Shown here one piece after another: positions 1-64,000 of a stretch of DNA of 64,000 nt (the stretch's first letter is position 1; each line of letters opens with the position of its first letter). This DNA is from Sugiyamaella lignohabitans. Taxonomy: Eukaryota > Ascomycota > Dipodascomycetes > Dipodascales > Trichomonascaceae. The notes below the pieces were generated by a model. That model saw only the letters and a list, made by a program, of their open reading frames with translations, was not told the DNA's origin and did not search any database. A program made the translations under genes and the position numbers. The stretch spans positions 682,001-746,000 of the forward strand of contig NC_031673.1 in the NCBI RefSeq assembly GCF_001640025.1, in the 5' to 3' direction.

Positions 1-333
1 AGACCTCCGGCAGACAAAATGTACACAGGTATCCCAATGTCAATCGTCGATACTGGTGCATTTCATGTGGCAATTGCTGCTCTACCCAGAATGGAGAGCA
101 GCAGCTGGAGGTCCACCTTATCTCTCCCAATTTTTATTACGGTAGAGCCATATAAGTGCAATTTATGTGTTCGATTCCCCACATTCACTATATGTTCTGA
201 CTATCGTCATGGAAGCCTATAGCCTTCTGTAGGCAAGAACCACGCCGTGCATCAAGAACCACTTGCTAGATCCACGCATGTCAATCTGATATCTCGACAT
301 TGTTAGTTGTGATTATTATACTTGTCAAAAAAT
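1..333. other. Upstream region of GET3
   Basis: No convincing gene. A 67-codon open frame at 19-222 has no recognisable domain and composition like non-coding DNA. The stretch presumably holds the promoter and 5' leader of GET3. The first 15 bases include CCTCCGGCAG, which resembles the outer end of the GC-rich element found elsewhere in the window, but too little is present to call a copy. Confidence 0.5.
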
Positions 334-1296
334 ATGTCGGAGGAACTTAATCTTGAACCTTCTCTTCAAAATATAATTGATCAGAAGTCGCTACGTTGGA
401 TTTTTGTCGGCGGAAAGGGTGGCGTAGGTAAGACAACCACTTCGTGTTCTTTAGCTCTACAGTTGGCCAAGAATAGGGAGAATGTTCTTCTAATCTCGAC
501 TGATCCTGCCCATAACTTGTCCGACGCATTTGGTCAAAAGTTTGGCAAGGATGCTAGACCTGTCAATGGTGTCCCTAATCTCCATGCCATGGAAATCGAT
601 CCCAATGGGTCTATTCAAGAGTTTCTAGATCAACCTCAGAACCAAGCTGCTAGTAGCATGATGCAAGATATTGCCTTCTCTATTCCTGGTGTAGACGAAG
701 CGCTGTCATTTGCAGAGGTCCTCAAACAAGTCAAGGCTCAATCATACTCGGTTATTGTTTTTGATACTGCTCCAACTGGCCACACTCTTCGTTTTCTGCA
801 ATTCCCTACCATTCTTGAAAAGGCTTTGGGTAAGATTTCAGAGATCTCTGGCCGGTTTGGTCCTATGCTCAACTCTTTGATGGGTGCTTCTGGAACCAAT
901 ACTGAAGACATGCTTGCTAAGCTGGAGTCGACTAGGGAGACTATTGCTGAAGTCAACAAACAATTCCAAAATCCTGATCTCACGACCTTTGTCTGTGTTT
1001 GTATTGCTGAGTTCTTATCTCTTTATGAAACTGAGCGTATGGTACAAGAACTCACCTCTTATGGTATCGACACCCATTGCATCGTTGTAAACCAGCTTTT
1101 GTTTCCAAAGACGACATCGGAATGTGAGCAGTGTAATGCTCGTTATAAAATGCAACAAAAATATCTTGAGCAAATCCTAGAGCTCTATGAGGACTTCCAT
1201 ATTGTTCAGCTTCCACAGCTTACCAGTGAAGTTCGTGGCCTAGAGTCTTTGCAAACATTTTCAGAGAAACTCATCCACCCTTATGTACCCAACTAA
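334..1296 (+). CDS. GET3: Get3 ATPase, tail-anchored protein targeting factor
   Basis: Cytosolic homodimeric ATPase that carries C-terminally anchored membrane proteins from the Get4/5-Sgt2 relay to the Get1/2 receptor in the ER membrane. The 320-residue product matches the family's usual length. Seen directly: a deviant P-loop GGKGGVGKT at residues 26-34, switch I motif [12 protein letters not shown], switch II motif [12 protein letters not shown], and the zinc-binding pair CEQC near the C terminus that joins the dimer. The frame stays open to a TTG at 322, but the first ATG is at 334 and gives [11 protein letters not shown], the usual spacing before the P-loop, so 334 is chosen. No intron is needed. 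It converges on NBS1, with 268 bases between stop codons. Confidence 0.95.
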
Positions 1297-1564
1297 TCGC
1301 CTCCTTATAGATACGAATTGACTTATTCTTTTTTTTTTTGTCGTGAGTTTATCTTAACCATCAGAGCTTGCCTTAAGCCTCTGATTTTGCCTCGTTCGAT
1401 GGCCAAGACCTTTGATGTAGTATTTAAAACTTTATAGAACGTAGGTAAAACTTGACCAACGCAAGTTTTCATCTTTCACGTAATTTCATGTTGGTATATA
1501 GTTTAAAGAAGCTATATAATTGAATAAATAAATCCTTTTCCCGGTTGTTCAATAAGTTCACTTG

Positions 1565-3949
1565 TTAGTTTTTGCTAAATCTGAATGATAGCTCATCTTC
1601 GTCATCTTCGTCATAGTCATCCATGCTATGGACCGGTCTGCTTTCATTAGAGATAGCTGAACTGTAGTTGTTCATGCCAACTTCAGATTCATCTTCGCTG
1701 AGACTGTCATCGGAGTTAACAAACATATTCTCCGCTGCCTGTGTTTTAGTTTCTTTGCGGCGCTTAGATCGAGACGAATTCTGCAAACTTTCGACGGGGG
1801 GCAGCTTCCTTTTCGTGTACCTTTCTTTATTTGCGAACATGGACATGTCCTGTTCTAATAGCATATCAGTTGGGGCAGCCTCCATGTAGTCAACCTTCAT
1901 AGACGGTGGTTTACGCGGTTCCTTCATACGAAATCCTTTAAAATTGGGCCTCTTTGATTTCACCGTTGGAGCTTTAGGCTTTGGTAAATGTTGTCTAAAC
2001 TCAAGTGTTGCTTCGACTATTGCCAAATTCTCAAACCCTGCCAAGTCATCGTCAGAGTCTTCTGAGTCATCATCCAAGTCACCACTCCACTTTTTGATCA
2101 CACCTACATGTCCATCTTTGGGTTCGCTAGAATCTTCATCTGGATTGTTATCTTCGTCTTCTATCAATGCGGGAACAGATTCAGCAAACATGTCATCATC
2201 CACATTTGACGATTTATTGTCACTGGCCTGTTGAAGATCGAGCTTTCGTCGCTTGTATTCACGTGCATTTTGCGTGACATCCGGGGGAAATGTGCTTGTT
2301 TGCGTTATTATATCATCGTTAATTCTTTCTCGTCGCTTCCTTCTCGATGGTGAACGAGTTTCTCCATGAGTGTCAGGTTCCTTAGCGGTCGCTTGAGAAT
2401 CCGCAGTCTCCACCGCACCATCTTTGGCATCTATAGCCATAGAATCAGCCACTTTGTTCATTGATAAACTATCTGCCTGATTTGGAGCTAAAACAGGCAT
2501 ATCAGGCTCCCTTTTGGTAGTAGCCATCAGATCCATAATATTAAGTTGTTTTGTCTGAGGTTTTCTTCGTCGTATTGGGCCAGGCTTTCGTTCTGCCTCG
2601 ACTCTAATGCTTGTTTCTAAAAACGAAGCTGTTCCTAGTCTTTTTGGTTGTTCGGTGAAACTAACGGGTGCGCCATCTTCATCTGGTCGTCTCAAGTTTA
2701 ATTTACTTGCATCTGCCTCAAGAATTACAGTGAGAAAGTCAGAGGCTGCGAACAGTCTTGTGCCAATCATCTTTGCAGCATTGTTGAGAACTAATAATTT
2801 GTCAATATCCTCTTGATTAGACCTTTCAGAAGTATGATAGCCCACCAACACGAGATTATCAATATTCTTAACTTTGGATAGTACAAAATCTTTTATTCGA
2901 CTAGGCGGTTCATGAGCAGAGGTCATCTCGTAGACATATGCCTTGCCTCCACCACTGGTGATCGCTCCTAGCAATGCATCTCGCTCTTTTGTCTGTGGAA
3001 AGATAAACACCTTGTTTTCGAAAAGCTTCATACGATCAGAGTTTGGTGCCATTGCTGGATCAGGTATGTACTGTTCAGCATTTGGAAAATTCTTGTAAAA
3101 GTCAGTCTCCATGCTGTCGTCCCCAGAGAGTACCTCACAAGCTTTTTTTAAAGCTTTAGAAAATTCAAATGTAACAATTGGAATACACTTTACCAGTGCT
3201 GTCAATAGTTTCGACGAGTTGCTAGTGGGTTTCATATAAAACTTAGTAAGCTGATGAAGTTCTGACGAAAGTTTTATGTCGAAAGGTTCTAAATCCTTTA
3301 TCAATTCCTCTCTAACATTGATATGCCCATCGCCGGTCTCACCAGTGGAAAATGTTATGACCATTGGAACCCATCTAAGTAGTAATTTAACATCGTCGCC
3401 ATCCTTGGGTCCACCCAGGGTCAACCAGACCTCCCCCTTCTGCTTGACAGATGGCAAGCTTGATAGTTCAACCGTTTCATTAGAAATCTTTGTAGTACCG
3501 TTGACCATTGTACCCATTTTTGTCTTTAGATCTTTAAGCGTTACCTGAGACTTTGCTGAGCAATGTAAACCAGAGCCAGGTGTTGGAGACATCACCTTCA
3601 ATTCTGCATGTTGACGAGAAGTGGAATGTCCTGGCAATACAATATCATTCACTGACAGGGTTAGTTGGCAGTTTCAATTATGATTACTCTTACTCAAAAC
3701 GAAACCCAAATTATAATCCAACTTTTGAGAATGACTTACTAGACTTGGCTCTTCCAATTGAATAGGTTCTGCCAGGTCTAAGCCATCGTGTCTTGCCTAA
3801 TATGTTAGATTCCGCTCCCACTAACGGCTTGTCTTCGAGGCTAATACTGCACATAATGTAAGCCGTAATACACAGCAACGCTATCCTCTTAAGCATATTC
3901 TATCGGTCTTACCATTGAAAGCAGAACCTGGAGTAAAGAGGAGCCACAT
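1565..3949 (-). CDS. NBS1: Nibrin/Xrs2-like subunit of the MRN/MRX complex, three exons
   Basis: DNA double-strand-break sensor subunit that binds Mre11 and recruits the Tel1/ATM kinase. Proposed CDS: complement(join(1565..3651,3740..3796,3913..3949)), 726 residues. Both introns have GTAAGA or GTAAGT donors and CTAAC branch sites before the acceptor. The spliced start MWLLFTPGSAFNG follows the MWxL opening typical of nibrins. Exons 2-3 complete an FHA domain (GRTYSIGR, then HSTSRQHAEL, residues 1-100). A tandem BRCT-like region follows at about 110-330. The rest is acidic and disordered, with an Mre11-binding-like NFKGF near residue 598 and a C-terminal acidic patch ending in ELSFRFSKN, which fits the FxF/Y Tel1-recruiting motif. 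Without splicing, the frame would start at a GTG inside the FHA domain. Xrs2 is the S. cerevisiae counterpart. Confidence 0.88.
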
Positions 3950-4588
3950 TCCCACTGAGATTGGCCATACCACTACGAACGGATCTAGAATGTAATTACC
4001 CTCTGCATATATAACATTTATAGAGGTTGGTAGCCGTACTAGCTCAAGACGCCATCCGGGGAACCAAAAAAGATCCGCTGAGTGTAGAATCTGTTTCAAT
4101 AGAATATATCCAAGAAATTAATATAGCAAGTACCGTAGATAGTTTATTGATAGATAGTACAAAATAAAATGGAAATAGTCAGAAAACCCCAAGAGAATTG
4201 TTGAAACCTCACAGCAATGTGGATTATGCATTTCAAGTGGATACAAAATCTACAATGAAATAGTAACATTGAGTCTCCTTTTTATTTCAACCTATGTTTC
4301 TCTCTCTCAACTCAAGATAATGCTAGCTGACGGCTAGATTTCTAAAACCAAGGGGGAATGTGGAAAACACTTATAGAGATAACCAATCGTATGTATTATC
4401 TCTAGCTTTAATGTCAAGTTTAGCGCAGAGTTTTACAAATCCTAAATATTGTGATTCTTAACATGTTAGCTCAAGAAATTAATAAACAGAACCAACAAAG
4501 CCTTTTGTTCATTATAAAGAGACTTGGGGTTCCGAGTAAACAGATCGACAGGGGAAATGCTGGAGTATATGCAAGGGGCTGCAGAACG
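3950..4588. other. Intergenic region between NBS1 and VPS35
   Basis: Presumed NBS1 promoter (reading left) and the far 3' flank of VPS35. AT-rich with no convincing ORF. The GC-rich element at 4589-4734 follows directly. Confidence 0.5.
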
Positions 4589-4734
4589 GCCTCCGGCGGC
4601 TGGGGCTCCGCCTCAGACCCTGCCTGCTCCTCTCGCTGCGCTCGAGTCGAGGCGTCGCCGGTGCCAGCGAAACTCAAAACTCCTGCGAAGCAGGAGCAGC
4701 CAGGGTCTGGGGCGGAGCCCCAGCCGCCGGAGGC
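4589..4734. repeat. GC-rich palindromic element, full copy (alpha left, beta right)
   Basis: Two inverted arms beginning GCCTCCGGCGGC and ending GCCGCCGGAGGC enclose the alpha hairpin (CTCTCGCTGCGCTCGAGTC), a spacer of about 30 bases and the beta hairpin (CTCCTGCGAAGCAGGAG). It lies 61 bases past the VPS35 stop, probably in its 3' UTR. The left-arm loop region is slightly diverged (GCCTCAG for GCCCCAG). Confidence 0.9.
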
Positions 4735-4795
4735 AGGACCCCTCTCCCAGATTATCCGGTTTAGTGTATTTATATTCAGTTATACAAAAGTAGAG

Positions 4796-7552
4796 CTACC
4801 AGACGATTTCTTGGAATTTATCGTCAACGCTTTTTTGCTGGGTTATGTACTCAAGAGTGCGCTCAAAATGCTTGCGTGGCGAGTCCGAGATCTTTTCATC
4901 AGCATTGTTGTTGAGATTGGTCTGAATCAGGTTGATGAGACCGTTGATGTACCTTACGGTAACCGCCGAATTACCGTGGTCAAAGTAGTAGATGTATCGG
5001 TTGAGGATTTCGACAAAAAGTTCAACTGACACGGCAACATCCATACAGGCATCGGCTACTCGTAGCGACCGTTGTAGACACTCGAGTACTCGCTTGTCGT
5101 CACGGAAGAGCTCTTCTTCAGTGCGACCAGGAATCTCTACAGCCCACCAAAGATGACTAGCAAGGTAAACAGCACGACATTGATCGGGTTTCTTTAACAA
5201 TTTGGAAGCATGTAATGCACACTTCGATACTAGAGTATCGTAGTTGTCTGCAGTGAAGTTTCTAGTGGATTGTAGAGCGCCCGCAATGATGCAAAGGGCT
5301 TGGAACTGGGCTCGTGAATCGGAAACAGACTCTTCATAGACAGTAAAAGCCTCGGCAAAAAACTCATAACTAGCTTCCTCAGCATTGACTTGGTCAGCCA
5401 GAGATGCAACATTGACGTAAAGACGGAGGGCAAGCTCTGATCGTCCTGAGTTGTAAAGCTCGTCAATCAAACGATGAATGAATTTGAACGAAGAACCAAT
5501 TTTGGCTGCTTTCTCAGAGTCAGATTTTCTACGTTGATATCGACGCACAAGTTTAAACGCGCTGGTAACAACCGCTGGATATGTATACTTAATACGCATG
5601 CCGCCATCACTGAGAGCCTTCTTAGCAGCTGCTAACAATTTAGCATGAACATCAGGATTTTTGTTGTAGACGAGGTGAACCAGCTGTGCAAGCTTAGATT
5701 GGTCAGCAACAATCTCTTCACTGTCGTTAGAAATATCAGGAGTGGAGGCTGTTTGTTTCTTGGTAGAGGTTCCACCAGGTGGGAATTCAGTGGAATGACC
5801 AGCAGAGGCAGTGCCGTCTTTGATGACAATAGACACTAATTCAAATACACCTTTGACATCATCGAGTTCGGTGATTTTCTTGGATTGCTTCAATACAGCA
5901 TTGATAACCGAGCCAGCAATGGCCTGTTGAGTGGATATAGGCTGTGATGAGAGCAGTGGCTGGTAGCCAGGAATTGACAACACGGTGAGGAAGTCAGGGT
6001 AGAAGTTGATAAGAGACAGGAGAAGTTCCTGGACGTTAACAGCGGCTTCTTTGTCGGCATGTAACTGTTGTTGTATCGTGGCTACATATTGGAGAATGCG
6101 ATCAATATAGTCTTTACGGTCAGGATACCAGTTAAGGGACAACTTGGCGATACCAAGTAAAAGGGCAGTTTTATCAGGCAAAGGGAGATCTGGATGTGCC
6201 TGAACAAGGCTATTGAAATGACTCCAGAACTTTTCAAACAGATTCTCACCTGAACCATTATCCTTGCCTTCAGATTCATCTTCACTAGTTGCCTTGGGCT
6301 TGTCATCACCTGTCTCAGACTCTGTTTGATTGTCGCCAACTGGTTTGGATTCCTGACTATCTCCAATAGTCACGTCGCCCAACTTCTTAGTAACATCACC
6401 ATCATCATCTTGTTCCAGTTCCTTCATTCTCGAAGAATAATCGCTCAGTCGGTTAATAAGCGACAATAGGATCTTCTTGATGCTGACACCAGGATGTAGA
6501 TTGGTGGTAGCTGTTAGGTAGAGGTCTAAAGTGTAAAGATGGAACTCGTCAGGGAACACTTGGGAAATAACGTCCAGAAGATATTCCTGAGCAAGCACAT
6601 CACGACATTGAACCACCTGCTCTAAAATAGCAGGAAGAATCGACTCTTTATAATACTCCTTATCAATACCTTCAAGTTGAGACAACCTGACAAGGTTAGA
6701 CCCAACTAAAATTTGCAGCTCTTGGCGTTCCTTGGTTCTCTTTTCACGTTCTCGACTATGACCCTGATGCTGAAGTCGGACCCACAGCTTATTCATCTCA
6801 ATAAAATTAGTGATAATAAATTGAATCGAATCCTTGAGGTTGCCTCTTAATTCGGGGTCAATAACTGGAGCACTGGTGACAGCAGAAGCCGAACCTGGTC
6901 CAGTGATAGTAGTCTCAGATCCATTTCCATTACTAGTATTAGACCTAGTATCAGCAACATTTTTCGTTTCGCCAGGACCAGCTGCCGAGTCATCACTACT
7001 GGTAGTAGCAACAGCAGCAGTAATAACACCTCCATTAGTACCGTTAACATCTTCACCGCTTGGTAAATAGTCTCTTGTTCCTTGACTCAAGTAATATCGC
7101 AAAAACAAGCCTCTAATAGGATGCTGGACACCACGACACATTTCCATCATGTCCTTCATAATCTCTCTCACTGGAGCATCTGGCACACTCATATATGCCG
7201 TACCAACCGTAATCATCAGATACAGTCTAGGAACAATGTTACCAGCATACTGAACAAGTTCATAGATATCAGCCAGATGATGATTAGGATGGTCTTCTCT
7301 AAGGAAATCGCCCAAATGTCTCAATGCATCGAATACCGCAATATACAATTCATAATATTGTTTAGGAGTAAGTACCGAACTACGAAGTTCGGCCAAGAAT
7401 GTCGATGCGTGGCGGATTGCGTCTAGTAATTTGCCTTTTGTTTCAAGACACTTTCTCATCTGATGCTCCTGTTGTCTAATAAACTGTAGCGACTCTTCAA
7501 GATGTCGAGCCTGCTCTTCAGGAGACAGTGGGGCTGGTGGGTTGGAAGACAT
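4796..7552 (-). CDS. VPS35: Retromer core subunit Vps35
   Basis: Scaffold of the retromer coat, which recycles sorting receptors such as Vps10 from endosomes to the Golgi. It binds Vps26 at its N terminus and Vps29 at its C terminus. One uninterrupted exon of 918 residues, close to the 944 of S. cerevisiae. The N terminus has the conserved PRLYLMITVG motif near residue 110, followed by the DAPVREIMKDM and HPIRGLFLRYYL blocks typical of the family. The remainder is alpha-solenoid. Two low-complexity insertions, one Ser/Thr/Gly-rich near 175-230 and one acidic near 385-430, are probably surface loops. The ATG at 7552 gives MSSNPPAPLSPEEQ; a proline-rich lead before the first helix is normal. 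Confidence 0.96.
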   Translation of the reverse strand: MSSNPPAPLSPEEQARHLEESLQFIRQQEHQMRKCLETKGKLLDAIRHASTFLAELRSSVLTPKQYYELYIAVFDALRHLGDFLREDHPNHHLADIYELVQYAGNIVPRLYLMITVGTAYMSVPDAPVREIMKDMMEMCRGVQHPIRGLFLRYYLSQGTRDYLPSGEDVNGTNGGVITAAVATTSSDDSAAGPGETKNVADTRSNTSNGNGSETTITGPGSASAVTSAPVIDPELRGNLKDSIQFIITNFIEMNKLWVRLQHQGHSREREKRTKERQELQILVGSNLVRLSQLEGIDKEYYKESILPAILEQVVQCRDVLAQEYLLDVISQVFPDEFHLYTLDLYLTATTNLHPGVSIKKILLSLINRLSDYSSRMKELEQDDDGDVTKKLGDVTIGDSQESKPVGDNQTESETGDDKPKATSEDESEGKDNGSGENLFEKFWSHFNSLVQAHPDLPLPDKTALLLGIAKLSLNWYPDRKDYIDRILQYVATIQQQLHADKEAAVNVQELLLSLINFYPDFLTVLSIPGYQPLLSSQPISTQQAIAGSVINAVLKQSKKITELDDVKGVFELVSIVIKDGTASAGHSTEFPPGGTSTKKQTASTPDISNDSEEIVADQSKLAQLVHLVYNKNPDVHAKLLAAAKKALSDGGMRIKYTYPAVVTSAFKLVRRYQRRKSDSEKAAKIGSSFKFIHRLIDELYNSGRSELALRLYVNVASLADQVNAEEASYEFFAEAFTVYEESVSDSRAQFQALCIIAGALQSTRNFTADNYDTLVSKCALHASKLLKKPDQCRAVYLASHLWWAVEIPGRTEEELFRDDKRVLECLQRSLRVADACMDVAVSVELFVEILNRYIYYFDHGNSAVTVRYINGLINLIQTNLNNNADEKISDSPRKHFERTLEYITQQKSVDDKFQEIVW

Positions 7553-8838
7553 GTTAGGCCAACCGATATAACAAAAACCACAGGCTCAGTCTCCACAAAC
7601 TCCAAGAGTCAATTCAATTCCCACTACTGGGTTCAAATACCAAATTCACAAAGTCTTGGAACCCAAAAATTGTAACAATTCAAACACAAATGACTGACTA
7701 TTCTTGCAGTGGCTAATCGGCAATTTAACTCCACACAATGAAACTATTACACCGAAGCGTTATAATGGCCGTAATTTAGGGTACTTCTTATAATACCAAT
7801 GGTCAATTGGTTTACTGTCAGTCGCTGATAACAGTTACCAGTTCTGAATACGAGTATAACAGCACGTTGAAACAGGTCGATATATCACTATATGGCGCTG
7901 CTAATAGATTGACTTCACCGTTGATGCGCTCCAACCGACTGATAGGGAGGCCCTCTATAGTGGCGATGCACGGCGATACGCCATACCGGCAGACTAAGCA
8001 GGTAAGATGGCTGAACGGCTGTGCATCAGTAATTATAGACCCAGCGGTAGAGACTCGACTTCAGACCAGAGCTCCTCTTACTATTAGGTCACTAACGTAT
8101 TGATCTTTAATAAATATGTGAAGAAAGAGGAATTGAACTGATTCGCACCCAAAGTGCTGAAATCGGGCTGCTCTACTCTTTTTACTACAGGAGCTAGGTC
8201 GATTGATTCCCTCAAAGGAAATACAAATCTACGTATCCTACATATCAGCTGACATCCTGAGTATATTTAAAGACTGAAGAAAATACTCCCTTGCCAGAAT
8301 ACCCTAACAATTCCATCACAAACCCTCAATCGACCCCTTCAAAATCCACCATCTGAGGTTCATATGCTCGAGGTCACCATTCATCCCGAACAGAGCCATT
8401 ACCCTAGCCCGACTGACTATAAAAGATGAATTTTTCAAGTAAGATCACCTGCCAACATGTTAAATCAACTACTACCAACAGGTTAAGTCAACTACCAACA
8501 TGTTAAATCAACTACCAGCATGTTAGATCGACTGCCAACATCTAACAGATCCGAGTTTTCACGGATTCAGCGACAATGTTTATATAGTATAGTTTATTGG
8601 CAGTTAAAATAGAAACGATTGTTTTTCATTTTCTGTCGGCATTATCGAAGATCCATCCGCTTCACCCTCCTTGGCTGTTGGATTCAAAAATATGCCAAGA
8701 ACAATCACCCTCGTATTTTCACACAACGCAAATATCGAAAACAGGTGCTCGCACTCTTGCGAACGCGTTTTAGCGTCGGTGACATTCATACTAGTTAGAA
8801 ACAGAGTTCCTTGACGAGCCAACTGACGTCCCCTCGCG
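7553..8838. other. Intergenic region between VPS35 and the LYR gene
   Basis: Holds the VPS35 promoter on its left side. No supportable coding exon was found; open frames at 7807-8103 and 8604-8942 look random or run into the GC-rich repeat. A tandem repeat lies at 8452-8548, and a tRNA-like but unfoldable stretch at about 8110-8200. Confidence 0.5.
8452..8548. repeat. Short tandem repeat, about 20-bp unit, 4-5 copies
   Basis: Imperfect head-to-tail copies of a unit close to CCAACATGTTAAATCAACTA. Single-base changes such as CATGTTAGATCGACTG separate the copies, and the last copy is truncated. It lies in non-coding DNA about 570-660 bases upstream of the LYR gene. Confidence 0.8.
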
Positions 8839-8977
8839 GCCTCCGGCGGCTGGGGCTCCGCCCCAGACCCCGCTGCTCCTCTCGCTTCGCTCGAGTCTGT
8901 TCCGTCTCCGGTCCCAGCCAAACTCCTGCGAAGCAGGAGCAACCAGGGTCTGGGGCGGAGCCCCAGCCGCCGGAGGC
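8839..8977. repeat. GC-rich palindromic element, full copy (alpha left, beta right)
   Basis: Near-perfect inverted arms with loop TCC on the left and its complement GGA on the right, the alpha hairpin CTCTCGCTTCGCTCGAGTC, a spacer containing CCGGTCCCAGC, and the beta hairpin CTCCTGCGAAGCAGGAG. It ends 137 bases before the start of the LYR gene. Confidence 0.92.
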
Positions 8978-9114
8978 AGACCGGGAGAGGAGTTCGAGTT
9001 TCTGAAAAACAGAGTGCAGGGCCGGATGTGCATGTTAAACCCTTTCATCCGGAAATTTCAGGTGATCCAGACATTGGCCGGTTACAGGTGTGATATGGTT
9101 GATTTGGCGTGCTA

Positions 9115-10017
9115 ATGAACCCGGTTCTTGATATATGGACGTCGACTAGAGCCATATCCAAGGGTTTATTGAGACAGAACCATCTGCCACACTTTGTGCT
9201 GGCGTCGACCCGTGGGAGCGTCCTGGCGGTTTATCGAGGTCTGTTTAGGGAATCACAGCGGTTCGTCGACCCGTTATGTCGGGCGTTTTTGAAAGACTTT
9301 GTTTATGAAAAGTTCACAGCGTACAAGTATGTGGTCAGTTCTAAACGCGTCGAGGCGCTGGTCAGAGCTGCTAATGAGGATCTGGTGTTGTTGAGACAGG
9401 CGAATGGCGTCGAGGGTACTCGCATTCAGAAGTCCAAGGCAGTTGAAAGTATCATGGATAGGGTGTTTCATTCCATATTTGTTCGTGACTCGCCTCTCAA
9501 GAGACTGCACAAGCAGAGCTTGTTGGAGCATGGGCTTGTTTACAGGATCAATCGCCTGTCAGCTCCGAAGATTGCCTCGTTCAAACAACACATGGAAAAG
9601 GCAGACTCCAATTCGGAATTATATTACCAGTTTGTCAACCTGCTCAAGAAAAATCATATCAATCTGGGTCAGAATGGCAAAAAAATGGTGTATGATATGC
9701 CTATAGAAGGTACCTTCCTGGGTACACCGTTGCCTGCGTCTAGAGAGCGCAATACAATCCAGAAGACGTACAAAACTGTTCTACGCAATGTTATCTACCC
9801 AGTCGATGCTAAAGTTCTCGAATATATAGAGAGGCAGTCCAAAGACCCTGTTCCTGAAGGAGTAAATCCAGAGCTTAGAAAGTTCTATAAACGGCGGCTT
9901 AGAGCCTGCTTGAAAAACTATTACACCGTCCAGGGAAATAAGCGGCCTGAAAAGCTGGTATTCCCAAACATCTCTCATTTTTCGAAGGACGATATTTATT
10001 TCACAGGATTGACTTGA
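9115..10017 (+). CDS. LYR-motif protein, probably mitochondrial
   Basis: Conserved fungal-type protein of 300 residues whose exact ortholog I do not recognise. Near residue 30 it has ASTRGSVLAVYRGLFRESQRF, split here as ASTRGSVLAVYR and GLFRESQRF. This fits the LYR signature (here VYR) with the downstream Phe, as used by LYR proteins that bind the mitochondrial acyl carrier protein. The basic, hydroxylated N terminus (WTSTRAISKGLLRQNH) could be a targeting sequence. The rest is basic and helical, longer than the roughly 100-residue single-domain LYR factors. The frame is open from a GTG at 9109; the first ATG at 9115 is preferred. It converges on APC4, with only 30 bases between stops. A role in respiratory-chain or Fe-S assembly is inference. 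Confidence 0.75.
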   Translation: MNPVLDIWTSTRAISKGLLRQNHLPHFVLASTRGSVLAVYRGLFRESQRFVDPLCRAFLKDFVYEKFTAYKYVVSSKRVEALVRAANEDLVLLRQANGVEGTRIQKSKAVESIMDRVFHSIFVRDSPLKRLHKQSLLEHGLVYRINRLSAPKIASFKQHMEKADSNSELYYQFVNLLKKNHINLGQNGKKMVYDMPIEGTFLGTPLPASRERNTIQKTYKTVLRNVIYPVDAKVLEYIERQSKDPVPEGVNPELRKFYKRRLRACLKNYYTVQGNKRPEKLVFPNISHFSKDDIYFTGLT

Positions 10018-10047
10018 ATATTTTTTCGTTAATGTACATAGATCAAA

Positions 10048-12192
10048 TTAAGCCTGTTCTACGTGTAAATAAATTAATGCGTACCGCTGACGTTCGGCGT
10101 TCAATACACATGCCAATTCGTGACCCGATCTACCATTTACCACAAATGAGCCAGGAGTGAAGTCCTTATCAAAACTGTGAGTGTTGCTGGGTGCTAGGTC
10201 GACAGAGTCTAGGTTGTGTGTCAGTGTTGCTACAGTTTGATTCAGAAGGTCTGATTTACCATCAAGGGCTGTATATGCTACACTTTCGTAGTTGGCAACC
10301 TGCAAATGATACCTGGAATCAGAATCGACCACAAGAAGAATAATTTCAGATTCATTGATGAACTCAGCTTGAATAATAGTGTTTTCGCACTTTATTTTGG
10401 CGACTTCGATACCGCTGTCATGAATCCTCACCATATATAGGAAAGCATCTTGACCATATATCAAGACGAAACTTGTTCCCCGGAAATATGCCTGACGTAC
10501 GTTGAAATCAGAACTCGCCAGAGGAATGCCCACATCCACAGAAATCAGTTTCTTCATGGCACTTTCGATTTTAGTGGTAGTTGCAGAAAATGTCGAGTCG
10601 ATATTTTCAAGACAGTTAGCTAGAGATAAGTTCTCGATAGAGTCTAGGGAGGCGTCACCAGTGCTCTTACTGGTTGCTCCTTGGCTAACTGAGACATCAT
10701 GGTCTTCTAAAGGTTGAGAATCAGAATTGACTGTATCTGACTTTTGTTTCAAATCGATTTTCTCGTCGCCAACGCCAACAGTGGACGTTGTCAAATAGCT
10801 TGTAAGAACTGAGCCTGGAAGAAGCTCTGTAATATACTTCATAATATCTGTAGTTCTCACTGTGGCAGGCTCATCTGCTCTACTAAATCCAACAACTCTA
10901 TCTAGCACGGACTCAAATCCAAGTTCTAGCCACAGTGCAAAAGACCGGAACTTCTCATACTCGTCCGTAAATTCCCAGAGACACTTATTTGTCAGTTTGA
11001 AAAAACATTCTGCATACCTGATTGTTTTATCCAGTTCTTCTCCCGACAGTCCAAGTGGGACCCCTCTTTCTTTCCACTTGGCTAAACCTCGTAGCCGCGA
11101 TAGCAATACTACTAATCTTTCTATGGCAGGCAGAATATTTTCGTACAATATCTTGTTAGAGACATCATAACTGGTAATGGTTGTTTTGTTCCACCGTTTA
11201 TAGCCCATTTCATTATTGGACTCTATCCATTTTGTAATCTTTTTACACATGGTTCCTGTTATCAGAAAATCGAACAGGTAACCTCTCATATGATTTAATG
11301 ACTCCAAAGAAATAAACTTGTTATTAGCTTCAACAATGGTATTTGCTTCTTTCCGCAGCAAGGCAACCGACTCCTGTAAATACTCAATTAGAATACTAAT
11401 TTGCGCCGGGATTACAGATACCTCTGTCAAATAGTTTTGACCAAATTTTTGAATAAACCCTAGATGAAACTTATGGTAGACAAAAGCTTTGGACTCATCG
11501 TTCTGAACTATTATTGTACCTCGAGATATGTCCTTCGGATTCGAATTTATTTTCAGAAAGTGCGCGCTAGGTTCATGCTGAGACTGATCACGAGCTTTTA
11601 TATTGGAATTACTAATTGGGATACCATCAATTGAGAATATCCCGAACATGCTAAGGTTCATGCTGCCAGATTTATCGCCAGTTAATACAACACTCAAGGC
11701 GTCGTCAAAATTCGAAATTGAGTTCTCAGAAGACTTGACATCAATTAATAGCCCTGGTTTAGTTGGAAGTGCTTGTAACCTTGGTAGGGAGTCGAGAACA
11801 TCAGTTTCCATAAGCTTGAAGCTCGAACTCCATTCTGATTTGCTACCATCACCACTATTGGCAGTGATATCACCTTCGGCCCATGATAGATCGATAGCAC
11901 TATCACCTGAACCGGAACTTAGAACGGGTTTACCGTTACTGGTTCTGATCACCTGATACGAACCGTCACTGTATAATACAGCTAGAACCTTTCCATCATC
12001 TCGCCAGCTGCTTCTAATAACATGACCTGCACCTCTCTTTCCAGGAATACTCCAGATTCTCTGGCCGCTAATACGGTACAGTGCAATGCCTCCAGACTCT
12101 GGTGCAAAAACTAAAATATCCATACAGGGACATAATGACAATGCTTCTGCACGTACTTTCCAGGGCAGAGCCCTATTCCCAGCCAGCTTCAT
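10048..12192 (-). CDS. APC4: Anaphase-promoting complex subunit 4
   Basis: Scaffold subunit of the APC/C ubiquitin ligase, which degrades securin and cyclins to allow mitotic exit. The 714-residue single exon opens with the family's WD40-like block: MDILVFAPESGGIALYRI, then GQRIWSI and SSWRDDGKVLAVLYSDGSY (residues 20-90). A long helical region follows, with a second conserved block near 330-440 (RLRGLAKWKERGVPLGLS and the downstream KFRSFALWLELGFESV), typical of the Apc4 long domain. A Ser/Thr/Asp-rich linker comes at about 480-540, then a C-terminal beta-rich part. It shares a 331-base bidirectional promoter with TMA64. The ATG at 12192 has no strong upstream alternative. Confidence 0.88.
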   Translation of the reverse strand: MKLAGNRALPWKVRAEALSLCPCMDILVFAPESGGIALYRISGQRIWSIPGKRGAGHVIRSSWRDDGKVLAVLYSDGSYQVIRTSNGKPVLSSGSGDSAIDLSWAEGDITANSGDGSKSEWSSSFKLMETDVLDSLPRLQALPTKPGLLIDVKSSENSISNFDDALSVVLTGDKSGSMNLSMFGIFSIDGIPISNSNIKARDQSQHEPSAHFLKINSNPKDISRGTIIVQNDESKAFVYHKFHLGFIQKFGQNYLTEVSVIPAQISILIEYLQESVALLRKEANTIVEANNKFISLESLNHMRGYLFDFLITGTMCKKITKWIESNNEMGYKRWNKTTITSYDVSNKILYENILPAIERLVVLLSRLRGLAKWKERGVPLGLSGEELDKTIRYAECFFKLTNKCLWEFTDEYEKFRSFALWLELGFESVLDRVVGFSRADEPATVRTTDIMKYITELLPGSVLTSYLTTSTVGVGDEKIDLKQKSDTVNSDSQPLEDHDVSVSQGATSKSTGDASLDSIENLSLANCLENIDSTFSATTTKIESAMKKLISVDVGIPLASSDFNVRQAYFRGTSFVLIYGQDAFLYMVRIHDSGIEVAKIKCENTIIQAEFINESEIILLVVDSDSRYHLQVANYESVAYTALDGKSDLLNQTVATLTHNLDSVDLAPSNTHSFDKDFTPGSFVVNGRSGHELACVLNAERQRYALIYLHVEQA

Positions 12193-12523
12193 ATCCTACC
12201 TGAAAAGATCATTATTGTTTACAAGTTGCCTACTTCACCATCTTGTGCATGTCCACTTCGTGCGGCTCACATCGATACCACTGTTGGTCTCATATATTCC
12301 TATCTACAATATAACAATTTATAATCAAATCAACAGAAGCCGACTGAGATCGAAATATACAGACAAGCCTCGATTCACATTTGCAAAATCGGACTATTTG
12401 AGTGGAGCTATAGCATAAATTGAACTTGCGACTGAGGAAGCTCACGCCGCACAGGTACAGATCTCGATAGATATCGGCTCCATCTTCGACTGAACAAAAA
12501 AACCATTGCTTTAAGAGTCGCAA
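12193..12523. promoter_or_regulatory. Bidirectional promoter, APC4 / TMA64
   Basis: 331 bases between two divergent start codons, AT-rich, with no supportable ORF. It must carry the promoters and 5' leaders of both genes. No specific activator site was recognised. Confidence 0.6.
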
Positions 12524-14511
12524 ATGTTTAGAAAAAAACCAGATGTAAGTACTTCTGTGAATTATGCTGTATAGAGACCGAATCTTAGACCGATTCTTAG
12601 TTCTTTCTTACTTTCTCCAACGACTTTGACTGGTCGGAGTACACCAGGCCGTCACAATCCTATGAACACTTCTAACTCAACTACAAGCTTAAACCTTCAT
12701 CCAATCTGAAAAGTTCGGAGCGTCGTAAGCTCTTGAGCACGGCATGCCAGGTGTTTGGCATTGATGAGTCCAAGATCAGTCCTGAGACCAAAGGTAGAAT
12801 TGTGCCTAAGGATATCAGGAGTGCGAAGATGCAAGTCCATTCTGGAGAAAAGGCTGTCCTATATACAGATAATGACGGTCAACCAGTATGGATAGCACTG
12901 GAAGATGGTTATTTGATCCCTACTTTATACACAGCGTGGAATGCTCCATTCCTCATGCAACGGGTGTGCACTGTCAAATATACTCTCGAGAGGCTACAAA
13001 GTGGAGCTGATTTAATGATCCCTGGCATTTTTGACCCATTACCAGAAAATGTGCCTCCAGGAACTGTAGTTTCTATATCTCTTATCGACAGTCCCAACAT
13101 AGCAGTGGCAGTAGGTATTGCTCTGGTTGACTGCTCGAGGGGAAAGCTCGACACTAATCAGAAGGGAAAAGCTGTCCAGTTGATTAATGTCATTGATGAC
13201 AAGCTGTTTCAACTATATAGGAAAAAGGTGCCCGTTCCTATAGAATTGGATGTCTCAGTTCCATTATTGGAGACACAGGATACGCCGGGAGATGCTGAAA
13301 ACGATCCAGTCACTGACAAATCAAAAATCTCAGCCGAAGGTCAAGACTCAATTGTCAATCACACAGCCGAATCTAACGTGATTGAAAATGTCAATAATGG
13401 CTCTTCAAAAGAGACTAGTCAAGTAGAAGAAATCACTGACACCACTGAGAACATAAATCTCGGTGAAAATCAGCCTGAGACTGAGACGGACGGGCCAGAG
13501 AACGACACTAATTCTCCTTCGACCGCAGAGATAGACGATGCATTTAGAAGAGCCTTACTCCAGACTCTGCGAAAGGCAGTTGATTCGCCTATAGAAGTGC
13601 CTATTCCATCATCAACATTTTTGTCAAATTACGTTTTGCTAAATCTTCCATACAACCATCCTAGCGTTCAAATGAAGAAGACCTCGTGGAAAAAAGCCTC
13701 TAAATTTTTCAAGGTCATGGAGAAACAGTCACTCCTTAAAGGCAAAGAACGCGGTGGTGAGTTTGTGATCACATCTCTTGCTGGCAAGAACAATACCGAG
13801 GTCAGTAGCTTCACTCTCTTCAAACCTCGTCCATTTGAGCAACACAAACCCGCCGCTTCTGGCTCTGGAACTACGTCATCCAACAAAAAGACATACTTAT
13901 CCGCCAAAGAATATTTCAAACCTAGATCTATGACGGCTCCTATTTTTGAGTTCTCGAAACTCGATCCGTCGAAATACTATACAGCTGATACAATTAGACA
14001 AACTCTCAACAACTACATTACTGGTAACTCACTTTCAGACCCCAAGAATCCTAAGAATGTGAAACTTGATCGACCACTCACGAAAGCACTTGGTCTCAGT
14101 CCCACAATTGAGAGTATAGGTCGCGATAAGATCTCGTCCTTACTACAATCGAACTGTTCACAATTCCACCATATCACTTCACAAAATGACGAGGACCTGA
14201 ATCGCCAGACTGCAACTACGCTTGCTAAAGGACCTATACCCAGGATCACCATCACCACTGAAAAACGGGCCGGTCGCAAGGTAGTCACCAACGTGACCAA
14301 CATAGAGCCATTTCACCTGGACCCTATTGCGTTCGCTGAAGAGTTGCGTGTCGCTTGTGCCGGCTCGACTTCGGTAAACGCCATCAAAGAAGGCTCAGAT
14401 CTCCAGCAAGTCATGATCCAGGGCCACCACGTGGCTGCGATCACGAAGACCCTTGAATTAAAGGGTATACGCCCTGCTTGGATCGATGTCGTTGATAAAG
14501 CCAGACGGTGA
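12524..14511 (+). CDS. TMA64: Tma64 / eIF2D-like translation factor, two exons
   Basis: Ribosome-associated factor related to eIF2D, implicated in recycling 40S subunits and in non-canonical initiation. Proposed CDS: join(12524..12544,12688..14511), 614 residues. The first exon encodes only MFRKKPD. The donor is GTAAGT, and the 143-base intron ends with TCTAAC followed by CAAG. Exon 2 then reads LKPSSNLKSSERRKL, the expected continuation of this family's N terminus. Without the intron the frame would start at a TTG (12733). Rough domains: PUA-type 60-155, acidic linker 190-270, SWIB/MDM2-like 425-495, SUI1/eIF1-like 524-605 (RITITTEKRAGRKVVTNV). A half GC-rich element starts 10 bases after the stop. 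Convergent with GPI17. Confidence 0.9.
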
Positions 14512-14520
14512 GGTGGGCCT

Positions 14521-14575
14521 GCCTCCGGCGGCTGGGGCTCCGCCCCAGACCTTGGTTGCTCCTGCTTCGCAGGAG
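14521..14575. repeat. GC-rich element, single half (arm plus beta hairpin)
   Basis: One arm with loop TCC and the beta hairpin CTCCTGCTTCGCAGGAG. Spacer-like sequence (ATGGCTGGGACCGTG) follows, then the copy stops, as if a full element had lost its second half. It lies between the convergent stops of TMA64 and GPI17. Confidence 0.88.
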
Positions 14576-14675
14576 ATGGCTGGGACCGTGTACACAGGGA
14601 CTCGATCTACGGATCTCAGTTGATAGACGCAACAAAGTAAATATAATATATATGATGTCTGTGATAAATAGAGGA

Positions 14676-16139
14676 CTACCAACCGTGAGTTTTGAACTCC
14701 TTGAAACAGCGGAGTGTTCCCATGAGAAGAACAATTCCAATAGGACCAAGTAGAGGAAGGTAGATAGCAACTTTGTGCTCTTCAGGGAAAAAGGCTTGTT
14801 GCACCATCTCCTTCTCGAAAAAGGCATTTTCAGACTGGCGAAGAGCGTCTCCAGCTAGCTTGATAGCTTGTGTAAATTGGCCGGTAGACAGTGAGTATAA
14901 TGAGCCTTGGATAGCTAATAAGGCACTTTTGACTGCGTACAGTACTGGTTGGGGAATTGCAATGTCTGGTAGCGACTGACTCAATCTATGTAGGGAACCC
15001 AGAGTGTGCGATGCAGAAATGAGAGCTCTGATGGTCGAGAGACGGGATAGGAAATCCAAGCGGATAACAGGAGATTTCGGATGGACTGGTGCTCCAACCA
15101 GACCAAGAAACTGGGACGAGAAAGTCTCTAAAATAGGCAATAAATCAGATACTGTAAGGTGAGACTTGGATGCCTCTGGCTTGTTCCATATCTGTACACC
15201 TCCCCATTGTGGAATGGAGAAGGAGTTTGTATTTGAATCGACAATGATCATAGGGCTCTGTTTGGGAGACGGAATGTACAAAATAAAATGTAATGTAGGG
15301 TAAGAGTGGATACTTGTCAAACTCCATTCTGCGAAATTGACAAAGGTCGACAGATCATTATGATCAAGAAGCCACTGGTTGTTTTCCTCGTCATGATGAA
15401 TATTACAACCCAAGTCAGAGTAATACTGTACTTGAGTGTCAATAGTCAAATTAGATATACGAGCATAGCTTTCTTTCAGGTGTGCAAAATGCTCGTCCAA
15501 AGCTTGACTGATATCCCAAGATATTTTGTCTCCACCTCCATAGAATAATGAGAATGTGAGATGGTAGTTCGGCGAATATGATACAATCTTGTCGGACGAG
15601 TCAGAATTGTCGAGTCCTTGTTTTTTCTGGCCAATTGCATCTTCTAATAAACTCAACTCGTCAGCAAACAAGTGGTCAACGAGAATAATCGATACTAGTT
15701 CAGGAACTACACCTAGTGATACCGAGTCAATCGAATAAGTTATAAGAACATCACGAGACACCTCAGAAATGATATATTCGTCGTCCTCTCCAAGTCTGAA
15801 TGCAACATTATAGCTATTAGCATCACCACGACCAGAAAGAATCTCAAGATTCCACTGTTTGATTCCCCTATCTTCAAGTTTTCTATTCACCACTAACTGA
15901 GTGGATTTTACGAGATCAGGGAACTCGGTGCCAACATTCAAATATACAGGAATCTTGACATTTATCAGATCTTGAATATTATGATCATACATATCCATCT
16001 CCTCATAACTCAATGGTGCTCTCCAAATGGAAGTGGTCCATATCCATATTGGTAGTCCTATAAGACCCCCCAGCAAGAGGTAGCTAAGCACGATCCATCT
16101 TCGCCGCCGAATATTACCTATAGCCTCTTCACTAGCCAT
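14676..16139 (-). CDS. GPI17: GPI transamidase subunit Gpi17 (PIG-S)
   Basis: ER membrane subunit of the complex that attaches GPI anchors to proteins. The 487-residue protein has the family topology: a short basic cytosolic N terminus (RRRRW), a transmembrane segment at about 16-35 (WIVLSYLLLGGLIGLPIWIW), the conserved WRAPLSYEEM block just after it, a large lumenal domain, and a second transmembrane segment near the C terminus (YLPLLGPIGIVLLMG). Further PIG-S-like sequences include WGGVQIWN at about 315-325. Slightly shorter than S. cerevisiae Gpi17 (534). It shares a 316-base bidirectional promoter with MRPL1. Confidence 0.9.
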   Translation of the reverse strand: MASEEAIGNIRRRRWIVLSYLLLGGLIGLPIWIWTTSIWRAPLSYEEMDMYDHNIQDLINVKIPVYLNVGTEFPDLVKSTQLVVNRKLEDRGIKQWNLEILSGRGDANSYNVAFRLGEDDEYIISEVSRDVLITYSIDSVSLGVVPELVSIILVDHLFADELSLLEDAIGQKKQGLDNSDSSDKIVSYSPNYHLTFSLFYGGGDKISWDISQALDEHFAHLKESYARISNLTIDTQVQYYSDLGCNIHHDEENNQWLLDHNDLSTFVNFAEWSLTSIHSYPTLHFILYIPSPKQSPMIIVDSNTNSFSIPQWGGVQIWNKPEASKSHLTVSDLLPILETFSSQFLGLVGAPVHPKSPVIRLDFLSRLSTIRALISASHTLGSLHRLSQSLPDIAIPQPVLYAVKSALLAIQGSLYSLSTGQFTQAIKLAGDALRQSENAFFEKEMVQQAFFPEEHKVAIYLPLLGPIGIVLLMGTLRCFKEFKTHGW

Positions 16140-16455
16140 TTTGGATGCCTTTAAATCGGAATGCCAAAGGCAACAAGACTGTGTAAAAAAGATAGCAACC
16201 CTCTATTAATATCTGGTAAAAGGTTGTTCTTTAACAGGACCACAGATGCCAGTAAATACAGACCGCTCTTCGTGCATTATCGCAATATCGCGACATGCGG
16301 CTCCGAATCTGCAAGAGCCGCACCGTGAAAAATCAAATCTCAATACCACTATTATTGCAGACGGATCATTATAAACAGGACCCGAGAGACAGCTGAAGGC
16401 TCGAAAAGGTTTGGAAAGCTCTTGGCTTCTTTAGCAATATCTCTTATTATACAAA
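16140..16455. promoter_or_regulatory. Bidirectional promoter, GPI17 / MRPL1
   Basis: 316 bases between divergent start codons. No ORF and no activator site I can name with confidence. Confidence 0.6.
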
Positions 16456-17388
16456 ATGTCACTGGCGAGGTCATTGTTACTACGCAGTGGCAATGCTGCC
16501 ACCACCACAGCTGGTCTGATTAGCGTGTCCTCAAGACCATTGCTACAATTGATCAATCCTCCTCAACCTAGATACGGATCTAAAAAGAAGCGAGACGAAA
16601 AGAAGGCTGCTAAGTCCGATGGAGCTCCATCGAAAGCAGATGCGAAACAGTTAGCTCATCAGAGAGAAAAGGTATTACTGCGATTACGCCAGAAGCGTGA
16701 AGAGACTAAGAAAGCCACCAAACTACGAGTCGAGGCCAAAAATGCATCCAAGTCATCAAACTTCATGGATATCGAGACTGCGTTACGATATTTAAGAGCC
16801 GCCGAAGTCGGTAGGTCTGCACATGCTACTACAATTTCGCTGACAATGAGAATTGTTGCTGAGAAAGGTGCAGTTCCTGTGAACACCAAGTGTCGTCTAC
16901 CCAAGCCTCTAGACGAGGAACGTATTGCTGTTTTCACAAACAGTAGTGAGTTAGCAGCCGAGGCTAGAAGAGCAGGTGCTGTTCTTGTAGGAGGAGACGA
17001 TATTATCGATCAGGTTAAACAGGGAATCATCAACTTCGACAAAGCATATGCCACACCAGATATTGTGTCGAGACTGAATCAAGTTGCCCGTATCCTCGGT
17101 CCAAAGGGTTTGATGCCCAATGCCAAGAGAGGTACTGTCACTCACGACATTTATAATGCATTGGTGCAAGCCAGCGGTGAAATGACGTTCAAACAAGAAG
17201 GAACCATGCTTTCGCTACCAGTTGGCCGAGCCAGTTTCACAGATCTGGAAATCGTCAGCAACATCGTCACTGTCACCGATGCCATCCGCAAGTTTATGAC
17301 CGATTCCAGTGCCCACAACAAAAAGGCGTACATTGGCAAGACCGTCATCACGTCCACTACCGGCCCATCCATTGTAGTCGAGGTATAA
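16456..17388 (+). CDS. MRPL1: Mitochondrial ribosomal protein uL1m
   Basis: Large-subunit mitochondrial ribosomal protein of the L1 family, which forms the L1 stalk. It has 310 residues. The N terminus (MSLARSLLLRSGNAATTTAG) is Arg/Ser/Leu-rich without acidic residues, as expected of a mitochondrial presequence. A basic Lys-rich stretch at about 42-90 follows. The L1 fold then runs to the end, including DIETALRYLRAAEVGR, VFTNSSELAAEARRAGA and RILGPKGLMPNAKRGTV, the last a hallmark of L1 proteins. Single exon. Converges on the eIF4E-binding protein gene, with a GC-rich element fragment between. Confidence 0.93.
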   Translation: MSLARSLLLRSGNAATTTAGLISVSSRPLLQLINPPQPRYGSKKKRDEKKAAKSDGAPSKADAKQLAHQREKVLLRLRQKREETKKATKLRVEAKNASKSSNFMDIETALRYLRAAEVGRSAHATTISLTMRIVAEKGAVPVNTKCRLPKPLDEERIAVFTNSSELAAEARRAGAVLVGGDDIIDQVKQGIINFDKAYATPDIVSRLNQVARILGPKGLMPNAKRGTVTHDIYNALVQASGEMTFKQEGTMLSLPVGRASFTDLEIVSNIVTVTDAIRKFMTDSSAHNKKAYIGKTVITSTTGPSIVVEV

Positions 17389-17441
17389 TAATGTGTAGTA
17401 TCTCAATGTAAATAGTTCATGTCTCTAAACATCACCAGTCA

Positions 17442-17476
17442 ACCAGGGTCTGGGGCGGAGCCCCAGCCGAAGGCAG
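17442..17476. repeat. GC-rich element fragment (one arm only)
   Basis: A 35-bp arm remnant with the intact hairpin TGGGGCGGAGCCCCA. It has lost CCGG from the outer end (GCCGAAGGC instead of GCCGCCGGAGGC). It lies between the convergent stops of MRPL1 and the 4E-binding protein gene. Confidence 0.8.
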
Positions 17477-17544
17477 ACCTCCTAGACTCAAAAATAAATA
17501 TATTTACGAACAGAATGGTAGAACACAGTATATAGACTATGGCG

Positions 17545-19336
17545 TCAGTTGCCACGATACGCTGCTTGAGGGGGCATGGGGGGTGGGTACCAGCCGGCTG
17601 GATGGGGTGGAGGAGCCATCATTCCAGGAGGGAGAGGAATCTCGCCTTTTTCAAATCTTTCAAGGAACTCTGGAGGTGGTGGTGGGAGATGATGAATTGG
17701 GTATCCAGGAGGTGGAGGTCCTGGGTGTGGCCAGTGTTGAGGTGGTGGTGCAGGTGGGTTTGAACCTTCATCCGGTTTCGCGGATCCAGAGAGCCCCTCG
17801 TGTGAAGTTTGTGGTGACTGGTTCGTTCCAGAACTGCTGGCATTGTTGGCACCTGATTGGAAGAACTGACAGAACCGTGATTCTTCGGTTAAAGACGAAG
17901 CTCCACTACCACCGCCAGTGCTAGAATACCCACCGGTGAACAGATGACCATAAGTTTCGGGCTCAGTGCGTTTAATAGCAATATTCTGAGTGGTAGCAGA
18001 TACTGAAACCGGGTTGCTGCTAGTAATAGAGGTGACTGATACAGAGGGAACTGTAGACCCACTAGAACCAGTCTGACCAGCTTCCTTCATTTTCATAGAC
18101 TGTTTCCATGCTTCATACTGTTGAACAGAATCTTGTGAACCCAATCCTGAAGACGTATTAGCAGCAGCACCTTCGGACGACCAAGGGTCACTTTGGCCAT
18201 GAGACTGGTGTGAATGGCTGTTACGACGGCCTGGTTTGCCAGAATGATGGCCATGCTGAGGCCGGTTTAAATTCTGCTGATGAAATTTACGACGCTCGTT
18301 GGCAGAATCATGGCCAAAACTCTTTCTTGGCCGTCCGTCATGATGGTTGTTGTTATGATGACCATGTTTATGATTAGAACCAGAACCATGGTTCTTGGGT
18401 CCAACACTGATCCAACCGCCCTCAGCATCATCACTATCATCTGCCACGGCTGATCCAGATCCAACATTTCGACCTGATACAGGTACTTTATATCTTCCGC
18501 CGAAGTTGCTATGGTTATTACCAGCACTAGCAGGCGAAGTAGAAATAGTAGCTGCCGATGCTGCTACTGCCGCTGCATATTTAATAGGCACACCATGGGT
18601 ACTGGATGACGAATCGCTCTGTCCCAAGTGAAGTTTCTTGTTTAGATTCGATCGCTGGAGAAAGTACCGCGATGTCAGCAAATCCAGATCTTCACCTTCA
18701 CCGTTATCGGATTCAGCCTCGGCATCGTCCTCATCTTCAGATGCTTTTCTGTTGCCGTCTTCAAGATGATGGTTACCTCCTTCATACTCAGCCACTGCTT
18801 CTGAATCAACAACTCCATCAATATCCTCATTGTGACCTTGTCCATGACCTTGTCCATGACCATGACCATGACCATGGCCATGAGCTCCTCGACCATACCC
18901 ATGTCCGTGATGCTCGCCATCATGGCCCACTGGAGAGGGCGATCTGTCCTGTTAGTATCAACCTCTCAACACTACTTCTGCCACAATTACTCTCAAATCC
19001 TCTCAATAGCAACCACTATCACCACCTTGGCGCAGGGTCCTCATTATGCGGCTGAAACTTTTGGAGATCATGAAGATCACTCACTGAGTCAGACGACTCA
19101 TAGCCAACCAGAACCGCAAGTTGCTGATCAGGGCCCATTGCGCCGGACAGCAAGATATACAAGTGGAATAAACACACTCTGTAGACAGAATTCCTGGCAT
19201 TGGCCATCGGATCTATCTGAATGCAGGTGACTCCTTACCTTACAACTTTCCCGATATCTTCATAGAAAAATGGCGGTGGCTTGATCAGGTCGCTGTGAGC
19301 CAGATTCAACAGTTCTTCCGGTGTGTATCTCGGCAT
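17545..19336 (-). CDS. Putative eIF4E-binding protein (4E-T/Eap1-like), two exons
   Basis: Proposed CDS: complement(join(17545..18943,19239..19336)), 498 residues. The long downstream frame has no ATG near its start and begins with GTG. Splicing adds a 33-residue exon starting MPRYTPEELLNL, in which YTPEELL matches the YxxxxL-hydrophobic eIF4E-binding motif at residues 4-10. Later blocks such as EGGWISVGPK resemble the region after the binding site in 4E-T-type repressors. The rest is low complexity: a His/Gly tract, acidic patch, Ser-rich middle, and Pro-rich C terminus (PPPPPEFLERFEKGE). This suggests a disordered translational repressor or mRNA-decay scaffold. The intron has a TACTAAC branch site. 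A second donor/acceptor pair, five bases away at each end, also keeps frame. Ortholog identity is uncertain. Confidence 0.7.
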
Positions 19337-20521
19337 TGAGTGGTCTGTTTCTGTTAGTCTCTCGCTTCACGAACGACTGGGAGGGGTCTATGCCTCCGGC
19401 GGCCGGGCTCCGCCCGGACCTGGTTGTGCTCGCTTCGCGAGCTGCTGAATCCGTGTTCTTGAGGTAGTTTAGAGTTTTCGTAGAGTGATAGAAGTGTTGT
19501 CCTTAAAAGCTGAACTGGTTAAAGGGGAAGAAACATATTCCATATTTTTGGGCCTACCCGGCTTTGCAAACGCAATGCTGCGTTTCGTAGACTTTGAATT
19601 GCCTAGTGGGTACCGTCATGACTCGCCGGAAAAACGAAAATGAGCCACGAAATATTGCCACTCAATGAATGACGGTGAACAATAGACATCAAAGTCTGTG
19701 GCATAGCTAGAAAATTGAGTAAGAACAACTAGAATCGTGTATCATCTGCAGTTTTCTCTGAATCTCATTCCACAGGTATTGAGTCATGACCCCTTCATTG
19801 ATTTCATTGATTTCTTTAACTGCAAACTTGATTTCTAGCTTTGTGTCATCAAACCAAAAGCTTTTAAGCCACAGACTCAATTCTCATGTTTCTAGCTCTG
19901 ACGTTGGTACCATGAGCTCCCGGTGATGAGGTCGTGTGACTAGGAGCAATCTTGGTTTTGTAACACTAACTTCAGTCTGAGAGCATTCATTTCCCTCTGT
20001 AGTCAATTTATATATTGTCGTTGTACCTCAATTCAGAGAATTCTCCTTTTATAGCCCCTGATCCCCCCTTGGGTTCGCAAATACTCCTTCCCAACATCAC
20101 ATGTTTTTCTGTCATCCGGATGGCAGTTCTATCTGCCATATCCCAGCTTCAATACATAAACCCCACAATATTCCCCTTCTGGACTTACAATCAGTAGTTA
20201 TCACCTATGGCAATAGTGAAAAAGTATGTTGTTAAACAAATCAGTGTAGGTAGACTAGAATCGAGAGATTGATAGAAATGCCGAGAAGAAGCCAGATAAG
20301 GCGATCTCGCGCAATTACTCCACAATTGCACGGCGCTACAGGTCATCGATCGATCCACAAGACCTAATCGGCGCTGACCCTGCCCTTGAAAAAATTTCAG
20401 CCGTACTATTTTATGATAGAGGTAGTAGGGAAATCAGATTCTATACAGACATAACTCATTCTGTTCTGTTCTATCTCACGGTTTTTTTTTTATTTATTAT
20501 TCTATATCCGATTGATTCAAT
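19337..20521. other. Intergenic region between the 4E-binding gene and TMA16
   Basis: Divergent promoter region of about 1.2 kb. On the minus strand just upstream of the left gene, GACTAACAGAAACAG looks like a branch site plus acceptor, hinting at a 5'-UTR intron around the GC-rich element at 19392-19442. I could not find a convincing donor. No coding exon was seen in the rest. Confidence 0.45.
19392..19442. repeat. GC-rich element, variant-B half copy
   Basis: A 51-bp half in which the arm hairpin is CCGGGCTCCGCCCGG rather than TGGGGCTCCGCCCCA, and the inner hairpin is GCTCGCTTCGCGAGC. Both stems remain fully paired. It sits 56-106 bases upstream of the 4E-binding protein start. Confidence 0.88.
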
Positions 20522-21315
20522 ATGCCTATTGCCAAGAGTCTAAGCAAAGTGCAGAAGAAAGTATCCAGTAGCACTGGTGCTGTGCATCCTAAAGGCCGCA
20601 AGTTCAAGCAGTTAACCAGAGCCTCGCTCCGTCAAGAAAAGCTTGCCAAAGATAAGAGCAAACGTAACCAAGCCAAAGAAGGAAGCTGTAAGTTATGACC
20701 CTAATCTATCAATTATGTACTTCTGTGGTTCAGTAGTTCATAGTTTATTTGCGAACTTTTATTGCATTTGACCGATTAGAAGTGAGGAACATCATGAAGC
20801 GACAGTTCTGTATAGTAAATTGGTGTGATAGTGTCGTGATACTAACAAATATTAGTTCTGAGGATCAAGTTTTTCAAGGAAGCTGTTTCTTTAGACGAAA
20901 AGCCTAGTTATACTGTTGACGAGGTGAAACAAATGATTGAAGCGTAAGTCGTGGTAACTTCTAACAATATTGATTTAAATAGTCAGTGATCAAAGTGAGC
21001 AAATACTAACTATTCTCTAGATATGTCGCTCGAGATGGTGACGAGTTAGAAGCTCTTAAGGCCGCTAGAAGACCAGGAAGACCATCCAGTTCAAGACAGG
21101 ATCTATTGCAACGTACATATGATCAGGACATGGCAGAGTACAAGGCTGGATATACAGTTCCTGACTTGTTAGACGAGAAAAATGTCGCTACTTTGAGAAA
21201 CTGGAACGGTACTTCAGGTGGTCTGTCTTTAATAAAAAGCATCCGTGTGTCTAAAGATGGTGGTGTTATTGGTGCTGGTAACTCTACCGTTGATGCTGAC
21301 ATGACACTTGACTAA
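20522..21315 (+). CDS. TMA16: Tma16-like ribosome biogenesis factor, three exons
   Basis: Small nucleolar protein associated with late pre-60S particles. No long open frame shows it, because it is split into three exons: join(20522..20687,20856..20943,21021..21315), 182 residues. Donors are GTAAGT in both introns; branch sites are ACTAAC with acceptors ATTAG and TCTAG. Phases match and the total is a multiple of three. Exon 1 reads MPIAKSLSKV and then VHPKGRKFKQLTRASLR, the family's basic signature. Exon 2 contains FFKEAVSLDE, and exon 3 begins YVARDGDELEALKAARRPGR, also typical. The C terminus ends VDADMTLD. The length is close to the 178 of S. cerevisiae. Introns are 168 and 77 bases. Confidence 0.88.
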
Positions 21316-21911
21316 ATTATATGATAGACAACTTATGAACATATTTATAAAATTAGCATTATTTTTTCTTTAGCCTCAATCCACAAGACTATCTAGATTG
21401 TATGCTGATATCCTGTTAAATGGCAGTCTTAGTTAATTAGTCAAAAATTAATATCACTATGACACCACAATAATATATCTACTGCTCAGGGGTACGCCGA
21501 TATCGGCCCGCGATCGCAACAGTCGAGATCAGCCCAGTCATAATCTTGTAATTATAAAAGGACATTAACTTCCAGCACTCAAATAAACAGAAATTCATTT
21601 ACAATAACTACCTTCTTTATTCGAGGAAATATCTAGATTGAGTTTTGTATTGCCGTCTAAGTTTAATTCCTGTCAATTGATTTGATTGATCACGTTCACC
21701 TGTCAGTTCACTTACCGCACATCCCCTGCAGAATCTCCTGACATCTGATAAGAGATAGTGGTTAGGACGAGAACGAGTGTTTGTTTCTATTTATAAAAGT
21801 GGCATTTCGAGAATCCAATAAATATAAATACTCTTGGTACCCCAGATTTCAGATTTTAGGGTACATAACCTTAATTTTAATTTTCACACTCATTTCCCAA
21901 AAATTTCCAAA
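21316..21911. other. Intergenic region before the methyltransferase gene
   Basis: About 600 bases with the TMA16 3' end and the methyltransferase promoter. AT-rich. An in-frame extension of the methyltransferase frame back to 21834 starts with TTG and is not favoured. No other feature seen. Confidence 0.5.
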
Positions 21912-22730
21912 ATGTCTAAAGAAACAGCTGAATACACCCATGGCCATCACGAATCCGTTCTTCGTTCCCACACATGGAGAACAGTAGACAATTCAGTCAA
22001 GTTCCTGGTTCCATATCTCAAGCCCGACTCGTATGTTCTCGATGTTGGCTGTGGTCCTGGTACAATTACAGTGGACATGGCGAAAAATTATACGCCCAAA
22101 GGAAAGATTATTGGCATGGAGTATGCTGGTTCAGTATTAGAACAAGCAGCAGCTCATGCTAAAGAGAACAATGTGACGAACATTGAGTTTGCAGTTGGTG
22201 ACGTTCACAATCTGAGCTACCCAGACAATACATTTGACATTGTGTTCGCACATCAAGTGGTTCAACACATTGGTAACCCCGTTGTTGCACTTAAAGAAAT
22301 GGCACGAGTTGTCAAACCCGGTGGAGTCGTTGCCATCCGTGACTCTGACTATGCCGGATTCTTCTGGTACCCCGAACTCCCTGCTCTTAAGAAATGGCAA
22401 GAAGTCTACCTCAAAGTGGCCAAGGCCAATGGAGCCGAGCCCAATGCCGGCCGTCACTACCACTCATGGGCCCATCAAGCCGGACTTGACCAACCCAAAC
22501 TAAAACTGTCCTCCAGCACCTGGTTCTACTGGACCCCGGAAGAAAGGGCCTGGTGGAGCAGTCTGTGGGCCGACCGTACCCTCAAATCCAATTTTGCGAC
22601 AACCGTGCTCAAACACGATCTCGGCACCCAAGACGACCTCGAAGAAATTGCCCAGGGCTGGCGCGACTGGGGCAAAGACAAAGATGCCATCTTCAACCTC
22701 GCCCATGTGGAGCTCATCTACCAAAAGTAA
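21912..22730 (+). CDS. Class I SAM-dependent methyltransferase (UbiE/Coq5-like)
   Basis: 272-residue protein with a clear class I methyltransferase core: motif I YVLDVGCGPGTITVDMA at residues 41-57, the acidic end of strand 2 in IIGMEYAGS, motif II near FAVGDVHNLSYPDNTFDIVF, and ARVVKPGGVVAIRD for motif III. This arrangement is typical of UbiE/Coq5/Methyltransf_11 proteins that act on small molecules, but the substrate cannot be read from the sequence. No presequence or membrane segment is visible, so it is probably cytosolic and not Coq5 itself. The first ATG (21912) gives MSKETAEYTHGHHESVLRSH. The 3' half is richer in C and G in third codon positions than its neighbours, which may reflect strong expression or a different history. 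Confidence 0.85.
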   Translation: MSKETAEYTHGHHESVLRSHTWRTVDNSVKFLVPYLKPDSYVLDVGCGPGTITVDMAKNYTPKGKIIGMEYAGSVLEQAAAHAKENNVTNIEFAVGDVHNLSYPDNTFDIVFAHQVVQHIGNPVVALKEMARVVKPGGVVAIRDSDYAGFFWYPELPALKKWQEVYLKVAKANGAEPNAGRHYHSWAHQAGLDQPKLKLSSSTWFYWTPEERAWWSSLWADRTLKSNFATTVLKHDLGTQDDLEEIAQGWRDWGKDKDAIFNLAHVELIYQK

Positions 22731-22795
22731 CCCCACTCCCCTGACCATTTAACTCTATAAAACCAATAAAACCTGCTACTCACCTCCCCCCAACC

Positions 22796-22846
22796 GCTCG
22801 CGAAGCGAGCACAACCAGGTCCGGGCGGAGCCCGGCCGCCGGAGGC
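22796..22846. repeat. GC-rich element, variant-B half copy
   Basis: Inner hairpin GCTCGCGAAGCGAGC and arm hairpin CCGGGCGGAGCCCGG. Opposite orientation to the copy at 22903-22953, with arm ends facing each other across 56 bases. Confidence 0.88.
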
Positions 22847-22902
22847 ACTCAGACCCACCCGAGGTGCATTGATCGCCGGACCCTGCGTCTCACCGGGGTG
22901 AT

Positions 22903-22953
22903 GCCTCCGGCGGCCGGGCTCCGCCCGGACCTGGTTGTGCTCGCTTCGCGAGC
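22903..22953. repeat. GC-rich element, variant-B half copy, inverted partner
   Basis: Almost identical to the reverse complement of 22796-22846, and to the copy at 19392-19442. The pair forms a large inverted repeat of about 158 bp downstream of the methyltransferase gene. Confidence 0.88.
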
Positions 22954-23429
22954 ATTTGGGGGAAGGGTTCGTGGGGTTTCAGGGGGTGACGGTTAGCGAA
23001 TTGGGCTAGTTTCTGAAGGGGAAATGATTGATACAGAGATCAGATCAGATCAGATGAGATTCAACGGCGGAGCCAGATCTCGGACTAACCAGAGACGCGG
23101 GAGGGGCCTGCAGCAATTGTCCGACCGGAGGCAGCAGCAGCGTTGTAGTCACCTCGATAGTGCAATAAATGAGGGGTAGCCGGAATCGCACCAATCGAAG
23201 TGCATAGTCCAGTACGTACTCCTTGTTTATTTAGCCGGGAAAATGCATATGCGCCTGCTCGTCCAGATCACATGTTTGGTGTGTGATGTTTACTCCACTT
23301 TTGCATCCATCGACGACGCATCCCCCACTCTGAGTTAGCTATTGCAATAAATAGCAATTGAGGACTCGAATTTGACTTTTTCATTTCTTCAGTTCTTTTC
23401 TCTCGAACTTCCAATTTCCATTGCAATTG

Positions 23430-23687
23430 GTAAGTCCTTCGAACCCCACCACACTTCTTCGAGGTGTGATAGCTCCTGGGTGGGGGTCACAGTCTCCCGG
23501 TGGAGCCTGAACCTCCGGCGGCTGGGGCTCTGCACCAGGCCCCGTAGCTCTTGCTTCGCAAGAGTTTGCTGGGACCGTCAAGAAATCGACTCGAGCATAG
23601 CGAGAGGAGCCACGGGGTCTGGGGCAGAGCCCCAGCCGCCGGAGGCAACACCCCCACCCCGAAAAACACCACTAACTAACCAGCCAG
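23430..23687 (+). other. Probable 5'-UTR intron of PGM2 carrying a GC-rich element
   Basis: A strong donor GTAAGT at 23430 is followed, just before the PGM2 start, by ACTAACTAACCAG and then CCAG. That is the branch-site/acceptor layout of the coding introns in this window. The acceptor could be at 23683 or 23687. About 136 of its 258 bases are a full GC-rich element. Not proven; transcript reads would decide. Confidence 0.65.
23512..23646. repeat. GC-rich palindromic element, full diverged copy (beta left, alpha right)
   Basis: The left beta hairpin is CTCTTGCTTCGCAAGAG, a paired C-G to T-A change relative to CTCCTGCTTCGCAGGAG. The spacer contains CTGGGACCGTC. The alpha hairpin on the right has changed (GAGCATAGCGAGAG). 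It ends 44 bases before the PGM2 ATG, inside the probable 5'-UTR intron. Confidence 0.88.
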
Positions 23688-23690
23688 ATC

Positions 23691-25355
23691 ATGACTGTGG
23701 TATCGACCAAAGCGTTTGAGGGCCAGAAGCCCGGTACTTCTGGTCTTCGTAAGAAGGTCACTGTGTTCCAGCAACCTCATTATACTGAGAACTTTGTTCA
23801 GGCTATTCTTTCGTCGATTCCTGAGGGTAGTGAGGGTGCTACTCTTGTGGTTGGTGGAGATGGCCGTTTCTACAATAAGGAAGTGATTCAGATCATTAGT
23901 GAGATCAGTGCTGCCAATGGCGTCAAGAAACTCATTATTGGCCAGAACGGACTTCTTAGTACTCCTGCTGCTTCACATGTCATTCGAAAGAGAAAGGCTA
24001 CTGGTGGTATTATTTTGACCGCTTCACACAACCCTGGTGGTCCCACTAATGATTTCGGTATCAAGTATAATCTTGCTAATGGTGGCCCTGCTCCTGAATC
24101 AGTCACTGACAAAATCTACGAGGTTACCAAAACCATTTCTGAATACAAGACTTTAAAGGGTGCAGACTTCCCTCAAGTCAATCTGTCTAAAATCGGAGCC
24201 GCTACTTATGGTCCTTTAGAGGTCGAGATTATTGATACTGTTGAGGACTACTTGCTTCTTGTCAAGGAGATCTTTGATTTCGATCTTATTAAGTCGTTCT
24301 TGAAATCCAATCCTGATTTCACTATTCTATTTGATGCTCTTAACGGTATCACTGGTCCTTATGGTAAAGCCATTTTCATTGACGAATTGGGCTTGGCTGC
24401 TAGCTCTGTTCAAAATGCTGTTCCAAAGACTGATTTCGGTGGTCTTCATCCTGATCCAAATCTTACCTATGCTCATACTTTGGTTGAGCGTGTGGACAAG
24501 GAAAAAACTCCCTTTGGTGCTGCCAGTGATGGTGACGGTGATAGAAATATGATCTATGGAGCCAACTCGTTTGTTTCTCCTGGTGACTCGGTTGCTATTA
24601 TTGCCCACCATGCTGACAAGATCCCTTACTTCCGCAATGGCGGTGTCAATGGACTTGCTAGAAGTATGCCCACTTCGGGTGCTATTGATCTCGTTGCTAA
24701 GGCCAAGGGTCTCAAGTGTTACGAGGTTCCTACTGGATGGAAGTTTTTCACTGCTCTGTTTGATTCTAAGCAATTATCCATCTGTGGTGAAGAGTCTTTC
24801 GGCACTGGATCCGATCATATCAGAGAAAAGGATGGTCTGTGGGCTATTGTTGCTTGGTTGAATATCATTGCCGGTGTTGCCAAGGAAGATCCCTCTAAGG
24901 CCAGCATTGCTGCTATTCAGCACGATTTCTGGAACACTTATGGCCGTACTTTCTTCACTCGTTATGATTATGAGAACGTCTCCTCTGAAGGTGCTGCCAA
25001 GGTTGTTGCTAACTTGAAGTCTCAAATTGAATCTCCTTCGTTTGTCGGTTCTAAGGTCGACAATTTAGAAGTCACTGAGGCTGGTGACTTCTCGTACACC
25101 GACCTTGATGGTTCCGTTTCCAAGAACCAGGGTCTGTACGTCAAGTTCAAGGGTGGTTCCCGTATTGTCGTTAGACTTTCCGGAACTGGCTCGTCTGGTG
25201 CCACTATCCGTCTTTACATTGAACGTCACGAGAGCGACAAGTCTCTGTTCTCCCAGGACGCCCAAGATTATCTCAAGGAAACCATCTCTTCTGCTGTCAA
25301 TTTCCTCAAGCTGAAGGAGTTTGTTAACCGTGAAGAGCCCGATGTCCGCACTTAA
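23691..25355 (+). CDS. PGM2: Phosphoglucomutase
   Basis: Cytosolic enzyme that interconverts glucose-1-phosphate and glucose-6-phosphate, linking the Leloir pathway, glycogen and cell-wall precursors to glycolysis. The 554 residues fit the alpha-D-phosphohexomutase family. The catalytic phosphoserine is Ser112 in TASHNPGG, the Mg-binding loop is DGDGDR at 280-285, the sugar-binding loop is GEESFGTGSDH, and the C-terminal phosphate-binding loop is RLSGTGSSGA. The start at 23691 (MTVVSTKAFEGQKPGTSGLR) is standard. The gene probably has a 5'-UTR intron. Downstream it converges on YKU80; GAL7, a partner in galactose use, lies about 2.8 kb further on. S. cerevisiae has PGM1 and PGM2; the symbol here is by family, not by ortholog test. 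Confidence 0.97.
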   Translation: MTVVSTKAFEGQKPGTSGLRKKVTVFQQPHYTENFVQAILSSIPEGSEGATLVVGGDGRFYNKEVIQIISEISAANGVKKLIIGQNGLLSTPAASHVIRKRKATGGIILTASHNPGGPTNDFGIKYNLANGGPAPESVTDKIYEVTKTISEYKTLKGADFPQVNLSKIGAATYGPLEVEIIDTVEDYLLLVKEIFDFDLIKSFLKSNPDFTILFDALNGITGPYGKAIFIDELGLAASSVQNAVPKTDFGGLHPDPNLTYAHTLVERVDKEKTPFGAASDGDGDRNMIYGANSFVSPGDSVAIIAHHADKIPYFRNGGVNGLARSMPTSGAIDLVAKAKGLKCYEVPTGWKFFTALFDSKQLSICGEESFGTGSDHIREKDGLWAIVAWLNIIAGVAKEDPSKASIAAIQHDFWNTYGRTFFTRYDYENVSSEGAAKVVANLKSQIESPSFVGSKVDNLEVTEAGDFSYTDLDGSVSKNQGLYVKFKGGSRIVVRLSGTGSSGATIRLYIERHESDKSLFSQDAQDYLKETISSAVNFLKLKEFVNREEPDVRT

Positions 25356-25403
25356 GCTAGATGTAAAAAAATTAACCCACTTCGCTCTTGTTATCTGACA
25401 CCT

Positions 25404-25462
25404 GCCTCCGGCGGCTGGGGCTGCGCCCCAGACCCCCATGCTCCTCTCGCTTCGCTCGAGTC
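25404..25462. repeat. GC-rich element, single half (arm plus alpha hairpin)
   Basis: Arm with loop TGC in TGGGGCTGCGCCCCA, then the alpha hairpin CTCTCGCTTCGCTCGAGTC, then spacer-like bases GATACGTCTGGTGCC. Located between the convergent stops of PGM2 and YKU80. Confidence 0.9.
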
Positions 25463-25574
25463 GATACGTCTGGTGCCTGGTAGCGCGTTGAAACCACTCG
25501 TTACTCGGGTTAATTACAGTATTTTCAAAAGTTTATTGAAAGGATATAAATTCATAAATAATACAAGTCCAGAC

Positions 25575-27867
25575 CTAACTGAGAAGGTCTTCCAGTTTGA
25601 TGTCAGTGTCGGTAGCCACCCGCTTGGACGCTTCTGCCTCTTGTTTGACCTTTTGTTTCTCGCTCTTCTTGGTCTCCACTACTTTGATATCTAAGAGCTG
25701 GCTCAGTCGGTCTGTCGTGGGCTTGAGTTGATCAAGTCGCCCTGCTGGTGGATGCGAGTACTTAACCAGCTCTGGCCACACCGGAGGAACAAAATTCTTT
25801 GCCCCAGTTAATCCGGCCACTTTGATGGCATTTCGCAGTCTATGCAATACTGGATTAAATGTGTCTTCACAGGTCATATACTCGGTTGGCTCTCCATCTT
25901 CGTCTGGTTCTCCGGCATGCTCCAAGTCCATTTCATCAATATAATGGCTCATGAGATCGTTCATCTCTGTAGTGGGCTCCCGGTTAATACGCTGTGGATT
26001 ATCAGGTGGCAATATTTTACCTGACTTGGATTTAATTTCGAGCAAACTTGGGAACTGGAATTTCCGGTAGTCTTGTGAAAATGGTAGAATATTAAGAATA
26101 AGCGCTTGGAAGTCAACATCGACGTATGGACTTAATAGCACCATATGTGCATCTTTTTCTGGTTTGGCCACATATCGAGCAATGGCAACACGGTCATCCA
26201 GCTGCAACGTCAGGATCATTGCTGACATGGCGAGCTGATCTTTTTTGCGTGCTTCAGGGCTTACAACGATATAATCTGATGCTTCCATCAAATACCATCT
26301 AGGGACATCTTTTGCGCTACAAAATCCGTAGATAGAAAGCTCTGGACTGTTTGAAAGATGGATACTGCTCAACTCCTTTTTTGTTTCAGCATCGAAAGTA
26401 ACAATTTCAGACCCAAATCTATAGCCTTTAAGTAGATTTTGCCGTTCTAAAATGATTCTGTTATCGGGATTTTGCTCCCCTTCTCCATTCTCATCTTTTA
26501 CTTTTTCAACATAATAATCACGAACAAAGTGCACAGTCACTTTTCGATCATTAAACTCGTCGTCTTCGGATTCACCACCGTCATCATCAGGCCTTTTACG
26601 TTTGACAATAACAGACTTCGCTGTGGGAACACGCGTTCTTCTGGTGCATGGATAGCCATACACCGGAATGGTTATTGTGTTTTCTTCATCAATGACATGT
26701 TTCACGCTTTCTGAGTCCTCAGTGGGCCTTCCCAACCGCAGTACTCCCTTGAATTGCCTTAGTACGCCAACTGGCTGAACCACTGGTTTACTAACGTAAA
26801 AATACGCCTCCTCGTAGGGTGCAAACATATACATATCGTCGGGCCTACCATCACTGTCAGGTGGGTAATAATCACGCTCAATATTTTGCAATTCCTCAAT
26901 GTTGGACTGTCGGATTTCTTTCTCAAATGTAGTCAGCTCATCTCCGCTATCTTTCATTCCAATCATCAAAATACGTAGGACAATATTAGCGGCCTTCAGA
27001 CGCTTCACCAAATCAGGAACCTTCTTGAAATCCATCTCACCCGTCCCATTTGTAATGAGACAAATCATTTTTTTGAACTTAAGATGTTTGCATTCAGTGT
27101 TAATGAGCTCTATAGCTTCGTTCACACCATCGAGAACTGTATTAGTTAGCACACAATTCATACTCAACCACTCATGACCACACTTCCCGGTGGCCTCGAA
27201 GATTACTGGCAAACTCAAATCCCGACTCGAGCGAAGCGAGAGGAGCCACGGGGTCTGGGGCAGAGCCCCAGCCGCCGGAGGCAGGCCACCAATGGCCTCA
27301 CTTACCATCTCCTTCGGTTCCTATGTGCTGTCTCAGTTTCCGCGACAGCCGTCTGAGGTCGCTAGCTTCAAACCTGTTCGTTAATATATTGCCACATCCA
27401 TTTATAAAAATCAACTTACTTTTGAATAGGAAAGAATGGCGTTACATGTTTGCTTCGGAATTCAACATCTGAATTGTTAGTATCTCCAAAGGGCGTGTGT
27501 AAATGTTTATTGAGCAAAACCCTGGTAGAAAGAGCACAGCGGAAACTTACCTGATGTTCTAACTCCGAGTACACCGACCATGTCCTTTTTACGCCCACGA
27601 AGGATCTGTGAAGTTAGTTTTGATGTAATAATCATGGCCCGAGCTATTTTTCGATGAAAAGTCCCAAGATTGCCATACCTTGTCTCCAATTTTATCATTG
27701 ACCCATGTCATGGCCCACTCGATATCGGTTTGTTCACGGCCGTCATGCTGTTCGTTCATGCTCTGGCTGACGTCCAGCACAAACACAGTAGCCTATAGAT
27801 TCTCGTTAGTCTGATTTTTCAAAGTGTAATTGACGTTTTATGGCAAACTCACTTCCTTGTCAGTCAT
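25575..27867 (-). CDS. YKU80: Ku80 DNA end-binding subunit, six exons
   Basis: Partner of Ku70 in non-homologous end joining and telomere protection. Proposed CDS: complement(join(25575..27136,27306..27373,27420..27468,27551..27605,27679..27792,27853..27867)), 620 residues, all phases matching. The spliced N terminus reads MTDKEATVFVLDVSQSMNEQ, the start of a Ku vWA domain, then KILRGRKKDMVGVLGVRTS, then LRRLSRKLRQHIGTEGD joined to VLDGVNEAIELI. Most acceptors sit behind a TAAC branch site (GACTAAC, AACTAAC, TACTAAC, ATTAAC, GCTAAC). The central Ku barrel is at about 200-440, and a helical C-terminal arm follows. There is no long C-terminal DNA-PKcs extension. Intron 5 (27137-27305) contains a half GC-rich element. 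Read unspliced, the frame would translate that repeat, a false N terminus. Confidence 0.88.
27224..27282. repeat. GC-rich element, single half, inside YKU80 intron 5
   Basis: The alpha hairpin GACTCGAGCGAAGCGAGAG followed by an arm with loop AGA (TGGGGCAGAGCCCCA). It makes up about 59 of the 169 bases of the reconstructed intron, away from donor, branch site and acceptor. Confidence 0.9.
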
Positions 27868-28134
27868 GGCTTGTTTGTATTTAACTCATGAGCTTGACGT
27901 GCGTGTTTCGTGACGCTATTATGCACAATTAAATTAAACGCGAGGCTGAGATGCACCAGGGATTGCGCCCTGAAGATCGATACATGTGACGTATGTATCT
28001 ACTGTTATATTATACACTGAATTATATACAGTTTAAAAATTATCATAGTTGGCTGCCCAAGATGAAATATCTGGTCGTACCGAGTGACAAATTAGCATAA
28101 TGAGTTATCTGTTGCTCGTTGGTGAATTTAATAT

Positions 28135-29244
28135 TTAGAGCTTTTCCAAGTAGTGAACGTTACCATCGACAGCTCGAAGTTGAGCGGCAGCAGATTCAGG
28201 AGTAACATCTCTTTGAGGCATACCAAGCATTTCAAAACCAACCAAAAACTTACGAACAGTGGCACTACGAAGAAGAGGAGGGTAGAAATGGACATGCAAA
28301 TGCTCAGGTTCCGACTTGGGGTCGATATTGGGCTCAGCAAATGACTGGTGGATACCCATTGAGTATGGGAATGAAGTTTGGAATAAATTATCATAACGCA
28401 AAGCGACGTTTCGCAGAATGTGAGCAAAATCAGTTTGTTCTTTTTCTGTCAATTGAGTAATGTTGCCAATTTTTCGGCGACTAACGACCAGAACTTCAAA
28501 TGGCCAAGTAGCCCAGAATGGAATAACTGCAATGAAAGAGTCATTAACATCAACAAACCTGTTTTGGGCGTGATTTCCAGAAGACTCGGCCTTGGCGAGA
28601 ATAGCTAGCTCCTTAGCAACATAGTCTTCAAGCAATCCCTTGCCATTGTGGTTGTGTGCATATTCAGCAAGACAAGCATGTTCAATATCAGGTTCTTCAG
28701 GAATAATATTGGTTGTCCAGGCTTGACCGTGAGGATGCGGGTTAGAACATCCCATAGCAGCACCCTTGTTTTCAAAGATCTGACAATATCTGACTTCAGG
28801 ATTGTTGACTGCATCAGTGTAAACCTTCTTCCAAGCATTAATAACCCCGCTTACTTGAGGATATGTCATTTGAGCCAAAGTGATATCATGACGAGGATTG
28901 AAACAGATGACTACACATTTACCAGTAGCCTGCTCTGCTCTGAATAGTTCGTCTTCTTCACTCTCCTCAGCACTAGAGCCATCTGCTTGGGGAAGAGTAT
29001 CTCTTGGCTTGACAGCAGAAAAATCATTTACAAACACAAAAGTCTCTTCATATTTAGGATTGGCTTGGCCTTGAGCACGGGTATTTCCAGGACAAAGATA
29101 GCACTTCTCGTCATACTCAGGACGCTTTTCAACCTGGGGTTTCTCTTGTTGACCTTGCCAAGGTCTTTGAGTACGGTGAGGCGAGCACAAAACCCACGAT
29201 TTTCTCAATGGATTGTATCTACGATGAGCTTCTGACCACTGCAT
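28135..29244 (-). CDS. GAL7: Galactose-1-phosphate uridylyltransferase
   Basis: Leloir pathway enzyme that swaps UMP between UDP-glucose and galactose-1-phosphate. The 369 residues match the family (366 in S. cerevisiae). The N-terminal block HRRYNPLRKSWVLCSPHRTQ, the zinc-site pair CYLC at 48-51, and the active-site HPHGQAW (His170/His172) are all visible. So is the C-terminal substrate block near HQSFAEPN and HLHVHFYPPLLRS. An acidic insertion (EESEEDE) at about 93-99 is unusual but sits in a variable loop. The ATG at 29244 gives MQWSEAHRRYNPL. A short upstream exon (ATG GAC TGT before GTAAGT near 29602) is possible but not needed. No Gal4-type CGG-N11-CCG site was noticed upstream. Confidence 0.95.
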   Translation of the reverse strand: MQWSEAHRRYNPLRKSWVLCSPHRTQRPWQGQQEKPQVEKRPEYDEKCYLCPGNTRAQGQANPKYEETFVFVNDFSAVKPRDTLPQADGSSAEESEEDELFRAEQATGKCVVICFNPRHDITLAQMTYPQVSGVINAWKKVYTDAVNNPEVRYCQIFENKGAAMGCSNPHPHGQAWTTNIIPEEPDIEHACLAEYAHNHNGKGLLEDYVAKELAILAKAESSGNHAQNRFVDVNDSFIAVIPFWATWPFEVLVVSRRKIGNITQLTEKEQTDFAHILRNVALRYDNLFQTSFPYSMGIHQSFAEPNIDPKSEPEHLHVHFYPPLLRSATVRKFLVGFEMLGMPQRDVTPESAAAQLRAVDGNVHYLEKL

Positions 29245-29931
29245 TTCTATCTGTTAATTCAACTGAAAAGTGACTAATGATCCAGTAATGAAAAATGTGA
29301 ATGAAATCTGGAGATCATTTCTTGACCCACGATTCAGATCATCTCATCTACATTGGACTGCCCCAACCCATCGGATAAATACCCCGAGCAAGTAATTAAT
29401 ATGGCCGATCAATGCCATATACAGCAGGCTTACTACTTTATATAGCACTTAATTTATCCATGACGATAGTATTCAGACATATCAGAGGTTCTATTATGAG
29501 TAAAGTGAATCAATATTATAGTAGCATTCTCGGAAAAAATTCCAATTTTTAATTTAATCACCAATAACTTTTTCTTGTGAGAGATTATATTAATACATAC
29601 TTACACAGTCCATTCTTTAGAAACAGGCTACTAAAGAGTATAATCCCAAACTGAGGGGATATAGGAAAATAAATTCTAGGTATGAATCATTATTATAAAT
29701 AAGCACGGGTGGTTGTCACATATGTCCGTGATTTCCTGTGACAGGCTTTATTGTACAACAGTCAGATGTAGCTAATTGGACGTAATGTGCACAATAATAC
29801 CTGGCAACTACAAACGTCCGATATCAAAATCCAAGTGGAGTCGAGTCGAGATGAGTTGACTGATGCCTCTATGTCTAAAAACTGAAGACAAAAAATATCT
29901 CTATCCAACCATTAATATCACTGGTTGACTC
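29245..29931. other. Intergenic region between GAL7 and SLD5
   Basis: GAL7 promoter on the left and SLD5 3' flank on the right. AT-rich with several TATA-like stretches. A donor-like GTAAGTATG on the minus strand near 29605 is the only splice-like signal. No gene seen. Confidence 0.5.
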
Positions 29932-30681
29932 TTAGATAAGTTCCACCTCTCCACCGATTAGATACTTCGATATCGCACTGTAACGAAGAACATAGATATT
30001 ACCTTTTTCTAAAGTGATTTCATCGAGTCCTACTCGAATTGGTCTCTCGACTGTTTCAAGTACTCTGATAAATACTGGCTTATCCAAATCAGGTTCCTCC
30101 ACCATCGATATACCACCTGAACTATCGTCAAGTCGCTGCAATTGTGCAGGTAATGCAGATAAAAACTGGGTATTGTAGAGATTAAGTAATATGCGATGGT
30201 GTCGCTCCATGTACTGAATTTCTTGAGGCGATAATAACAGACGTAGGTCAAATTGGTCAGCATTTCCTTCTTGTTGATTTTCACCACTTTGTATAATGTA
30301 TATTGTGTACTTGTCAATCTTGCTGAGCCGGGTCCGTAGATAACCTCGTACCAAGAATTTTATTCGTTCCAGTTCGGACTCTACTATTAGAAGTTTCATT
30401 TTGATATCCCCGGAGTTGTGAAAGTCTGCCATTGAGTTCTCTTCTATATAAGCTGCTTGTATTCGAATTCGGTCCATCAATCTATCAATTAATGATGTTT
30501 GAAATGCTAGTATATCAGGAGACATCCTTTCAGCTAACCACGCTTTTTTCAGATCAGTTAGATCGGTCTGTTGAAAAGAATCGTCTAAAGAAGACTGAAT
30601 TTCGATTCCACTATGTAAGTTACTGATATCATCATCACGCAAATTGTTGATGATATCATCAATATCGGTTGTGTCATTCAT
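29932..30681 (-). CDS. SLD5: GINS complex subunit Sld5
   Basis: Subunit of the GINS tetramer, part of the CMG replicative helicase with Cdc45 and Mcm2-7. The 249-residue protein opens with an acidic stretch (TDIDDIINNLRDDD). The GINS A-domain follows, with LKKAWLAERMSPDILAF at about 44-60 and the helical block ELERIKFLVRGYLRTRLSKI at about 110-130, both characteristic of Sld5. The C-terminal B-domain contains VGLDEITLEKGNIYVLRYS and ends GGEVELI, matching the usual Sld5 end. S. cerevisiae Sld5 is 294 residues. Single exon; the start is the first ATG of two close ones. It shares a 314-base bidirectional promoter with the dynein intermediate chain gene. Confidence 0.9.
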   Translation of the reverse strand: MNDTTDIDDIINNLRDDDISNLHSGIEIQSSLDDSFQQTDLTDLKKAWLAERMSPDILAFQTSLIDRLMDRIRIQAAYIEENSMADFHNSGDIKMKLLIVESELERIKFLVRGYLRTRLSKIDKYTIYIIQSGENQQEGNADQFDLRLLLSPQEIQYMERHHRILLNLYNTQFLSALPAQLQRLDDSSGGISMVEEPDLDKPVFIRVLETVERPIRVGLDEITLEKGNIYVLRYSAISKYLIGGEVELI

Positions 30682-30995
30682 TGGAAATATGCGAAGAAGT
30701 CGGGTTTTTCTACTATAGCTGTATCATGGGTTGCTAGAACAAAAATGCTATTGATTTCAATCGGAATTTGGCTTTTTATATTGTTGAAAATTGACTTGAT
30801 ATAAAGAGTTCTTCAACAACTTTACTTTGACTTGACAATGGTCGATTTCTAGTATCAACCGGATCACAATGTGATTTCCGTTTTGGGCCATATGAGAGCG
30901 CGAAGCGTTCGGTCAAAATGCCTAACCCACCTGATCTGTCGCGATTGTCCAAATGTAAACATTGAGCTTAAATCAGGGACATATTAAATGTCAAT
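30682..30995. promoter_or_regulatory. Bidirectional promoter, SLD5 / dynein intermediate chain
   Basis: 314 bases between divergent start codons. It contains AAGCGTTCGGTC-type GC patches near 30905 but no complete MluI cell-cycle box (ACGCGT) that I can see. Confidence 0.55.
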
Positions 30996-33242
30996 ATGAG
31001 TCGGAGGAGTGAAATTGAGGCCAAAAAAGCTCGGATTGCCGAGCTTAGGCGGCAACGAGAACTTCTATCTAGAACTGAGGCAAATCAGGTGAGTTTTGGT
31101 ACGAACTGTGAGACATGTCTTGACGCTAAATGTTGCATCAAGATTGCCTTGCGGGAGTTTGGTCTGCTGAAATTTCAAGAATAAATCAGTCGTTTTATTC
31201 AGTTATTTAATAGAGCCATAAATTAGAACGGTCCTCTGAATTATGGTCATTTCAATACTAGATATTAAGAAATAGGGTGCTAACCAATATGTCAGAGTCC
31301 ACATACCCCTAATCTACGGCAGTCGCTGGTGCCAAGAGAGGAGATTGATGAATTGGTAAACAGTCTGGTGAAACCCAAGTCAATTCCTGGATCACCTGCT
31401 ACAGAGTCTGCCACTACTTTTGCTTCTGGTTCACTCAATGCTTCAGTTAGCGCCGAGGCAAGTAGCAACAATGACAAATCTCCCACAGACTCCTATACAT
31501 CAAATTCCCATCCAACCATGAAAGATGCTGGCACTGATACTTCGTTAGACATGGTAGTCACTGAAGTTTTTGAAATTGCCCCGAAATCTACTACTATCTC
31601 TTATAACAAAGAGGTCCAGACAAGCGAAGATTGGGCCAGTGGGACAAATACCAAGTCTGCTTCTGGGATTGAAGATTACGACGAATTTGATTATTCTGTA
31701 AATATGGCTCAGCGAAAGCAATTGGAAGATAAAATCAGAACTGAATTGGAAGAGCTATATAAAAAGGAAAACGAAGAAGTTTTAAAGAATAACCGCACCC
31801 TGTCAAATGATGAACCTGGTTTAAATGCCAATGGCACCCCGGATGTTAGCAGGCCAACTATATTATCTGACAAAGAGGCTTCTCAAATATCAGCTAGACA
31901 GGATTTTGAAAACTTTTGGTCTCAATCATGGAAGGTTATCAACCGGGCAGCTGAGGAAGATACGAATTATAATATTCTGCGAAATTACGCCGAGTCGCAG
32001 AATTCAGACGCACAGCAGCAAAGCCGAAATTCACTTACGGAAATAACTCATTTATATTCAAAAGACTCTGTTGGACGAGCAGTTACATATATTGATTGGT
32101 CCCCCAAATTCCCTGAATTAATAGCTGCTGCTTATACAGAAAAATCTTCTGACCCCCATGCCACCAAAGGATTAATACAAATTTTCAACTTACATGCACC
32201 TAATCAACCTGAATATACGTTGACCGCTCAGAGTGATATTTTGGTGGTAAAATTCTCTCCTTTTGACTCGAATTTGATATTTGGAGCTGCATACAATGGT
32301 CAAGTATTGGCATGGGACCTTCGATCTAAAGGTTCTCGACCACTTCTTAGTTCACAATTGTCAGGCAAAGCTCATACTCATCCTGTTTACTCATTGGAGA
32401 TAATTGGAACTCAAAATGCATACACTTTGATTACAGCTAGTACCGATGGCACTGTTTGTACATGGACGCCAGACATGCTCGCTAAACCACAAGAAAAAAT
32501 TACCCTACAAACTAATTCTAGCTCCCTACGTAATGATGAAGCAGCGCCTACATCATTAGCAATCCCGACTCGTGATCAAGCCCAGTTTCTTATCGGCACA
32601 GAAGAAGGCGCTATTTATCAATGTTATCGATTTGGTCAAGCTGGTTCTCGACCTGGTATTGATCATCGTAAATCATACCGGGGCCATACTGGTCCAGTCA
32701 CATCAGTAGACTTGCATCCCTCCTCTGGACCAGTTGATTTTGGAAATTATCTTCTGAGCAGTGGTAATGACTGGTCAATAAAGATATGGTTGGTCTCTCT
32801 AATCTCATCCCATGGCTCTAATTTGAGCAGTACTGCCTCCTCTGCACCAGCTAATCGTGGAGAAATAATCCGTCCTATTTTGGATATTAAACGCGATGAT
32901 GTGGTCTATGATATTTCATGGAATCCAAACCATCCCTCTATTTTTGCTGCTGTTGATGGTACAGGTCATGTTGAAGTATGGAATCTTCTGACAGATACTG
33001 AGGTGCCAGTTGTTCGTGCCAAGCCATCCAATATCGAGAAAAACATTGTAGGAAGCAATTATCTCAAACGTCCTCTAAACAGAGTTTCCTGGGAAAAGAC
33101 GTCCGAGGCAAGGCGTCTTGCAGTTGGCGGATTGAATGGTAGTATCACTATTTTGGAGCTTGATACGACTCTTATTGGTTCGTCTCCCAAGCCTGAGCAC
33201 TGGGCACAATTAAAACGTCTCTTTGAACAACTTGAGTCGTAA
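30996..33242 (+). CDS. PAC11: Cytoplasmic dynein intermediate chain, two exons
   Basis: Non-catalytic dynein subunit that links the heavy chain to light chains and to dynactin. Proposed CDS: join(30996..31088,31296..33242), 679 residues. Exon 1 is MSRRSEIEAKKARIAELRRQ and the next 11 residues, the single helix that binds dynactin p150/NudE. The donor is GTGAGT, the branch site is GTGCTAAC, and the acceptor TCAG at 31295 keeps frame. Exon 2 then reads SPHTPNLRQSLVPREEIDEL. The light-chain region (VVTEVFEIAPKSTTISYNKE, then VQTS) aligns by position with the LC8 site of other intermediate chains, with VQT in place of TQT. About six WD repeats fill residues 290-675. The symbol follows S. cerevisiae usage. 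The 207-base intron is not otherwise notable. Confidence 0.9.
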
Positions 33243-33648
33243 CGAGGACCTTGTTCATAGTCTTATTACCACCATATGGAGCATGTCGCTAGAGCCAGAA
33301 AGGGTGGAAGAAGTAGCTCTCTCAATTTCCATGTTGGCTTGTCAACTCATGTTTTGCAAAATGTTTTGCTTCCATTCACATGCATTCTACGTATTCAAGG
33401 TAGTCATACTTTCCTCAGATGGATGTGCGTACCGCACGCATCACCAATTTCAGCTCACTGGTAGTTAAGGAGGGAAGTAGAAATAGATATGAATACAAAA
33501 TATTAACGATAGAGATGCCAGAAGATGGGTTCTTATAAGAGACAGCTAAGCGGAGCTATAAACTCGCAGAACCATACATTGTTTGTGAGCCATACGATGT
33601 TCCAGTCTTTTTCACTGAGTAGTACTATTTATTAGATATAACCTATGT
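33243..33648. other. Convergent intergenic region
   Basis: 406 bases between the stops of the dynein intermediate chain and the unrecognised 776-residue gene. No GC-rich element and no convincing ORF; the frames at 33223-33468 overlap the upstream gene's end and look random. Confidence 0.5.
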
Positions 33649-35979
33649 TTAAAAAGGACTCTCGATCATGACTGCAACAGCGGCCGCCAATGATACCAGT
33701 CCAAGAAACGATCCAGTCAATTTCAATAGAAGCTTAGAGAAACGTTTGATTGGATTGTACTCACGCTCAAACACAAGTAGACGTCCAGGTCCACCACCAC
33801 CAATACATTTCCAATTCGCTTTCTCAAGTTTTGCTATGGTCTTGACATACAATGCAGGATCAGACATTTCTGAGAGTGCTGAAAATAAGTCTCGACGAGG
33901 ATTGTCATCTTTGAATGGAAGGGTGCGGGTTCGAATGAATTTCTGGTTGGGTGTCACAATGATGTATTCGTATGCCGCCCCGGGTTTACGATGAGTAGCA
34001 CTTGCTATGGTTCGATTCACAGGGGTAAAGAAATTTCCGGATTCGATAGATCTTGGTCGTTTAGAAGAGACTGATTTGGTATAATCCATAGCGTTCTCAA
34101 TTCTAAACATCTCTTGTGCATGCTTCTCTTCGTCAGCCTTGGCTTCTTTCAAAGCATCCTGGAGGTGATGAATATCCTGCATTTCAAGAGGAGGAGCAAA
34201 TGTTGATATAGGCTTAGGCTCATTAAATAGATTTTCAACATCTGATGGCGACTCACCTTCACGTGTGATTCTAACAGGATTTGTAAATGACTTTCTCTTC
34301 TCGGAATCATGCTTTTCAGTTTCCACTAAAGAAAGCAGTCGTTCAAAGTCCTTCGTAGAATCTTTGTATTTTCCTTTCAATTGAAGACCTTCCAAGAGAT
34401 CTCCAGCAGTCACAGTGTCAATTCGATGAGGACCGCTTGGCTGTGAATCGGGACCACTCAAGGGTGAAAATGTATCATGGATATTTTTCTCATTGTCAAC
34501 TGGGTATGCATTGGCATGTAAATCAAAGCCACCAGTTGATTCCGATTTGTGTTCGACTGGAGAGACCGGCTCAGTGGGAAGTGTGATATTTTCAGTAGCG
34601 TCAACAGATGCGGTATGGAGAGGAAAGCCAGTGGTACCATTGGTCGATACATGGCTTGTTTCATCTTCGTCAACTTTGCTAGAAATTTCCGGTGATTCAT
34701 TGGATTCGGATTCTGATAGAGTAGTACTGTCATAGACCTGACCGGTCGATAATCTGTCAGATGCAGAAGAATTATCATGGAGAGGATCGGATACAGTTGA
34801 AGATGTGATGGGATTAATCGAATCACTTGACAGGGCATCAGTTTCAACACCATTGTTAACAGTCTCATTTGCTAGAGGTTCGACAGGGACAGACTCCGAC
34901 GACCAGCTGCTAACTTCTGGTTGTTCCATGGATTCGGTTGGAACCTGAATAGGCTTACGGAGCTGTGACAGAGGCTTAGACTCAACATCAGCACCAGTCT
35001 GATATAACTCGTCGGTAGACGCCTCCAAAGTTTCGTCAATATCTTTGGCAGTAAAGTTGTTACTAGCTTGTGCTGCGGCCGCTGCAGCTCTTGCCCTTTT
35101 GCGCTGCTTTTTAGACAACTGAGCTGTTGGATCTGATTGTAGAGTAACAGGAGGTGGTTGTTTCTTACCCCTGCCATCTCCACCCGAGTTGTCGCCTGAT
35201 CCAAGACCACCGCCACTTTTAGAGGATTCTCCAGAGGCCATTTCAGCTTTCCTGCTACCACCACCTCTCGTGGATAGAGGTGTCTCTGATGCATTAATGG
35301 TATCAACTGGCTCGACACTGTAGGCAGCATTCTGACTCTCATCTGTCCTCACTTTCTTTTTCAAAGATATGAGATCAATTGCATCGTAGTCAGTTTCGTT
35401 GCTAGTCGACTCTTGCTCTTTTTGATACCGCTCTTCTTCCTCTCGTAAATTACGCAAGCTGCTTTCGTTACTGATATTATACTTTAACCATATTGCACTG
35501 CGTCCTTTACCTCCAGTTCGCGGATGATACTTGAATTCATGATAAGTCACCTGCGGCTTTTTACAAGACCAGACACTTTCAAATATGGGATCAGGCATGC
35601 TATGACTTGCATGCGGTTTGTGATTCAACAAGGGATGCCAGTTTGATGTATGCCACCAGCCATAGGCCCTTGATGATGAGGGAACTGATAGTTTTACAGC
35701 TTTCATCCATTTTGGAATCATATTCAAAGCAGCTGTAGGACTTGAAACTTTGAACAAGGACCTATTGAAGTACGGCCATGATGAACGTGAACTCTCTGAT
35801 TCCGGATCAGAGGAATAACCAGATTTCGAACCCGAATTCACAGGATTGCCACTATCCCCACCAATACGCCATTTATGCCCAATGCCTCCAAGCAGATGGA
35901 TATCATCAAAAGCAGATCTACCAATACGGTTTAACTTCAATGGCCGAGGTCTAACACCTCGATAAGGCTGTTTAACCAT
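33649..35979 (-). CDS. Unrecognised protein with a C-terminal membrane anchor
   Basis: Single-exon gene for 776 residues; I do not recognise the ortholog. The N-terminal 150 residues look folded and basic (RGVRPRPLKLNRIGRSAFDD, later WWHTSNWHPLLNHKP) and lack acidic residues at the very start, which would allow mitochondrial import. Residues 170-580 are low complexity: Glu/Lys-rich, then Gly/Ser, an Ala/Arg/Lys patch (KKQRKRARAAAAAA), and a long Ser/Thr/Glu stretch. The last 130 residues look conserved (YEYIIVTPNQKFIRTRTLPF, and NWKCIGGGGPGRLLVFERE). They end in a hydrophobic helix (LTGSFLGLVSLAAAVAVMI) four residues before the stop, so the protein may be tail-anchored. The frame is open to a TTG at 36000; the first ATG is at 35979. 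Single-pass membrane protein is seen; organelle is inference. Confidence 0.8.
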   Translation of the reverse strand: MVKQPYRGVRPRPLKLNRIGRSAFDDIHLLGGIGHKWRIGGDSGNPVNSGSKSGYSSDPESESSRSSWPYFNRSLFKVSSPTAALNMIPKWMKAVKLSVPSSSRAYGWWHTSNWHPLLNHKPHASHSMPDPIFESVWSCKKPQVTYHEFKYHPRTGGKGRSAIWLKYNISNESSLRNLREEEERYQKEQESTSNETDYDAIDLISLKKKVRTDESQNAAYSVEPVDTINASETPLSTRGGGSRKAEMASGESSKSGGGLGSGDNSGGDGRGKKQPPPVTLQSDPTAQLSKKQRKRARAAAAAAQASNNFTAKDIDETLEASTDELYQTGADVESKPLSQLRKPIQVPTESMEQPEVSSWSSESVPVEPLANETVNNGVETDALSSDSINPITSSTVSDPLHDNSSASDRLSTGQVYDSTTLSESESNESPEISSKVDEDETSHVSTNGTTGFPLHTASVDATENITLPTEPVSPVEHKSESTGGFDLHANAYPVDNEKNIHDTFSPLSGPDSQPSGPHRIDTVTAGDLLEGLQLKGKYKDSTKDFERLLSLVETEKHDSEKRKSFTNPVRITREGESPSDVENLFNEPKPISTFAPPLEMQDIHHLQDALKEAKADEEKHAQEMFRIENAMDYTKSVSSKRPRSIESGNFFTPVNRTIASATHRKPGAAYEYIIVTPNQKFIRTRTLPFKDDNPRRDLFSALSEMSDPALYVKTIAKLEKANWKCIGGGGPGRLLVFEREYNPIKRFSKLLLKLTGSFLGLVSLAAAVAVMIESPF

Positions 35980-37317
35980 TATGAGATGATTCAACCACAA
36001 TTATTAGCACAATTGATCCGCAGTACTAGGCCAACAGTAGATTTTCAAACAATATAAAGAAAAGATTTCAAAATAATGTTTAACAAGAAAGCAAGCTTGT
36101 GCCTTGCCACAACTCAAAAATCCAAACGGGTACCTCTTATCAGTGAACAAGAAGTACAAGCAAAATATAATCTTTGTCGATCTATTAAGTTTCAGAAACC
36201 TTCCAGGTCAACAAAGAATAAATGAAAACTATGCCAACTCGATAATTGATTTCAAATAATCAACAATTTGTCAAGACGTTAAGTTACCAATTAGTAACGG
36301 AAAATGTGGAGTATATATATTAGCCTTATCTTCTAATCGATAAGGCAACAACTTTCATTATATGCCTCTATTGGGTATTATACCCTAAATTGTCTCGTCA
36401 TAACTGCAAGTCCGACATCCGATGATCAGTTTCTTACGAGAATACTGCTGGAATGGAAAGTCTGATAAGAGATTTAGAAACTATAAATACTGTCAATTGC
36501 TGAATCGAAGGTTTATTATTTGTCAGATTTAGTGTTGATACGAGAGGAAAGAAGGTATACCACTCACTGAGAGGGGGTGGGAAGATCTGTAGTGCAAAAT
36601 TTCAGAACTAAGACTTTTCATAGGGGCGTATTTGCGATGGAGTTGATATTAAATACTCTTTGGGTTCTAATTAGAAGTTCTGAAAAAATTCTGAGTAAAT
36701 CTAGTTCATGGAGTTCTTTTATAAATAGACAAAGCTTGCACTTCGAACACGTTCACTTTGGTGACATGCGACTCGTTCTGTGCACGTCGTCGTCCCTGCA
36801 TTATCTCTCTGCAGGAACGTCAAGGATGTGACAGGCAGTAAATAAACAGGTTAGTATACCTGAGAGCTCTAGTACAATTTCTTTTGTTATTATTTTAGTC
36901 AGTATCAATTAATTGTCAGTCACCTCGCCATGCTTTGCTAATTTACTACTACACGAGCTGTTACGCTGCAATGTCAGAAGGGATCTTTATAGTCTAGTCC
37001 ATCTTTCTCCATAAAAATTGCCGAACGTGAACAAACAGGTTATACCAATATTTAGTTTAAAGACTCAACGAGATACTAGCAGGAGTATATTTCTGCAAGC
37101 TATAGATGTGGCTTGGATAGCTCTGTCACTTTCGACTTGTCGCATCTGACTAGTCGATCAGTGAACTAGTATTTAAATCCCGGATCCCCTGTCAACCTTT
37201 TAAACACACACCTTTCGACTTTTTTGAAAATAGATTTTATTCCAAATATTTTGAGTAAGATGTGACGATGTCTCTATATCTTCATAAATACTAACACTCA
37301 CACTAGACAAAAGACAA
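35980..37317. other. Intergenic region before the WTAP/Mum2-like gene
   Basis: About 1.3 kb between divergent genes, AT-rich. A frame at 36577-36831 starts with GTG and shows no domain. No RNA gene was recognised. The length suggests a regulated promoter on one side, but I can name no site. Confidence 0.45.
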
Positions 37318-38378
37318 ATGAACGCACAGCTTAGCAGGTACACAGCAGGAAACCAAGCTGGCCAGGGTACGAATTCTCAGACTGGTCAGACCGGTCAGGG
37401 CCAAAATAACGGCCATCAAGGCAAGATGATATCTACCGGGGGTAATGTCAACACATCCAATCAATACTCGAGCACCAACTTCTATAATTCTCTTACCCCA
37501 AAAAGTTCCTTTGACTCAATTGGCTCTCTGCATTCACTGGGGTCTAATGTGAGCTCAGTTCCTGTGGGGCTTGCTAGCAACCCCTGGGTTTCGGGGTCCT
37601 TTGGTAGTTTCAGTATTCCTCCTCCTCTTCCTCCATCTTCGGGTCGTTCAGAAAATTCAAACTCCTATCATGACTCCTTCAACTTCGCTCCTGCCGACTT
37701 GAGTTTTGTAAATGATATCGACCCTCCTAATGAGTACTCATCTTCACCTTCACTAAACCTTAGCAACGCTCAAAAGCAACCATTTAAAACTTTGAACAAC
37801 AAACCTCGTGGTAATCATAACAACAATTCTCTTGGCAATAGTCAATTCAGTAACGCCAGTACGCATCAGCTACACCTTGATCCTGTCATAGAGAACGAGT
37901 TCAGAAACATGGCAAAGTCGCTGGAAGAGAAGGAAGCTCTGATTTCTGATTTAAAATTGCAGTTGGAGTCATTAGTGACTGCAGTGGCAGTATGTGGTAG
38001 TGTGAATGATAAAGCTGTCCAGGAGGTAATTTCAGAAATGAAAATGGATGCCACTGAAATTGCACACAGAATCACTATTCGCCTTAAAACGTTAAAAAGC
38101 GAGAACGAGCAACTTGGGGTAAGCAATATTATCATACGCTTCACGGTTTGCTAACCCATCACTAACCCATAATAGTCATTGCTGGCTCAAGGCAGAGCCG
38201 CAAAATTGGAAGTAGAACTCAGTCTGTGCCGTCGTAATAACGAAAGTTTGGCTGTTGAAAATGAAATGCTTAAATCCAAACTGCAAAGTAAGTACTGACA
38301 ATCAATCAATTTCGGCATTCGATTTTTACTAACACACACTAACATACAGAGTTGGAAAATCCCGATCAACGTGTCTAA
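37318..38378 (+). CDS. WTAP/Mum2-like coiled-coil protein, three exons
   Basis: Proposed CDS: join(37318..38118,38176..38287,38350..38378), 313 residues. Donors are GTAAGC and GTAAGT; both introns (57 and 62 bases) contain repeated ACTAAC branch-like sites and end in AATAG or TACAG. The N-terminal 195 residues are Asn/Gln/Ser/Gly-rich. From about 200 there is a coiled coil: MAKSLEEKEALISDLKLQLE, then EIAHRITIRLKTLKSENEQLG, and, after the first intron, SLLAQGRAAKLEVELSLCRR. The order resembles the WTAP/Mum2 family, a structural subunit of the mRNA m6A methyltransferase complex that acts in meiosis in S. cerevisiae. The tail ends ENPDQRV. Family assignment rests on recognising the coiled-coil pattern, not on a search. 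Confidence 0.68.
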
Positions 38379-38466
38379 GTAGTAATCTCTTCGTCTCATA
38401 CCATACTTTTTTATTAATCCAGACATAGCATTGCCAGTTGAAGTCAAGTATATTTTGTAGGTAATA

Positions 38467-40287
38467 TCAATGCTTTATTTTGTTATGAAACGTGTCTTCA
38501 ACAGGGACACTATTAGTATCTTGAATCCACTCAGATTGTTGGACAATATCAGCAAGAAGTTTTACATGGGTGTCATCATCCTGTGGAAGTGTTGGACTCA
38601 GTAACTCCATACGGGATGACTGATGATGATTCAACCGTGGAACCGATGATCTTTGATAACTGGTGTACTTGCTATTCTGTTGTTTTGTAACCATGTCATT
38701 GGCATCTTGACCCTCATCCTCTGCATCTCCAGTATCGTTTTCATCCTGGACAGATCCACCAATTGAAAAACTATTCTTGGTCCATGCTAGTAGTCGTAAT
38801 ATCTCGTTACTATCGGGCTTTTCTATAATGCTTACACCCATGATAGACGATTCGAACTGACTACTCAGGTCTATAATCTTAGGCTCGAGTTGACTATCGT
38901 AGCTCCATAGTCCAATGGATTTGCTGTCCAATGGAGTTATTAACAACAGAGGTGTCATGCTTTCAGATTTCCAGGTGATCGATTTGATAGTATAAGAATG
39001 GGAAATAATTGCTAACAAATCAGGAGATTGGGGATTAGCAATAGACCAAATCCATACCAAATTAGGATATGAATGGACTCTAGTCGCCAGTAGCTGACCG
39101 TTGTCAGATATATCCATGGAAATGACGCCGCTAATAATGTTACGCTCATGTTCATTCATCTTTGAATTACTAGTATTAGCGCCGCTATTAGTGAAAATAA
39201 ATGGCAATCTCACCATTCTATATTCGAATTGATGAGAATCTGGTGAGAGGTATTCTTCCCATAGACAGCAATTTTTGTAAACAGACCCATGAATAAGTAT
39301 ACTGGTGGGCTGACAAGTTTTGATATCAAACAGTGATACGCGGTTTTCACTGTCGCCGACTAGCAACAGCTCAAGATCACGCACGCCAGGATCACTAAAA
39401 ACATTGACCCACTCTAGACAAGTAGGGAATGCAGCCGATGGAGTGTCTCTCAGCATATCTTCCTTACGTCGAGAAGAAGGTGTCGTATTCACATTTGGCG
39501 AGATAAACCCTGGGATATCGTGAAACGTCCGGACAAAAGTACCATCAGCAGCCCATAGATGCACATCATACCCAGCTATAGGGTTATCTATGGCTGCCAG
39601 CCAAAGACCGCTAGGTGACCACTTCAAGTCCACTATATCAAGAGCCTCTGAGAGTGGAGTCACCAACTCATTGTCAGCAACAGTTGCATTTATCCGGCAA
39701 TTATACAGCACGTCATATGTGGTGAACCTAGACACAACCGAAAATCGATTACTGAGACCATCCATGCTCAGATTAGGGGTCTCGCTAACCAATCTGGCGA
39801 ATTTGGGGCTTCGAATTTCCATTTCCACACCATTGGATGACCAGATCTTCACATCCAAATGGAACCTCGTGAACACAGCTAAACGCACAATCTGCCCAAT
39901 GTTATTAGGAGTATCTGCTGAGAGCCATTGAACATTGGCAATCTCGTCTTTCCCCGATAAAATCACAGAATGACCAGCCAGATTATCCGGTGCCATTGAC
40001 TCTCCAGCAGTAGAATGCTTTTTAATAGAAAACGTGCGGATTTCATTCCTAGTAGCAACGGCCACACGCTGTTCAGGACTATGTTTCAAACATCCGTCCC
40101 ATCGAATAAGAAATATATTCTGGGCAAACTCGCGAGGCAATTGAATTACATTCTTAGTTGCCAGAGTATCTGTGAACCTGATAACCAGCCTCGACCCATA
40201 CACGTAAGCCACGTACTCTCCAGACGCCGAAAGCTGCGGAGAACACCGATTGAACGAGAAATTCGAGGCAAACTCGAGGCCCTCCAT
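38467..40287 (-). CDS. WDR8: Wdr8/WRAP73-like WD-repeat protein
   Basis: Spindle-pole/centrosome WD40 protein; in fission yeast Wdr8 works with Msd1 and the kinesin-14 Pkl1 to anchor minus ends of spindle microtubules. The 606-residue single exon begins MEGLEFASNFSFNRCSPQLS and continues ASGEYVAYVYGSRLVIRFTD, which follows the family's opening (an F-S-N-x-x-C-x-F-S-like start, then first blade). Later blades include VDLKWSPSGLWLAAIDNPIA and WAADGTFVRTF. The C-terminal 90 residues are acidic and disordered. It converges with the WTAP-like gene (88 bases between stops) and lies head-to-tail after ARO3. Confidence 0.82.
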   Translation of the reverse strand: MEGLEFASNFSFNRCSPQLSASGEYVAYVYGSRLVIRFTDTLATKNVIQLPREFAQNIFLIRWDGCLKHSPEQRVAVATRNEIRTFSIKKHSTAGESMAPDNLAGHSVILSGKDEIANVQWLSADTPNNIGQIVRLAVFTRFHLDVKIWSSNGVEMEIRSPKFARLVSETPNLSMDGLSNRFSVVSRFTTYDVLYNCRINATVADNELVTPLSEALDIVDLKWSPSGLWLAAIDNPIAGYDVHLWAADGTFVRTFHDIPGFISPNVNTTPSSRRKEDMLRDTPSAAFPTCLEWVNVFSDPGVRDLELLLVGDSENRVSLFDIKTCQPTSILIHGSVYKNCCLWEEYLSPDSHQFEYRMVRLPFIFTNSGANTSNSKMNEHERNIISGVISMDISDNGQLLATRVHSYPNLVWIWSIANPQSPDLLAIISHSYTIKSITWKSESMTPLLLITPLDSKSIGLWSYDSQLEPKIIDLSSQFESSIMGVSIIEKPDSNEILRLLAWTKNSFSIGGSVQDENDTGDAEDEGQDANDMVTKQQNSKYTSYQRSSVPRLNHHQSSRMELLSPTLPQDDDTHVKLLADIVQQSEWIQDTNSVPVEDTFHNKIKH

Positions 40288-40425
40288 CCTACTGCAGATT
40301 CAGGGGAACTCCAGAACCTCGACTGTTTATTTAACGCGTTACATGCAGCCGTGCTTATTTCACTTCTGAAGTGAAGTGGGCGAAAACGGAAACTGTTAAC
40401 ACCTATATCCGGATTCAGGGTCATA

Positions 40426-40485
40426 GCCTCCGGCAGCTGGGGCTCCGCCCCAGACCCCGCTGTTCCTCTCGCTGCGCTCGAGTCG
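40426..40485. repeat. GC-rich element, single half (arm plus alpha hairpin)
   Basis: Arm with GGCAGC in place of GGCGGC at the outer end, an intact TGGGGCTCCGCCCCA hairpin, and the alpha hairpin CTCTCGCTGCGCTCGAGTC. Located between the WDR8 start and the ARO3 stop. Confidence 0.88.
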
Positions 40486-40630
40486 ATTCATCAGCCATCC
40501 CAGGACTTCTTCGAAGTAGTAGAAAGAGAATGTGGGGCTGAGTACAGGGTACAGGTTCCCAGTTTCAAGAGACATGAAATTTAGAGTAGGAAGTAACGAA
40601 ATAATAATTTACAGAGACATATTACAGAGT

Positions 40631-42771
<2,141 letters not shown>

Positions 42772-42899
42772 GCCTCCGGCGGCTGGGGCTCCGCCCCAGA
42801 CCCTGTGGCTCCTGCTTCGCAGGAGGTTCGTGGACGGAACGACTCGAGCGCAGCGAGAGGAGCAGCGGGGTCTGGGGCGGAGCCCCAGCCGCCGGAGGC
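42772..42899. repeat. GC-rich palindromic element, full copy (beta left, alpha right)
   Basis: Left arm with loop TCC, beta hairpin CTCCTGCTTCGCAGGAG, 15-base spacer GTTCGTGGACGGAAC (itself partly palindromic), alpha hairpin GACTCGAGCGCAGCGAGAG, and right arm. At 128 bp it is the shortest full copy. It lies 324 bases upstream of ARP10. Confidence 0.92.
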
Positions 42900-43222
42900 A
42901 GACCGTCACCCGGCGAGTGAGTCAATTGAGAGGAGAAGCAATTCTCGATTTGCCTGTCTTTGGGAATAGTTTTGGGAATTTTTTTGAAAATATAAATTTG
43001 AAATTAATTTGGTGGAAGATTTTGCATGTAAAAGAGAGATGATCGGCGGTCTGGATATTGCAGGGCGATCTGTTTTCGAAATTACGCGAGAGTGCCAGAC
43101 AGAATTGAGTGTGGTTAAAAGGTGGTTTTCTGATAGAAAATTCTTGAAAAAATTTCCTCGAACTGGTTGCCAAGCTGTGGTTATAGTCTTGATAGTCTTG
43201 GCTTGATATCTTGTCAATTGGC

Positions 43223-44275
43223 ATGTCGAGTTCACAGAGTCGAAGCGTGCCACTGGTGAACAGATCACCTGCCAAACGGCCAGTTTCCTCTACTCCACGA
43301 TCCCCTCTGGCTTCACCCAATAAATCACCGTCAAAATCGAGGAGTGGGAGGCTGAGTCGTGCCGTCAGTAGATTATCAGTTTCAGATTCGATAGATATCT
43401 TCGAATCACCATCAGTACTTCTGGAAATCAGTCAGACTGTTGTCAAAGCAGGGTTCCCTGGTGATGCGGTTCCTCAGGTCACTTATCATACAGATATCCC
43501 TCTTTGGAATAGACCTGATGATGAATCGGCAGATATCCCTCCCGTTCGCTTGTATTTATTAAATGTGCTACAAGAGATTCTCATCCAGTCGCTGCTGGTA
43601 ACTCCAAAAAGTATCTCTGTGTTTGTCCTTGAAAGCCCTCTAATATCCAATACGTTTAAACAACTAATTGGACAAGTCCTTCTTCTGGATCTACAAGTCA
43701 AATCAGTCACTTTTCAACCTTTGGCTGTAAATGCAGTAGTAGGTGCTGGTGCGTCATGTGGACTAGTGATAGATCTTGGATGGGACGAAGCAGCCATGAT
43801 CCCTGTTTATGATTTAAGAGAATTGTCCAGTAAGGCCCGTTTCACCACCCGGTCCACTAAAAAGCTGTTTCATAAGTACAGAGACACTGCATTGGCAGAA
43901 TCTAAACCATTCACGACTTGGCGTGAGTTCCGGCATCAAACATTAGCATCGACATTTTCCACGAGTGAAATAACGGAATTGGCACAAGAACTCTTCATAA
44001 AACAGAACGAGCCTTACCCCGATGATGACAACTTATCATTACCCCTAGTGATTTCGAAATTAATAGGCAGCCTCGACGCCAACCTTCGTGGGCCATGCTC
44101 AGAAAACATAGTCTTCACTGGAGGGCTGCAACTCCCCCCTGAAATTTACATCTCAATCATCAACGAAGTACAGACGTCCTGGCCCAAAGCGAGACTAATC
44201 CACAGCATCGGAAGCTGGGCTGGCGCCAGCGCATATTTATCCTCCATCATAGCGTATCACTCGCAACTTCACTAA
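43223..44275 (+). CDS. ARP10: Dynactin pointed-end actin-related protein Arp10
   Basis: Actin-related subunit that caps the pointed end of the dynactin Arp1 filament. The 350-residue product starts with a Ser/Pro/Arg-rich tail of about 50 residues, then a divergent actin fold. This includes VLLEISQTVVKAGFPGDAVP (actin subdomain 1 entry, where actin has DNGS), CGLVIDLGWDEAAMIPVYD (second phosphate loop region), ENIVFTGGLQLP (the VLSGG equivalent), and IGSWAGASAYLSS near the end (compare WIGGSI in actin). The nucleotide loops are altered, as usual in Arp10/Arp11. The frame is open from a TTG at 43211; the ATG at 43223 is used. Partner of the dynein intermediate chain encoded 12 kb away. Confidence 0.85.
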   Translation: MSSSQSRSVPLVNRSPAKRPVSSTPRSPLASPNKSPSKSRSGRLSRAVSRLSVSDSIDIFESPSVLLEISQTVVKAGFPGDAVPQVTYHTDIPLWNRPDDESADIPPVRLYLLNVLQEILIQSLLVTPKSISVFVLESPLISNTFKQLIGQVLLLDLQVKSVTFQPLAVNAVVGAGASCGLVIDLGWDEAAMIPVYDLRELSSKARFTTRSTKKLFHKYRDTALAESKPFTTWREFRHQTLASTFSTSEITELAQELFIKQNEPYPDDDNLSLPLVISKLIGSLDANLRGPCSENIVFTGGLQLPPEIYISIINEVQTSWPKARLIHSIGSWAGASAYLSSIIAYHSQLH

Positions 44276-44294
44276 AATCACGATCTGATCGGTC

Positions 44295-44427
44295 TGCCTC
44301 CGGCGGCTGGGGCGTTGCCCCAGACCCCACTGTGCTCGCTGCTCGAGCAGCCTAGTTGCCCAAGGCTCGATTCGAGCGAAGCGAGAAGAGCAACGGGGTC
44401 TGGGGCAGCGCCCCAGCCGCCGGAGGC
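44295..44427. repeat. GC-rich palindromic element, full diverged copy
   Basis: Arm hairpin loops differ from other copies (GTT on the left, AGC on the right), while the TGGGGC/GCCCCA stems are intact. The left inner hairpin is altered (TGCTCGCTGCTCGAGCA); the right is alpha-like (GATTCGAGCGAAGCGAGA). It begins 20 bases after the ARP10 stop, between convergent ARP10 and PWP1. Confidence 0.9.
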
Positions 44428-44494
44428 AGGTCGGCGACAGAAGGAGAGGAGTCGTCTAAAACTGTTTCTTTTTGAGCTATGAGCTTTATATAAA

Positions 44495-46198
44495 TTACAT
44501 TTCCTCATCGGAGTCACCGCCATTTTCAGCAGCGTCGGCACCGGCTTCGTCGTCGTCCTCCTCTTCATCGTCTTCGGTGACACCAACAATGACTTCCTTA
44601 GCAGACTCTTTGCGAAGGGTCGAGACCTGCTTTCCAAAACTGCCACGGACGGTTCTGTTTGAGAGAGTGTCCCATACTCTGACAATACCCTGGCTACCAG
44701 CAGCCACCACGTGGCCAACAGCCTCCTTATCAGGGGCAAAGCCAACAGAGAAGACCTTGCCAATGTCCAAATCACGGGAAAGAATGAGAGAAGGTCCACT
44801 GGCAGGCGATAGGTTCCACAGTTTGGTGCTTTTGTCGGTAGATGCAGTGACCATGTATCCATCAATGAACTTATTGACGTCGAAACTGGTGATACCATCA
44901 TCGTGAGCTTGAAGAGTCCACAGACTTTTGCCTTCTTGACGAGCGTCAAACTTGTGAATGCGACCGTGTTCTGTAGAGATATAAAACTCGTTACCATTGC
45001 TGGCCCAGAGGCCTCCCTCAATATCACCGTCGACCTTCCATTTACGCTGGCCCTCGGATCCACTGACTCTTAAATCAGAAACAATAGCAGTGGCATCGTA
45101 ACCACCAGACAACAAAATCGAGCCCTCAACAGGGTTAAATGCAACAGTACTGACTTTATTGTCATGGAATTGGAAACTTTTAGCACACACTCCATTGTTC
45201 AGATCCCACAGCTTTACAGTGGTATCAGCAGAACCAGATGCTAACAAGTTTCTATGAAGTTTGTTTGCTGACAAGGACAGAACAGCATCAACATGGTACT
45301 GGTCGTTTCTCAGCTTGGAGTTGATCTTCTTCTGCTTCTTTTTAGATTTCTTACTAGGGCCAACCGACAAATGGTCATTGGCATTGTCTGGACGTTGACC
45401 AAGAATAAGGTCTGGGTAAGCGCTGTCAACAACATCTAAATTCCAAACCTCAATTTCTGGCTCGAAAGTACCGATAGCAGCGAAATTACCAACTCTATCA
45501 GGACCAGATGCCTGTACTTTGTTACCAGCCTGGTAACCAATCCACTCTACACAAAGAGGGAACGAGGGAAGCATCAGGTCATGGTGAACATATAAAGTAG
45601 GTTCGTCAATAGCATCTTCCTCGTCATTTTTGGACTCAGAGTTCTCGTTATAAACATAAACTTCCAAGTAACTGATATCGTCTTCAGTTTTGGTAGCTAA
45701 GATAAGATTGTCAGAGGGCAGGATTTGTAGTTCTTCTCTCTCTTCGTCTTCATCCTCAGCATTAGGAAGAGTAATATAAGGATCCTTTTCACCGGGTTCG
45801 TAGTATGCAAGAGATTGAACACCATTGAACATTCCCATTTTCTCACCCTCTCCTTCGTCTTCGTCGTTATCGTAATTTTCCAGATCATACTCTTTCAAGT
45901 CGTCGTCCTCTTCGACCTCAGCATCACCATCTTCATTGCTAGCATTAAATTTCACACTCTTCTTTTCAGATTTAACAGCGACATCAACATTTTCATCAGC
46001 AGCCTCAGTCACTTCAGCATCAGCATCAGCATTGACATCAGCACCCTCGGCCTCTGCCTCCTCAAGAGCCTCCTGAGCGTCTTTCAACTGTAGCTTGGCC
46101 AAGTGGGATATCCGCTCGACTTCTTCGTCATTTAAATCGTACTTGACAGGAAACTCTGCTGCAAAGCCCCTTGGGACCCAACTCGTAGCAGAAATCAT
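44495..46198 (-). CDS. PWP1: Pwp1-like WD-repeat ribosome biogenesis factor
   Basis: Nucleolar WD40 protein needed for 25S rRNA maturation and pre-60S assembly. The 567 residues begin MISATSWVPRGFAAEFPVKY, the hallmark Pwp1 opening. A highly acidic region (residues 45-125) follows, with runs of Glu/Asp/Ala. WD repeats include LLASGSADTTVKLWDLNNGV, ILLSGGYDATAIVSDLRV, and MVTASTDKSTKLWNLSPA. The C-terminal 40 residues are again acidic (EDDEEEDDDEAGADAAENGG), common in nucleolar factors. Single exon. It converges on ARP10 with a GC-rich element between. Confidence 0.93.
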   Translation of the reverse strand: MISATSWVPRGFAAEFPVKYDLNDEEVERISHLAKLQLKDAQEALEEAEAEGADVNADADAEVTEAADENVDVAVKSEKKSVKFNASNEDGDAEVEEDDDLKEYDLENYDNDEDEGEGEKMGMFNGVQSLAYYEPGEKDPYITLPNAEDEDEEREELQILPSDNLILATKTEDDISYLEVYVYNENSESKNDEEDAIDEPTLYVHHDLMLPSFPLCVEWIGYQAGNKVQASGPDRVGNFAAIGTFEPEIEVWNLDVVDSAYPDLILGQRPDNANDHLSVGPSKKSKKKQKKINSKLRNDQYHVDAVLSLSANKLHRNLLASGSADTTVKLWDLNNGVCAKSFQFHDNKVSTVAFNPVEGSILLSGGYDATAIVSDLRVSGSEGQRKWKVDGDIEGGLWASNGNEFYISTEHGRIHKFDARQEGKSLWTLQAHDDGITSFDVNKFIDGYMVTASTDKSTKLWNLSPASGPSLILSRDLDIGKVFSVGFAPDKEAVGHVVAAGSQGIVRVWDTLSNRTVRGSFGKQVSTLRKESAKEVIVGVTEDDEEEDDDEAGADAAENGGDSDEEM

Positions 46199-48156
46199 TT
46201 TTTTTTCAAGTTTTCTTTAATCTTTTATCCACCGTTTAAACTATTAAACTTGGATATCAGAATTGATATACAGCAGACGTGAAGTTTCAGTGATCTGCAA
46301 AAAAAAATATCATTTATCGGAACCCTGACCGCTATCATTTTCTGTGCCATTGTCATGTGACTGAACTCTTAATATACCTGGTCCTAATAAATCAATATTA
46401 ATTCCTTGCTCTTATTCTGAAGGAAACTTTTAGCAGTTACATATTGACTTGAGCTGTTGGTGCTTCTTAAAGCAGAACACAGCTAGGGTCTATATCAGAT
46501 AGCTCCCCCTGGAGTATCGAGGTACGGGGGTTAGTGGTGAACTGGTTCATAAAAGAGAACTGACCTAGGGCGCAACAGCGTTGTTTGAGCTTCCCTGAAT
46601 AGTGTCTCCAGACCCTCGAATTCAACTAGTATTTCCTGGTCCAGTTCATATAATGAGCACTGCCAGATGAATCGACCAAAATTAAGTCTCCGCCTGGTCT
46701 CGTTCCAAGTATTATTTCCATCCCGTTGTTGGCTGGACTCTGCAGGTGTACAGACTAAGGGTGCAAATGATTGTATCCCCTGTTTATGGCATTTGAATCC
46801 ATGAGTAAGTGAAGTACAAGTGAAATTATATAATTCTCGTTTGTTTCTTATTGACAGATATATAAGTAATCATATTTTCACCAGTTTTAATCTGCCGAAT
46901 AAGTGGCATATGTGTTGAGCCTTCACCTTTTCATTTTCTATGCTGATACCATTGCTGCTGGATTCCTTTAGATTCAAGCTTCGTGAACAGTCCCAAGGCC
47001 TGACTCGATTGAAGCGAGAGGAGCAGCGGCGTCTGGAGTGGAGCCCCAGCCGCCGAAGGCATCTAACTGTTCCATGACTCTATCACCATATTAGCTCATG
47101 ACAGTAATACAATTGGGAGAAGTTTACAATTGTAGACTGTCAAATAAAGGACAGAAAACTAAACGAAGGGACTTAAGAGCTATATTCATAATCATCCATA
47201 AAACACAGAGTTAAGCACAATACATTTTAACTTTGGACCCTGCATATACCTGCATGCATGTGGTGCACGTCGAATTAGAAAGTAAAGGAGCTGATTATAT
47301 TCTGTTCAGAGGCACTAGATCCCACATACGCCACCCAAATGACTTGGGTCTGTTTTCTGGGATTTTGGATGGGACAGAACTTTTTTCTGATTCTTTCAAT
47401 TCCAGCAGCAACCAGTTTGTCAGTAGGCAAGACACTGATCGTCACTGCGGAGAAAGGTTGAGCTTTATGAGATACTGGACTATATCATGAACTATATCGA
47501 ATTTGGCTAAGCTATTTATTAGTAGAGTGTTCCATCCCAAGAACGCTATTTGGCCTCTCATGCCTGGACAATAAACCAGAAACCAGAAAAATTGGATCTA
47601 TGTCAGACGGTGGAAATTATCTGCCAATCTAACACGGTTCAGAGACTCACTCTATTAGAATCCTATATTTCCGTGATATACCTAATCCCACTAGATTCTT
47701 GAAGCGCCGAGTGACTTTAAATAAAATGGCTACAATATCTACTTAAACCCGCAATTCGATTATTCCAAGCCCATCACGTGACCTATATCATAGATTCCCC
47801 TGAGATCTCCTTTTGAGGCAGCAGTATAGCTGAATAAATGTCTTTCACTTGCAAAGTGACTTTATCAATAAATTTCCATGTTTCTCTCCTATCTTAACTG
47901 TTTTTATAAGCCTATAACGTGGTTATAATGATCCCCGAGATGGGGCCGTCGTAAGTAACCCTTGTTTTTCGTCCCATAATCTTTGAGGACCATCTCCATA
48001 AAAATGGTTGTAACTCCCGCTTTTTCTTCTCTTTTTCTTCTTTATCTAGTAAAACAATTCTGCCTGCTAAGTTTGCACACCGTTATTGTTCCAAGATCTT
48101 TTTAACCAGCGTTTCACTACTATTATCGTTTTTATTATCACTTGTTCTACTTAAGA
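46199..48156. other. Intergenic region between PWP1 and the PIP kinase gene
   Basis: About 2 kb between divergent genes. It contains a decayed GC-rich half element at 47002-47060 and a TCACGTGA site at 47774-47781, about 380 bases upstream of the kinase. A GTAAGT at 47951 with pyrimidine-rich sequence and TCTAG near 48049 could mark a small 5'-UTR intron. A frame at 47233-47490 starts with TTG and has no domain. Confidence 0.45.
47002..47060. repeat. GC-rich element, decayed single half
   Basis: Recognisable alpha hairpin remnant (GACTCGATTGAAGCGAGAG) and arm (TCTGGAGTGGAGCCCCAGC, then CGCCGAAGGC) with several unpaired changes. This is the only clearly eroding copy in a long intergenic region, which contrasts with the intact pairing of copies next to genes. 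Confidence 0.8.
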
Positions 48157-50340
48157 ATGGGTCTCCGTAAATTGTGTCGTAAATTTCGCCACCCCTTTGA
48201 GAGGGATGAGTCCGTGATTACCACCCATCACTCGTTTAATGATGGCGTAGTTGCGTCAAAGTCTATGCCACCTGATCATTTGAGAACTCGTCAAAATTCT
48301 TCTGTTGAGGGAATCCGTTCGTCCTATCCCAATTGTCAAGCCTTTTTGGCGAAGTATGGTACCAAAGACCAGGCTCCCAGAGATAATTCTCGTATTGGTA
48401 TTATTGAAAACCCCAGAAATTCCTATCCTAATTGTGAAAAGCTGGCCTACTATTCCAAGCGTAGTGCCTGTGGTAACCTCGCCCAAACAGGCTCAACCAG
48501 TCGCCCTTATCGTCATAAGGATTTTGATCTTATTAAGACTCCCCAGTCACCAACTGGATCCATTGACTCCAAAAAAACCCTTAATCCCGAAACGTTCTGG
48601 CCAACTACTGTAGTGAACCATTTAATATTTGAACAGAATGGTTACGAGGAATTCATTGCCAAAGGAATGAACTCTGACCTTGGAACTAAAGGCAATAACT
48701 CAGAGTTTGAGATGGATTCCACTCACTCTTCCGGAGCAGAAAATCTTCATCTTATTTGGAGCACTCCCAGTCAAGTCTCCCTTGTTACTGTAGACCAGTC
48801 ATCAACTAGTTCTGTTTCCACTGTTTGTTCAGAAGAGATTGTTCACCAAAATGTCTCGCAAATTACTGAACAGGTTATTAAGGCTTCTAATGCTTCTGAC
48901 AGTTTGGATTCCGAGGAAACATTGCACTCCTTGGTAAATCATGGTGACAAGCCAGTTTGTGAGGTTGTTACTATGCCCTCAAACAACGATACCGATGGCT
49001 CCTGTACTTCAGAGTCTTCTCAAAACTTCTCGGAGCTGACCAAGGAGGAGTCGACTAGCGATAAACCAACCTCGCCTCCTGTTAGACCTGTTAGACCCAG
49101 GGTTTGCCCATTTTTGTTGCAACCCGAAATTGATGAGATGATAGCAAAGGAGCGTGGTGAGTTGGTTACTTCCTCCGTCCTTCGTTGTGGCCAGTCGAAT
49201 CTTTCAGACACTTACGAGCTGCCTTCAGCCACCTCAGCCAGTATCTTGGAGGCCGCTACTCGCGAATATCCTCCACGCTTTGGATCAGTGGATGCTGCCC
49301 TGAATCCTGAAGTTGTAAAGTTTGACGAAGACAAGAAAACTATGCTCATGAAAAGAGCCCAAGCCAAAATTGATTCCTTAAAAAGAAAGCTTGGATTAAA
49401 GTCCAACCCTGTGGCTCCTAAGAAGTACCTAATTTTTTTAGGTATTTATTCTTCTCTAGTTGAGAACCCTCCCATTATTCACCCTGAAGTTAGAGTCCAG
49501 TTCTTTCTACCCGGACACAAAACGTTCAATGTTTCTCCCGATGCCGTGGTTCAGTGCCATTTCCCCTCTGTTTACGAGAATATTCGCACACTTCGTGGGT
49601 CTTATTTTCCCGAGTATTTGAACTCGTTTCTATTTGATCATCATGCTTTACACGTAAAATCACCAGGAAAGACCGATTCAGACTTTTATTTCACAGCTGA
49701 TCGAAAATACGTTATCAAAACAATTCAACGCAAAGAGCACAATACCCTAATGGGAGAGTCCTTCATGAAGGACTATTATTCTCACATTCAAGAGAATCCA
49801 GAGTCATTAATCCCTACTTATCTTGGTCATTTTACTCTTAGAACTCTTGGAAAAGACACTCATTTTGTTGTCATGAAGAACTTGGTTGGCACCGACGTCG
49901 ATACGGTCTATGATCTTAAAGGGATTAAGCACAGAAAGCGATCAGAAGCTACTAGTGCTATGAATGGCCGCGATATCAATAAAGACGGTGATTGGGTGGA
50001 GAACCAAGAGATCATTTTTATGGGAAAAGACAAGCGAAAGAAATTGTTAACCCAATTGGCCTCTGATGTTGCACTCCTTGAAAAATATAACATAATGGAG
50101 TACTCACTTTTGGTCGGTATTCATAAGGACCCTCAATCAAGCGAAATTAGACATGCGATGGGTATGATTGATTCTCTTTCTCCATATGGTGTATCCAAGG
50201 CACTGAAGTCGAATATTAGTAGAATCGTTCATCACCATTCCTCTCTCAATATTATCAATCCGAGAGATTATGGAAAGAGGTTTCTAAATTTCATTGGGTC
50301 TACCGTCGTACTGGAACGCGGTAGACCGATGACTTATTAA
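48157..50340 (+). CDS. Divergent phosphatidylinositol phosphate kinase
   Basis: 727 residues. The N-terminal 420 are mostly disordered, starting MGLRKLCRKF. The basic, Cys-containing start may bind membrane, but residue 6 is Leu, so classical myristoylation is doubtful. The C-terminal 300 form a PIPK domain: ATP lysine in YVIKTIQRKEHNTL (about 515), YDLKGIKHRKR (585; usual motif DLKGS), IMEYSLLVGIHKD (about 645), GMIDSLSPYGVSKA (668), and INPRDYGKRFLNFI. Two points differ from canonical Mss4/PIP5K enzymes. The Asp of MDYSLL, a proposed catalytic residue, is Glu, and the Lys-rich specificity loop is replaced by KALKSNISRIVHHH. So it may be a paralog with altered or weak activity. The first ATG in frame is at 48157. 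Single exon. Confidence 0.82.
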   Translation: MGLRKLCRKFRHPFERDESVITTHHSFNDGVVASKSMPPDHLRTRQNSSVEGIRSSYPNCQAFLAKYGTKDQAPRDNSRIGIIENPRNSYPNCEKLAYYSKRSACGNLAQTGSTSRPYRHKDFDLIKTPQSPTGSIDSKKTLNPETFWPTTVVNHLIFEQNGYEEFIAKGMNSDLGTKGNNSEFEMDSTHSSGAENLHLIWSTPSQVSLVTVDQSSTSSVSTVCSEEIVHQNVSQITEQVIKASNASDSLDSEETLHSLVNHGDKPVCEVVTMPSNNDTDGSCTSESSQNFSELTKEESTSDKPTSPPVRPVRPRVCPFLLQPEIDEMIAKERGELVTSSVLRCGQSNLSDTYELPSATSASILEAATREYPPRFGSVDAALNPEVVKFDEDKKTMLMKRAQAKIDSLKRKLGLKSNPVAPKKYLIFLGIYSSLVENPPIIHPEVRVQFFLPGHKTFNVSPDAVVQCHFPSVYENIRTLRGSYFPEYLNSFLFDHHALHVKSPGKTDSDFYFTADRKYVIKTIQRKEHNTLMGESFMKDYYSHIQENPESLIPTYLGHFTLRTLGKDTHFVVMKNLVGTDVDTVYDLKGIKHRKRSEATSAMNGRDINKDGDWVENQEIIFMGKDKRKKLLTQLASDVALLEKYNIMEYSLLVGIHKDPQSSEIRHAMGMIDSLSPYGVSKALKSNISRIVHHHSSLNIINPRDYGKRFLNFIGSTVVLERGRPMTY

Positions 50341-52399
50341 GAAGTTCATTCTCTCATGGTCTCCAGTGAGCTAGCCTATCTAGCAAGTTTTAGGGTCTTC
50401 ATTTCCATTCTCAAAGTTTGGTACTTGTCATAGACTGTTGGATCACGGTGAATTATTTTGTCTCGTTCTGAAGATTATCTGGAAAAACTCAATCCCTTGA
50501 GATCACAACTATTATGATTCCCTATTTGGTGCTATTGGAAAGAGTAGTCATTACGATTTCCTGTTGGATAGGCGATTCAGGGAGGGCATCCCGAGTCCCG
50601 ACTGACGTTGTCTATCATTCATTGATTTACTGGCCTTTTATCTGCATTTTCTCATCGTCCCTTGTTGTTCACTACATCCGTCGCCTTGCACACCGCGAGC
50701 AGCTGACCATTTAGTTCGTTCGACTACGGTAGTTACGGCTCCTTGCTGTTCTACTCCTGAATATACTGGCCCTATCCATTGACGGCGCAATCTTTCTTTG
50801 CGACTTTTTGGATTGGGATACAGTTCCACAATTTTTCATGGACGGATGATGAGGATTCAAGCAGATTTGAGGCTCAAGGATTCTTGTCTTGGGTGACCCT
50901 TTTTGGTCATCCTAAGACACCTTACCAATGACAATGAACTGTAATAGTTCCACCCTATCATAACATTGTAACTCAGGGTCCAGTTACTGAGGTTCCAAAG
51001 TTTTCCAAATCAATCTGACTTAGCAGGCGAACCGGCTTAACAGAAGTACTAACCCAATTATCTTGGAAACACATCATCATGAGTAAAAGTTGGGTAGTTT
51101 GGTATCACTGCGATCTTGATTGTTTGAACTTAATGTATTACGATTGTCCTCTTCTTTTTAATGTTTACTTTTAATATATGAATTTTCAAAATAGCACTTT
51201 TTAAAATCAGAACTCGCTGGTGAGCCACCCATCGTAATTTGTAAAGAAGTATATTACTATACAACTCTCTATGTAAGCTAACACCATAATTCAATGAAGT
51301 TATTAGGATCTTAGATTTAATATCAAGAGAGTGGTAATTGCGCAAACGGTACCGGAGTATGTGCATAATTTCATCTTATAACGCACGGGAATTATGGTAT
51401 ACAAATACTAATAGTATGTACTTCATGATTGTTTAGCATAATAGTACTAATGAAGAACCGAGGGACTCAGTGTCGACGAAAACCGATAACATAATAAATA
51501 GACGAAGGCATACCGTGTCAGTAGAGTAAAATCAACAACAATTGGTAAGAGAGTAATAGAAGTGGGTTCAATCAAGAGTGAGGTAATCACTATCCAGCCT
51601 AAAGTTTAGATCAGAATAAATTATCCCATTGAATTGATTCGTCGACCTCTGATTCAGAACCAGTTCCCAGGGTCCATGTCATAGTAGGGTGGTACTACCA
51701 TCGGAAAGTGGGTAATCCGGTGTCATGTCTACGTTAGTCCAAAACAGTCTCAGCCTTCGCTAAGAGTGATTCTCAAGAAAATGGAATGACTAGCAAGGTA
51801 GCAAGTCCCTCGAATTATGCTAGAGCGACCGGATAATATCATGAAGGAACGAACTCAACGTGTGATCACAGATTTACTAGATCCAGAGACCATGGAAGAT
51901 TGAATACTTGCAACTTACAGCAACCTCACTAAACCAATCTGAGCAGTTGTTTAGATTAATAATGCATTTCAAATGATTAGAAACATGAATCAAACTAAAA
52001 GTCGATTGATGAAATAATCGTTTTCCCATCCTTTCAAGGGTGACACAAAAGGCGATCTCAGGGGAACACTTAGAATGCAAATATCACGTGATCGTATGTG
52101 CAGATGATCTAACTGTGAATACTACGATTCTGGGATTAATATTTAGAGTCCTATTTACTAATTAATACATTCGGCAGCTTTATTTGCTAAAACTGATAGA
52201 TAATTTATCTTATAGTTAGTACTCGAGAATATATTGGTCAAAACGCTGACTCAACTATAGGTAAGGCAATACCCCCTGAAAAATACCCCGCTATAATAAT
52301 CATCACACGGCTGGAACTGCAAGAAGTAGATTAAAGCTCATGCTGTGCCAAACCTAGAAACACTGAGATCACTATTACAAGGCTGTTTTAAGCGATAGA
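50341..52399. other. Intergenic region between the PIP kinase and NMT1
   Basis: About 2 kb, AT-rich, between tandem genes. Frames at 50514-50714 and on the minus strand are short and featureless. A TCACGTGA site lies at 52084-52091, 309 bases before the NMT1 start. No RNA gene or repeat was recognised. Confidence 0.45.
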
Positions 52400-53878
52400 A
52401 TGTCTGGTTCAGAAAAAACCGAGTCCAGGGAAGAGTCCGCTGGTGCCAGTCAACCCTCTGAGGTCGTGGCTAAGGGCAATGCTGGTAGCAATTCCGGTAA
52501 ACCAGTTACCGCAGTGTCTTCAGCTGATACGAAGCCACCCAAGACTACTGGCATGAGACTGGAAGACCTGTTCAAGCTGCTGTCAATGCCAGATCCAAAG
52601 GCCGAACCAAAGCCAATGGACGAGTATAAGTTTTGGAAAACACAACCAGTAACTAAATTTGATGATGCAATTGATGCCGAGGGGCCAATTGACTCGAAAA
52701 CCGTTGACGACGTTTCTAAGGAACCGTCGCCACTGCCAGCTGGCTTCGAATGGTCTACTATTGACATTTCCCAGCCTGATAAAGTGCAAGAGATCTATGA
52801 TTTGCTATATGCCAACTACATTGAAGATGATGACGAGACATTTCGATTCAAGTACTCACCAGCATTCTTGGACTGGGGTCTTAAACCTCCCGGCTGGGTC
52901 AAGGACTGGAATGTCGGGGTGAGAGTTAAGGATACTGGCAAGCTTATTGGATTCATTTCTGGTATTCCTGGCACTTTACGTCTTAGAACTACTAATCCAG
53001 ATATTAAAGTTGCGGAAATCAACTTCTTATGTGTTCATAAGAAACTCCGATCGAAGAGACTTGCCCCAGTGCTGATTCGTGAAGTCACTCGTAGAGTCAA
53101 CCTTACAGGTGTTTGGCAGGCTCTATACACAGCAGGAGCTCTTCTGCCATCTCCAATCACCACTGCTAGATATTACCACCGATCGATCAACTGGCCCAAG
53201 TTGCACGATGTCGGGTTCACAGGTCTTCCATCCAATTCCACCCCTGCTAAACAGGTTGCCAAATACGCTCTGCCTTCTAAACCGACTCTGGAAACCCTGC
53301 GTCCCATGACTGTTGAAGATGTGTCTGAAGTTCATGAACTACTTGATACGTTCCTCAACAGATATGAACTGGTCCCCAAGTTCACTGAACAAGAGACCGC
53401 ACACTGGCTTCTCGACTCAGTACATGCATCCGAGCACGATAAGGTTATCTATTCTTACGTTGTCACTGACAGTGAGAACAAAATCACCGATTTCGTGTCT
53501 TTCTATGGACTCGAGTCCACTGTTCTTGGCAACTCGAAGTACGATTCGATCAACGTGGCCTATCTATTTTACTATGCCACAACAGCAGGACTCGGCGATA
53601 ACAAGTCCAGTGACAACGAATCAGTACTGAAAAGCAGACTGTTTGTCCTGATCCAAAATGCATTAATCCTCGCCAAAGCTAAGAACTTCGACGTATTCAA
53701 TGCTCTGTCGGTGCAGGACAACGCTCTGTTCCTCGAAGACCTGAAATTCGGTGCTGGTGACGGGTTCCTTAACTACTACCTCTTCAACTACAAGGCCTTC
53801 CCAATCCATGGTGGCATCTCCAAACGCGAGAAGAGCCTAGAACGCAAGCCCGGTGGCATTGGCGTGATCATGTTCTAG
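52400..53878 (+). CDS. NMT1: N-myristoyltransferase
   Basis: Transfers myristate from myristoyl-CoA to N-terminal glycines of proteins such as Arf GTPases and G-alpha subunits. The 492-residue protein starts with a disordered Ser/Glu/Lys-rich tail of about 70 residues, then the N-terminal domain with EYKFWKTQPVTKFDD (family motif FWxTQPV). Then come FRFKYSPAFLDWGLKPPGW, EINFLCVHKKLRSKRLAPVL (acyl-CoA-binding signature) and IREVTRRVN. The C-terminal domain contains FVSFYGLESTVL, VAYLFYYATT and FGAGDGFLNYYLFNY. It ends GGIGVIMF, where the terminal carboxylate is the catalytic base in the family; the usual end is similar. Single exon. CTG codes a conserved Leu here, supporting the standard code. 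Confidence 0.97.
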   Translation: MSGSEKTESREESAGASQPSEVVAKGNAGSNSGKPVTAVSSADTKPPKTTGMRLEDLFKLLSMPDPKAEPKPMDEYKFWKTQPVTKFDDAIDAEGPIDSKTVDDVSKEPSPLPAGFEWSTIDISQPDKVQEIYDLLYANYIEDDDETFRFKYSPAFLDWGLKPPGWVKDWNVGVRVKDTGKLIGFISGIPGTLRLRTTNPDIKVAEINFLCVHKKLRSKRLAPVLIREVTRRVNLTGVWQALYTAGALLPSPITTARYYHRSINWPKLHDVGFTGLPSNSTPAKQVAKYALPSKPTLETLRPMTVEDVSEVHELLDTFLNRYELVPKFTEQETAHWLLDSVHASEHDKVIYSYVVTDSENKITDFVSFYGLESTVLGNSKYDSINVAYLFYYATTAGLGDNKSSDNESVLKSRLFVLIQNALILAKAKNFDVFNALSVQDNALFLEDLKFGAGDGFLNYYLFNYKAFPIHGGISKREKSLERKPGGIGVIMF

Positions 53879-53918
53879 TCAACTTCAACCTCTGATTGAA
53901 CCTCCACGACTCGAGCAT

Positions 53919-53932
53919 GCCTCCGGCAGCTC
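53919..53932. repeat. GC-rich element, outer-end fragment
   Basis: GCCTCCGGCAGCTC, the first 12-14 bases of an arm, 14 bases before a full copy. The downstream part of the arm is missing. It may be the remnant of an insertion or rearrangement next to the neighbouring copy. Confidence 0.5.
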
Positions 53933-53946
53933 TTTTTTCCCGTACT

Positions 53947-54082
53947 GCCTCCGGCGGCTGGGGCTCTGCCCCAGACCCCGTAGCTCCTGCTTCGCAGGAG
54001 ATGGCAGGGACCGTCGACGTATCGACTCGAGCGAAGCGAGAGGAGCCACGGGGTCTGGGGCAGCGCCCCAGCCGCCGGAGGC
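53947..54082. repeat. GC-rich palindromic element, full copy (beta left, alpha right)
   Basis: Left arm loop TCT, beta hairpin CTCCTGCTTCGCAGGAG, spacer with GGGACCGTCGACG, alpha hairpin GACTCGAGCGAAGCGAGAG, right arm loop AGC. Located between the convergent stops of NMT1 and COX5. Confidence 0.92.
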
Positions 54083-54234
54083 AGCGGGCCCACAGTCGAG
54101 TAATTTTGAATTTTCTATGCTAAACTAACAATGGTCTGCTCAGAGAAGTAAGAAAACAAATAATAATAAGTTAGAAGAACAAAATGAAGCAAGCGTGGGA
54201 GCCGGCCGTGTGCAATTTGGAGTCACTCACTCAT

Positions 54235-54729
54235 TTATTCGTCGTCGTCAGAAGGACCCTTGGAAGGCGATTGGACTTGGTTGTAGCCAGTGAAGGGGTT
54301 GGCGTTCTTCTCGGCAAGCTTCTCGTTGGCAGCCTCTTGCCATTCCTTGTTCATGGTGTGAGGTAGAGATGGAGACAACAATCTGATGGTGGTGAAAAGA
54401 GTAGCGGCGCCGAGAATCACTGCAGCAATGCCCTTAACAATTCTGCCGGCATCGCCAGGAGCGTGGATGGGCTTTCTGGGGCCCCAGGCACCGTAGGAAA
54501 TGTACCAAGCAGCACGCTTCTCGGCAACAGTCAACTCGGCCCACGAGCCCTTTTGTCTCTCGGCCAATTGAGCAACGATATCTGAACGCTCCTCCTCGCT
54601 CATAGCCTCCCAACGACTCTCAAGGTTAACCAAGGTAGGGTTAGAAATAGCGTGGGCTTGACGACGGGCCACTGGTGCAGCGGCACGAGCCAAGCTGGGT
54701 CTAGCAACAGATCTGAAACCACGAAGCAT
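54235..54729 (-). CDS. COX5: Cytochrome c oxidase subunit 5 (COX4 family)
   Basis: Nuclear-encoded inner-membrane subunit of complex IV, corresponding to yeast Cox5a/5b and mammalian COX4. The 164 residues begin with an Arg/Ala-rich presequence (MLRGFRSVARPSLARAAAPV). The matrix domain follows, with LVNLESRWEAMSEEERSDIV and GSWAELTVAEKRAAWYISYG, both characteristic, and then one transmembrane helix (IVKGIAAVILGAATLFTTI). The C-terminal intermembrane part contains EWQEAANEKLAEKNANPFTG. Only one copy is seen here, so the 5a/5b split does not apply from this window. The start codon sits two bases after a likely acceptor of a long 5'-UTR intron. Confidence 0.95.
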   Translation of the reverse strand: MLRGFRSVARPSLARAAAPVARRQAHAISNPTLVNLESRWEAMSEEERSDIVAQLAERQKGSWAELTVAEKRAAWYISYGAWGPRKPIHAPGDAGRIVKGIAAVILGAATLFTTIRLLSPSLPHTMNKEWQEAANEKLAEKNANPFTGYNQVQSPSKGPSDDDE

Positions 54730-54730
54730 T

Positions 54731-55542
54731 CTGGGATTCTGTTAGTACGGTTCTTTTTGAGGTGGGGGTCTGCCTCCGGCGGCTGGGGCTACGCCCCAGA
54801 CCCCGTGGCTCCTCTCGCTTCGCTCGAGTCGGGCGTCGGGGAGAAATGGAGTGTGGGCTTGGGGGTTTTTTGTTTTGATAGTGAAGTTGTTAAGGGGTGA
54901 GAGACAGCAGAAGTCATGAGATGAAAATGCTAATGAGAACCAGAACTGAACTGAAGACGAAAAAAAGAACTGGACTGAACTGAAATAACAGATAAACTGA
55001 AATAAAGCAACAGTCAGGTCAGACAGAACACAACTTAGCTCAACTGAGCTGGCTGAACTGAATACTGAGATTGCACAATCAGCTGAGGTAGCACCGAACA
55101 AATAGCAGGCTTGAATGAGAACAAGAGAGTCACTGTATTAAAGGAAGTCCTAATCACAACAGTCTCTACTCATTGTTCCACATAAGAGAACTAAATATGA
55201 AATTTCATGCTCAGGGTACAAGACTCTCGTGGTCCGGCATGAACTTCTAACCATTGCCCAATGGGATTGCTCGAGATCGAGTATGACAACTGAAATTTGA
55301 TTCACCGACTCGAGACCATCGTTACAAATGATTACCATACAAATAACATTATACCAACTATTGTCATAAACAATTGTCATCTATGACTTCTCTAAAACTC
55401 CAGTCCACTGTTCAAGCCATATCTATACTGAGCCAATCGAATACAAGATAACCTCACTGACTTATTCCTATTGACCCGCACGGATCCAACCCTGTTCTAT
55501 CCATTCTCGACACTTCTCTATTCGTATAAATCAATAACTTAC
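54731..55542 (-). other. Probable 5'-UTR intron of COX5 carrying a GC-rich element
   Basis: On the minus strand, GTACTAACAGAATCCCAG immediately precedes the COX5 ATG: a perfect TACTAAC branch site plus CAG acceptor. A good donor GTAAGTTA begins at 55542, preceded by an ATG-free pyrimidine/CA-rich leader. The predicted intron is 812 bases and contains the half element at 54772-54830. Donor choice is the weaker part. Confidence 0.55.
54772..54830. repeat. GC-rich element, single half (arm plus alpha hairpin)
   Basis: Arm loop TAC in TGGGGCTACGCCCCA, then the alpha hairpin CTCTCGCTTCGCTCGAGTC. It lies 43-101 bases upstream of the COX5 ATG on the other strand, within the probable 5'-UTR intron. 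Confidence 0.9.
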
Positions 55543-55747
55543 ATGATGTTTGGAGTCCACAAGTATGAAATGAGGGAAATTGTCCAGCGAGGTGATGGTG
55601 GTGATGTGATACAATGTGTTTTTGGCTACTATGAGTGGTAGTGGTGGTTATCATTTTTTTTGTATGGTTAATTCGTCGCGAGCTTGTTCAGCCGCGCGAT
55701 TTTAGATGCACCTGGTGAGCTGGTTCTCGCTTTCTATGTCGTGCAGG

Positions 55748-55752
55748 CCAAT
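55748..55752 (+). promoter_or_regulatory. Candidate HAP-complex CCAAT box for COX5
   Basis: CCAATCAG context, about 205 bases upstream of the proposed COX5 5'-UTR donor. Hap2/3/4/5 binding to CCAAT controls respiratory genes in budding yeasts. The link here is inference from position and gene class. Confidence 0.4.
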
Positions 55753-56158
55753 CAGAACAAAGTAAAAATTTCATTAGACATGCACTTCCACCCGCTGTTG
55801 TCATTTATAATCACCTGAGAATCCTTTACATGCATATGACCCCACACCCGCTCCGTCGATATATCGTCGACATAAGCATATGTGGTACGGAACCGGACGT
55901 ATAAAACTAACGACTTTCTAACAGGAGAATTAGCGGTCTTTGAACAAGTAAATTTTATTTCCTATCGATTTATAAACTCAATTTGCGGTTTTTTTTCACC
56001 TCTTCCTTGAGAAATTGGTCTTGACTCGGTTTATAATTGTCTACTTGATTTCTTTGTAGGTATATATTATTTCTATTACATTACTATTACAATTACTACT
56101 GTTATTAATATTATTCAAGGCGTCTCTAAAGCGAGCATTGGAGGTCAGTTGAGTAGAA

Positions 56159-56383
56159 ATGCCTCATACCGTTCTACCCTGCGAAATCGAGTGTCCTCCG
56201 GATTACTTGTTTGCCTTGTGGCCGCAATCCGGCCCAGATCATTTAGAAATAAAATCTAAAATCAACCAACTGGTCTATCAAAACCTTATTATCACAACGT
56301 ATTTATGGCCTGATGTTTATTTCTATTATGTATCCTGTCGAGACTCTATTTGGGTATTAGTACTGGTCTGTGCTCAGGGGTAA
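56159..56383 (+). CDS. Doubtful small ORF, 74 residues
   Basis: ATG-started frame (MPHTVLPCEIECPPDYLFAL) preceded by about 200 bases that look like a promoter and leader: TATAAA-like sites and pyrimidine runs. The protein is hydrophobic towards its C terminus (YLWPDVYFYYV) with no domain I recognise. A half GC-rich element starts 81 bases after the stop, as it does behind several real genes here. It could be an unannotated short gene, a first exon, or chance. Confidence 0.22.
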   Translation: MPHTVLPCEIECPPDYLFALWPQSGPDHLEIKSKINQLVYQNLIITTYLWPDVYFYYVSCRDSIWVLVLVCAQG

Positions 56384-56463
56384 TCGTCCGACAAATCCGT
56401 ATTTTTACCCTAACCTAGACATTTATATGTGTCTGGGTGTGTATTTTGCCGGATTATTAGGTC

Positions 56464-56524
56464 TGCCTCCGGCGGCTGGGGCTCCGCCCCAGGCCCTGGT
56501 TGCTCCTCTCGCTTCGCTCGAGTC
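56464..56524. repeat. GC-rich element, single half (arm plus alpha hairpin)
   Basis: Arm with TGGGGCTCCGCCCCA and alpha hairpin CTCTCGCTTCGCTCGAGTC, followed by spacer-like GGCGTGGGGCCGTCC. In non-coding DNA downstream of the doubtful small ORF. Confidence 0.88.
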
Positions 56525-57845
56525 CGGCGTGGGGCCGTCCGGACTTCGGGGATTTCGTCAATTGGGCGATGAAGACCGACCAAAACTGTAACGAAATCAA
56601 ATGTCACTTTGCTGTTTAGCTCTAAACAACTTAGACTTGGATGACTTAGTCCAGAAGAAAAAATAAAATTGATAAACCCCCTGGAACTATAATTGTTACT
56701 CATCAAATATCCCACGATATCCAGATGGTCCTCCTAGTTATTGGATAACTGACAACAGTCAGGACCCGAAGAACATGGCAGCTACGAACTTTGGGGGGGG
56801 ACAGTCTCTAAACACCGGGTAACTTCTGAGGCCTCCAACTCATACATACCGTGTCAAATACTTCCTTTTTCTTCCTTAGTATTCCTAATTCCGCCTAATT
56901 CATTAAAGTTGAGCTTTCCTTGATCATCTCTCAAAATTTATTGACAAGTCACTGAATCCCTCAGAAATATAAAGAGAAGTTAGTACATGAAATGCAACGT
57001 GATATATGAAAAAGCAGCTGGTATGGAATGTCGAGTCCAAAACATTTAGCCGATTGGATGGATATCCAGATACAATCTTGTATTTCCAGCTTGTAGCATT
57101 CAATTCTACCTCTAGATTAATATTTCTAGTCATATGGCGAATCGCGAGCGAAAAGTCGGATCCTTACCACCAGGTAACCAGCGCCTACCCCTGAGGGATC
57201 GGCAAAAAGCACTTATTATCCCGGTATTAACATGGCGATCAATTCATTTAGCCCAGTCAAATTCAACAGACCTTTCTTCAATTCTGATTAAAATAAAATA
57301 ACTGGTTTCAATCAGACTATTATTACTACAAAGGACTCTTTATCTCAGAATTCAGAAAATAAGTTTAGAAAATGGTAGATCCCGTTATATGTATAAAGCG
57401 GGATAGGTGTGCTAAAATTCGTGACACCGGTCGGTTATTAGATAGTAATTGGCAAGCGATTAAGAGGGCTACTAATACGGTAATTGTTATAATTGATTAT
57501 AAATTACAATAAGACCAGGTGGAATTTGACATTTCTGGTCTATAGCTTATTTATTTTCACTTTATCCAATAGCTAATATGCAACCCAGATAACCAGTACA
57601 ATATATATAGTTGATTACAAAAGTATAAGAAAAATATAGTCCAATTGGCCATTGAGACAAAACAAAGTCTTATAAAAGTAAAGAATGATAACCATTGAGC
57701 GACAAAAGCCAGCGTTGATGTTGGGCTCGACATGCAGGTCGTGCAAATCAGTCTGGCACAGGGCACATTCTCTATCAGAGCACCAGACTATGAACAAAGA
57801 TTACTCGAGCAATCGTAAGTAAATGGTACAAAATCGAGAGCAAAG

Positions 57846-57897
57846 CCCGCGAAGCGAGAACAACGGGGTCTGAGGCAGCGCCCCAGCCGCCGGAGGC
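57846..57897. repeat. GC-rich element, half copy with shortened inner hairpin
   Basis: Inner part CCCGCGAAGCGAGAACAACG and an arm containing CTGAGGCAGCGCCCCAG, where one stem pair is lost (GAGGC against GCCCC). A decaying copy in a long intergenic region. Confidence 0.82.
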
Positions 57898-57918
57898 AGA
57901 CCGAGTCCAGCTATCTCC

Positions 57919-57968
57919 GCATGACGTCCCCCAGTTCACGCCTCGATATTGGCATTTCCAGCTGGCAG
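57919..57968. repeat. Diverged direct repeat, copy 1
   Basis: About 50 bp shared with 58511-58562: GCATGACGTCCCCCAGTTCA, then CGCC, then ATTGGCATTTCCAGCTGGCA. About 80 percent alike by eye. Copies are about 590 bp apart in the same orientation. Confidence 0.65.
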
Positions 57969-58015
57969 TATGGACCCAAGACGAATATCCAGACTACTAT
58001 CTCCAGCTGATCTGG

Positions 58016-58150
58016 CAGAGGATCTGGGATGGATGTAGTTGACTCGACATGGGTGTACCCGACTAAAATATCTGATCGTGCAGAGGATCTGGCGTGGATG
58101 TAGTTGACTCGACATGGCTTACCCGACTATGGAGTTGACTTACCCGACTA
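58016..58150. repeat. Imperfect tandem repeat, about 65-bp period
   Basis: Two copies of about 50 bp (58016-58065 and 58081-58129) sharing CAGAGGATCTGG, GGATGTAGTTGACTCGACAT and CCCGACTA, plus a third partial copy GAGTTGACTTACCCGACTA ending at 58150. Confidence 0.75.
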
Positions 58151-58510
58151 ATGTCTCCATATGGTCGAATTCAATCAGTATTTCCTTTGGTATCAGACTC
58201 TCGATATTTCTTAATAAGTTTCTGAATTCCTCTGAGCGAGGAAATTAAAATAAATAAAAATTTGAATAAAAAAATAAAATATTTCCCAAATTATAAAATT
58301 GAGGGGTTACCCGGAGTATAAATCAGTAGCTTAAAGCTGGGTAATACTGAAAACAAAAGTCCCATTGGTGGTAGGGCACTTAAATAGCTTCGATAAGCAC
58401 ATCCAAAAAGTAGTTAGTAGAAATCAGAGAGTAGCAGCTCAACGGCAAACATTCGCGGAATTGTGGTTTCTAAACCCGGGGAACAAACCACCCAGTTCCT
58501 GCTGGCGGGA

Positions 58511-58562
58511 AGCACGTGACTTTCCCCAGTTCACGCCTTAATGTTGGCATTTCCAGCGGCAG
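58511..58562. repeat. Diverged direct repeat, copy 2, with a CACGTGA site
   Basis: Second copy of the 57919-57968 sequence (CCAGTTCACGCC, then TTGGCATTTCCAGC). At its left edge TGACGTC of copy 1 is replaced by CACGTGA (58513-58519), a Cbf1/Met4-type site, about 480 bases before the permease ATG. Confidence 0.65.
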
Positions 58563-58675
58563 GGAGCCGTCGAGCGGTTAGGTTTACTGATAAGCATCGG
58601 ACGCCGGTTGCGACCATGCGGAAAAAAAAAGTCAATTCAATCGTGGATAAAATACCAGTAGCAAGGCCAAGCACC

Positions 58676-58734
58676 GACTCGAGCGAAGCGAGAGGAGCCA
58701 TGGGGTCTGGGGCAGAGCCCCAGCTGCCGGAGGC
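58676..58734. repeat. GC-rich element, single half (alpha hairpin plus arm)
   Basis: Alpha hairpin GACTCGAGCGAAGCGAGAG and arm with loop AGA; the outer end reads AGCTGCCGGAGGC (one change). Located 265 bases upstream of the permease start. Confidence 0.88.
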
Positions 58735-58998
58735 ATTTCCCCGGATATTTTCCGGCCATTGGGGACGGATTGATTTTGGCAAGGCACAGATAACGCAACA
58801 ACATGTGACCAGGAATATGCAAGATAAGAATCGCAGGTAATTTCGTAATAAATGTGGAAGAGTTATATAACAGTTGACCATCGCTCTTTTGACTAATACA
58901 TTTTAAGGATCTGATTTCATGGCAAGTCGGCCGGTTTTTACTTGATCTGTTTATTTTGGGTTTGTAATTGTGGACCAATTTCGTCAGAAGGAGGTGAA

Positions 58999-60726
58999 AT
59001 GGCTTCTGAGACGAGTAGCTTGCTTAGTCGGCAGACAGGCTCGCAGCAGCATCTGGAAGTTGGTGCCGTTTCTAATCACGCCAATATTAATCGTGGAAAT
59101 AATAGCAACGCCAGTGGTAATTCGAGTGACAGTGGCAAGGGCAATGGAAATAGCAACGGGAAACTGTACAGAGAAGACCATATGGAAGAGGAATTCGATA
59201 CTCAGACAATAGCTTCATACGATAGTGTGTATAATAGTGATATTGATAATGGAGTGCCTTTTGATCCAGAACATGGCCATGCTCATAGAAAAACACTGGG
59301 AATCCCTACTGCGACATTCCTGATGCTGAATAAAATGATTGGAACTGGAATTTTCAGTATTCCCTCGTCGGTTTATGAGTTGACAGGCTCGGTAGGCTGG
59401 AGTCTTGTTCTGTGGATCTTTGGCGGGCTGATCGCTTACTCGGGTCTCAATGTGTACCTGGAATTCGGAGTGGAAATCCCTAAATCAGGATCGGAAAAGA
59501 ACTACCTCGAAAGAGTATTCCGAAGACCCAAACATTTGGCTCTTGTGACGTTTGCAGTTTCGTATCTTTGTTTGAGTCACTCGACCAGCAATTCATATGC
59601 GTTTGGCTTGTATATCCAGCTGGCAGCTGGAGTTAAAGAAACAAGTGAGAGTTATACTCGAGTGATTGCTGTGATTACGGTATTATCATGCATCCTGCTT
59701 CATGGAATATTCCCCAGAGCAGGCAGATATTTATTTAATGCGCTGGGATTCTTTAAAGTGGTTGTTCTTGGTATCATCACCATGAGCGGGTTTCTGGTTC
59801 TTATTGGAGCTATTAAACTGGACAATCCCCCAGACAATTTCACCAACATGTTCCAGAACGACGGAATGGGCGGTGATGTATACAGCATATCAATCGCATT
59901 GCTACGAGTGTTTTTCTCGTACCGAGGATGGGACAATTGTAACACAGTTATGGGCGAGATTAGGAACCCTGCTCATACAATGGGTATTGCTGGTCCACTT
60001 GCTATTGGAATGGTGATGTTTTTCTACTGTTTCTGCAACATTGCGTATTTTGCCGTGGTATCGAAGCAAGAAATCGCTGATTCAGGAGTCATTGTTGCTG
60101 GCAAGTTCTGTCAGATCATTTTCGGAGACTCCGTAGCTGCCCGAGTACTACCATTTTTCATTGCCCTTTCAAACCTGGGAAATATCCTTGTAGTGAGCTA
60201 TGCAGCTTCGCGAGTGACTGCCGAGCTTGGAAAACACTATCTGATTCCATTCTCGCCCATTATCTCTTCATACAAACCATTCAACACGCCATTTGTCGGA
60301 TTACTGATGCACGCCAGTCTGACTGTCATTCTTCTTGTGGTACCTCCACCCGGACGAGTGTACGAGTTTGTTGTCGACCTGTCGACATACCCCATCACAT
60401 TCATATCATTTTCAGTAACGGCAGGACTTATCTACCTCCAATTCAACCGAGTCAAGGAGAACTGGGGCAACAAACCCGGCAGCTACCATGCCCCATTGTA
60501 CCATTCAGTAGCATACCTACTCACAAACCTGTTCCTCATCATTGTCCCCTGGATCCCTCCTCCCTACGAGCTCAAACCCGGCTCGTTCCCCTACTACGCG
60601 GTCCCACTCGGCGGTATCATCATCATGACCGCCGGACCTCTTTACTGGCTCCACTGGCGCAACTCGGAAAACGCTGCCCGCCTCGACGCCGAGATCGAAA
60701 AAGGGCTCTACCTCCAAACGAGCTAA
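58999..60726 (+). CDS. MUP1: Methionine permease-like transporter (Mup1 family)
   Basis: Plasma-membrane amino-acid transporter of the LAT-type APC branch that includes yeast Mup1/Mup3. The 575-residue protein has a hydrophilic N-terminal tail of about 95 residues (Ser/Asn/Gly-rich, with an acidic patch EEEFDTQ), then about 12 transmembrane segments. TM1 carries the substrate-binding GTGIFSIPSSV loop (MLNKMIGTGIFSIPSSVYEL). Other blocks: GGLIAYSGLNVYLEFGVEIP, IALLRVFFSYRGWDNCNTVM, and LSTYPITFISFSVTAGLIYL. The frame is open upstream to 58942, but the first ATG in good context is 58999 (MASETSSLLSRQ). A CACGTGA site upstream suits sulphur-amino-acid control by Cbf1/Met4. The substrate is inferred from family resemblance. 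Confidence 0.87.
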   Translation: MASETSSLLSRQTGSQQHLEVGAVSNHANINRGNNSNASGNSSDSGKGNGNSNGKLYREDHMEEEFDTQTIASYDSVYNSDIDNGVPFDPEHGHAHRKTLGIPTATFLMLNKMIGTGIFSIPSSVYELTGSVGWSLVLWIFGGLIAYSGLNVYLEFGVEIPKSGSEKNYLERVFRRPKHLALVTFAVSYLCLSHSTSNSYAFGLYIQLAAGVKETSESYTRVIAVITVLSCILLHGIFPRAGRYLFNALGFFKVVVLGIITMSGFLVLIGAIKLDNPPDNFTNMFQNDGMGGDVYSISIALLRVFFSYRGWDNCNTVMGEIRNPAHTMGIAGPLAIGMVMFFYCFCNIAYFAVVSKQEIADSGVIVAGKFCQIIFGDSVAARVLPFFIALSNLGNILVVSYAASRVTAELGKHYLIPFSPIISSYKPFNTPFVGLLMHASLTVILLVVPPPGRVYEFVVDLSTYPITFISFSVTAGLIYLQFNRVKENWGNKPGSYHAPLYHSVAYLLTNLFLIIVPWIPPPYELKPGSFPYYAVPLGGIIIMTAGPLYWLHWRNSENAARLDAEIEKGLYLQTS

Positions 60727-60772
60727 TGACCTTTATAGACTATGCATTTGTTTTACTTCCAGATGGGGTACT

Positions 60773-60908
60773 GCCTCCGGCGGCTGGGGCTCTGCCCCAG
60801 ACCCCGCTGCTCCTCTCGCTCCGCTCGAGTCGTTCCGTCGACGGTCCCAGCTATCTCCTGCGAAGCAGGAGCTACGGGGTCTGGGGCAGAGCCCCAGCCG
60901 CCGGAGGC
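60773..60908. repeat. GC-rich palindromic element, full copy (alpha left, beta right)
   Basis: Arms with loops TCT and AGA, alpha hairpin CTCTCGCTCCGCTCGAGTC, spacer CGTCGACGGTCCCAGC, beta hairpin CTCCTGCGAAGCAGGAG. Both arms and the beta stem pair perfectly. It sits between the convergent stops of the permease and PAS-kinase genes, 47 bases after the first. Confidence 0.93.
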
Positions 60909-60983
60909 ACGGTGAGAGTTCGTGAAATGCATTATATTGTCGGTTATATAACAATAATCGTAATAAATAAGCTATGAGTGGTG

Positions 60984-63900
60984 CTAGTTTTGCAGCCACT
61001 CGTGCTCCCAGATGGTGTGGATGTTGGGTCTGTTTCGGATGTCGCGCTCGAGGATCTTTTGGATCAGGTCGACACAGGACTCGCTGGGGATGTATGGCAG
61101 ACGCAGGTCGCCTTCCATGATCTCGTCCACGTTGTAGAACGGGTTCTCTTTGTACATGATGGTATACAGGAGGATGCCGAGAGCCCATACGTCCTGTGGC
61201 TTTCCTTCGTAGGGCATGCCACTCAGCACTTCGGGTGCTGCGTAGTCTATAGTGCCCACAAATACGTCAAAAGGACCCTGTCTTGTAAGTGCAGCGCTAC
61301 CGAAATCAATCAACTTGACGTCACCATGCTCGTCGACAATGATATTCTCGTCTTTGATGTCTCGGTGGATGATTCCGTGCGTGTGTAGATGAACCACGGC
61401 AGATGTCACTTGCTTGAACATCTGTCTACACTCCTCAACCGGCATGTCTGGCTTGAGTTCGATCAGATCAAACAGATCGGTCCCAGGATTGCCGTGCCGC
61501 TCCATCTCAATGTGATAGTATAAGTCGTCTTCGAAGAAATCGATCAAACGTACAATGTTCTTATGTGGTAATGCGTTTAGATTGTTCATGATTTTGATTT
61601 CGTTAGGAATGGTTCCTAGTTTTCTGTCTCGTGTCCAGGTATCTACAAGAATGCGCTCCTTGATCACACACTTCAGAACCACCACGTCTTTGGGCTCAAC
61701 TGGGTATTGCACCAACAACACCTTACCATAGGCCCCTTCTCCCAGCTTCTGAACAATGTTGAAATCTTTCAGACTTTTCTGTCTTCGTCGGGCACCAATT
61801 TCTACAGGTGGTCGTCTGTTGGTTGTGGAAAGAGCATCTGGTACAGCCTGGTTCTTCTTAGCTGGTGGTTTACTACCGTCTGTCTCGTGGCCATTCTTGT
61901 CGTTGGTTTCTGAGGATGACAATTGAGCATCAGACTGTTCAGCTGCTTTAGGCGTGACAAGACTGTCCTCACTGTCCATAGGAGTCAGTGTATTACTCTC
62001 GGCACTGACACTTTCTCCACTTCCAGCAGTGCTGCTACGACTGTTGGACGAAGAGCCACCACCGCTTCCAGATTTCTTGAGATTGGCCCGGTATTCGAGC
62101 ACATTGTCAAGGAGCGATAGTTGAGAAGGCATCTCATATTCGGAATGAAGACCCTGGATATCACGCGAGTAACTGACCCACAGTGCAAAATGCGTGTTAG
62201 ATACCACTCGCAATTGAATATCAACGTGAATGTGTGAGCCTTGTAATGTCACAGCACAGATATCGGTAACTGGATACAACCGTGGCAAGTCTCCATCATT
62301 CGTTTGATTCGGGTCTAAAGCAGCCACTTTACGGAAAGCCTGCTCGGGAATCACCAATCCTATTGGTAATGGATTGCCATCTGTACCCAGTTGATAGCTG
62401 GCAAAAACCTTTTCCAGGTAGTCAGTGAACCTGGGGATAATGCTAGTGACGGGTGCTCCCCTCAAAACCTTGTTACTGTCTCTTCCATATCCCAGTAAAG
62501 TACCTACAAAATACTCATTATAGTCAACAACAGTGCACCAGCGGTCAATAACAATTACTCCGGCCATGAGCGGCATCGATGTAATGGAGATCTCAGCAGT
62601 GGCTTCAAAATCATCGTACGACTTGAGTTTGGCGAAACACGGCATATTAGCCGAGTGGGCTTGCACCGTGTGGTATTTGTATCCTGGGAAATCGGCGTTC
62701 CATTTCTCCAAAGACTCGACATCAATATCACTCAACCCGGGAATCAGGTCCTTGAGTGACATTTCCCTAAGTTTGGGCTCGTCTTCTGGCAGTGTCAGTT
62801 GTGGGGTGAATATTTTGTAGTTATCACCAGTTATACTCAACAGTTTCCAGTCCAGTGTAGACACTTTCAAATAAATTTTATCGGCAATGACTTCATTAAG
62901 AACCCAGGAAATAAACCCATTATGACTTCGAACCCAGAAACTAGCCAGACTGTGGATTCCATTTGACTTGACTATAGGCAGAATATGGCCACAGATAAAT
63001 ACAGATTTGGGCTGGCCGCCGTTCAACCCGTTATTAATAATATTCTCGACATACTGTCCATAGTTGTCCTCGAGAATATCGAAAATCGACCGTTTTTTCA
63101 AGTCTACCTGAGACAGGCCCAGCAGCAGACAGGCCATGTCGTTTGCAGACAGAATTTTATATGGGCTTTTAAATTCGGTAGTAAACACCGAGTAGTTGGA
63201 TGCGTATTTTGACGAAATGGGTTGAACTGGCGTGATATTGACACTGCTGCTGTTGTTGCCTTGAGCCGAAGACGGCAGAATAGCCAGGTTCAAGGTCGAC
63301 ACCGAGTTAGTGATAGATGCAAAATTGACTGTTGAGTGGCCTCGTTGAAACACCAGCGGTCGTGGCATGTCGATATAAGCCATTGACAACGCACTCAACA
63401 GCTGGTTCTGAAGCTGTGGCGATGATTCACCAAGACCAGCAGCCACTCGTTTCTTTTTAGCTGATTCCAGATCAAGAACTGCTCGCAAATCCGTACTACC
63501 ACTGGTGGCTCCAATACTAGGAGTAGCACCACCAGTTACCCCGCTGCCAATAGCAGCAATGGATCCAGTAGTATTGACCACAGGACTTCCCTGGAGAATC
63601 AGCGGTGGATTCGATACCGACCGAGGCATGGTACTGCTCCAGCCAGCTCCACCATGCGAATCAATAGGTACTGGCAGCAACTCGGCCGCCTCATCAAGCA
63701 GAGCAGAAAACGCGTCCAAATGCTCATTGACCAGATTACTATTTAACTGACCACCATTAGCCGCGGTTTTCAGCGACGAGCTCGTGAGATTACCGAGAAT
63801 CGACAATGTCGCTGTAGACGCCGACCCATGTAAACTACCAAAAGCCTGGTCGGCCATGAGCAGCTGATTCAATGATAAAATATTCGGCTGTTTCTGTTGT

Positions 63901-64000
63901 TGCTGCTGCTGATGCTGTTGATGCAATTGCTGCTGTGAAGAATGGGCTTGATTATCAATAAGCGTTTTTCGCAGCTCATTCAACATCGCCGGATTCGATC
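60984..64000 (-). CDS. PAS kinase-like Ser/Thr protein kinase, 5' end open at window edge
   Basis: Nutrient-responsive kinase of the Psk1/Psk2/PASK type, which in yeast phosphorylates Ugp1 and translation factors. At least 1000 residues: an in-frame ATG is at 63986, but the frame stays open to the window end (encoding SNPA before MLNEL). S. cerevisiae Psk1 is 1356 residues, so the true start may lie outside. The C-terminal 270 residues are a kinase domain: LGEGAYGKVLLVQY, VVLKCVIKERI, HRDIKDENIIVDEHGDVKLI then DFGSAA, and GTIDYAAPEVLSGMPYEGKP. Upstream, residues 270-650 fit PAS-type sensor sequence (LSANDMACLLLGLSQVDLKK). A Gln/His tract (HSSQQQLHQQHQQQQQQKQ) is near the N terminus. Psk1 versus Psk2 cannot be told from here. 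Confidence 0.9.
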   Translation of the reverse strand, partial: SNPAMLNELRKTLIDNQAHSSQQQLHQQHQQQQQQKQPNILSLNQLLMADQAFGSLHGSASTATLSILGNLTSSSLKTAANGGQLNSNLVNEHLDAFSALLDEAAELLPVPIDSHGGAGWSSTMPRSVSNPPLILQGSPVVNTTGSIAAIGSGVTGGATPSIGATSGSTDLRAVLDLESAKKKRVAAGLGESSPQLQNQLLSALSMAYIDMPRPLVFQRGHSTVNFASITNSVSTLNLAILPSSAQGNNSSSVNITPVQPISSKYASNYSVFTTEFKSPYKILSANDMACLLLGLSQVDLKKRSIFDILEDNYGQYVENIINNGLNGGQPKSVFICGHILPIVKSNGIHSLASFWVRSHNGFISWVLNEVIADKIYLKVSTLDWKLLSITGDNYKIFTPQLTLPEDEPKLREMSLKDLIPGLSDIDVESLEKWNADFPGYKYHTVQAHSANMPCFAKLKSYDDFEATAEISITSMPLMAGVIVIDRWCTVVDYNEYFVGTLLGYGRDSNKVLRGAPVTSIIPRFTDYLEKVFASYQLGTDGNPLPIGLVIPEQAFRKVAALDPNQTNDGDLPRLYPVTDICAVTLQGSHIHVDIQLRVVSNTHFALWVSYSRDIQGLHSEYEMPSQLSLLDNVLEYRANLKKSGSGGGSSSNSRSSTAGSGESVSAESNTLTPMDSEDSLVTPKAAEQSDAQLSSSETNDKNGHETDGSKPPAKKNQAVPDALSTTNRRPPVEIGARRRQKSLKDFNIVQKLGEGAYGKVLLVQYPVEPKDVVVLKCVIKERILVDTWTRDRKLGTIPNEIKIMNNLNALPHKNIVRLIDFFEDDLYYHIEMERHGNPGTDLFDLIELKPDMPVEECRQMFKQVTSAVVHLHTHGIIHRDIKDENIIVDEHGDVKLIDFGSAALTRQGPFDVFVGTIDYAAPEVLSGMPYEGKPQDVWALGILLYTIMYKENPFYNVDEIMEGDLRLPYIPSESCVDLIQKILERDIRNRPNIHTIWEHEWLQN

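Follow-up and report, generated by a model that had tools for sequence, protein, structure and literature searches.

Scattered between and within the genes of the window, i.e., the 64-kb stretch of contig NC_031673.1 of Sugiyamaella lignohabitans analyzed here, are copies of a short GC-rich palindromic repeat (Table 1). All seven full copies listed in the original prediction are present, at most 1 nt away from the predicted positions, and the predicted minimum of twelve single halves is matched by 12 halves with the arm at no more than three mismatches, counted after the removal of spurious or displaced matches (e.g., the one at 54498, -), plus a more degenerate half at about 17440–17476. A small fragment is also visible just before the full copy at 53947.

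Table 1. Copies of the repeat in the window and their gene context.
Feature	Position	Strand	Context
Full copy, alpha left/beta right	4589..4734	+	62 bp past stop of Vps35 gene (ORF 4796-7552, -; Vps35 domain match)
Full copy, alpha left/beta right	8839..8977	+	Between divergent ORFs
Single beta half	14521..14579	+	10 bp past stop of eIF2D-like gene; 97 bp from stop of convergent PIG-S gene
Degenerate single half	17440..17476	-	
Single gamma-variant half	19391..19442	+	Exact sequence occurs 38 times in the genome
Single gamma-variant half, exact copy	22796..22847	-	About 65 bp past stop of ORF 21834-22730 (methyltransferase-like by eye)
Single gamma-variant half, exact copy	22902..22953	+	
Full copy	23511..23646	+	GTAAGT (23430) upstream; CTAAC..CAG downstream, just before phosphoglucomutase ATG (23691)
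Single alpha half	25404..25462	+	49 bp past stop of the phosphoglucomutase gene starting at 23691
Single alpha half	27224..27282	-	In frame-compatible 169-nt intron (27137-27305, -) of Ku-domain gene
Single alpha half	40426..40484	+	147 bp past stop of ORF 40631-41776 (-)
Full copy, beta left/alpha right	42772..42899	+	Divergent intergenic
Full copy, gamma-like left/alpha right	44296..44427	+	Stops of two convergent genes at distances of 21 and 68 bp
Single alpha half, diverged	47002..47060	-	
Full copy, beta left/alpha right	53947..54082	+	69 bp past NMT1-like stop codon; older fragment immediately before
Single alpha half	54772..54830	+	Upstream of ORF 54235-54729 (-)
Single alpha half	56465..56523	+	
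Single gamma-like half	57839..57897	-	Adjoins another dispersed repeat (57922-58562)
Single alpha half	58676..58734	-	
Full copy, alpha left/beta right	60773..60908	+	Stops of convergent amino-acid permease and kinase genes at distances of 47 and 76 bp

Abundance and anatomy of the repeat

The 19-nt arm has 5342 exact copies (2675 plus 2667) in the 15.9-Mb genome of four contigs, while the same arm read backwards has none; in the window, 28 out of 31 perfect hairpins with a 7-bp stem and a 3-nt loop fall within the listed element ranges and three lie elsewhere. Taken together, these counts exceed chance expectation. In a test set in advance, places with the element were found outside NC_031673.1 as well, on all four contigs (C1, C2, C3, and C4), which excludes its restriction to a single contig. 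The existence of the repeat is confirmed, and its extent exceeds the original description, with thousands of copies in the nuclear chromosomes of S. lignohabitans.

The basic unit, a half of approximately 52–60 nt, consists of the arm GCCTCCGGCGG and two hairpins joined by a short linker, the first being CTGGGGC-TCC-GCCCCAG and the second belonging to one of four types (alpha, beta, gamma, or delta). Some halves stand alone, and others form inverted pairs of fixed arrangement, about 136 nt in length. One alpha and one beta inner hairpin had been described as always present in a full copy; this combination is indeed the prevailing one (57 out of 78 full copies examined, a set that includes loci picked as good matches or intron cases) but is not universal, the other 21 copies being alpha/gamma (10), alpha/alpha (three), delta/delta (two), and other or unclear (six). 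The stems keep pairing while their letters change: the outer stem is CTGGGGC/GCCCCAG in 206 and CCGGGC/GCCCGG in 17 of 246 cases, and the inner stem is represented by CTCCTGC/GCAGGAG (52), GCTCGC/GCGAGC (21), CTCTTGC/GCAAGAG (four), GCTCCGC/GCGGAGC (three), and other pairs. In the 57 alpha/beta copies, the arms are more conserved than the spacer (0.98 vs. 0.78).

Single halves had been interpreted as deletion products of full copies that often retain part of the spacer. Retention does not hold for many alpha halves, which instead have their own TCGGGCGTGGGG-like tail. This independent conserved tail, along with the 52-nt gamma-variant half occurring in 38 exact genomic copies, three of them in the window (19391, 22796, and 22902), contradicts the deletion interpretation and shows the halves to be units in their own right. 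The 70-mer comprising an alpha half with its tail has 16 exact genomic copies.

Location in introns and past stop codons

The feature of the repeat that had not been noted before is its location in introns and just past stop codons. The hexamer GTAAGT is observed 4–34 nt before the arm in 202 genomic cases, compared to 18 cases of the strand-reversed control ACTTAC, and GTTAGT, the reversed branch point, is found 8–38 nt before the arm in 284 cases. Of 36 retrieved sites with GTAAGT before the arm, 35 are followed by a branch point and AG; intron signals accompany nine out of 107 element clusters versus 0.6% of random positions. Judging by these signals, many elements lie in predicted spliceosomal introns, downstream of the 5′ splice site and upstream of the branch point. 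In four out of seven predicted spliced products, a Pfam match above the cut-off spans the junction (C1D, HORMA, F-actin cap alpha, and UPF0203). Genes with predicted element-bearing introns include those for C1D, MAD2-like HORMA, F-actin cap alpha, YOP1-like, Mdm35-like, Ku, and phosphoglucomutase proteins. In the window, the full copy at 23511 likely resides in a 5′UTR intron of the phosphoglucomutase gene. In 23 introns with full copies, the similarity ends 11–29 nt from the 5′ splice site and 31–45 nt from the 3′ end, the flanks are unrelated to one another, and removal of the element leaves 43–70 nt. The 80-nt intron at C1:831513 consists mostly of one half, with approximately 28 nt left over. 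Element-free introns have identical signals and lengths similar to those of the element-bearing ones, which probably pre-dated the element.

Open reading frames of at least 300 amino acids contain two elements compared to 43.6 expected, and both are situated between splice signals. Past stop codons, the density in consecutive 50-bp bins is 5.45, 3.06, and 1.58 per kb, and 0.34–1.30 thereafter, so that the first 50 bp have about nine times the density observed at 500–1000 bp; 38 out of 77 gene 3′ ends have an element within 200 bp. The orientation of full copies past stops is not preferred, the gene-proximal hairpin being alpha in nine, beta in seven, gamma in one, and delta in one case. These data show a near absence of the element from coding exons and its enrichment in introns and in the first 100–150 bp past stops, a pattern that selection alone could explain in part. 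A bump at 100–150 bp before ATG (eight elements, 2.16 per kb) is at odds with the element being simply excluded from 5′ regions, and some of these elements may lie in 5′UTR introns.

Flanking sequences and searches for the origin

As originally claimed, no ORF, tail, or obvious target-site duplication was seen. Abutting duplications were found neither at the flanks of 43 full copies nor at the ends of single halves, for which the direct-repeat test yielded a mean of 1.70 versus 1.66 for permuted ends; one single half, with a 12-nt abutting match, is an exception. Direct repeats of at least 7 nt within 50 bp of the 43 full copies are in excess (10 vs. the shuffled mean of 4.0 and maximum of 9 in 100 shuffles), and are located at varying distances from the element. 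The left flank ends with CT and the right flank begins with AG, which is an inverted rather than direct relation, and T occupies position −1 in 90% of arms, which could mask a short duplication. G-rich sequence reads toward full copies from both outer sides, and neither random target choice nor pairing accounts for it. Left and right flanks demonstrated no excess of pairing over permuted pairs, and pairing was even a little lower in intron copies (z 1.6 to 2.4). Within-copy covariation in 250 halves gave no sign that the G-rich flank pairs with the ACCCC linker in the manner of IS200/IS605 target choice, this test being weak because the linker hardly varies. For the dispersed repeat beside 57897 (48 matches in 25 places), no copy interrupted by the element was observed among the matches listed. 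The copies probably arose by insertion.

A long transposon with the element at its ends was considered and rejected, since five loci with clustered gamma halves share between these halves only element copies and bits of the 57922–58562-type repeat among the matches listed. No coding partner was apparent in a limited search, in which RVT_1 was the sole profile. A bacterial or viral origin was rejected as well, the 24-mer core being present in just four scattered GTDB stretches and in no viral contigs. Within the window, no match to known RNA families reached the gathering score, and comparison of the element, translated in one reading frame, with the protein collection yielded 30 candidates, none at E 0.001. 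The literature searched contained no nuclear counterpart and no earlier description of the location pattern.

Interpretation and comparison with known systems

We consider it probable that the repeat is a nuclear, non-autonomous mobile hairpin element resembling REP and GC clusters, which inserts without target-site duplication and accumulates in transcribed untranslated DNA. Insertion may be linked to transcription via R-loops, nascent RNA, or the exposure of single strands, followed by selection against copies in coding exons and 5′UTRs; a hairpin-recognizing single-strand transposase or template-switch repair would be the likeliest mechanisms of mobility. The chances are about even for a more specific version, in which the element is a hairpin parasite, a nuclear counterpart of GC clusters and BIMEs, that would enter transcribed DNA or nascent RNA, would have settled in roughly 25–40% of spliceosomal introns and some 50% of 3′UTRs, and would survive because it is spliced out or lies past the stop.

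Other explanations have to be weighed against this one. The elements could be host-useful signals for 3′-end formation, RNA stability, or splicing, held by selection after an ancient spread, so that their positions reflect function. The conserved arms, the matched changes in stems, the occupancy of gene 3′ ends, and a diverged triplication, where three beta halves at the equivalent place differ at one position only, conform to this explanation. However, conserved arms would also be expected from a mobility requirement and recent spread, full copies past stops have no preferred orientation, one element would have to serve both introns and 3′ ends, and half of gene ends lack it; overall, a host signal seems unlikely.

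It is very unlikely that the element is an introner, i.e., that it created its introns, bringing or recruiting splice sites: the similarity stops short of both splice boundaries in the 23 full cases, whose flanks are unrelated, by far most copies lie outside introns, and element-free introns share the signals and have similar lengths, despite the large share of introns carrying the element, the short and narrow range of residual introns around full copies, and the 80-nt intron formed mostly by a half. The element could also be a conventional MITE, mobilized by a cut-and-paste DDE transposon and having degraded or very short duplications. Its small size, its many copies, the inverted arms at its ends, and the lack of an ORF conform to this explanation, and the prevalent T at −1 could conceal a short duplication; a MITE is nevertheless very unlikely, as one-armed single halves are dispersed as exact copies and no abutting duplication is found.

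Budding yeasts are textbook examples of genomes with few introns and few repeats. A hairpin family with thousands of copies, present in a large share of introns and at about half of gene 3′ ends, would impose a new load on splicing and 3′-end formation, offer a natural test of structure tolerance in short introns, and open a route to a nuclear mobility mechanism leaving no duplication. The long-standing problem of the mobility of GC clusters and double-hairpin elements could be addressed in the nucleus of an organism amenable to ordinary genetics, and intron annotation of such genomes may overlook element-filled introns.

Like MITEs, the element is small, non-coding, and present in high copy number, and has terminal inverted repeats, although in full copies only, halves being one-armed; it differs from them in the absence of target-site duplication and in one-armed halves that look mobile. 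SINE/LINE-type retroposons differ from the element, where neither duplication nor 3′ tail was seen. Reverse transcriptases are present in the genome, according to the RVT_1 profile search. Introners are defined by similarity reaching near both splice boundaries (PMC9860276, section 5), and the introner-bearing fungi named there are Pezizomycotina; the words “yeast,” “Saccharomyc,” and “Sugiyamaella” are absent from the main text (PMC9860276). The element shares with introners the occurrence of one repeat in many introns of a single genome, but its similarity ends before the splice boundaries and most copies are non-intronic.

Mitochondrial GC clusters of Saccharomyces and Nakaseomyces are described as short, dispersed, GC-rich palindromes, merging and shuffling, non-coding, and thought to be mobile (PMC4478555, PMC5499181). 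The element is likewise short, GC-rich, palindromic, and dispersed, yet it resides on megabase contigs with nuclear genes and spliceosomal introns, shows no abutting duplication, and is concentrated in introns and at gene 3′ ends. In fungal mitochondria, double-hairpin elements (DHE) have a unit of two hairpins with short loops, and the element, compared by description, has a two-hairpin unit as well, but is nuclear. Bacterial REP/BIME sequences are found close to gene ends in untranslated DNA, either as one hairpin unit or as an inverted pair, are not known to create a duplication, and are associated with RAYT transposases. The element is similarly organized in single units and inverted pairs in untranslated DNA, but it is eukaryotic, has two hairpins per half, and its intron location has no known bacterial counterpart. 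Dispersed nuclear palindromes with no ORF or obvious duplication agree with the original proposal of a likeness, in a nuclear setting, to REP/BIME or mitochondrial GC clusters rather than to a usual MITE.

Genome-wide copy number and anatomy

The analyzed assembly comprises 15,932,016 bases in 4 contigs, the window being C4:682001–746000; a passage of a review gives 16.0 Mb and 4 sequences for Sugiyamaella lignohabitans CBS10342 (PMC5499181). The nearest named matches of an NMT1-like protein encoded in the window are from Trichomonascus vanleenenianus (65%) and Blastobotrys adeninivorans (63%). The positions of seven full copies and at least twelve single halves of the GC-rich element, as placed in the window by the original prediction, were confirmed. 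In the whole genome, its 19-nt arm, TGCCTCCGGCGGCTGGGGC, has 5342 exact occurrences, and the same arm read backwards has 0.

Single halves are also repeated exactly: the genome contains 38 exact copies of one 52-nt gamma-variant half and 16 of a 70-nt alpha half plus tail (Greek letters denote the inner hairpin type), and therefore halves spread on their own. Fifteen copies of the gamma half, one of them a near copy, were placed in six stretches, and their flanks are apparently unrelated, except where two of the copies belong to a local duplication with 98% identity (L083).

The detailed sample, 264 kb in total, consists of the window and twenty stretches of contig C1, each of 10 kb; nine of the twenty were picked for containing element matches, which biases the density in this sample upward. 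Together with additional selected loci, it yielded 78 full copies: 57 alpha/beta, 10 alpha/gamma, three alpha/alpha, two delta/delta, and six other or unclear; the commonest length is 135–138 nt. Lone arms (n = 101) are distributed as 58 alpha, 16 gamma, 10 beta, seven delta, two gamma2, and eight unclear. Conservation in the 57 alpha/beta copies is 0.98 for the arms vs. 0.78 for the spacer. Among 246 candidate arms, selected for having at most one mismatch in the first 11 nt, the arm hairpin is perfectly paired in 229, the stem being CTGGGGC/GCCCCAG in 206 and CCGGGC/GCCCGG in 17, while inner stems have many alternative matched sequences, and their loop is mostly TTC. Thus, the pairing of stems is maintained despite letter changes.

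Element copies in the window and in fetched stretches outside it (L numbers)
Feature	Position	Description
Full copy	window 23511-23646	Reads as 5'UTR intron of phosphoglucomutase gene
Single half	window 27224-27282	In Ku gene intron
Altered copy	L013:7577	Gamma loop inverted
Reduced copy	L017:4217	Perfect hairpin
Tandem array	L022:7105-7299	Three gamma halves, 68-nt period
Nested copies	L022:767-1259	Three deep
Beta halves in repeat units	L015:8130-9110	Same place in each of three diverged units, only one position differing among the three halves; older, decayed half in two units, missing from the third

Several other repeats were observed. Chromosome-end repeats (C1:1-1200 and the right end of C1; L039 and L040) contain AT-rich perfect hairpins, e.g., TTTAGGC-TTC-GCCTAAA and ATTTTGC-TTC-GCAAAAT, with the three-base loop TTC (GAA on the other strand), as in the inner hairpins of the element, of which they are possibly an AT-rich cousin. 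A second dispersed repeat of about 640 nt with an internal tandem unit (window 57922-58562; L034–L038) gave 48 matches at 25 candidate places, with 72–97% identity excluding itself. The 10-kb stretch L023 has no GC element at up to two mismatches; its positions 1-5991 consist of long internal repeats with units 84–94% identical, possibly a repetitive protein gene. The 13 reverse-transcriptase places have long open frames, and several are equal in score and length (e.g., 1145 aa and 116.1 bits at three), which suggests recent retroelement copies.

Introns, coding exons, and gene ends

A 5' splice site and a branch point surround the element within 80 bp in nine of 107 clusters vs. 0.6% of 4000 random placements. 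A wider scan produced 12 intron-like clusters, 11 of them frame-compatible, and 24 short frame-compatible candidates without the element; GTAAGT or GTATGT is present in 13 of these 24. Genome-wide, GTAAGT lies 4–34 nt upstream of an exact arm in 202 cases (18 for the strand-reversed control ACTTAC) and 35–65 nt before it in just 27; GTTAGT, the branch point reversed, is found 8–38 nt before the arm 284 times (uncontrolled count). The GTAAGT–arm arrangement was present in 36 of 38 short loci fetched, and in 35 of these 36 a permissive rule detected a branch-point-like sequence plus AG at a distance of up to 140 nt. With the element removed, the intron remainder is 43–70 nt (23 full cases) or 39–133 nt (12 half cases). 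The element-free pattern GTAAGT..ACTAAC..AG gave 403 rows vs. 78 in the control at 15–45 nt and 230 vs. 75 at 46–76 nt, several rows being possible from one intron. From the counts of element-bearing and element-free patterns, we estimate the element-containing share of introns at roughly one quarter to two fifths.

A reading frame across the intron was found in 26 of 30 candidates, some of them weak; the four lacking it by our rule comprise a YOP1-like and an Mdm35-like gene, both resolved later, a 5'UTR intron, and locus L044. Of seven spliced products searched against Pfam, four had matches above the cut-off across the junction, one had JAB across the junction but below the cut-off, and one had TB2_DP1_HVA22 only beside the junction; the Ku gene fragment had no match, although a Ku domain is present in the gene's downstream ORF. 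The genome-wide pattern counts point to a higher intron content than the figure of 5% split genes given for S. lignohabitans in the same review passage (PMC5499181), and annotation may have overlooked introns filled by the element.

Long ORFs are nearly devoid of the element. Two of 105 clusters, vs. 43.6 expected, fall within ORFs of at least 300 aa, which occupy 41.5% of the 264-kb sample, and both clusters lie close to the start codon and between splice signals; the respective numbers are three vs. 45.8 for ORFs of at least 250 aa and five vs. 47.7 for at least 200 aa.

Element density (per kb) around 79 ORFs with a minimum length of 150 aa; elements between convergent genes are counted once for each gene
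Distance, bp	After stop	Before ATG
0-50	5.45	0.79
50-100	3.06	0.53
100-150	1.58	2.16
150-200	0.35	0.28
200-300	1.30	0.86
300-500	0.34	0.64
500-1000	0.62	0.72

The element begins at most 200 bp from a gene 3' end in 38 of 77 cases. Full copies at 3' ends have no orientation bias (half nearer to the gene: alpha nine, beta seven, gamma one, delta one), and single halves there are arm-first in seven cases and reversed in three. Convergent gene pairs account for 38% of intergenic halves vs. 17% of intergenic positions, as calculated on an earlier, cruder ORF set.

Insertion marks and possible mechanism

In 146 arms with clean flanks, T occupies position -1 in 90% and C position -2 in 55%. Positions -14 to -4 are rich in G (0.36–0.59 vs. 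0.23 in the genome), on both flanks when each is read inward to the element; neither left/right flank pairing nor flank/linker covariation was found to account for it. Single beta/gamma halves have no abutting duplication (1.70 vs. 1.66 permuted, n = 92), one of the 92 having a 12-nt abutting match. Direct repeats within the 50-bp flanks of 43 full copies, at varying distances from the element, are at least 7 nt long in 10 copies (shuffled mean 4.0, maximum 9), at least 8 nt in four (1.3 and 4), and at least 9 nt in two (0.2 and 1).

Mobility would best account for exact, dispersed copies in unrelated flanks. Tolerance alone is insufficient to explain their location, because intergenic DNA more than 150 bp past the stop has several-fold fewer copies than the 3'UTR zone; a preference for inserting into transcribed DNA, with subsequent removal of copies from coding exons, would produce the observed pattern. 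In that case, selection for splicing would explain why copies stay clear of the branch point and of the 5' splice site. The genome does contain reverse transcriptases (13 RVT_1 matches), though the elements have neither tails nor duplications. Candidate mechanisms that would fit the anatomy are a hairpin-recognizing single-strand transposase and template switching at hairpins.

Comparison with known systems

The element is not a mitochondrial GC cluster, as it resides on nuclear contigs and lacks the AG/ACT duplication, and, under the definition given in section 5 of PMC9860276, it does not qualify as an introner. Its status as a MITE is not proven. No nuclear counterpart was found in print in a collection of open-licence papers (for further literature, see passages of PMC12232646, PMC8476143, and PMC7789003). 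Without claiming membership in either class, we note that the element works in a way similar to REP/BIME and GC clusters.
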